A stretch of 64,000 nt of DNA, taken from Taeniopygia guttata. Taxonomy: Eukaryota; Chordata; Aves; Passeriformes; Estrildidae. A program made the translations under genes and the position numbers. The DNA lies in NCBI RefSeq assembly GCF_048771995.1, contig NC_133063.1:15542063-15606062 (forward strand), read 5' to 3'. Positions 1 to 64,000 of this stretch are shown in pieces (the stretch's first letter is position 1; the number at the start of each line of letters is the position of its first letter). The notes beneath the pieces were generated by a model. That model was not told where the DNA came from, made no database searches, and worked only from the letters and a program-made list of their open reading frames with translations.

Positions 1-423
1 AGAAGTGTGCTGTGTCTTCTATTCCTACAGAACTGTATATTCAGCATTCTATATATGATTAAGCCTTTTTGTATACCTGTGTTCCTAATAAAAACCAGTG
101 TATTATTTCTCTTCAAAACTTCTGAGGTCAGTTATTTTGATTTTTGTAAATCACAAGTTGATTTATCATTAACTATTCTCTCAAGAACTGGCATTTGAAG
201 CTGACCAAAACTGAAGTTTACTTTTCATCACTGTAGTACTGGTAACTGATGCTGGTAATTCATCAGGGAAAATAAAACCAGTGATGGTTGTCAGTGTGGC
301 CTGTTAATGGATAAAATGTAGAGGAAGCCATTTTGTAAACTGAGCCAGATATGAGAAACCTAGTTGTTTAGATCTGGTTTGAATGAAAAACTGACTGCTA
401 ATAAACTAATCTCCTTTTGACAG

Positions 424-16574
<16,151 letters not shown>

Positions 16575-17540
16575 TACAAATTTGTATTTGCCAAAGGAGA
16601 TGTAAATGGTCAAGCTGATGGATTCCATATTTGTATTTTTGCTGGGAGATCTTGCACATACATGTACAGAAACAAATGTACTATATATTTGAATTTTTGT
16701 AAGTGTACTATCTTTGTTAATTGGATTGAGATGCTTTTATAAAGGAAATAAGAAGGACTTGAGTACCTGCTGTAAATGTGAAAATAATTGAAATCTTATA
16801 TACTATACTTGGTGTTTATTAAACAGAAGTCTTGAAACTTGCAAATGAGCACAGATATATTCCATACTTTCTCTAAAGCGTGGAACATCGGTATTTTAAT
16901 TTCTTATTAGCAGTGGGAAATAGAAGTAGTTTATACTCGAATGCAATCAACTGGGCACTACTTTTCTTCTTTCAAGGCTAGCTTGAAGACTCTTGGAATG
17001 AAAAAATCACTTTATTATGGGGATTAAAAAACATCAAGTCCTGTGTTTTGCATACTTTGTTAGAGTCTAGAAATATACAGTTTTTTATATTATGACTCAG
17101 CATACAAATCTGATTTCTACACTTAATGCACCAGAGCAAATATATGTTACCATTTTACATTTGTATTGAACTATTTTTTTAGAAGCAAAATTTACAGATT
17201 TAACAGTGAGAAATAGGGAAGGGAAGAAAAATGAAAACACTTTTTTTTCTGGGAAGACTCAGAATCATAACTCAAACCACTTAAATTTTTTTTGTACTTT
17301 TTATATGAATAAATGCAAATGTAATATTTGAAGTCTAGAAGTAATAAATCAGTGAGCATCCTAGCACTCAGCTAAACTTCATCTCTTCAAGATACTGTAC
17401 TTACTCAATTTGTTTTATTAATACCATGACAGCTGCAGGTGTACTGTAGCCAACTGTATTACCTAGGGAAGAAGTTCAGGTTTAGAATGTTAAACTATGA
17501 AGGTAGTCTTGGACTTGACAAGTTGCTAAATAAACAGTAA
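16575..17540 (+). other. Probable SLC30A5 3' UTR with several poly(A) signals
   Basis: AT-rich non-coding sequence after the stop. Poly(A) signal hexamers lie at 16818 (ATTAAA), 17308, 17343 and 17529 (AATAAA), so more than one 3' end is possible. The true end cannot be fixed from sequence alone. Confidence 0.5.
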
Positions 17541-18020
17541 ATTGAGACTTCTTGACCGGAAGTGAAAGAATTATGGATGTTGAGGACTTAATACTGCAAA
17601 GAAAACAAATCCATGTGTTTAGTGAAAACCTGTCAGTGGGGTAATAAAATACATCTTCAGAGGTGGTTCTGCTTACATCTGTTCACAGGCTTCTTGTGCC
17701 CCCTCTTCTTGTCTATAGTACATTAATATTTTCCTTAAAATTTAAGAAATTAATTCAGTGGTTAACAAGAACGAATACATCTTTCACCATCCCATGTATC
17801 ATGGCAGTATTGTTTTGTTGTACTGTTTTCTTGTTTCTGGTATTCAATGGTTCTCGAATACCATAATAATAAGAATAGAGTTGATATTAGTGCAATTGAA
17901 GGGCAGAACAAAGTGGAAAGGAATTATGTAATTGGAGATTTACCAGGAATGCAGTTAGGGATGTCCTTGAGCCATTCTGCTTGTCTTGTCAGATTGTTTA
18001 TACAATGTTATAAATGAAAA
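17541..18020. other. Intergenic, no recognised content
   Basis: AT-rich DNA beyond the SLC30A5 3' end; nothing recognised. Confidence 0.5.
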
Positions 18021-18022
18021 TT

Positions 18023-18700
18023 TGTCTGGCCAAATTTATATGAAAAAAAAAAATTTATTTTGCAATCAACTTCTATCTAGCCAGCCACAAGGAAAGAACA
18101 GAGCCGAGCCCGGGGACGGCCCTGGGTGTGCAACAAGGAGTCAGCCTCAGCAGAGGTTTTCCTCCATGCCCACACACCTCCATCCTGGCACAAGCGGTTT
18201 TTATAGGGAAAATTCCGCCTGAGGCCAAGATTTCAGCAATCAGTCTTTTCTTCTATTTAGAGTCTATATGTTACTAAGATTTTCTGTTTTGGTGATGAGG
18301 GAGAACAATTCAGTGTCCAGAGTTGTTGAATCCGGTGATGAAATTTACGAGAACCTGCATTCACATGTATCTGTCCGAGGAGTTCCATGATATCCATCTC
18401 AGGTCGTTCACATGACGATCAGCGCTTGGGGTCCCTCCTCATGGCCCATCTCTTGGCCGAGCCACATCCTTTTACTTGTAAATTGGGTTTCAACATACAC
18501 CAGGTTTCACCTGCGAGGGTTGGGGGAGTCCTAATACAAATGTGTATACTCCAACAAATATTCAATATCACATATATCATATTAGAAATGGTGCAAATTA
18601 TATCTACTACACATAACATACAACTTCTGTGGTTTGTTTTCTTACTCTTGAAGGAGTTCCTCCCGAGGTATGTTAAAACACTCTGCGGTACAAGACTGAC
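18023..18700 (-). mobile_element. LTR-like fossil, minus orientation
   Basis: On the minus strand a TATA-like box (cctataaaaaccgc) near 18205 is followed about 150 bases later by an AATAAA-type signal near 18050 and a short tail, consistent with a solo LTR. No matching coding part is present. Right end not defined. Confidence 0.42.
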
Positions 18701-19218
18701 TAGGAAAACTGTGGTCAGAAAACTACTAGAAGTTTCATTGCATTTGTGTAGAGTGATGAAGATAAACTGCATAAATTGCAGTCCCTCATGTCTTGGGACA
18801 GTGCTGGAGAGTCAGCCGCCTCCTCAAAGCTGGATCCCGTTTTCTGCCCATTTACACATATAGCAGTGGGTTTCTTATCTTGCCTCCTCCAGAAGGCTCA
18901 TCACTTGACAAGCTACCATTATGCTCTGTCTAAAACTAGGGTGGTATTTTGGTTTTGAAACAAACCTCAAACAAAAAGCTTCACTTCATATTTACATTTA
19001 CCACTCCTGTTTTGAGGTGGTTATGCTAGACTTGATGGTATTTCAGCAAACCCTATTGTAACATGAAATGATGATGAAAAGGGGGGTGATTATGTCTTTT
19101 AAATCCTTACCTTAACATAATTGTAAAGCTTTTGTGCTTGCCATAGCTTCCTCTGAGCAAATGGCCATTTCCTACTTCAGCTGCAGCAGCAGAACCCAAA
19201 ACAAATCAAGGTGGCCCG
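18701..19218. other. Intergenic, no recognised content
   Basis: No gene or clear repeat seen. Confidence 0.4.
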
Positions 19219-19948
19219 TGTTATGGACAGGCTTACAAACAAAACTTTAAAGTAGCCAAAAATGAGGCCAATTAATTAAAAAAAAAAAAAAAAAGTAAGC
19301 CTGTTTAATAAAAACTGAACAACTGGAAGCAAAAGCCTCCGGTTTGTCCGCAGTCTGTTTCAACGACTCAGTAAGTGTAACCTGAGGATGTTTCTAAGGA
19401 AGCCGGCTCAGAGGAACGACCCGGATGTCACACACCCAGGCCTTTTAAAGTGTCTCTTGTCTCCTGATTGGGGTGCTCAGGATCGTGCTGCGACAGATCT
19501 GTTTCTCCGTTGCTGATTGGCCAATAAGTTGATTGCCAATTGTTTTGGAATTCTCGCCTCCTATTGATTGGTCTCTCTTCCAAGCTTAATTCAAGCTGTG
19601 GCTGTGCTCCACGATGCAATACTTCTGGAAGCTTCCCTGCCCTTCCACAAAGATTGGCATCTCCTCCCCGGTTCCACTCCCCTTTTATACATGCACAGCA
19701 GTACTGAGCTTTAATATAACTAATCACCATTTGTTACTGATACCCGCAACACCTAACCCTGTACATACATTGTTACCTACATTCCAATCACAACTTGTTA
19801 CCTGTACCAACAACATCCAACCTTGTACATACATTGTTAACTGCCATTCCAATCACAACTTGTTACTTGTACCAACAACATTTAACCTTGTATATACATT
19901 GCAAACTACATCTCCCCAAAATTTTAAATCTTATTATTGTTCATGACA
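19219..19948 (-). mobile_element. Solo LTR, same family as the LTR in each array unit
   Basis: Plus-strand ends are tgttatggacag and ttcatgaca, which make short inverted TG...CA termini. On the minus strand CCAAT-like boxes precede a TATA-like tttaaaag and an AATAAA-type signal lies near the 3' end. It aligns along its full length with 34147-34809 but is clearly diverged, with an internally repeated ~60-bp block (ttgttac...) at 19735-19900. An old solo LTR that marks the family before the array formed. Confidence 0.75.
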
Positions 19949-20410
19949 GCTGGTACTGTGATCACGGCAGTGAAGATGAGCCCATACCTGTATACTTGAC
20001 AGGCAAGTGCAAACGTACCTCTTAGCTTGCATTTGGTAGGTTTTTGCATGTTACCCAGCATACAAGCACAGTGTTCTTCCTTGCTCTCCTGGCAGGAAGA
20101 TTATGGCAATAAGCATTGTCTATCCTTCAACATCCATCTTAAACTTGTTGAGTCTGGCAATAATCTACCAAAGATGAGTTCAGGATTCCCCACAAGATCT
20201 ATTGGAACTGTGCTGTGTGGGCAGGTTTTCAAACCACAGGTGGAAGCCACCTGTACTGGGAGGGATGGGGAGGTTCTATCGAGTGTTCTGATCTGTATGC
20301 AGAGAGTTGCAACAAAACACTTCAAAAGATTAAGCAGGTATAGAAGGAACTCCAAACAAGCAGTATGTGTGTGTATAAAGAGGAACATCTCCGTGTTTTC
20401 CGGTAACGTT
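19949..20410. other. Intergenic, no recognised content
   Basis: Unremarkable sequence leading into the CpG island. Confidence 0.5.
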
Positions 20411-21330
20411 TTATTCCCTGGTGCAGAAGCCATGGAGTCGTAGGCCGGGCCGAGCTGCGGGGCTGCGATGTGCGGCCAACCAGCGGCGGCGCCCGGGGCT
20501 CGCAGGCGCGGCGGCCGCAGCGCGCCCCGTGCCGCTGCTCTCTCTCCTGCCCGGCGGGCTCGCCTCGGTGCGTCTTGGGACCGGCTCGGCGCAGAGCTGG
20601 TGTTGCCGTGGCCGCGGGGAGGCACCTGCGCGGCCCTTCCTGTCCTGCTCGCTCCTTCCCATCCCTTCAGCTTGGCGGGCAGCGCGGGGTACAGCCCAGG
20701 GGCAGCCCGGTCTTCTCTTGGTGGGGAGGGCGATGGGTGTTTGCGCGTTTCTGGGACAGCCCGTTGGTTCCGTCACTCTGCTCCCCTTCAGCCCTCTAGT
20801 GCGAAGGGGAGCAGCCGTGAAGCCCCTCAGCTTCGCATCTACGGCCCTTTGGCTCCGAAGCCGGGCGGAGCTCTCGCCCGGCTCCGTTCCTCCAGCCCGC
20901 CAGCGCTGCCTGCAGCGCTGCCCCGATTCCCCCGTTCCCGCGGCTCGGGGCGCGGCGGTGCAGCGCACACCCACACACGCCGTCCCGCTGACCGCCCTTC
21001 TCTCGCCCTCCCCTGCAGTCCCGCTCCGCAGCCCATCCCTCGAAACAGAAGAGCGCACCCCCCCGTCCCCAAGAATAGGACGGCGACCGCCCCCACGATG
21101 GGGAGACATCGGCGCTGCATGGCTGAGCCGAGGGTGCGCCCAGCCGCCAAGAAGTCGCCGAGCTGAAGGGAGACCACGGGCAGCCGTGTCAAGTACGCCG
21201 CCGCTCCGGAGAGGAGAGTTACCAGAAGGCTTTCACCACGGAAAACTTGCCACCGCCAACCCTGGAGTCCCAGCCTATGTGCCTGTCCCACCGCCAGTCC
21301 CAGTCCCGGTCTCTTTGTACTGTGTGCCCC
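20411..21330 (+). promoter_or_regulatory. CpG island, probable old CCNB1 promoter and 5' region
   Basis: An abrupt block of very GC-rich, CpG-dense DNA in an otherwise AT-rich region, with many CGG/GCG clusters. Long open frames on both strands here are a by-product of GC richness. It lies just upstream of the CCNB1 relic on the same strand and in the same order as human SLC30A5-CCNB1, so it most likely marks the CCNB1 promoter. Whether it still drives any transcript cannot be told. Confidence 0.7.
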
Positions 21331-21502
21331 TCCCTCAGCCCGGTGTTTGGCTGCCGCTGCAGCAGAGCCGTGTCTGCCTCTGGTGCCCTGAAATAGGGGT
21401 CATGAGCCCGTGCGGTGCTCCACGCTGCAGGATTGCAGCTTGGCCCACACTGGGCTGTGGAGGGAGGTGCTGACAGCAATGATTTTCTGAATTTCCTTGC
21501 AG

Positions 21503-21687
21503 TCAGAGCATCAGTCTCCACACCCCATGGAAATACATGAATGTCATTAAGCAGAAGATACATACTATGTCAGGCTTTGTCTAATGTCTTCCTTGAGTCT
21601 GAAGACTCAGACGTGGACAATAGTAATGACCTAAACTTGTGTAGCAACTAGGTGAAGAACATCTGCATCTACCTGAGACACCTGGAA
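21503..21687 (+). pseudogene. CCNB1: CCNB1 relic, exon-4-like block
   Basis: Begins right after a good polypyrimidine tract and AG. The reading frame changes between AED (near 21551) and CQALSNV (near 21570); two in-frame stops are present. The downstream border has gttggt rather than a consensus donor. Confidence 0.85.
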
Positions 21688-21689
21688 GT

Positions 21690-22470
21690 TGGTAGGCATC
21701 TAATGACATCTGCAGTAAACTGTCCTTGTAGGTGTGGCTTGCCTTGGAGTTGGGATTCACTTTCACCAATGATTTCTCCAGAGGCATTAGTAAGTCTCCT
21801 TCAACTTTAAAATACAGGATTGAACTGAACTGATAATATGAAGAGATGTTGATTGTTAGACCAATCACCTACTAATACTAGTACTGTTCTCTTTCTAGCC
21901 CATTTCTAGTGAGCAAAGAAACCTTGTGTGCTGTGGTCTACACCCATGGGTTATGTCTGTACCAAGCTTCTGGATAAGGTTCAAGCTGTGCCTGAACCTG
22001 GGATGTTCAGGTTGGACATGAAAAATTTCTTTACTGAAAGAGTAGTCGGATACTGGAATGGGTTGTCCAGGGAAGTGGGAAAGTCACTCTGAGGAAGTGT
22101 TCAAGAAGTGACTGGATATGTCAGTTGACAAAGGGCTTTTACCCTAGGCTAAAGCATGAGTGCTGGTCAATAACACCCTACATGGCTGGACACACCATTA
22201 ACAATACAGATGACCAACAAAAGACATTCAATTCTCAATTGTATGTACCACGAAAAATTCTTGGCTATGAACAGTGAGTTGATGCATCAAAACTGCTTAT
22301 GCCTCTCCTTGATTTGAACTCAAGGCCTTCTAACACCCCTGCGGGTGCCAATAGAGGTAACAGAGGATGTATAGTTATTCTGTGTGAGTATGAGCATCCT
22401 TTCATATAACAAACCTTGAAAACCTGTGTTTTGAACCAAGTCATGTAGATAAATCTCTACTGCTTATTTG
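21690..22470 (+). other. CCNB1 relic intron region, no recognised exon
   Basis: A CR1-like trace (ctggaatgggttgtccaggg) lies near 22060. The expected cyclin exon with the MRAILIDW motif is not recognisable and is either deleted or too decayed. Confidence 0.45.
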
Positions 22471-22475
22471 TACAG

Positions 22476-22715
22476 GACAATGCTGTTTCCAAGGTGAAGT
22501 TGCAGCTGGCTGGTGTCATAGCTAGGTACATTGCCACCAAATATGAAGAGATTCTTCACCCCTATATTGGAGACTTTAGCTATGCAGGTGACCACACTTG
22601 CTCAAAGATTCATACTCACCAGACGGAGAGGAAGATCCTGAAAGCTCTGGACTTCTCTCTGGGTTGCTCTCTCAGCACTGCCTAAGAGCTTCAAAGATTG
22701 CAGGAGTGTTGAGAA
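22476..22715 (+). pseudogene. CCNB1: CCNB1 relic, cyclin-box exon
   Basis: 63-residue open stretch KLQLAGVIARYIATKYEEIL, then HPYIGDFSYAGDHT and KILKALDFSLG, aligned to human KLQLVG...ASKYEEMYPPEIGDF...KILRALNFGLG. The IGDF tetrad favours B1 over B2. After LG the match to RPLPLHFLRRASKIG continues only with small deletions and a frame change. Confidence 0.88.
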
Positions 22716-22924
22716 TGGATGTTACTATAAATTGAATCTGGAAAAGGCAATACTTAATTGTGGCAACTTGTTAAAATGGCTCAAAATTTTTGAGTACTTC
22801 AATTGAGCCTGGCTGAGACCTGTCTTCATTTTAGAAATGAGTTTTATTTATCTGTTCCTGTGACATGAGCCTAACTTACCACAATTCAGTGTGAAAACAC
22901 ATGCCTGATTGTAAGCAGCCACTT

Positions 22925-23370
22925 TAGTTTCCATTTCCCTCAACAATGGTTGTCAGAGGCATGTGGAGGAGGGGTGCACATGGGCCACGTGTAGGAGGCA
23001 ACTAGAAGAAGCCTTGTGTTCAGGAGGACTCCTCACAATGGGACAGGTAGTAAGAGACTCTGAACTCTGAAGAGGGGCTTCTCCAACCAGATGGCGAAAG
23101 GTTGGATTGGCCCAATAGTCTTCTGCCAGGAGATGGGCTTTGGGAGGAGCCAGGGACATAAAAAGTAACTGTGTCACAAGTGCCCGGGGCTTTTTGAAAC
23201 TTGTTCGCTGTGTGTGGGTTTTTGGCTTGGGGCTTTTTTGAGACTGTGTTTTTGCATTTGAGGCTTGGTGATTAGAGGGACTTTCGGAATCTTATATTTT
23301 TGCTTTGGCTCCAGCCTGCTGAGGTCTGCTTCTTGCTCTGGTCCTAGCTTGTTTTAGCCCTTTTTTTTTT
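22925..23370 (+). repeat. LTR-like sequence with T-rich end
   Basis: Contains a TATA-like cataaaaagtaac near 23157 and a T-rich run at 23361-23377 just before the next CR1. Could be an LTR fragment or a relic promoter; not identified. Confidence 0.3.
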
Positions 23371-23377
23371 TTTTTTT

Positions 23378-24836
23378 ACAGTGTGAATTAGGTTGGAAAA
23401 GACCTTTGAGATCAACTAGTCTTACCTATGACCTAACCTACACCTCCTCATCAACTAAACCATGGCACTGAGTGCCGCATCGAGTCCTTTTTTAAAACAC
23501 ATCAAGGGACACATCCACTGCCTCCCTGGACAGCCAATTCCAGTGCCCAGCCACTCTTCCAGTGAAGAATCTTTTTCTGACATCTAATCTAAACTTTCCT
23601 TAGCACAGCTTAAGGCTGTGTCCTCTAGTTCTGTCAATGCTTGCCTGGAGAAGAGACTGACTCCCACCTGACTACAACCAGGCAGTTGTAGAGTGATAAG
23701 GTCTCCCCTAAGCTTCCTTTTCTCAAATGAAACAACCAGCTCCCTCAGCTCTCAAACAACCCCCGCTCCCTCAGCTGTTCTTCATAGGGCTTGTGTTCCA
23801 AGCCCTTCATCAGCCTTGTTGCCCTACTCTGGACGTGTTCAAATGTCCCAAAATCCTTCCTAAATTGAGTGGCCCAGAACTGGACACAGTACTCAAGGTG
23901 CAGATGTTCAGTTGGCTGTCAATCAGCACCCCCATGTCCCTTTTTGCCTGGCCACTGTCCAGCCACTCTGTCCCCAGCCTGTAGCACTGCAGGGGATTGC
24001 TGGGGCCAAAGTGTAAGACTCAGCACTAGGTCTTGTTAAGCTTCATGTTGTTTGACTTGGCCCATTGATCCAGCACGTCCAGGTCCCTTTGCAGAGCCAT
24101 CCTACCTTCCAACAGATTGACATATGCTCCCAGCTTAGTGTCACCTCCAGATTTGCTGCTGGTGGACTCAATCCCCTCATCCATGTCATCAATAAAGATA
24201 TTAAACAGAACTGGTCCCAGTACAGAGCCCTGAGGGACACCACTGGTGCCTGGCCCCAGCTGCATGCAGCACCGCTCACCAGCACTCTCAGCCAGTTCTG
24301 AGCCCAGCACTGAGTGTTCCTGTCCCAGCCATGGGCTGCAGCTTTTCCAGCAGTGCTGTGGGAGACAGTGCCCAAGGCCTTGCTGGAGTCCAGGTACACA
24401 ACATCCACAGCCCTTCCTGCATCCACCAGGCATGTCACCTGGTCATAAAAGGAGACCAGGTTAGTCAAGCACAACCTGCCCCTCCTAAACCCATGCTGGC
24501 TGGCTGATACCCTGGCCAGTGCTGTGTGATGGCACTCAAGATGATCTATTGCACAATCTTTCCAGGCAAGGTCAGGCTGACCGGCCTGAAGTTACCTGGA
24601 TACTCCTCCCCATCCCTTTCTGTGAATGGGTGTCACACTGGCCAGCTTCCAGTCCTCCGGATCCTCACCAGTGAGCCAGGAGTGTGGGTAAATAATGGAG
24701 ACCAGCTTCACAAGCTCATCTGCCAGCTCCCTCATCACCCTAGGATGGATCCCATCTGGTCCCATAGATTTGTGAGCACCTAAGTGGCTAAGCAGGTCTG
24801 CTTCCTCCTGGGTTACACAGGGACTGTTCTGCTACC
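23378..24836 (-). mobile_element. CR1 LINE, minus orientation, cut by the array
   Basis: The left end is a reversed CR1 3' end (attaggttggaaaagacctt). The minus strand at 24026-24474 keeps reverse-transcriptase signatures [19 protein letters not shown] and [10 protein letters not shown]. At 24837 the sequence switches abruptly to the first tandem unit, which begins inside another CR1 of opposite orientation. Confidence 0.9.
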
Positions 24837-25425
24837 TCACGGAACACATCCTCCTTGAAGCTATGCTAAGGCACATGGAGAACAGGGAGGTGATTTGGGA
24901 CAGCCGAGGGTGAGTCTTGCCCGACCTACCCAGTGGCCTTCAATGATGGATCGAGTACATGAAGGGACAAGGGGAAGGCTACAGGTGTCGTTTATCTGGA
25001 CTACCGTAAAGCCTTTGACATGATCCCCAAAACATTCTCCCTAAATTTGAGAGAGATGGATTTGGTGCCTGGACTGTTGGATGGATAAGAAATTGCATGC
25101 ATGGTGCTTCCAGAGATCAACAGCTAAGAGTCAGGATGGACCTCAAAGTTCTGTTCTCTGAGCAATGTCTATTAATATCTTCATTAATCCTGTACACAGA
25201 GGTATCCTCAGCAGGTTTGCTGATGTCACCAAGCAGCAGCTGACACACCTGAAGAATGGAATGACTACTAAAGAGATGTGATGTGCTTGAGGAGTGGAAC
25301 CATAGCAGTCTCATGCGGTTTAAAAAGATCAAGTATGAGGTGCTGCACCTGAGTCAGGGTAGGTCTCAGGATGCATCCAGGCACAGTCTGGCCCCAGGAT
25401 GCAAAGAGGATGGGAGTTTCTGCCT
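24837..25425 (+). mobile_element. CR1 LINE coding fragment, plus orientation (unit 1, cut by array edge)
   Basis: Plus-strand decayed reverse-transcriptase reading includes HILLEAMLRHMENREVI and YLDYRKAFDMIPK, typical CR1 ORF2 text. Its 5' part is missing here but is present at the unit 1/2 junction (from about 36885), which shows that the array edge cuts the element. Confidence 0.9.
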
Positions 25426-25429
25426 GTCT

Positions 25430-25969
25430 GTGCCCTGTCAGCCTGTTGTGTAGGCCCCAAGGCAGCCAGGCTGTTACTACACCACTGTGTCCCTCGCTCT
25501 CTGTGCCCGGCACCTCCGGCCCTGCTGCCCTGCTCCCGGAGCCCTGTCCCCGGGCAGAGCCGTTCCCTGCCCGGGCACTGCCCCTTGGGGTGCTCCCTGC
25601 TGCGGCCTGGGCTGGCCCCAGAGCAGGGTCCCCCTGCGGGTGGCCCCGGGCGGGCCGCGTGTCCCCGGCCGGCTGTGCCCGGGCAGCTGCCTCAGCCGTG
25701 AGGGCTGCAGAGCTGCGGGAGCCCACGGCTCTCTGCCGGCCGCGCTGCAGAGCTCCCAGCTCCAGCTGGCAGGGCCTCAGCGCCCGCCCTGTGCCCTCCC
25801 GCAGGGACAGGCAGGCCAGGCCCTGCTTGCTGCCCTCATGGCGGCATTCCTGGCCCCTGCGCTCTCCAAGGGCTTCTCCAGGGGCACCCTCCTGCGGCCT
25901 TTGGGTCCCTGCACGGGAGCCGTGAGAGACCGGCACAGGGGCTGTTGGCAAGGGCCTGGAGGGACAGCG
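25430..25969. repeat. GC-rich block of the unit (unit 1)
   Basis: Very GC- and CpG-rich DNA inserted between the CR1 coding fragment and a CR1 3' UTR. It has long open frames on both strands (184 aa plus, 240 aa minus) rich in Pro, Gly, Ala and Arg; the minus frame runs into CR1 DNA, so it is probably chance. No protein family recognised. Copies at about 37602-38145, 49772-50311 and 61935-62478. Confidence 0.6.
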
Positions 25970-26236
25970 CCAGGGCCAGTGGCTTCCCACTGACAGAGGG
26001 CAGCCTTAGGCTGGAGCTGTGCAAGGACTTCTGCTCTCTGAGGCTGCTGAGCCTCTGGCCCACGCTGCCCACAGGAGCTGTGGCTGCCCCATCCCTGGCT
26101 GTGTTCCAGGCCAGCTTGGATGGGCCTTGGAGCAACCTGGCCTAGCGGAAGGTGTCCCTGCCCTTGGCAGCAGGGCTGGGACAAGACAATTTCTAAGCAC
26201 CCTTCCAAGCCAAGGCATTCTGGGATTCTGTGATCA
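25970..26236 (+). mobile_element. CR1 3' UTR end, plus orientation (unit 1)
   Basis: Contains the CR1 3' text ttggagcaacctggcctag and ends in the CR1 terminal octamer-like attctgggattctgtgat. Copies at about 38146-38412, 50312-50578 and 62479-62745. Confidence 0.85.
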
Positions 26237-26479
26237 GAGGGGCTGGGGGTGGCTTGGCTTAATTTCGGCTAGAGATAATTCACCACTCTGAGTTTGGTTG
26301 AGTTCAAGGAGTCATGCTCATGAGCCCAGATTCACAGCCCGTGACATTTACCACTACTATAGGCCTGGCTGACATCAATAAAGTCTTGCACACTCCAGAT
26401 TCTGCACAAATTGCCTTTTATTGACACCAGAGCAAAGGGTTTTCCAGTTTGCTACTTATAAATGCATTAACTCTAGAGC

Positions 26480-26990
26480 GGGAATATGGGTTGCAACAGA
26501 TAGCAAGACTGGATATGGCTTTACATCTGTATAAAATTTATATCACGCATGTAATCTATTATAGGCATATGATATAGAATATATATTACAGAGTTATATT
26601 CATATTTAATGTATACAGCAAGTATATATCATATGTATGCTATATATGTAATAAATATATCTATTTTATGAAAAACCTTCCAGACATAAAGGGACTATGA
26701 GCAACAATATGTGTCACAACAGACACTGACAATAAATATGTCTTCTACTGTTACTATTTAAACGAAATTACATATGCAACTCTTTAAAATCACTTTTTAT
26801 CCTGATGTAACTCCATATTTCATATTTTGATATTATTTATGTTACTATATTGTTTTGATTTATCGTATTTTACTAGTAGATATGATAATTCATAAACTTT
26901 ATAGTATATAACAGGCATACACAATAGATCTATCTATGAAACAAAAACCTTGATTCTGCTATAGATAAAATTTCATGTCAGCTCCAACAC
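26480..26990. repeat. AT-rich block of the unit (unit 1)
   Basis: About 500 bases dominated by TATA, ATAT and TTTAT runs with no coding potential and no recognised family. Copies at about 38656-39166, 50822-51332 and 62989-63499. It separates CR1 debris from the ITPRIPL1-like part. Confidence 0.6.
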
Positions 26991-27476
26991 ACGTGGTCTA
27001 ATGTTGACATAAAGGTGTCTCTTCCAGGGACATGGAGAGGCTCCATCCATTGACTCATCCCGGGTCACCAGTGCCAGTTTTTCCTCATATTCTTTTTTGC
27101 CCCATTTCTATTTTTCTTTTTCTGTCCCAGATTCCCACTTTTTTCATGCTTGAAATTTTAGCTCTCCTCAAAGGCTGGGAAGAACTGCATATTGCAGGTG
27201 GGGTTTGGAGACTTTAGCTCAGCATGTAGAGCAGGGCTCAATGACAGCTGGGTGCCTTTTTTGGAAAGTGAAATGATACAAAGAAGTAGAATAAACCCTC
27301 CCGTGGCAGTCCACTTTCTGAGGTGCCAGCAGAGGCTGTTGGACCTTCTCCAGAGCCTTTGCACGCATCCTCTTCTCCTTAGCACCAAATTTGTGCTAGG
27401 AGGTGGTTGTCTGCTGCCAGCTGCGAGCAGCACAAGCACTGCTCTGTGCACTTGGCCATGGCTCCTGCCCTTCCTT
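26991..27476. other. Non-coding stretch downstream of ITPRIPL1 fragment A (unit 1)
   Basis: No gene recognised. On the minus strand it follows the stop codon of fragment A and may be its old 3' flank. Confidence 0.4.
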
Positions 27477-27918
27477 CAGTCATCCTCTCCGAGAGCGATC
27501 CTTTTGAACGTCTTGTGCAGCACCCGGTAATCCCGCATTGCCTGGGTGTGGGCAGCCGGCTGCTGCGCCAGGTGATGGAAGAGACTGTATGTCCTACCCA
27601 TTCTTACATCTGGGGGTAAATTGATGTCCTGAGGAAACCTCCGGTTACCCACAATGAAGTGCTGGAGGCATTTTTGTCACAAACATATATGCAGGCTGTC
27701 CCTGATATCCGTCAGTCGCTCCCGGAGATGTCCCCTGCTCCACGATGACACGGGCATGGCAATGAGCAGGTGCATGACAATGGTCTTCATGGTGTAGGTG
27801 GAGAAGCTGAAGCCCAGAACAAGATGGGAGAAGAACTGAAGGCATTTGAGGTGCGAGCTGTCAGGGGGGGCCTGCCTGGCAATGTACTTGAAGAACTCAG
27901 CCTCTGCCACAGCGTAAT
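27477..27918 (-). pseudogene. ITPRIPL1-like C-terminal fragment A (unit 1)
   Basis: Minus-strand reading from YAVAEAEFFKYIARQAPPDS to a natural-looking end GEDD and TGA at 27477-27479. It aligns with residues about 375-515 of the 519-aa gene in this unit but is clearly diverged, so it is a different, older family member. One in-frame TGA lies after SLHICL. Its 5' side is cut off and joined directly to an LTR piece at about 27918. It has no N-terminal half and is not a working gene. Confidence 0.82.
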
Positions 27919-28085
27919 ACAACTAATCACCTTACTTTGTAGCCGCAACATCCAAGCCTGCACCACAGCCTGTTAACTACATATCCAATTATAACTTGTT
28001 ACTTGTATCAACAACAACCCTTTTTATACAGACATTGTTAACAACATTGCCCAAAAGTTTAAATTTGCTTTTTTTGTTCATAACA
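27918..28085 (-). mobile_element. Partial LTR between fragment A and the ITPRIPL1-like gene (unit 1)
   Basis: Matches the last ~170 plus-strand bases (LTR 5' end on the minus strand) of the LTR at 34147-34809, ending ttcataaca. It abuts fragment A on its left. Copies at 40094-40261 and 52260-52427. Confidence 0.8.
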
Positions 28086-28246
28086 ACACTGTTGCTGCTG
28101 CTGATGGCAGAGTGCTGCTGCGCAGAAGCTTTATATCGTCTCTTTCTGTATCCCACGTTCCTTCCCCTCTCTTTTCCTCGGGGACGTGAGGTAGTTTTCT
28201 GCTACTGCCTGTGAAGCCCACAAGCACATACGCATGATCACCTCTT

Positions 28247-29806
28247 TCATGAGCCAATGAGCAGCACACTTGCGAGCTGACGCCGAATATCCTGGTACTC
28301 GCTCATCGCCTGAGAGTGGGCAGCTGGACACCGTGCCAGCTGATGGAAGAGATTGGGTGGCTCAGCTGCTGCAATGTCCAGGGGCAAGCTAATCTCCTGA
28401 GGCAATCTCTTGTTGCCTATGATAAAGTGGTTAAGGCATTTCTCCTCCAGAGAGCAGCGCAGGTTCACACTGATATCTCGCATGCGCTGCAAGAAATACT
28501 TCCTGCGCCATTGTGACACGGGGAGACCGTTCAGGAGATGCATGACGATGGTCTTCAGGGTGTAGTTGGAAAAGCCTGTGCCCAGCAGAAGGCGGCAGAA
28601 AAGCTGCAGACATCTCAGGTGCAAACTGTCGGGGGGGGCCTTCCTGGCAATGTGCATGAAGAACTTCACCTCTGCCACAGCATAAGTCTCAGGCCATAGA
28701 GTGCTTGGGGTGCGTGTTTCCCTAGGCTGGCTGCTCACGAATATGTCAGAGCCACCTCTCCGCACCCCGAACAGGATCTCAATCCTGAAGCTTTCTCCGC
28801 CACTGATCGCCTTGAATTGGCAGGAGTGTGTGGAGGGCAGCGGGATTAAATTCCGGTTTTGTAACTGAGGCAAAGGTGGCATGATTGCTTTCACCAGTTG
28901 CTGGAACCAGCGGGCAGTTTTCTGCACGTCCAGGTAGGAGTCGGTGCACAGGGTGTCTAGGAGGCTGGGATCCTGATTGCTCCTCAGCTCCTCCTCGGGG
29001 TTGTGCAGGAAGCACAGCATGTTCTCACCCTGCTGCTGCCTCGTGCAGGTGCACTCCAGCTGCACGCGGACACGGAAGTTCCTCACGTGCCTCTGCCCCT
29101 CACCGTCCAGCTCCAGGTGGAAGCTGTGGCCTCGGGGAGGAGTCATGGGTATGAGCACACGGTACACGACATCCTGCTCCCAGGGACTCCAACCTTCAAA
29201 GGCACTGCCCACCCCGATGGGTCGGTGCAGGACTGGGTAGAAACTGTCAAACAAGACATGCCCAAAGTAAATTGTATAATCGTCCATCAGGTCAGTTATC
29301 CACTCACAGACTCTCTGCAGGTCCTCTACAGGCCCCTCTATGCGCTCCATTATATCTTGTCCAACACGATCGTCAACATTGTCTTCTTCTTCTTGGACTA
29401 CATTTGCAACATCATTGTCATTGTTGTTTTCTGCAAGTGCAGCCCCATTGGCAACATCATTTCCATCATTGTCATCTTCATTTCCAGCAACATTGCCAAC
29501 TTCCTCTTCATTTGCACCATGGTTTTCTTCTTCATTCTCCTCTCTCCTCAGGCTGCTTTTCCACCCAATAATCCACAGCACCAAGACCAGGGCCAGGAGC
29601 ACAGCAACAGCTAAGAGCTGCAAGTGTGGCATCTTCTTCTGGGAGAGCTGCTCCACCTGCTGCTCCAGCCGAAGCCTCTCCCATTCCAAGTACTTTGCAC
29701 GCGCTTCCATGCGCCAATGTGTTTCCTCATCCAAACCATCACCCACGGGCGGCGGGTACTGGATGAGACCTTGCAAGAGCGCGAACAGGAACACGACTGG
29801 ATCCAT
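28247..29806 (-). CDS. ITPRIPL1: ITPRIPL1-like protein, 519 aa (array unit 1)
   Basis: Member of the inositol 1,4,5-trisphosphate receptor-interacting protein-like family; molecular role poorly known. Start chosen at MDPVVFLFALLQGL (29806), in a strong Kozak context (accatgg) three bases after a splice acceptor; the open frame 45 codons further upstream is intron. Order: hydrophobic N-terminus 1-16 (signal-like), possible coiled coil 30-57 (ARAKYLEWERLRLEQQ), membrane helix about 62-82 (LLAVAVLLALVLVLWIIGW), acidic Asn/Asp/Glu-rich stretch 89-148, then the ITPRIP/Mab-21-like domain about 150-519. Family signatures include GSAFEGWSPWEQDVVY, ECTCTRQQQ, GSDIFVSSQ, YAVAEVKFFMHIARKAPPDS and GFSNYTLKTIVMHLL. 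Length is in the family range. The coding exon has no intron, as usual for the family. No breaks seen. Confidence 0.93.
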   Translation of the reverse strand: MDPVVFLFALLQGLIQYPPPVGDGLDEETHWRMEARAKYLEWERLRLEQQVEQLSQKKMPHLQLLAVAVLLALVLVLWIIGWKSSLRREENEEENHGANEEEVGNVAGNEDDNDGNDVANGAALAENNNDNDVANVVQEEEDNVDDRVGQDIMERIEGPVEDLQRVCEWITDLMDDYTIYFGHVLFDSFYPVLHRPIGVGSAFEGWSPWEQDVVYRVLIPMTPPRGHSFHLELDGEGQRHVRNFRVRVQLECTCTRQQQGENMLCFLHNPEEELRSNQDPSLLDTLCTDSYLDVQKTARWFQQLVKAIMPPLPQLQNRNLIPLPSTHSCQFKAISGGESFRIEILFGVRRGGSDIFVSSQPRETRTPSTLWPETYAVAEVKFFMHIARKAPPDSLHLRCLQLFCRLLLGTGFSNYTLKTIVMHLLNGLPVSQWRRKYFLQRMRDISVNLRCSLEEKCLNHFIIGNKRLPQEISLPLDIAAAEPPNLFHQLARCPAAHSQAMSEYQDIRRQLASVLLIGS

Positions 29807-29809
29807 GGT

Positions 29810-30113
29810 CTGCAGGAGGAGGGAGAGAAGGCCTTGAGTGGGGAAGGGAGGGCGGGAACTACTGCTTGCTGCAGGGAGGACAGGATGCTCAGGGTTCTGG
29901 GCGCAGGAAGGACAGGGCCCCAGACAGCTGGCAGGCAGCAAGGGCTATCCCAGTGCCCCTGGAGCTGCAGCAGCAGCAGCAGCCCTGTGGCCTGCCCAAG
30001 GCTCTCCCATGAGGGGCTGTCCCTGCCTGCAGGGGGAGAAGCCAGCCCCGGTTGCAGCGTTTCTGCCCCAGCCCTTGTCCCCAGCCCAGCCTCCCCGCCG
30101 TGTGTGTACTCAC
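29810..30113 (-). other. 5' UTR intron of the ITPRIPL1-like gene (unit 1)
   Basis: On the minus strand the donor is aagcg|gtgagtac at 30113 and the acceptor is cctcctgcag ending at 29810, 3 bases before the ATG. It contains a short CAG/CTG run near 29970 that differs in length between units. Copies at 41986-42292 and 54152-54455. Confidence 0.75.
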
Positions 30114-30240
30114 CGCTTGCCCAAGCAATAGAGGGCCAGCGTTAACCTGCTGGGGCCTTTTATTGCTTCCCCCTCTGTGACACGTCCCCTGTGATGTCAC
30201 AGGTGCCAGAGCGCATCACAGACCAGCCAACCCCACCCTT
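30114..30240 (-). promoter_or_regulatory. Promoter and 5' UTR exon of the ITPRIPL1-like gene (unit 1)
   Basis: Minus strand: a TATA-like caataaaag (30157-30165) lies about 45 bases upstream of the 5' splice site, placing the start site near 30130 and making a very short non-coding first exon. Further upstream is a perfect palindrome-like ctgtgacatcacag (30189-30202) around a CRE-like TGACATCA, next to gacgtgtcac. CRE-type sites are common in germ-cell promoters; expression here is inference. Confidence 0.6.
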
Positions 30241-30465
30241 TGTCCCCTCAGCCAACTCCTCCCTCAGGAACTCAGAAAGGCCCTGGTGCACTGCTTAAGG
30301 CTGCTTTTGAGGGAAGCTTCTTCAAATAACTCCCATTGTTCTCTCTTTTGGATTTATTTTCATCTGCCTTCCACTCACAATCTCATAGATATCCCTGTTG
30401 GAAGGCGCCCTTGAGGATCATTGAGTCTAAGCTTTGACTCCTCACGGGTTGAGCTACACTCAGAT

Positions 30466-30740
30466 CTCAGAATCAGAGTGGTTGAAAAAGTCCCTGAAGA
30501 TCCCACAGTGGGACCGCGAACCTAACACTGCCTACTCCTTTAAGAAATTGAGTCCTCAAATATTCCATGCCTTTTCAATCCCTTCAAGAGTGGGGACTCA
30601 GCTATTTCCCTAGGCAGCCACTTTCCACACTTGATAGTACTTTTGATGAAAGCAGTTTTTCTAAAATCCAATCTAAACATCTATATCTGATGCAACGTGA
30701 GGTCATTTTCCTTGTTCTTATTGCTTGTTTCCTTGTGTCA
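30466..30740 (-). mobile_element. Old CR1 3' part, minus orientation, split by an insertion (unit 1)
   Basis: Reversed CR1 3' UTR text, e.g. the aaaatccaatctaaacatct block. The CR1 match resumes at about 31390-31505 (ggctacaacctcccttcagg), so the ~650 bases between are an insertion. Copies at about 42645-42919 and 54808-55082. Confidence 0.75.
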
Positions 30741-30744
30741 CTGG

Positions 30745-31389
30745 ACAAGTGGGATGTTCAGACATGCCCATTGTTAGCCAAAGATTTTGTCAACAGTTCA
30801 TGTTTAAGAAATCACTCTGGCCCGCAAGTTCTAAAGATCAAATCTATTTATAAAATGAATTATTTATTAAATAAACAAGAGATAATAGATGAAAGATCTC
30901 GGAGTTACTTACTACTCAGTATAAAACTAAAAGGTACTAGACGTAGATTAAACCATAACAAACAATGTACAACATGAAGGTATCTATAGGAAAGCTTGTC
31001 AAAGAAACAGGAGTCAAATCTTACACACCACAGTGATGATGATGATAATTATTTGGATGTCTTTCACTTAACCTCCTCAGCAGTAATTGCAAAACAAGTG
31101 TCCTTGTCCACAAGAGAAACACCACACATTTCCAGAGAAATGTATAGAAAATTTCTGCTTTGTGAAAGTTTGGTATGGCTTTTTAGAGTTATAAAGTGAG
31201 GTGCCTGTCAGTGAGAAATCCAGCTTGTCTTTCCAGCTCTCACTTTAACAGTAAGATGTTTCTTGGCAGCTGGGAGATGCCAGCCCGCTGTTAGCCCCAC
31301 AGTGGCAAAAGAATTCACTGCAAGACTGTTATTCCTGTTTGAATTACCTGTCCAGGTAACAAACCACAGATCAGCTCTTGAGCAGAATG
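30745..31389. repeat. Unidentified insertion inside a CR1 (unit 1)
   Basis: Sequence of unknown family lying between two halves of one CR1. A plus-strand open frame over its left part (30567-30977) begins in CR1 DNA and is probably chance. Copies at about 42924-43568 and 55087-55731. Confidence 0.45.
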
Positions 31390-31505
31390 AGATGCCCTGC
31401 CACACCTGGGAGAAGAAATCAATCCCCACCCGGCTACAACCTCCCTTCAGGGAGCTGTAGGGAACTGTAAGGTCCCTCTGAGGCGCTTTTTCTCTCTGCT
31501 AAACA
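31390..31505 (-). mobile_element. Second half of the split CR1 (unit 1)
   Basis: Continues the CR1 from 30740 after the insertion. Copies at about 43569-43684 and 55732-55847. Confidence 0.7.
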
Positions 31506-31527
31506 CCCCCACTATTGCAGCGGGCAG

Positions 31528-31989
31528 TGTTCTGAGTGCCATGACCTTTCTGAGGAAGCCTCACAAAACACCTCGCCGTCTGTGCTCACACCGGGTGATT
31601 TCAGCTCTTTTATGATCCAGGCGACGCAGAAGAAGAGACGGGGTCTTTGTGGGGACTTCCAAGGTGAGCCTTTATTGAGCTTCTTCCTTGAGATGGTCCA
31701 GGGACAAAGAGCCACTCAGGCTGGGAAAGCAGGGATTTACACAGGGATCTTGAGGGGCGGGACAGAACACTAGGGCCAACGGGATGAGGGCACAGGGGTG
31801 GAGTGAGAGGGAAGGGCCAATGGGATACATTAAATCTGCATGTCACAACAAGGCATGCTGGGAGAAGCCTTTATCCTCAACCTAAGTGGGTATGGCTTGA
31901 GAGGTTTTCCCTCCAGGGGAGTGCTGTGGATTCTTTCCCTCTTGGCCCACCAGCCTCCACACCCCACTTCCCTCAGCCCTCTTTCATCA
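31528..31989 (-). mobile_element. Solo LTR, ERVK-like (unit 1)
   Basis: On the minus strand it begins TGATGAAAG and ends CAGAACA; an AATAAA signal (ctcaataaaggctcac) is followed by a U5 rich in C and T, as in avian ERVK-type LTRs. No coding region beside it. Copies at 43707-44168 and 55870-56331. Intact in outline as a solo LTR. Confidence 0.65.
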
Positions 31990-32104
31990 GACTTGTGCTC
32001 TTATAGAAGTGTTTCTAATAAAAAGGACTAGCATTTGTGGACATCAATGCCCTTCAAACTACATGCTCAGGGGCCCTTCTTAATTAGTTCCTGAGCTTGC
32101 TCTC

Positions 32105-32864
32105 CTACAACCCTTGGGAGTAGCTCTGCGGACAGTTTTTTCCATAACACCTAAGATTTTTTTTACTCAAGCACTTCTTGATTACTGTGCCCAAGACAGC
32201 ATCAATCACCACTTCACCCACAAGAACATCTCTACAGACAAACTCCAGGTCTAGGAGGGCACTTTTCCTAGTTGGCTCCCACAGTACCCATGTCAAAAAG
32301 CTACTTTCAGTGTGTACTTCCAGAATTTTCTGGGCTTGTTCAGCTCTTCCCTGTGATGTCTCCATTTGCAGCTAAGAAGTTGAGGTGCACCATGAGTATG
32401 ACTTTGTGTGACTGATCAAGAGATTTCCTTTCATTCCTTAGAGCATTATCCACCAGTGTCATCATCCTGGCTCAGTGATCCCTTAGAGACTGAGTGAAGC
32501 TCACAGAGGGAATAGATTGTCTCACAAAAGGGATGGCAGACAGTGTCCAAGTGTGCTTTTACTCTAGAGGAAAGGTGTGGCAGCAATTCCCCCTGCTGAT
32601 TGAGCAGTGCCTTCTCCATGTCCTGCATGCTCGGGTCTGTGTCAGATTTTGCCCAGGCAGTGTCTAAGGATGGGTAGCTCCTCCATACAGACCCCAGTGA
32701 ACACAAGGAGGAATCTTAGCGATGCCTCTTGCACGGTCCCTGACCAGCTGCAGCTGCCAGCAAGAATTTCTGGGTCCATCTAAAATGGTCACCCTGGCTG
32801 TGACAGTGTTAGAGGAAAGGGGGATGAAAGCCATCTTCGTAGCCGCTGAAGTGTGACGACCCAT
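32105..32864 (-). pseudogene. Unrecognised coding-like block, broken (unit 1)
   Basis: Three minus-strand open frames lie in a row: 32664-32864 (starts MGRHTSAATKMAFIPLSS), 32446-32706 (includes DTDPSMQDMEKALLNQQGEL) and 32105-32365 (includes LEFVCRDVLVGEVVIDAVLG). Composition looks protein-like and the frames follow one another, which suggests one decayed gene or exon string. I do not recognise the family. A 9-base difference removes three residues near 32260 in units 2 and 3 without shifting the frame. Copies at 44284-45034 and 56447-57197. Confidence 0.4.
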
Positions 32865-33791
32865 GCTTAAGGGGAAGGAAGCGCTGAAGATTTGCGATCC
32901 AAATGAGTAACAAAAGTCAGGGGGTCCACAATCAGAAAACTTTATTACCTAACTACACACTGGGCTTGGAAATCAATATGTTAGTCCCCTGACATGAGCA
33001 CAAGGCAGTGGGTTGTGGATAAAGGGGTAGGGTTAAAGGGAAGAGAAGAAAAAGAGGGAGAGATGAATTAAAGAAAGAGAGAAAGAAAAAGACAAAGAAG
33101 AAAAGAGAGACAAAAAAAGAACACCCGTCCTGGTTCCAGTGTTGATCCAGTTAATGGAATGTCAATCCTGGCTGCAGTGCCAATCCTGGCAATAATCCTG
33201 AGTTCAGCATCAATCCAGCTGTGCTGGTCTGGTCTATGAGATGTCCAGGGTCCTGAGGGCACTTTCCAGGCTTGGGGGTTACCTTTTTATCGACAGGTTT
33301 CTCTGCCCTAAACACAGGTTTCCCACTTTCTATGTCAATTAATTACCATGTACAGTCTTTTCTTTCAGGCCTTCCTGGACATGGGGCAGAGGGCTTTGGT
33401 GCTTTTTGAGGGTCTTAATCCTACTCTATAGTCCACGCTCTCTTCTTGGCCTTATTCTTGTGCTTATGCTGTACTGTGCTGTGGCTCTTTCTCACTGAAA
33501 AGTGCTGCCCTATTTCCGCCTGGCCCCCCTTCTCCAGCCATATCTTGGTCTTTCTCACAGCATTTTAATACCAGCAGTCCTTGGCTATTACCAACAGTTC
33601 CTGGTTGGCTCCACTGCCATACAATTATCAATGTTAGAGACTCACTCATTGCTCCCTTATATTCTGAGAATCAAGAGCTCAAAAGGTCTCCCTTTGGACA
33701 CTTTACAGTTGCAACAGAGTGGGATTTAGTCATAGGAATGTTCCATCATTCAGGTCTTTTCTCTGTAACTTTGTTTGAAGGTTTGTCAACA
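32852..33791 (-). mobile_element. LTR-like fossil, minus orientation (unit 1)
   Basis: On the minus strand a TATA-like cgataaaaaggtaac (near 33285) is followed by a purine/pyrimidine-biased tract and an AATAAA-type signal (gtaataaagttttc) near 32945, ending GGTCGTCACA. Limits and family uncertain. Copies at about 45022-45961 and 57185-58124. Confidence 0.45.
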
Positions 33792-34146
33792 AGAATATTA
33801 TTCCACTTGGGTTCTTAGTCAAAAAAAGTCAGCAAAGAAAAATAAATCAGCAAAGAAAAATAATTTTCCAAGGCTGTTCATTAAAAAAAAAAGAAAAAAA
33901 ATTGCACTAGTTAGACACCTGTTAGTTCCTGGGAACAAAGAATGTTTCTGATACATTCAAAAGGAGCTTAATATAAATGGAGTTTGTCAAGGCTTAGGCC
34001 TAATGAGGGTTTCTCAGATTGTAGTGCAGCCAGGGGCAAGGGGAGTCCATCACCACAATCCGCCCTGCAATGGAAGTCAGCTTCTCTGGGCCTCCACACG
34101 GTAGTCATCTCTGGATGCTGTGCTGGGGAGACTGCCAAGACAACCC
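33792..34146. other. A-rich stretch, no recognised content (unit 1)
   Basis: Contains two direct copies of tcagcaaagaaaaataa (33830-33865) and A-runs. Nothing else recognised. Same in units 2 and 3. Confidence 0.4.
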
Positions 34147-34809
34147 TGTTATGGACAGGCTTACAACGAAAACTTCAAAGTAACAAAAAAAAGCAGGCCA
34201 GTTAATTACAAACAAGTAAGCCTGTTTATTACAGACAGAACAACTGGAAGCCAAAGCCTCCGACTAGTCCGGAGACTGTTTCAACAATTTAGTAATTGTA
34301 CACCTAGGGGCATTTCTAAGGATACCAGCTCCAAGCAAAGACCTGGGTGTCACACACCCCAGGCCTTTTAAAGTCTCTCTCTTCTTCCCTTACTGGGGCG
34401 CTCAGGATCCGTGCTGTGATCGGTTTCTTTTTCTGTTGCTGATTGGCCCATAAGCTGGTGCAATCATTTTGAGATTCTTGCTTCTTATTGGCTGGTCTCT
34501 CCTCCAGTCTTAATCCAAGCTGTGGCTGTGCTCTACGATGGTATACTTCTAGAAGCTTCTCTGCCCCCCCTCCACAAAGATTGGCATTTCCTCCCTGGTT
34601 CCAGTCCCCTTTCAGGTGTATACAACAGTATTGATCTCTAATACAACTAATCACCTTACTTTGTAGCCACAACATCCAAGCCTGCACCACACCCTGTTAA
34701 CTACTTATCCAATTATAACTTGTTACTTGTATCAACAACAACCCTTTTTATACAGACATTGTTAACAACATTGCCCAAAAGTTTAAATTTTTATTTTTTG
34801 TTCATAACA
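34147..34809 (-). mobile_element. Solo LTR, full length (unit 1)
   Basis: Plus-strand ends tgttatggacagg and gttcataaca form TG...CA inverted termini; on the minus strand CCAAT-like boxes, a TTTAAAAG box and an AATAAA-type signal lie in LTR order. Same family as 19219-19948 and identical in its right part to 27918-28085. It looks whole as a solo LTR. Confidence 0.78.
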
Positions 34810-34970
34810 ACACTGTAGCTGCTGCTGATGGCAGAGTGCTGCTGCGCAGAAGCTTTATATCTTCTCTTTCTGTATCCCACATTCCCCTCTCTTTTCCTCG
34901 GGGACGTGAGGTGGTTTTCTGCTACTGCCTGTGAAGCCCACAAGCACAGCTGTACGCATGATCACCTCTT

Positions 34971-35342
34971 TCAGCAGCCAATGAGCAGCACACTTGCGAG
35001 CTGACGCCGAACATCCTGGTACTCGCTCATCGCCCGAGAGTGGGCAGCTGGACACCGTGCCAGCTGATGGAAGAGATTGGGTGGCTCAGCTGCTGCAATG
35101 TCCAGGGGCAAGCTAATCTCCTGAGGCAATCTCTTGTTGCCTATGATAAAGTGGTTAAGGCATTTCTCCTCCAGAGAGCAGCGCAGGTTCACACTGATAT
35201 CTCGCATGCGCTGCAAGAAATACCTCCTGCGCCATTGTGACACGGGGAGACTGTTCAGGAGGTGCATGACGATGGTCTTCAGGGTGTAGGTGGAAAAGCC
35301 TGTGCCCAGCAGAAGGCGGCAGAAAAGCTGCAGACATCTCAG
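34971..35342 (-). pseudogene. ITPRIPL1-like C-terminal fragment B (unit 1)
   Basis: Minus-strand frame of 123 residues, from LRCLQLFCRLLLGTGFSTYT to LLIGC and a stop, nearly identical to residues 397-519 of the intact gene in the same unit. Its 3' flank is also the same, including the LTR end, so it is a copy of the gene's 3' end plus flank. At 35342 it joins unrelated DNA, which adds 19 unrelated residues starting MTLFDCSEVSCRLQ. Without the N-terminal membrane part and most of the domain it is probably not functional. Confidence 0.85.
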
Positions 35343-35655
35343 GTTGACCAACATCTCTTGCAGCCTGCAACTCACCTCAGAGCAGTCAAAGAGTGTCAAT
35401 AAGGACTGGAGGGATCACAGCGTTTTCTGGATGCAGCTCGAACCTTGGCAGAAATAAACCAACCTACAACCCCCTGGCATGAGGCTTTCCCACTACCACT
35501 GGTCCCACCAAAGCCAATTCTCCTGTTCCGAGGCTGAAGGTAGAAGTGAAGATGAGGAGAGTAAAGAGAAAAGCAGCTGCATAAGTTCGAGCACTAGAGT
35601 GAAGTTCCTTTTAATGACTTTATGAAATGACATTACCAAATACTCCTTGGGTTAA
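35343..35655. other. Flank of fragment B, no recognised content (unit 1)
   Basis: A minus-strand donor-like gctctgag|gtgagttg lies near 35360-35376. No gene recognised. Same in units 2 and 3. Confidence 0.4.
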
Positions 35656-36130
35656 AAGTGGCTTCCCATCGCAGTAGTATGGACTTGTTTAGGTTGAAAA
35701 AGATCTCTAAGATTGTAGAGAGTCCACCCACAAACCTGACATTGACAAGTCGACTTTGAAACCATGTCCTCAGGTGCCACATCCACACATTCCATAAGAG
35801 TCTCCAGACATGACAATATCATTAATTCCACGGGCAGCCATGACAACTCTTAACAACCTTTTCAGAGGAGAAATTTGTCCTTAATACCCAATCTAAGCCC
35901 CCCCCGACAGAAGTTGAGGCCATTTCCTCTTGTCCTCTCCCTTGTTTCCTGGGAGCAGAGCCTGACCCCCACCTGGGGTGTGGCTCCACACTTCTGTCAG
36001 GGAGTTGTAGAGAACAAGAAAGCCCCCCTGAGCCTCCTCTTCTCCATTCTCAGCCCCTCCAGCTCCCTCAGCTGCTCCTCATCAGACTTAATCACCAGAC
36101 CCTTTCCTGTGCTCAGGCCTTTGCCGCCAC
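35656..36130 (-). mobile_element. CR1 3' part, minus orientation (unit 1)
   Basis: Reversed CR1 3' UTR, with text like ttgaggccatttcctcttgt and tcagggagttgtagagaaca. Copies at about 47826-48300 and 59989-60463. Confidence 0.85.
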
Positions 36131-36884
36131 TGCTTTGGGACCTGTTGCAGCATTCCACACTCCACACAGGCATGTTTTTATCTAACCCTTTCTTGCTCTG
36201 AGTGAAAGATTAACCCCTTTTCTTTGCAGTGACCTAACTTGCAGTCTGATTGCTGGCTCTGCTTGTTTACTTCCCTTTTGCATCACCCTCACAAAAGAAG
36301 AAGTCACCATACTAAAGAAACTGCTGCTAGAGGGGAGTAGAGAAAGTCAGCAAGTACTTTGTGAGCAATTCCCATCCTTTATTCATCAGTGCGTATGATT
36401 TGGGCTAGCCAAACAGTTGGAAATGGTTGTTTCCCTCTTCCCCTGCTCAGGGTGCTTTAACAAGGGAAGACTGATGTTCTGGAGAGGGGAAGTGCGTCCG
36501 CAGCCATTCACTTGTTATGATTCTCCAGGGCCAGAGTGGAATACATAAACCTCTGGCTCCAGCTAGAGGCCACTCATGGCTGGGTTTCTAAGCAGAACAG
36601 ATCTCTCTTTATGAAGTATCACTCTGCTCCGTTAAGGTGTGTGGTACAATAGGCCCAGTATCTCATAGGGAACAAGAAGACAAGAGAATAGAGAAATTGC
36701 TGCTTCCCGGGAAGTGGCTGAACATTGCTCGTCTATGAGAAGTAGAGAATAAATGTTTTTTCTCCTTTACTTCTGCATGCACAAACTCAATTTTTTCACT
36801 TCAATTAACAGCCTTATCTCAACTGACTACTTGTTTTCCATTTTATGTTCTCTCCCCTGTCACACTAGGAAAGGGAGTGTGATG
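36131..36884. other. End of unit, no recognised content (unit 1)
   Basis: Unremarkable DNA between two CR1 pieces of opposite orientation. Same in units 2 (48301-49054) and 3 (60464-61217). Confidence 0.4.
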
Positions 36885-37600
36885 GAGTGGCTTAGTGACC
36901 ACCTGGCATTCAGCCAAGGTGAACCCACTACACCCATTCTAAAAAAGGGTAGAAAGGAATACTCTGGAAATGACCAACCCATCAGCCTCATGTCAGTGCC
37001 TCGGAAGATCACGGAACACATCCTCCTTGAAGCTATGCTAAGGCACATGGAGAACAGGGAGGTGATTTGGGACAGCCGAGGGTGAGTCTTGCCCGACCTA
37101 CCCAGTGGCCTTCAATGATGGATCGAGTACATGAAGGGACAAGGGGAAGGCTACAGGTGTCATTTATCTGGACTACCGTAAAGCCTTTGACATGATCCCC
37201 AAAACATTCTCCCTAAATTTGAGAGAGATGGATTTGGTGCCTGGACTGTTGGATGGATAAGAAATTGCATGCATGGTGCTTCCAGAGATCAACAGCTAAG
37301 AGTCAGGATGGACCTCAAAGTTCTGTTCTCTGAGCAATGTCTATTAATATCTTCATTAATCCTGTACACAGAGGTATCCTCAGCAGGTTTGCTGATGTCA
37401 CCAAGCAGCAGCTGACACACCTGAAGAATGGAATGACTACTAAAGAGATGTGATGTGCTTGAGGAGTGGAACCATAGCAGTCTCATGTGGTTTAAAAAGA
37501 TCAAGTATGAGGTGCTGCACCTGAGTCAGGGTAGGTCTCAGGATGCATCCAGGCACAGTCTGGCCCCAGGATGCAAAGAGGATGGGAGTTTCTGCCTGTC
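36885..37600 (+). mobile_element. CR1 LINE coding fragment spanning the unit 1/2 junction
   Basis: Extends further 5' than the copy at 24837, starting around PILKKGRKEYSGNDQPISLM. The element is continuous across the unit border, so the repeat border is defined by the CR1 break at the array edge. Confidence 0.88.
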
Positions 37601-39652
37601 TGTCTGTGCCCTGTCAGCCTGTTGTGTAGGCCCCAAGGCAGCCAGGCTGTTACTACACCACTGTGTCCCTCGCTCTCTGTGCCCGGCACCTCCGGCCCTG
37701 CTGCCCTGCTCCCGGAGCCCTGTCCCCGGGCAGAGCCGTTCCCTGCCCGGGCACTGCCCCTTGGGGTGCTCCCTGCTGCGGCCTGGGCTGGCCCCAGAGC
37801 AGGGTCCCCCTGCGGGTGGCCCCGGGCGGGCCGCGTGTCCCCGGCCGGCTGTGCCCGGGCAGCTGCCTCAGCCGTGAGGGCTGCAGAGCTGCGGGAGCCC
37901 ACGGCTCTCTGCCGGCCGCGCTGCAGAGCTCCCAGCTCCAGCTGGCAGGGCCTCAGCGCCCGCCCTGTGCCCTCCCGCAGGGACAGGCAGGCCAGGCCCT
38001 GCTTGCTGCCCTCATGGCGGCATTCCTGGCCCCTGCGCTCTCCAAGGGCTTCTCCAGGGGCACCCTCCTGCGGCCTTTGGGTCCCTGCACGGGAGCCGTG
38101 AGAGACCGGCACAGGGGCTGTTGGCAAGGGCCTGGAGGGACAGCGCCAGGGCCAGTGGCTTCCCACTGACAGAGGGCAGCCTTAGGCTGGAGCTGTGCAA
38201 GGACTTCTGCTCTCTGAGGCTGCTGAGCCTCTGGCCCACGCTGCCCACAGGAGCTGTGGCTGCCCCATCCCTGGCTGTGTTCCAGGCCAGCTTGGATGGG
38301 CCTTGGAGCAACCTGGCCTAGCGGAAGGTGTCCCTGCCCTTGGCAGCAGGGCTGGGACAAGACAATTTCTAAGCACCCTTCCAAGCCAAGGCATTCTGGG
38401 ATTCTGTGATCAGAGGGGCTGGGGGTGGCTTGGCTTAATTTCGGCTAGAGATAATTCACCACTCTGAGTTTGGTTGAGTTCAAGGAGTCATGCTCATGAG
38501 CCCAGATTCACAGCCCGTGACATTTACCACTACTATAGGCCTGGCTGACATCAATAAAGTCTTGCACACTCCAGATTCTGCACAAATTGCCTTTTATTGA
38601 CACCAGAGCAAAGCGTTTTCCAGTTTGCTACTTATAAATGCATTAACTCTAGAGCGGGAATATGGGTTGCAACAGATAGCAAGACTGGATATGGCTTTAC
38701 ATCTGTATAAAATTTATATCACGCATGTAATCTATTATAGGCATATGATATAGAATATATATTACAGAGTTATATTCATATTTAATGTATACAGCAAGTA
38801 TATATCATATGTATGCTATATATGTAATAAATATATCTATTTTATGAAAAACCTTCCAGACATAAAGGGACTATGAGCAACAATATGTGTCACAACAGAC
38901 ACTGACAATAAATATGTCTTCTACTGTTACTATTTAAACGAAATTACATATGCAACTCTTTAAAATCACTTTTTATCCTGATGTAACTCCATATTTCATA
39001 TTTTGATATTATTTATGTTACTATATTGTTTTGATTTATCGTATTTTACTAGTAGATATGATAATTCATAAACTTTATAGTATATAACAGGCATACACAA
39101 TAGATCTATCTATGAAACAAAAGCCTTGATTCTGCTATAGATAAAATTTCATGTCAGCTCCAACACACGTGGTCTAATGTTGACATAAAGGTGTCTCTTC
39201 CAGGGACATGGAGAGGCTCCATCCATTGACTCATCCCGGGTCACCAGTGCCAGTTTTCCCTCATATTCTTTTTTGCCCCATTTCTAGTTTTCTTTTTCTG
39301 TCCCAGATTCCCACTTTTTTCATGCTTGAAATTTTAGCTCTCCTCAAAGGCTGGGAAGAACTGCATATTGCAGGTGGGGTTTGGAGACTTTAGCTCAGCA
39401 TGTAGAGCAGGGCTCAATGACAGCTGGGTGCCTTTTTTGGAAAGTGAAATGATACAAAGAAGTAGAATAAACCCTCCCGTGGCAGTCCACTTTCTGAGGT
39501 GCCAGCAGAGGCTGTTGGACCTTCTCCAGAGCCTTTGCACGCATCCTCTTCTCCTTAGCACCAAATTTGTGCTAGGAGGTGGTTGTCTGCTGCCAGCTGC
39601 GAGCAGCACAAGCACTGCTCTGTGCACTTGGCCATGGCTCCTGCCCTTCCTT

Positions 39653-40094
39653 CAGTCATCCTCTCCGAGAGCGATCCTTTTGAACGTCTTGTGCAGCACC
39701 CGGTAATCCCGCATTGCCTGGGTGTGGGCAGCCGGCTGCTGCGCCAGGTGATGGAAGAGACTGTATGTCCTACCCATTCTTACATCTGGGGGTAAATTGA
39801 TGTCCTGAGGAAACCTCCGGTTACCCACAATGAAGTGCTGGAGGCATTTTTGTCACAAACATATATGCAGGCTGTCCCTGATATCCGTCAGTCGCTCCCG
39901 GAGATGTCCCCTGCTCCACGATGACACGGGCATGGCAATGAGCAGGTGCATGACAATGGTCTTCATGGTGTAGGTGGAGAAGCTGAAGCCCAGAACAAGA
40001 TGGGAGAAGAACTGAAGGCATTTGAGGTGCGAGCTGTCAGGGGGGGCCTGCCTGGCAATGTACTTGAAGAACTCAGCCTCTGCCACAGCGTAAT
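39653..40094 (-). pseudogene. ITPRIPL1-like C-terminal fragment A (unit 2)
   Basis: Same as 27477-27918, including the in-frame TGA. Confidence 0.82.
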
Positions 40095-40422
40095 ACAACT
40101 AATCACCTTACTTTGTAGCCGCAACATCCAAGCCTGCACCACAGCCTGTTAACTACATATCCAATTATAACTTGTTACTTGTATCAACAACAACCCTTTT
40201 TATACAGACATTGTTAACAACATTGCCCAAAAGTTTAAATTTGCTTTTTTTGTTCATAACAACACTGTTGCTGCTGCTGATGGCAGAGTGCTGCTGCGCA
40301 GAAGCTTTATATCGTCTCTTTCTGTATCCCACGTTCCTTCCCCTCTCTTTTCCTCGGGGACGTGAGGTAGTTTTCTGCTACTGCCTGTGAAGCCCACAAG
40401 CACATACGCATGATCACCTCTT

Positions 40423-41982
40423 TCATGAGCCAATGAGCAGCACACTTGCGAGCTGACGCCGAATATCCTGGTACTCGCTCATCGCCTGAGAGTGGGCAGC
40501 TGGACACCGTGCCAGCTGATGGAAGAGATTGGGTGGCTCAGCTGCTGCAATGTCCAGGGGCAAGCTAATCTCCTGAGGCAATCTCTTGTTGCCTATGATA
40601 AAGTGGTTAAGGCATTTCTCCTCCAGAGAGCAGCGCAGGTTCACACTGATATCTCGCATGCGCTGCAAGAAATACTTCCTGCGCCATTGTGACACGGGGA
40701 GACCGTTCAGGAGATGCATGACGATGGTCTTCAGGGTGTAGGTGGAAAAGCCTGTGCCCAGCAGAAGGCGGCAGAAAAGCTGCAGACATCTCAGGTGCAA
40801 ACTGTCGGGGGGGGCCTTCCTGGCAATGTGCATGAAGAACTTCACCTCTGCCACAGCATAAGTCTCAGGCCATAGAGTGCTTGGGGTGCGTGTTTCCCTA
40901 GGCTGGCTGCTCACGAATATGTCAGAGCCACCTCTCCGCACCCCGAACAGGATCTCAATCCTGAAGCTTTCTCCGCCACTGATCGCCTTGAATTGGCAGG
41001 AGTGTGTGGAGGGCAGCGGGATTAAATTCCGGTTTTGTAACTGAGGCAAAGGTGGCATGATTGCTTTCACCAGTTGCTGGAACCAGCGGGCAGTTTTCTG
41101 CACGTCCAGGTAGGAGTCGGTGCACAGGGTGTCTAGGAGGCTGGGATCCTGATTGCTCCTCAGCTCCTCCTCGGGGTTGTGCAGGAAGCACAGCATGTTC
41201 TCACCCTGCTGCTGCCTCGTGCAGGTGCACTCCAGCTGCACGCGGACACGGAAGTTCCTCACGTGCCTCTGCCCCTCACCGTCCAGCTCCAGGTGGAAGC
41301 TGTGGCCTCGGGGAGGAGTCATGGGTATGAGCACATGGTACACGACATCCTGCTCCCAGGGACTCCACCCTTCAAAGGCACTGCCCACCCCGATGGGTCG
41401 GTGCAGGACTGGGTAGAAACTGTCAAACAAGACATGCCCAAAGTAAATTGTATAATCGTCCATCAGGTCAGTTATCCACTCACAGACTCTCTGCAGGTCC
41501 TCTACAGGCCCCTCTATGCGCTCCATTATATCTTGTCCAACACGATCGTCAACATTGTCTTCTTCTTCTTGGACTACATTTGCAACATCATTGTCATTGT
41601 TGTTTTCTGCAAGTGCAGCCCCATTGGCAACATCATTTCCATCATTGTCATCTTCATTTCCAGCAACATTGCCAACTTCCTCTTCATTTGCACCATGGTT
41701 TTCTTCTTCATTCTCCTCTCTCCTCAGGCTGCTTTTCCACCCAATAATCCACAGCACCAAGACCAGGGCCAGGAGCACAGCAACAGCTAAGAGCTGCAAG
41801 TTTGGCATCTTCTTCTGGGAGAGCTGCTCCACCTGCTGCTCCAGCCGAAGCCTCTCCCATTCCAAGTACTTTGCACGCGCTTCCATGCGCCAATGTGTTT
41901 CCTCATCCAAACCATCACCCACGGGCGGCGGGTACTGGATGAGACCTTGCAAGAGCGCGAACAGGAACACGACTGGATCCAT
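40423..41982 (-). CDS. ITPRIPL1: ITPRIPL1-like protein, 519 aa (array unit 2)
   Basis: Same architecture and start logic as the unit 1 gene. It differs by three residues: His to Asn just before the membrane helix (MPNLQLL), Arg to His in DVVYHVL, and Asn to Thr in GFSTYTLK. The last change makes it identical there to the truncated fragment B, which hints at gene conversion. Intact. Confidence 0.93.
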   Translation of the reverse strand: MDPVVFLFALLQGLIQYPPPVGDGLDEETHWRMEARAKYLEWERLRLEQQVEQLSQKKMPNLQLLAVAVLLALVLVLWIIGWKSSLRREENEEENHGANEEEVGNVAGNEDDNDGNDVANGAALAENNNDNDVANVVQEEEDNVDDRVGQDIMERIEGPVEDLQRVCEWITDLMDDYTIYFGHVLFDSFYPVLHRPIGVGSAFEGWSPWEQDVVYHVLIPMTPPRGHSFHLELDGEGQRHVRNFRVRVQLECTCTRQQQGENMLCFLHNPEEELRSNQDPSLLDTLCTDSYLDVQKTARWFQQLVKAIMPPLPQLQNRNLIPLPSTHSCQFKAISGGESFRIEILFGVRRGGSDIFVSSQPRETRTPSTLWPETYAVAEVKFFMHIARKAPPDSLHLRCLQLFCRLLLGTGFSTYTLKTIVMHLLNGLPVSQWRRKYFLQRMRDISVNLRCSLEEKCLNHFIIGNKRLPQEISLPLDIAAAEPPNLFHQLARCPAAHSQAMSEYQDIRRQLASVLLIGS

Positions 41983-42292
41983 GGTCTGCAGGAGGAGGGA
42001 GAGAAGGCCTTGAGTGGGGAAGGGAGGGCGGGAACTACTGCTTGCTGCAGGGAGGACAGGATGCTCAGGGTTCTGGGCGCAGGAAGGACAGGGCCCCAGA
42101 CAGCTGGCAGGCAGCAAGGGCTATCCCAGTGCCCCTGGAGCTGCAGCAGCAGCAGCAGCAGCCCTGTGGCCTGCCCAAGGCTCTCCCATGAGGGGCTGTC
42201 CCTGCCTGCAGGGGGAGAAGCCAGCCCCGGTTGCAGCGTTTCTGCCCCAGCCCTTGTCCCCAGCCCAGCCTCCCCGCCGTGTGTGTACTCAC

Positions 42293-42419
42293 CGCTTGCC
42301 CAAGCAATAGAGGGCCAGCGTTAACCTGCTGGGGCCTTTTATTGCTTCCCCCTCTGTGACACGTCCCCTGTGATGTCACAGGTGCCAGAGCGCATCACAG
42401 ACCAGCCAACCCCACCCTT
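42293..42419 (-). promoter_or_regulatory. Promoter and 5' UTR exon of the ITPRIPL1-like gene (unit 2)
   Basis: Same TATA-like box, CRE-like palindrome and 5' splice site as unit 1. Confidence 0.6.
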
Positions 42420-45400
42420 TGTCCCCTCAGCCAACTCCTCCCTCAGGAACTCAGAAAGGCCCTGGTGCACTGCTTAAGGCTGCTTTTGAGGGAAGCTTCT
42501 TCAAATAACTCCCATTGTTCTCTCTTTTGGATTTATTTTCATCTGCCTTCCACTCACAATCTCATAGATATCCCTGTTGGAAGGCGCCCTTGAGGATCAT
42601 TGAGTCTAAGCTTTGACTCCTCACGGGTTGAGCTACACTCAGATCTCAGAATCAGAGTGGTTGAAAAAGTCCCTGAAGATCCCACAGTGGGACCGCGAAC
42701 CTAACACTGCCTACTCCTTTAAGAAATTGAGTCCTCAAATATTCCATGCCTTTTCAATCCCTTCAAGAGTGGGGACTCAGCTATTTCCCTAGGCAGCCAC
42801 TTTCCACACTTGATAGTACTTTTGATGAAAGCAGTTTTTCTAAAATCCAATCTAAACATCTATATCTGATGCAACGTGAGGTCATTTTCCTTGTTCTTAT
42901 TGCTTGTTTCCTTGTGTCACTGGACAAGTGGGATGTTCAGACATGCCCATTGTTAGCCAAAGATTTTGTCAACAGTTCATGTTTAAGAAATCACTCTGGC
43001 CCGCAAGTTCTAAAGATCAAATCTATTTATAAAATGAATTATTTATTAAATAAACAAGAGATAATAGATGAAAGATCTCGGAGTTACTTACTACTCAGTA
43101 TAAAACTAAAAGGTACTAGACGTAGATTAAACCATAACAAACAATGTACAACATGAAGGTATCTATAGGAAAGCTTGTCAAAGAAACAGGAGTCAAATCT
43201 TACACACCACAGTGATGATGATGATAATTATTTGGATGTCTTTCACTTAACCTCCTCAGCAGTAATTGCAAAACAAGTGTCCTTGTCCACAAGAGAAACA
43301 CCACACATTTCCAGAGAAATGTATAGAAAATTTCTGCTTTGTGAAAGTTTGGTATGGCTTTTTAGAGTTATAAAGTGAGGTGCCTGTCAGTGAGAAATCC
43401 AGCTTGTCTTTCCAGCTCTCACTTTAACAGTAAGATGTTTCTTGGCAGCTGGGAGATGCCAGCCCGCTGTTAACCCCACAGTGGCAAAAGAATTCACTGC
43501 AAGACTGTTATTCCTGTTTGAATTACCTGTCCAGGTAACAAACCACAGATCAGCTCTTGAGCAGAATGAGATGCCCTGCCACACCTGGGAGAAGAAATCA
43601 ATCCCCACCCGGCTACAACCTCCCTTCAGGGAGCTGTAGGGAACTGTAAGGTCCCTCTGAGGCGCTTTTTCTCTCTGCTAAACACCCCCACTATTGCAGC
43701 GGGCAGTGTTCTGAGTGCCATGACCTTTCTGAAGAAGCCTCACAAAACACCTCGCCGTCTGTGCTCACACCGGGTGATTTCAGCTCTTTTATGATCCGGG
43801 CGACGCAGAAGAAGAGACGGGGTCTTTGTGGGGACTTCCAAGGTGAGCCTTTATTGAGCTTCTTCCTTGAGATGGTCCAGGGACAAAGAGCCACTCAGGC
43901 TGGGAAAGCAGGGATTTACACAGGGATCTTGAGGGGCGGGACAGAACACTAGGGCCAACGGGATGAGGGCACAGGGGTGGAGTGAGAGGGAAGGGCCAAT
44001 GGGATACATTAAATCTGCATGTCACAACAAGGCATGCTGGGAGAAGCCTTTATCCTCAACCTAAGTGGGTATGGCTTGAGAGGTTTTCCCTCCAGGGGAG
44101 TGCTGTGGATTCTTTCCCTCTTGGCCCACCAGCCTCCACACCCCACTTCCCTCAGCCCTCTTTCATCAGACTTGTGCTCTTATAGAAGTGTTTCTAATAA
44201 AAAGGACTAGCATTTGTGGACATCAATGCCCTTCAAACTACATGCTCAGGGACCCTTCTTAATTAGTTCCTGAGCTTGCTCTCCTACAACCCTTGGGAGT
44301 AGCTCTGCGGACAGTTTTTTCCATAACACCTAAGATTTTTTTTACTCAAGCACTTCTTGATTACTGTGCCCAAGACAGCATCAATCACCACTTCACCCAC
44401 AAGAACATCTCTACAGACAAACTCCAGGTCTAGGAGGCTAGTTGGCTCCCACAGTACCCATGTCAAAAAGCTACTTTCAGTGTGTACTTCCAGAATTTTC
44501 TGGGCTTGTTCAGCTCTTCCCTGTGATGTCTCCATTTGCAGCTAAGAAGTTGAGGTGCACCATGAGTATGACTTTGTGTGACTGATCAAGAGATTTCCTT
44601 TCATTCCTTAGAGCATTATCCACCAGTGTCATCATCCTGGCTCAGTGATCCCTTAGAGACTGAGTGAAGCTCACAGAGGGAATAGATTGTCTCACAAAAG
44701 GGATGGCAGACAGTGTCCAAGTGTGCTTTTACTCTAGAGGAAAGGTGTGGCAGCAATTCCCCCTGCTGATTGAGCAGTGCCTTCTCCATGTCCTGCATGC
44801 TCGGGTCTGTGTCAGATTTTGCCCAGGCAGTGTCTAAGGATGGGTAGCTCCTCCATACAGACCCCAGTGAACACAAGGAGGAATCTTAGCGATGCCTCTT
44901 GCACGGTCCCTGACCAGCTGCAGCTGCCAGCAAGAATTTCTGGGTCCATCTAAAATGGTCACCCTGGCTGTGACAGTGTTAGAGGAAAGGGGGATGAAAG
45001 CCATCTTCGTAGCCGCTGAAGTGTGACGACCCATGCTTAAGGGGAAGGAAGCGCTGAAGATTTGCGATCCAAATGAGTAACAAAAGTCAGGGGGTCCACA
45101 ATCAGAAAACTTTATTACCTAACTACACACTGGGCTTGGAAATCAATATGTTAGTCCCCTGACATGAGCACAAGGCAGTGGGTTGTGGATAAAGGGGTAG
45201 GGTTAAAGGGAAGAGAAGAAAAAGAGGGAGAGATGAATTAAAGAAAGAGAGAAAGAAAAAGACAAAGAAGAAAAGAGAGACAAAAAAAGAACACCCGTCC
45301 TGGTTCCAGTGTTGATCCAGTTAATGGAATGTCAATCCTGGCTGCAGTGCCAATCCTGGCAATAATCCTGAGTTCAGCATCAATCCAGCTGTGCTGGTCT

Positions 45401-46316
45401 GGTCTATGAGATGTCCAGGGTCCTGAGGGCACTTTCCAGGCTTGGGGGTTACCTTTTTATCGACAGGTTTCTCTGCCCTAAACACAGGTTTCCCACTTTC
45501 TATGTCAATTAATTACCATGTACAGTCTTTTCTTTCAGGCCTTCCTGGACATGGGGCAGAGGGCTTTGGTGCTTTTTGAGGGTCTTAATCCTACTCTATA
45601 GTCCACGCTCTCTTCTTGGCCTTATTCTTGTGCTTATGCTGTACTGTGCTGTGGCTCTTTCTCACTGAAAAGTGCTGCCCTATTTCCGCCTGGCCCCCCT
45701 TCTCCAGCCATATCTTGGTCTTTCTCACAGCATTTTAATACCAGCAGTCCTTGGCTATTACCAACAGTTCCTGGTTGGCTCCACTGCCATACAATTATCA
45801 ATGTTAGAGACTCACTCATTGCTCCCTTATATTCTGAGAATCAAGAGCTCAAAAGGTCTCCCTTTGGACACTTTACAGTTGCAACAGAGTGGGATTTAGT
45901 CATAGGAATGTTCCATCATTCAGGTCTTTTCTCTGTAACTTTGTTTGAAGGTTTGTCAACAAGAATATTATTCCACTTGGGTTCTTAGTCAAAAAAAGTC
46001 AGCAAAGAAAAATAAATCAGCAAAGAAAAATAATTTTCCAAGGCTGTTCATTAAAAAAAAAAGAAAAAAAATTGCACTAGTTAGACACCTGTTAGTTCCT
46101 GGGAACAAAGAATGTTTCTGATACATTCAAAAGGAGCTTAATATAAATGGAGTTTGTCAAGGCTTAGGCCTAATGAGGGTTTCTCAGATTGTAGTGCAGC
46201 CAGGGGCAAGGGGAGTCCATCACCACAATCCGCCCTGCAATGGAAGTCAGCTTCTCTGGGCCTCCACACGGTAGTCATCTCTGGATGCTGTGCTGGGGAG
46301 ACTGCCAAGACAACCC

Positions 46317-46979
46317 TGTTATGGACAGGCTTACAACGAAAACTTCAAAGTAACAAAAAAAAGCAGGCCAGTTAATTACAAACAAGTAAGCCTGTTTATT
46401 ACAGACAGAACAACTGAAAGCCAAAGCCTCCGACTAGTCCGGAGACTGTTTCAACAATTTAGTAATTGTACACCTAGGGGCATTTCTAAGGATACCAGCT
46501 CCAAGCAAAGACCTGGGTGTCACACACCCCAGGCCTTTTAAAGTCTCTCTCTTCTTCCCTTACTGGGGCGCTCAGGATCCGTGCTGTGATCGGTTTCTTT
46601 TTCTGTTGCTGATTGGCCCATAAGCTGGTGCAATCATTTTGAGATTCTTGCTTCTTATTGGCTGGTCTCTCCTCCAGTCTTAATCCAAGCTGTGGCTGTG
46701 CTCTACGATGGTATACTTCTAGAAGCTTCTCTGCCCCCCCTCCACAAAGATTGGCATTTCCTCCCTGGTTCCAGTCCCCTTTCAGGTGTATACAACAGTA
46801 TTGATCTCTAATACAACTAATCACCTTACTTTGTAGCCACAACATCCAAGCCTGCACCACACCCTGTTAACTACTTATCCAATTATAACTTGTTACTTGT
46901 ATCAACAACAACCCTTTTTATACAGACATTGTTAACAACATTGCCCAAAAGTTTAAATTTTTATTTTTTGTTCATAACA
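46317..46979 (-). mobile_element. Solo LTR, full length (unit 2)
   Basis: Same as 34147-34809. Confidence 0.78.
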
Positions 46980-47140
46980 ACACTGTAGCTGCTGCTGATG
47001 GCAGAGTGCTGCTGCGCAGAAGCTTTATATCTTCTCTTTCTGTATCCCACGTTCCCCTCTCTTTTCCTCGGGGACGTGAGGTGGTTTTCTGCTACTGCCT
47101 GTGAAGCCCACAAGCACAGCTGTACGCATGATCACCTCTT

Positions 47141-47512
47141 TCAGCAGCCAATGAGCAGCACACTTGCGAGCTGACGCCGAACATCCTGGTACTCGCTCAT
47201 CGCCTGAGAGTGGGCAGCTGGACACCGTGCCAGCTGATGGAAGAGATTGGGTGGCTCAGCTGCTGCAATGTCCAGGGGCAAGCTAATCTCCTGAGGCAAT
47301 CTCTTGTTGCCTATGATAAAGTGGTTAAGGCATTTCTCCTCCAGAGAGCAGCGCAGGTTCACACTGATATCTCGCATGCGCTGCAAGAAATACCTCCTGC
47401 GCCATTGTGACACGGGGAGACTGTTCAGGAGGTGCATGACGATGGTCTTCAGGGTGTAGGTGGAAAAGCCTGTGCCCAGCAGAAGGCGGCAGAAAAGCTG
47501 CAGACATCTCAG
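47141..47512 (-). pseudogene. ITPRIPL1-like C-terminal fragment B (unit 2)
   Basis: Same as 34971-35342; one residue differs (AAHSQAM as in the intact gene). Confidence 0.85.
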
Positions 47513-49054
47513 GTTGACCAACATCTCTTGCAGCCTGCAACTCACCTCAGAGCAGTCAAAGAGTGTCAATAAGGACTGGAGGGATCACAGCGTTTTCTGG
47601 ATGCAGCTCCAACCTTGGCAGAAATAAACCAACCTACAACCCCCTGGCATGAGGCTTTCCCACTACCACTGGTCCCACCAAAGCCAATTCTCCTGTTCCG
47701 AGGCTGAAGGTAGAAGTGAAGATGAGGAGAGTAAAGAGAAAAGCAGCTGCATAAGTTCGAGCACTAGAGTGAAGTTCCTTTTAATGACTTTATGAAATGA
47801 CATTACCAAATACTCCTTGGGTTAAAAGTGGCTTCCCATCGCAGTAGTATGGACTTGTTTAGGTTGAAAAAGATCTCTAAGATTGTAGAGAGTCCACCCA
47901 CAAACCTGACATTGACAAGTCGACTTTGAAACCATGTCCCCAGGTGCCACATCCACACATTCCATAAGAGTCTCCAGACATGACAATATCATTAATTCCA
48001 CGGGCAGCCATGACAACTCTTAACAACCTTTTCAGAGGAGAAATTTGTCCTTAATACCCAATCTAAGCCCCCCCCGACAGAAGTTGAGGCCATTTCCTCT
48101 TGTCCTCTCCCTTGTTTCCTGGGAGCAGAGCCTGACCCCCACCTGGGGTGTGGCTCCACACTTCTGTCAGGGAGTTGTAGAGAACAAGAAAGCCCCCCTG
48201 AGCCTCCTCTTCTCCATTCTCAGCCCCTCCAGCTCCCTCAGCTGCTCCTCATCAGACTTAATCACCAGACCCTTTCCTGTGCTCAGGCCTTTGCCGCCAC
48301 TGCTTTGGGACCTGTTGCAGCATTCCACACTCCACACAGGCATGTTTTTATCTAACCCTTTCTTGCTCTGAGTGAAAGATTAACCCCTTTTCTTTGCAGT
48401 GACCTAACTTGCAGTCTGATTGCTGGCTCTGCTTGTTTACTTCCCTTTTGCATCACCCTCACAAAAGAAGAAGTCACCATACTAAAGAAACTGCTGCTAG
48501 AGGGGAGTAGAGAAAGTCAGCAAGTACTTTGTGAGCAATTCCCATCCTTTATTCATCAGTGCGTATGATTTGGGCTAGCCAAACAGTTGGAAATGGTTGT
48601 TTCCCTCTTCCCCTGCTCAGGGTGCTTTAACAAGGGAAGACTGATGTTCTGGAGAGGGGAAGTGCGTCCGCAGCCATTCACTTGTTATGATTCTCCAGGG
48701 CCAGAGTGGAATACATAAACCTCTGGCTCCAGCTAGAGGCCACTCATGGCTGGGTTTCTAAGCAGAACAGATCTCTCTTTATGAAGTATCACTCTGCTCC
48801 GTTAAGGTGTGTGGTACAATAGGCCCAGTATCTCATAGGGAACAAGAAGACAAGAGAATAGAGAAATTGCTGCTTCCCGGGAAGTGGCTGAACATTGCTC
48901 GTCTATGAGAAGTAGAGAATAAATGTTTTTTCTCCTTTACTTCTGCATGCACAAACTCAATTTTTTCACTTCAATTAACAGCCTTATCTCAACTGACTAC
49001 TTGTTTTCCATTTTATGTTCTCTCCCCTGTCACACTAGGAAAGGGAGTGTGATG

Positions 49055-49765
49055 GAGTGGCTTAGTGACCACCTGGCATTCAGCCAAGGTGAACCCACTA
49101 CACCCATTCTAAAAAAGGGTAGAAAGGAATACTCTGGAAATGACCAACCCATCAGCCTCATGTCAGTGCCTCGGAAGATCACGGAACACATCCTCCTTGA
49201 AGCTATGCTAAGGCACATGGAGAACAGGGAGGTGATTTGGGACAGCCGAGGGTGAGTCTTGCCCGACCTACCCAGTGGCCTTCAATGATGGATCGAGTAC
49301 ATGAAGGGACAAGGGGAAGGCTACAGGTGTCATTTATCTGGACTACCGTAAAGCCTTTGACATGATCCCCAAAACATTCTCCCTAAATTTGAGAGAGGTG
49401 GATTTGGTGCCTGGACTGTTGGATGGATAAGAAATTGCATGCATGGTGCTTCCAGAGATCAACAGCTAAGAGTCAGGATGGACCTCAAAGTTCTGTTCTC
49501 TGAGCAATGTCTATTAATATCTTCATTAATCCTGTACACAGAGGTATCCTCAGCAGGTTTGCTGATGTCACCAAGCAGCAGCTGACACACCTGAAGAATG
49601 GAATGACTACTAAAGAGATGTGATGTGCTTGAGGAGTGGAACCATAGCAGTCTCATGTGGTTTAAAAAGATCAAGTATGAGGTGCTGCACCTGAGTCAGG
49701 GTAGGTCTCAGGATGCATCCAGGCACAGTCTGGCCCCAGGATGCAAAGAGGATGGGAGTTTCTGC
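49055..49765 (+). mobile_element. CR1 LINE coding fragment spanning the unit 2/3 junction
   Basis: Same element as at 36885, near-identical. Confidence 0.88.
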
Positions 49766-51818
49766 CTGTCTGTGCCCTGTCAGCCTGTTGTGTAGGCCCC
49801 AAGGCAGCCAGGCTGTTACTACACCACTGTGTCCCTCGCTCTCTGTGCCCGGCACCTCCGGCCCTGCTGCCCTGCTCCCGGAGCCCTGTCCCCGGGCAGA
49901 GCCGTTCCCTGCCCGGGCACTGCCCCTTGGGGTGCTCCCTGCTGCGGCCTGGGCTGGCCCCAGAGCAGGGTCCCCCTGCGGGTGGCCCCGGGCGGGCCGC
50001 ATGTCCCCGGCCGGCTGTGCCCGGGCAGCTGCCTCAGCCGTGAGGGCTGCAGAGCTGCGGGAGCCCACGGCTCTCTGCCGGCCGCGCTGCAGAGCTCCCA
50101 GCTCCAGCTGGCAGGGCCTCAGCGCCCGCCCTGTGCCCTCCCGCAGGGACAGGCAGGCCAGGCCCTGCTTGCTGCCCTCATGGCGGCATTCCTGGCCCCT
50201 GCGCTCTCCAAGGGCTTCTCCAGGGGCACTCTCCTGCGGCCTTTGGGTCCCTGCACGGGAGCCGTGAGAGACCGGCACAGGGGCTGTTGGCAAGGGCCTG
50301 GAGGGACAGCGCCAGGGCCAGTGGCTTCCCACTGACAGAGGGCAGCCTTAGGCTGGAGCTGTGCAAGGACTTCTGCTCTCTGAGGCTGCTGAGCCTCTGG
50401 CCCACGCTGCCCACAGGAGCTGTGGCTGCCCCATCCCTGGCTGTGTTCCAGGCCAGCTTGGATGGGCCTTGGAGCAACCTGGCCTAGCGGAAGGTGTCCC
50501 TGCCCTTGGCAGCAGGGCTGGGACAAGACAATTTCTAAGCACCCTTCCAAGCCAAGGCATTCTGGGATTCTGTGATCAGAGGGGCTGGGGGTGGCTTGGC
50601 TTAATTTCGGCTAGAGATAATTCACCACTCTGAGTTTGGTTGAGTTCAAGGAGTCATGCTCATGAGCCCAGATTCACAGCCCGTGACATTTACCACTACT
50701 ATAGGCCTGGCTGACATCAATAAAGTCTTGCACACTCCAGATTCTGTACAAATTGCCTTTTATTGACACCAGAGCAAAGCGTTTTCCAGTTTGCTACTTA
50801 TAAATGCATTAACTCTAGAGCGGGAATATGGGTTGCAACAGATAGCAAGACTGGATATGGCTTTACATCTGTATAAAATTTATATCACGCATGTAATCTA
50901 TTATAGGCATATGATATAGAATATATATTACAGAGTTATATTCATATTTAATGTATACAGCAAGTATATATCATATGTATGCTATATATGTAATAAATAT
51001 ATCTATTTTATGAAAAACCTTCCAGACATAAAGGGACTATGAGCAACAATATGTGTCACAACAGACACTGACAATAAATATGTCTTCTACTGTTACTATT
51101 TAAACGAAATTACATATGCAACTCTTTAAAATCACTTTTTATCCTGATGTAACTCCATATTTCATATTTTGATATTATTTATGTTACTATATTGTTTTGA
51201 TTTATCGTATTTTACTAGTAGATATGATAATTCATAAACTTTATAGTATATAACAGGCATACACAATAGATCTATCTATGAAACAAAAGCCTTGATTCTG
51301 CTATAGATAAAATTTCATGTCAGCTCCAACACACGTGGTCTAATGTTGACATAAAGGTGTCTCTTCCAGGGACATGGAGAGGCTCCATCCATTGACTCAT
51401 CCCGGGTCACCAGTGCCAGTTTTCCCTCATATTCTTTTTTGCCCCATTTCTATTTTTCTTTTTCTGTCCCAGATTCCCACTTTTTTCATGCTTGAAATTT
51501 TAGCTCTCCTCAAAGGCTGGGAAGAACTGCATATTGCAGGTGGGGTTTGGAGACTTTAGCTCAGCATGTAGAGCAGGGCTCAATGACAGCTGGGTGCCTT
51601 TTTTGGAAAGTGAAATGATACAAAGAAGTAGAATAAACCCTCCCGTGGCAGTCCACTTTCTGAGGTGCCAGCAGAGGCTGTTGGACCTTCTCCAGAGCCT
51701 TTGCACGCATCCTCTTCTCCTTAGCACCAAATTTGTGCTAGGAGGTGGTTGTCTGCTGCCAGCTGCGAGCAGCACAAGCACTGCTCTGTGCACTTGGCCA
51801 TGGCTCCTGCCCTTCCTT

Positions 51819-52260
51819 CAGTCATCCTCTCCGAGAGCGATCCTTTTGAACGTCTTGTGCAGCACCCGGTAATCCCGCATTGCCTGGGTGTGGGCAGCCG
51901 GCTGCTGCGCCAGGTGATGGAAGAGACTGTATGTCCTACCCATTCTTACATCTGGGGGTAAATTGATGTCCTGAGGAAACCTCCGGTTACCCACAATGAA
52001 GTGCTGGAGGCATTTTTGTCACAAACATATATGCAGGCTGTCCCTGATATCCGTCAGTCGCTCCCGGAGATGTCCCCTGCTCCACGATGACACGGGCATG
52101 GCAATGAGCAGGTGCATGACAATGGTCTTCATGGTGTAGGTGGAGAAGCTGAAGCCCAGAACAAGATGGGAGAAGAACTGAAGGCATTTGAGGTGCGAGC
52201 TGTCAGGGGGGGCCTGCCTGGCAATGTACTTGAAGAACTCAGCCTCTGCCACAGCGTAAT
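51819..52260 (-). pseudogene. ITPRIPL1-like C-terminal fragment A (unit 3)
   Basis: Same as 27477-27918. Unit 4 contains only its last 15 bases (63986-64000). Confidence 0.82.
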
Positions 52261-52588
52261 ACAACTAATCACCTTACTTTGTAGCCGCAACATCCAAGCC
52301 TGCACCACAGCCTGTTAACTACATATCCAATTATAACTTGTTACTTGTATCAACAACAACCCTTTTTATACAGACATTGTTAACAACATTGCCCAAAAGT
52401 TTAAATTTGCTTTTTTTGTTCATAACAACACTGTTGCTGCTGCTGATGGCAGAGTGCTGCTGCGCAGAAGCTTTATATCGTCTCTTTCTGTATCCCACGT
52501 TCCTTCCCCTCTCTTTTCCTCGGGGACGTGAGGTAGTTTTCTGCTACTGCCTGTGAAGCCCACAAGCACATACGCATGATCACCTCTT

Positions 52589-54148
52589 TCATGAGCCAAT
52601 GAGCAGCACACTTGCGAGCTGACGCCGAATATCCTGGTACTCGCTCATCGCCTGAGAGTGGGCAGCTGGACACCGTGCCAGCTGATGGAAGAGATTGGGT
52701 GGCTCAGCTGCTGCAATGTCCAGGGGCAAGCTAATCTCCTGAGGCAATCTCTTGTTGCCTATGATAAAGTGGTTAAGGCATTTCTCCTCCAGAGAGCAGC
52801 GCAGGTTCACACTGATATCTCGCATGCGCTGCAAGAAATACTTCCTGCGCCATTGTGACACGGGGAGACCGTTCAGGAGATGCATGACGATGGTCTTCAG
52901 GGTGTAGTTGGAAAAGCCTGTGCCCAGCAGAAGGCGGCAGAAAAGCTGCAGACATCTCAGGTGCAAACTGTCGGGGGGGGCCTTCCTGGCAATGTGCATG
53001 AAGAACTTCACCTCTGCCACAGCATAAGTCTCAGGCCATAGAGTGCTTGGGGTGCGTGTTTCCCTAGGCTGGCTGCTCACGAATATGTCAGAGCCACCTC
53101 TCCGCACCCCGAACAGGATCTCAATCCTGAAGCTTTCTCCGCCACTGATCGCCTTGAATTGGCAGGAGTGTGTGGAGGGCAGCGGGATTAAATTCCGGTT
53201 TTGTAACTGAGGCAAAGGTGGCATGATTGCTTTCACCAGTTGCTGGAACCAGCGGGCAGTTTTCTGCACGTCCAGGTAGGAGTCGGTGCACAGGGTGTCT
53301 AGGAGGCTGGGATCCTGATTGCTCCTCAGCTCCTCCTCGGGGTTGTGCAGGAAGCACAGCATGTTCTCACCCTGCTGCTGCCTCGTGCAGGTGCACTCCA
53401 GCTGCACGCGGACACGGAAGTTCCTCACGTGCCTCTGCCCCTCACCGTCCAGCTCCAGGTGGAAGCTGTGGCCTCGGGGAGGAGTCATGGGTATGAGCAC
53501 ACGGTACACGACATCCTGCTCCCAGGGACTCCACCCTTCAAAGGCACTGCCCACCCCGATGGGTCGGTGCAGGACTGGGTAGAAACTGTCAAACAAGACA
53601 TGCCCAAAGTAAATTGTATAATCGTCCATCAGGTCAGTTATCCACTCACAGACTCTCTGCAGGTCCTCTACAGGCCCCTCTATGCGCTCCATTATATCTT
53701 GTCCAACACGATCGTCAACATTGTCTTCTTCTTCTTGGACTACATTTGCAACATCATTGTCATTGTTGTTTTCTGCAAGTGCAGCCCCATTGGCAACATC
53801 ATTTCCATCATTGTCATCTTCATTTCCAGCAACATTGCCAACTTCCTCTTCATTTGCACCATGGTTTTCTTCTTCATTCTCCTCTCTCCTCAGGCTGCTT
53901 TTCCACCCAATAATCCACAGCACCAAGACCAGGGCCAGGAGCACAGCAACAGCTAAGAGCTGCAAGTGTGGCATCTTCTTCTGGGAGAGCTGCTCCACCT
54001 GCTGCTCCAGCCGAAGCCTCTCCCATTCCAAGTACTTTGCACGCGCTTCCATGTGCCAATGTGCTTCCTCATCCAAACCATCACCCACGGGCGGCGGGTA
54101 CTGGATGAGACCTTGCAAGAGCGCGAACAGGAACACGACTGGATCCAT
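52589..54148 (-). CDS. ITPRIPL1: ITPRIPL1-like protein, 519 aa (array unit 3)
   Basis: Same architecture and start logic as the unit 1 gene. It differs from unit 1 only near the N-terminus (DEEAHWHMEA instead of DEETHWRMEA). Intact. Confidence 0.93.
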   Translation of the reverse strand: MDPVVFLFALLQGLIQYPPPVGDGLDEEAHWHMEARAKYLEWERLRLEQQVEQLSQKKMPHLQLLAVAVLLALVLVLWIIGWKSSLRREENEEENHGANEEEVGNVAGNEDDNDGNDVANGAALAENNNDNDVANVVQEEEDNVDDRVGQDIMERIEGPVEDLQRVCEWITDLMDDYTIYFGHVLFDSFYPVLHRPIGVGSAFEGWSPWEQDVVYRVLIPMTPPRGHSFHLELDGEGQRHVRNFRVRVQLECTCTRQQQGENMLCFLHNPEEELRSNQDPSLLDTLCTDSYLDVQKTARWFQQLVKAIMPPLPQLQNRNLIPLPSTHSCQFKAISGGESFRIEILFGVRRGGSDIFVSSQPRETRTPSTLWPETYAVAEVKFFMHIARKAPPDSLHLRCLQLFCRLLLGTGFSNYTLKTIVMHLLNGLPVSQWRRKYFLQRMRDISVNLRCSLEEKCLNHFIIGNKRLPQEISLPLDIAAAEPPNLFHQLARCPAAHSQAMSEYQDIRRQLASVLLIGS

Positions 54149-54455
54149 GGTCTGCAGGAGGAGGGAGAGAAGGCCTTGAGTGGGGAAGGGAGGGCGGGAA
54201 CTACTGCTTGCTGCAGGGAGGACAGGATGCTCAGGGTTCTGGGCGCAGGAAGGACAGGGCCCCAGACAGCTGGCAGGCAGCAAGGGCTATCCCAGTGCCC
54301 CTGGAGCTGCAGCAGCAGCAGCAGCCCTGTGGCCTGCCCAAGGCTCTCCCATGAGGGGCTGTCCCTGCCTGCAGGGGGAGAAGCCAGCCCCGGTTGCAGC
54401 GTTTCTGCCCCAGCCCTTGTCCCCAGCCCAGCCTCCCCGCCGTGTGTGTACTCAC

Positions 54456-54582
54456 CGCTTGCCCAAGCAATAGAGGGCCAGCGTTAACCTGCTGGGGCCT
54501 TTTATTGCTTCCCCCTCTGTGACACGTCCCCTGTGATGTCACAGGTGCCAGAGCGCATCACAGACCAGCCAACCCCACCCTT
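54456..54582 (-). promoter_or_regulatory. Promoter and 5' UTR exon of the ITPRIPL1-like gene (unit 3)
   Basis: Same TATA-like box, CRE-like palindrome and 5' splice site as unit 1. Confidence 0.6.
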
Positions 54583-57500
54583 TGTCCCCTCAGCCAACTC
54601 CTCCCTCAGGAACTCAGAAAGGCCCTGGTGCACTGCTTAAGGCTGCTTTTGAGGGAAGCTTCTTCAAATAACTCCCATTGTTCTCTCTTTTGGATTTATT
54701 TTCATCTGCCTTCCACTCACAATCTCATAGATATCCCTGTTGGAAGGCGCCCTTGAGGATCATTGAGTCTAAGCTTTGACTCCTCACGGGTTGAGCTACA
54801 CTCAGATCTCAGAATCAGAGTGGTTGAAAAAGTCCCTGAAGATCCCACAGTGGGACCGCGAACCTAACACTGCCTACTCCTTTAAGAAATTGAGTCCTCA
54901 AATATTCCATGCCTTTTCAATCCCTTCAAGAGTGGGGACTCAGCTATTTCCCTAGGCAGCCACTTTCCACACTTGATAGTACTTTTGATGAAAGCAGTTT
55001 TTCTAAAATCCAATCTAAACATCTATATCTGATGCAACGTGAGGTCATTTTCCTTGTTCTTATTGCTTGTTTCCTTGTGTCACTGGACAAGTGGGATGTT
55101 CAGACATGCCCATTGTTAGCCAAAGATTTTGTCAACAGTTCATGTTTAAGAAATCACTCTGGCCCGCAAGTTCTAAAGATCAAATCTATTTATAAAATGA
55201 ATTATTTATTAAATAAACAAGAGATAATAGATGAAAGATCTCGGAGTTACTTACTACTCAGTATAAAACTAAAAGGTACTAGACGTAGATTAAACCATAA
55301 CAAACAATGTACAACATGAAGGTATCTATAGGAAAGCTTGTCAAAGAAACAGGAGTCAAATCTTACACACCACAGTGATGATGATGATAATTATTTGGAT
55401 GTCTTTCACTTAACCTCCTCAGCAGTAATTGCAAAACAAGTGTCCTTGTCCACAAGAGAAACACCACACATTTCCAGAGAAATGTATAGAAAATTTCTGC
55501 TTTGTGAAAGTTTGGTATGGCTTTTTAGAGTTATAAAGTGAGGTGCCTGTCAGTGAGAAATCCAGCTTGTCTTTCCAGCTCTCACTTTAACAGTAAGATG
55601 TTTCTTGGCAGCTGGGAGATGCCAGCCCGCTGTTAACCCCACAGTGGCAAAAGAATTCACTGCAAGACTGTTATTCCTGTTTGAATTACCTGTCCAGGTA
55701 ACAAACCACAGATCAGCTCTTGAGCAGAATGAGATGCCCTGCCACACCTGGGAGAAGAAATCAATCCCCACCCGGCTACAACCTCCCTTCAGGGAGCTGT
55801 AGGGAACTGTAAGGTCCCTCTGAGGCGCTTTTTCTCTCTGCTAAACACCCCCACTATTGCAGCGGGCAGTGTTCTGAGTGCCATGACCTTTCTGAAGAAG
55901 CCTCACAAAACACCTCGCCGTCTGTGCTCACACCGGGTGATTTCAGCTCTTTTATGATCCGGGCGACGCAGAAGAAGAGACGGGGTCTTTGTGGGGACTT
56001 CCAAGGTGAGCCTTTATTGAGCTTCTTCCTTGAGATGGTCCAGGGACAAAGAGCCACTCAGGCTGGGAAAGCAGGGATTTACACAGGGATCTTGAGGGGC
56101 GGGACAGAACACTAGGGCCAACGGGATGAGGGCACAGGGGTGGAGTGAGAGGGAAGGGCCAATGGGATACATTAAATCTGCATGTCACAACAAGGCATGC
56201 TGGGAGAAGCCTTTATCCTCAACCTAAGTGGGTATGGCTTGAGAGGTTTTCCCTCCAGGGGAGTGCTGTGGATTCTTTCCCTCTTGGCCCACCAGCCTCC
56301 ACACCCCACTTCCCTCAGCCCTCTTTCATCAGACTTGTGCTCTTATAGAAGTGTTTCTAATAAAAAGGACTAGCATTTGTGGACATCAATGCCCTTCAAA
56401 CTACATGCTCAGGGGCCCTTCTTAATTAGTTCCTGAGCTTGCTCTCCTACAACCCTTGGGAGTAGCTCTGCGGACAGTTTTTTCCATAACACCTAAGATT
56501 TTTTTTACTCAAGCACTTCTTGATTACTGTGCCCAAGACAGCATCAATCACCACTTCACCCACAAGAACATCTCTACAGACAAACTCCAGGTCTAGGAGG
56601 CTAGTTGGCTCCCACAGTACCCATGTCAAAAAGCTACTTTCAGTGTGTACTTCCAGAATTTTCTGGGCTTGTTCAGCTCTTCCCTGTGATGTCTCCATTT
56701 GCAGCTAAGAAGTTGAGGTGCACCATGAGTATGACTTTGTGTGACTGATCAAGAGATTTCCTTTCATTCCTTAGAGCATTATCCACCAGTGTCATCATCC
56801 TGGCTCAGTGATCCCTTAGAGACTGAGTGAAGCTCACAGAGGGAATAGATTGTCTCACAAAAGGGATGGCAGACAGTGTCCAAGTGTGCTTTTACTCTAG
56901 AGGAAAGGTGTGGCAGCAATTCCCCCTGCTGATTGAGCAGTGCCTTCTCCATGTCCTGCATGCTCGGGTCTGTGTCAGATTTTGCCCAGGCAGTGTCTAA
57001 GGATGGGTAGCTCCTCCATACAGACCCCAGTGAACACAAGGAGGAATCTTAGCGATGCCTCTTGCACGGTCCCTGACCAGCTGCAGCTGCCAGCAAGAAT
57101 TTCTGGGTCCATCTAAAATGGTCACCCTGGCTGTGACAGTGTTAGAGGAAAGGGGGATGAAAGCCATCTTCGTAGCCGCTGAAGTGTGACGACCCATGCT
57201 TAAGGGGAAGGAAGCGCTGAAGATTTGCGATCCAAATGAGTAACAAAAGTCAGGGGGTCCACAATCAGAAAACTTTATTACCTAACTACACACTGGGCTT
57301 GGAAATCAATATGTTAGTCCCCTGACATGAGCACAAGGCAGTGGGTTGTGGATAAAGGGGTAGGGTTAAAGGGAAGAGAAGAAAAAGAGGGAGAGATGAA
57401 TTAAAGAAAGAGAGAAAGAAAAAGACAAAGAAGAAAAGAGAGACAAAAAAAGAACACCCGTCCTGGTTCCAGTGTTGATCCAGTTAATGGAATGTCAATC

Positions 57501-58479
57501 CTGGCTGCAGTGCCAATCCTGGCAATAATCCTGAGTTCAGCATCAATCCAGCTGTGCTGGTCTGGTCTATGAGATGTCCAGGGTCCTGAGGGCACTTTCC
57601 AGGCTTGGGGGTTACCTTTTTATCGACAGGTTTCTCTGCCCTAAACACAGGTTTCCCACTTTCTATGTCAATTAATTACCATGTACAGTCTTTTCTTTCA
57701 GGCCTTCCTGGACATGGGGCAGAGGGCTTTGGTGCTTTTTGAGGGTCTTAATCCTACTCTATAGTCCACGCTCTCTTCTTGGCCTTATTCTTGTGCTTAT
57801 GCTGTACTGTGCTGTGGCTCTTTCTCACTGAAAAGTGCTGCCCTATTTCCGCCTGGCCCCCCTTCTCCAGCCATATCTTGGTCTTTCTCACAGCATTTTA
57901 ATACCAGCAGTCCTTGGCTATTACCAACAGTTCCTGGTTGGCTCCACTGCCATACAATTATCAATGTTAGAGACTCACTCATTGCTCCCTTATATTCTGA
58001 GAATCAAGAGCTCAAAAGGTCTCCCTTTGGACACTTTACAGTTGCAACAGAGTGGGATTTAGTCATAGGAATGTTCCATCATTCAGGTCTTTTCTCTGTA
58101 ACTTTGTTTGAAGGTTTGTCAACAAGAATATTATTCCACTTGGGTTCTTAGTCAAAAAAAGTCAGCAAAGAAAAATAAATCAGCAAAGAAAAATAATTTT
58201 CCAAGGCTGTTCATTAAAAAAAAAAGAAAAAAAATTGCACTAGTTAGACACCTGTTAGTTCCTGGGAACAAAGAATGTTTCTGATACATTCAAAAGGAGC
58301 TTAATATAAATGGAGTTTGTCAAGGCTTAGGCCTAATGAGGGTTTCTCAGATTGTAGTGCAGCCAGGGGCAAGGGGAGTCCATCACCACAATCCGCCCTG
58401 CAATGGAAGTCAGCTTCTCTGGGCCTCCACACGGTAGTCATCTCTGGATGCTGTGCTGGGGAGACTGCCAAGACAACCC

Positions 58480-59142
58480 TGTTATGGACAGGCTTACAAC
58501 GAAAACTTCAAAGTAACAAAAAAAAGCAGGCCAGTTAATTACAAACAAGTAAGCCTGTTTATTACAGACAGAACAACTGGAAGCCAAAGCCTCCGACTAG
58601 TCCGGAGACTGTTTCAACAATTTAGTAATTGTACACCTAGGGGCATTTCTAAGGATACCAGCTCCAAGCAAAGACCTGGGTGTCACACACCCCAGGCCTT
58701 TTAAAGTCTCTCTCTTCTTCCCTTACTGGGGCGCTCAGGATCCGTGCTGTGATCGGTTTCTTTTTCTGTTGCTGATTGGCCCATAAGCTGGTGCAATCAT
58801 TTTGAGATTCTTGCTTCTTATTGGCTGGTCTCTCCTCCAGTCTTAATCCAAGCTGTGGCTGTGCTCTACGATGGTATACTTCTAGAAGCTTCTCTGCCCC
58901 CCCTCCACAAAGATTGGCATTTCCTCCCTGGTTCCAGTCCCCTTTCAGGTGTATACAACAGTATTGATCTCTAATACAACTAATCACCTTACTTTGTAGC
59001 CACAACATCCAAGCCTGCACCACACCCTGTTAACTACTTATCCAATTATAACTTGTTACTTGTATCAACAACAACCCTTTTTATACAGACATTGTTAACA
59101 ACATTGCCCAAAAGTTTAAATTTTTATTTTTTGTTCATAACA
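58480..59142 (-). mobile_element. Solo LTR, full length (unit 3)
   Basis: Same as 34147-34809. Confidence 0.78.
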
Positions 59143-59303
59143 ACACTGTAGCTGCTGCTGATGGCAGAGTGCTGCTGCGCAGAAGCTTTATATCTTCTCT
59201 TTCTGTATCCCACGTTCCCCTCTCTTTTCCTCGGGGACGTGAGGTGGTTTTCTGCTACTGCCTGTGAAGCCCACAAGCACAGCTGTACGCATGATCACCT
59301 CTT

Positions 59304-59675
59304 TCATGAGCCAATGAGCAGCACACTTGCGAGCTGACGCCGAACATCCTGGTACTCGCTCATCGCCTGAGAGTGGGCAGCTGGACACCGTGCCAGCTGA
59401 TGGAAGAGATTGGGTGGCTCAGCTGCTGCAATGTCCAGGGGCAAGCTAATCTCCTGAGGCAATCTCTTGTTGCCTATGATAAAGTGGTTAAGGCATTTCT
59501 CCTCCAGAGAGCAGCGCAGGTTCACACTGATATCTCGCATGCGCTGCAAGAAATACCTCCTGCGCCATTGTGACACGGGGAGACTGTTCAGGAGGTGCAT
59601 GACGATGGTCTTCAGGGTGTAGGTGGAAAAGCCTGTGCCCAGCAGAAGGCGGCAGAAAAGCTGCAGACATCTCAG
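59304..59675 (-). pseudogene. ITPRIPL1-like C-terminal fragment B (unit 3)
   Basis: Same as 34971-35342; the last residue is Ser, as in the intact gene, instead of Cys. Confidence 0.85.
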
Positions 59676-61217
59676 GTTGACCAACATCTCTTGCAGCCTG
59701 CAACTCACCTCAGAGCAGTCAAAGAGTGTCAATAAGGACTGGAGGGATCACAGCGTTTTCTGGATGCAGCTCCAACCTTGGCAGAAATAAACCAACCTAC
59801 AACCCCCTGGCATGAGGCTTTCCCACTACCACTGGTCCCACCAAAGCCAGTTCTCCTGTTCCGAGGCTGAAGGTAGAAGTGAAGATGAGGAGAGTAAAGA
59901 GAAAAGCAGCTGCATAAGTTTGAGCACTAGAGTGAAGTTCCTTTTAATGACTTTATGAAATGACATTACCAAATACTCCTTGGGTTAAAAGTGGCTTCCC
60001 ATCGCAGTAGTATGGACTTGTTTAGGTTGAAAAAGATCTCTAAGATTGTAGAGAGTCCACCCACAAACCTGACATTGACAAGTCGACTTTGAAACCATGT
60101 CCCCAGGTGCCACATCCACACATTCCATAAGAGTCTCCAGACATGACAATATCATTAATTCCACGGGCAGCCATGACAACACTTAACAACCTTTTCAGAG
60201 GAGAAATTTGTCCTTAATACCCAATCTAAGCCCCCCCCGACAGAAGTTGAGGCCATTTCCTCTTGTCCTCTCCCTTGTTTCCTGGGAGCAGAGCCTGACC
60301 CCCACCTGGGGTGTGGCTCCACACTTCTGTCAGGGAGTTGTAGAGAACAAGAAAGCCCCCCTGAGCCTCCTCTTCTCCATTCTCAGCCCCTCCAGCTCCC
60401 TCAGCTGCTCCTCATCAGACTTAATCACCAGACCCTTTCCTGTGCTCAGGCCTTTGCCGCCACTGCTTTGGGACCTGTTGCAGCATTCCACACTCCACAC
60501 AGGCATGTTTTTATCTAACCCTTTCTTGCTCTGAGTGAAAGATTAACCCCTTTTCTTTGCAGTGACCTAACTTGCAGTCTGATTGCTGGCTCTGCTTGTT
60601 TACTTCCCTTTTGCATCACCCTCACAAAAGAAGAAGTCACCATACTAAAGAAACTGCTGCTAGAGGGGAGTAGAGAAAGTCAGCAAGTACTTTGTGAGCA
60701 ATTCCCATCCTTTATTCATCAGTGCGTATGATTTGGGCTAGCCAAACAGTTGGAAATGGTTGTTTCCCTCTTCCCCTGCTCAGGGTGCTTTAACAAGGGA
60801 AGACTGATGTTCTGGAGAGGGGAAGTGCGTCCGCAGCCATTCACTTGTTATGATTCTCCAGGGCCAGAGTGGAATACATAAACCTCTGGCTCCAGCTAGA
60901 GGCCACTCATGGCTGGGTTTCTAAGCAGAACAGATCTCTCTTTATGAAGTATCACTCTGCTCCGTTAAGGTGTGTGGTACAATAGGCCCAGTATCTCATA
61001 GGGAACAAGAAGACAAGAGAATAGAGAAATTGCTGCTTCCCGGGAAGTGGCTGAACATTGCTCGTCTATGAGAAGTAGAGAATAAATGTTTTTTCTCCTT
61101 TACTTCTGCATGCACAAACTCAATTTTTTCACTTCAATTAACAGCCTTATCTCAACTGACTACTTGTTTTCCATTTTATGTTCTCTCCCCTGTCACACTA
61201 GGAAAGGGAGTGTGATG

Positions 61218-61930
61218 GAGTGGCTTAGTGACCACCTGGCATTCAGCCAAGGTGAACCCACTACACCCATTCTAAAAAAGGGTAGAAAGGAATACTCTGG
61301 AAATGACCAACCCATCAGCCTCATGTCAGTGCCTCGGAAGATCACGGAACACATCCTCCTTGAAGCTATGCTAAGGCACATGGAGAACAGGGAGGTGATT
61401 TGGGACAGCCGAGGGTGAGTCTTGCCCGACCTACCCAATGGCCTTCAATGATGGATCGAGTACATGAAGGGACAAGGGGAAGGCTACAGGTGTCATTTAT
61501 CTGGACTACCGTAAAGCCTTTGACATGATCCCCAAAACATTCTCCCTAAATTTGAGAGAGATGGATTTGGTGCCTGGACTGTTGGATGGATAAGAAATTG
61601 CATGCATGGTGCTTCCAGAGATCAACAGCTAAGAGTCAGGATGGACCTCAAAGTTCTGTTCTCTGAGCAATGTCTATTAATATCTTCATTAATCCTGTAC
61701 ACAGAGGTATCCTCAGCAGGTTTGCTGATGTCACCAAGCAGCAGCTGACACACCTGAAGAATGGAATGACTACTAAAGAGATGTGATGTGCTTGAGGAGT
61801 GGAACCATAGCAGTCTCATGTGGTTTAAAAAGATCAAGTATGAGGTGCTGCACCTGAGTCAGGGTAGGTCTCAGGATGCATCCAGGCACAGTCTGGCCCC
61901 AGGATGCAAAGAGGATGGGAGTTTCTGCCT
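61218..61930 (+). mobile_element. CR1 LINE coding fragment spanning the unit 3/4 junction
   Basis: Same element as at 36885, near-identical. Confidence 0.88.
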
Positions 61931-64000
61931 GCCTGTCTGTGCCCTGTCAGCCTGTTGTGTAGGCCCCAAGGCAGCCAGGCTGTTACTACACCACTGTGTC
62001 CCTCGCTCTCTGTGCCCGGCACCTCCGGCCCTGCTGCCCTGCTCCCGGAGCCCTGTCCCCGGGCAGAGCCGTTCCCTGCCCGGGCACTGCCCCTTGGGGT
62101 GCTCCCTGCTGCGGCCTGGGCTGGCCCCAGAGCAGGGTCCCCCTGCGGGTGGCCCCGGGCGGGCCGCGTGTCCCCGGCCGGCTGTGCCCGGGCAGCTGCC
62201 TCAGCCGTGAGGGCTGCAGAGCTGCGGGAGCCCACGGCTCTCTGCCGGCCGCGCTGCAGAGCTCCCAGCTCCAGCTGGCAGGGCCTCAGCGCCCGCCCTG
62301 TGCCCTCCCGCAGGGACAGGCAGGCCAGGCCCTGCTTGCTGCCCTCATGGCGGCATTCCTGGCCCCTGCGCTCTCCAAGGGCTTCTCCAGGGGCACCCTC
62401 CTGCGGCCTTTGGGTCCCTGCACGGGAGCCGTGAGAGACCGGCACAGGGGCTGTTGGCAAGGGCCTGGAGGGACAGCGCCAGGGCCAGTGGCTTCCCACT
62501 GACAGAGGGCAGCCTTAGGCTGGAGCTGTGCAAGGACTTCTGCTCTCTGAGGCTGCTGAGCCTCTGGCCCACGCTGCCCACAGGAGCTGTGGCTGCCCCA
62601 TCCCTGGCTGTGTTCCAGGCCAGCTTGGATGGGCCTTGGAGCAACCTGGCCTAGCGGAAGGTGTCCCTGCCCTTGGCAGCAGGGCTGGGACAAGACAATT
62701 TCTAAGCACCCTTCCAAGCCAAGGCATTCTGGGATTCTGTGATCAGAGGGGCTGGGGGTGGCTTGGCTTAATTTCGGCTAGAGATAATTCACCACTCTGA
62801 GTTTGGTTGAGTTCAAGGAGTCATGCTCATGAGCCCAGATTCACAGCCCGTGACATTTACCACTACTATAGGCCTGGCTGACATCAATAAAGTCTTGCAC
62901 ACTCCAGATTCTGCACAAATTGCCTTTTATTGACACCAGAGCAAAGCGTTTTCCAGTTTGCTACTTATAAATGCATTAACTCTAGAGCGGGAATATGGGT
63001 TGCAACAGATAGCAAGACTGGATATGGCTTTACATCTGTATAAAATTTATATCACGCATGTAATCTATTATAGGCATATGATATAGAATATATATTACAG
63101 AGTTATATTCATATTTAATGTATACAGCAAGTATATATCATATGTATGCTATATATGTAATAAATATATCTATTTTATGAAAAACCTTCCAGACATAAAG
63201 GGACTATGAGCAACAATATGTGTCACAACAGACACTGGCAATAAATATGTGTTCTACTGTTACTATTTAAACGAAATTACATATGCAACTCTTTAAAATC
63301 ACTTTTTATCCTGATGTAACTCCATATTTCATATTTTGATATTATTTATGTTACTATATTGTTTTGATTTATCGTATTTTACTAGTAGATATGATAATTC
63401 ATAAACTTTATAGTATATAACAGGCATACACAATAGATCTATCTATGAAACAAAAACCTTGATTCTGCTATAGATAAAATTTCATGTCAGCTCCAACACA
63501 CGTGGTCTAATGTTGACATAAAGGTGTCTCTTCCAGGGACATGGAGAGGCTCCATCCATTGACTCATCCCGGGTCACCAGTGCCAGTTTTTCCTCATATT
63601 CTTTTTTGCCCCATTTCTATTTTTCTTTTTCTGTCCCAGATTCCCACTTTTTTCATGCTTGAAATTTTAGCTCTCCTCAAAGGCTGGGAAGAACTGCATA
63701 TTGCAGGTGGGGTTTGGAGACTTTAGCTCAGCATGTAGAGCAGGGCTCAATGACAGCTGGGTGCCTTTTTTGGAAAGTGAAATGATACAAAGAAGTAGAA
63801 TAAACCCTCCCGTGGCAGTCCACTTTCTGAGGTGCCAGCAGAGGCTGTTGGACCTTCTCCAGAGCCTTTGCACGCATCCTCTTCTCCTTAGCACCAAATT
63901 TGTGCTAGGAGGTGGTTGTCTGCTGCCAGCTGCGAGCAGCACAAGCACTGCTCTGTGCACTTGGCCATGGCTCCTGCCCTTCCTTCAGTCATCCTCTCCG
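61342..64000. repeat. Tandem array unit 4, partial, runs off the window
   Basis: Continues the array through CR1, GC-rich block, AT-rich block and the first bases of ITPRIPL1-like fragment A. The right end of the array is not in the window. Confidence 0.96.

Follow-up and report, generated by a model that had tools for sequence, protein, structure and literature searches.

An ITPRIPL1-like gene of the zebra finch stands in a tandem array of 12-kb units, and by its sequence relationships it is a chimera of two family members, which we call the A type and the B type. The array occupies the right-hand part of the 64,000-bp stretch of DNA analysed here (the window), and its presence there is real. 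We assign a probability of about 0.72 to a joint account in which an A/B chimera formed, was amplified in tandem with homogenization, and now encodes what is probably a germline membrane protein.

In the first step of this account, an A-type ITPRIPL1-like gene would have received a B-type C-terminal part together with its 3′ flank, yielding a chimeric 519-aa ORF and leaving the old A-type 3′ end stranded downstream. The exchange presumably took place by non-allelic recombination or template switching; its outcome is visible in the anatomy of the unit. Second, the segment with the gene, its putative promoter and, at the edge, CR1-like sequence would have been duplicated in tandem, a duplication directly seen in the window. 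The low divergence between units (0.14–0.20%) suggests that unequal exchange and gene conversion hold them near-identical. Third, the product is probably a membrane protein that spans the bilayer once and, according to a model of moderate confidence, has a cGAS/MiD51/Mab-21-like domain. It is likely without catalysis and would be made chiefly in testis like human ITPRIPL1. Additional copies would then increase the dosage of a membrane protein of the male germline.

The tandem array

An earlier sequence-only reading had proposed a tandem amplicon whose features repeat in one order and one orientation, and this is right. With up to three mismatches allowed, the window contains its landmark sequence at four places, 24841, 37013, 49183 and 61346, all of them exact matches (mean in 100 shuffles, 0.01). 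Megablast of the array against itself, offset by one unit and by two, matched 24837–51833 to 37009–64000 and 24837–39667 to 49179–64000, each at 99.73% identity and unbroken. The array and its edges are laid out as follows.

24837..37008, + strand: tandem unit 1, 12,172 bp (landmark, megablast, unit alignment)
37009..49178, + strand: tandem unit 2, 12,170 bp (landmark, megablast, unit alignment)
49179..61341, + strand: tandem unit 3, 12,163 bp (landmark, megablast, unit alignment)
61342..64000, + strand: beginning of unit 4, cut at the window end, with its gene beyond the window (megablast, unit alignment)
36801..37082, + strand: presumed CR1-like reverse-transcriptase frame, unbroken over the unit 1/unit 2 junction (reading frame)
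24029..24836, − strand: LINE that we take to be CR1-like, in reverse orientation, abutting the left edge of the array (RVT_1, E 7.5e-08 for 24029–24442; frames)

As had been claimed, indels explain the three unit lengths exactly. One, near 25,423, is a 4-base indel of TGTC type; another changes a CAG/CTG run by 3 bases near 29,966; the third is a block of 9 bases, at 32,259–32,267 in unit 1. Pairwise, units 1–3 differ by 19, 24 and 17 SNPs per 12,163 aligned bases. With indels excluded, their identity is thus 99.80–99.86%, within the >99% range of sex-chromosome ampliconic families. Such families in mammals and birds consist of near-identical tandem copies around one ORF, and the present array is built likewise. 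Because each copy carries different SNPs, the array is not one sequence pasted repeatedly.

The unit edge falls within the CR1-like reading frame, a stretch (36801..37082) for which Pfam returned no match. A possible microhomology at the array's left edge was set aside, since that breakpoint is known from one side alone. Searched against Rfam at gathering scores, the window gave no match.

The ITPRIPL1-like gene and its recombinant make-up

Each full unit had been described as carrying one intact ITPRIPL1-like gene. The intact reading frame stands, the 519-aa ORF being complete in all three full units. The description was incomplete in that the gene is recombinant and two further gene fragments accompany it in each unit. 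Parts are given below for unit 1 unless stated.

28247..29806, − strand: chimeric ITPRIPL1-like gene, 519 aa (ORF, homology, trees)
40423..41982, − strand: the same gene in unit 2, identical to database protein P0001 (ORF)
52589..54148, − strand: the same gene in unit 3 (ORF)
29810..30113, − strand: putative 5′ intron, donor GTGAGT (30,108–30,113), acceptor CTCCTGCAG (read from the DNA letters)
30156..30203, − strand: putative core promoter, identical in the three units (motifs)
27479..27916, − strand: orphan A-type 3′ end, the last 146 codons with one internal stop (95.9% identical to P0002)
27915..28620, − strand: B-type segment in place of the A-type end, comprising C-terminal codons and 332 bases of 3′ flank (self-alignment, identity windows)
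34639..35344, − strand: second copy of the B-type segment, a fragment (96.3% identical to 27915–28620)

The gene looks like a short noncoding exon followed by one coding exon. The putative acceptor CTCCTGCAG ends three bases before the ATG (ACCATGG), and the intron is the same across the three units except for the CAG/CTG length variant. Upstream, the candidate promoter combines a motif that we take to be TATA-like, AATAAAAGG (30156–30164), with a 16-base near-palindrome, CCTGTGACATCACAGG (30188–30203), containing what is presumably a CRE-like site, TGACATCA. No AATAAA or ATTAAA poly(A) signal was found on the minus strand of 27,001–28,247.

Over its full length the protein is homologous to the zebra finch ITPRIPL1-like protein P0002 (80% identity over 99%, E 1.9e-279), and the two ends differ sharply in their relationships. 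Residues 1–300 are 86–98% identical to P0002 in five windows; residues 391–519 are only 41–73% identical to it in four windows and are 83–100% identical to P0029 from Lonchura, which differs at the N-terminus. These identity windows cover 120 listed proteins of the 695 found. From the same 120, 62 alignment rows were chosen by hand. In trees, the first 300 positions place the protein as sister to P0002 (support 0.972, 58 rows) and the last 129 place it as sister to P0029 (support 0.997, 62 rows). AU tests rejected a grouping with P0029 in the first part (p-AU 2.6e-05) and a grouping with P0002–P0004 in the last part (p-AU 0.0012); they used 56 rows, after the prior exclusion of six that were partial or outlying, and groups picked after the trees had been seen. 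On these comparisons, the gene is a chimera of an A-type first 300 residues and a B-type last 129. Its chimeric make-up is new here and goes beyond the earlier observation.

Could the gene instead belong to a third, ancient lineage in which both ends have retained ancestral states? Residues 301–390 are about equally distant from both types, as such a lineage would allow. The tree of these positions joins the protein to P0029, on a long branch and with support of 0.905, and the AU test did not reject the A type there (p-AU 0.32). However, the two ends support opposite sister groupings strongly, and a stranded A-type 3′ end lies directly downstream, so we regard a third lineage as very unlikely. 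Under the chimera reading, the simplest explanation of the orphan at 27,479–27,916 is that it was once the end of this gene and was displaced. Each unit would thus record how the amplified gene arose, with a B-type end replacing the A-type end and the old end left behind, and the order of events, fusion and then amplification, becomes testable in other estrildid finches.

The gene belongs to a multicopy family of passerine ITPRIPL1-like proteins, with which it shares full-length homology, similar length and many member sequences per database cluster. It differs from them in its make-up, being the sole protein, among the 120 listed of 695, with an A-type N-terminus and a B-type C-terminus. Residues ∼301–362 (28720–28905, − strand) are far more changed than the ends of the gene, with conserved tryptophans altered. 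These changes could reflect either a donor that was itself a decaying copy or selection.

Predicted product and selection

The Mab-21_C domain (PF20266) is faint in this protein. P0001 scores 14.2 bits and the annotated relative P0029 scores 17.3, both below the Pfam cut-off of 24.1; at E 0.01, 61 of the 62 aligned proteins match, and the window protein alone does not. At E 0.01, Pfam gave a single family for the protein, T2SSM, which lies below its own cut-off and was set aside as spurious. A PDB sequence search with the single protein gave no match at E 0.1; with the 62-row alignment, the best match was a cGAS-like receptor (E 0.00033). The structure model has a mean pLDDT of only 67.8 and predicts a cGAS/Mab-21-type fold for residues ∼142–518. 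This fold is common to MiD49/MiD51, cGAS and MAB21L1, although sequence identity to them is 11–17% among the matches listed. A hydrophobic stretch at residues ∼62–82, delimited by eye, lies within a predicted long helix. Human ITPRIPL1 is reported to be highest in testis (PMC11357910).

The SNPs between copies give no support for constraint, in a sample whose numbers are small. Units 1–3 show six SNPs in 1,560 coding bases vs 24 in 10,603 other bases (Fisher p 0.27). Five of the six coding SNPs are replacements and one is silent, against a neutral expectation of about 2.4 to 1 when transitions are weighted four to one. Of 210 positions that are conserved in the other proteins, 18 are changed in this one, the fifth highest count among 62. 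Taken together, the lack of a signal of purifying selection, the missing Mab-21_C match and these changes point to possible decay, or a changed function, of the amplified gene.

The same observations bear on whether the array is a passive by-product, in which unequal exchange multiplied a Z segment rich in repeats, with the gene copies hitchhiking under little or no selection. Such a history would account for a coding SNP density not below that elsewhere, for the preponderance of replacements, for the altered conserved positions with a weak Mab-21_C match, and for LINE sequence at the unit edge. Against it, all three ORFs are intact and share the same putative promoter and splice sites, an argument of little weight at 0.2% divergence. 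We consider this history somewhat unlikely. A bolder reading would be that the zebra finch Z captured a new A/B chimera of ITPRIPL1-like pseudo-nucleotidyltransferases, which was then amplified there by male-germline selection, through sperm competition or Z–W conflict, in parallel to the PAK3L amplicons discussed below. The changes at residues ∼309–333 would then mark new function, not decay. This is speculative, and we hold it to be clearly unlikely.

At 5.0e-9 mutations per base per generation, the rate given in PMC12047795, a divergence of 0.14–0.20% implies that the copies last had a common sequence about 140,000–200,000 generations ago. Given gene conversion, this estimate dates homogenization, not origin.

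Probable Z linkage and known amplicons

The left flank of the array carries the following gene.

425..16571, + strand: SLC30A5 (ZnT5), codons ∼70 to 765, outside the array (human ZnT5 match)

Pfam finds the Cation_efflux domain in two of its exons. ZnT7 gave the best PDB match for the exon at 13111–13383 and was set aside in favor of SLC30A5, because the human ZnT5 query matches through its long N-terminal part too. SLC30A5 is Z-linked in chicken, where a published study names SLC30A5, CENPH, MRPS36 and CDK7 in the region. According to PMC7692361, it is treated as Z-linked in songbirds and has a W copy too in a Darwin's finch. With this flank, the array most likely lies on the Z chromosome, by synteny with chicken. 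The sex-chromosome character of the array, at first a guess, thereby gains backing from SLC30A5.

The closest known system is described in a 2026 preprint (PMC13060935), which reports ten PAK3L clusters on the zebra finch Z. In cluster 8, the second resolved tangle, there are 35 units; their median length is 59 kb, and they carry PAK3L alongside ITPRIPL-like and KCNK16-like genes. The window array might be part of this cluster, viewed either on a different scale or near its margin: the species, the gene family and chromosome Z are the same, both have ITPRIPL1-like copies in tandem units, and P0002, a second ITPRIPL1-like type, sits on a contig equal in length to that of P0001. However, the units here measure 12.17 kb, not 59 kb, and a tblastn search of the 64-kb window with a PAK kinase domain found no such kinase (best E 0.98). 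Moreover, unlike cluster 8 as described there, the window array carries a chimeric gene and adjoins SLC30A5. We judge membership quite unlikely; as far as the window shows, the array is related to, but different from, cluster 8.

The sequence-only reading had known of no description of this array. That holds for the 12.17-kb unit, of which no description was found in the open-licence literature among the matches listed. It does not hold for ITPRIPL1-like amplification on the zebra finch Z, already reported in PMC13060935, which within the same scope is the sole description found of an ITPRIPL1-like array. ITPRIP and SLC30A5 are absent from the main texts of PMC11628666 and PMC4377847. The array is apparently a second type of zebra finch Z amplicon, one without PAK3L, and it raises the question of whether the avian Z, like the mammalian X and Y, favors repeated amplification of testis genes.

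That the assembler merely duplicated one unit is barely credible: PAK3L arrays did cause gaps and tangles in the Z assembly (PMC13060935), but the units hold private SNPs and indels, and the protein's database cluster contains 19 member sequences, not necessarily all from one assembly.

Several minor features lie between SLC30A5 and the array. Relics of CCNB1 with stops occur just 3′ of SLC30A5, on the + strand at 21565–21687 and 22443–22664, covering human codons 142–182 (54% identity) and 225–298 (49% identity). In the human gene order, too, CCNB1 is just downstream of SLC30A5. CCNB1 is absent from the main text of the chicken study that names the SLC30A5 region, and a literature search joining CCNB1, zebra finch and gene loss found no paper. 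A CpG island at 20501–21500 (GC 0.64–0.73, observed/expected 0.65–0.89), between SLC30A5 and the CCNB1 relic, is possibly the old CCNB1 promoter. A 65-base tandem repeat in three copies (19722–19911) lies within an element at 19216–19841, which is 78% identical to 34144–34766 of unit 1, a stretch that extends into the 3′ flank of the B-type fragment there.

Finally, a third ITPRIPL1-like type is represented by P0083, P0097 and P0117, whose database clusters hold 35, 21 and 53 member sequences and which lie on 74–77-Mb contigs in a sparrow, a finch and a blackbird. Going by typical sizes, contigs of 74–77 Mb may be the Z in other passerines, and those of about 63 Mb one autosome. This type is possibly another amplified family.
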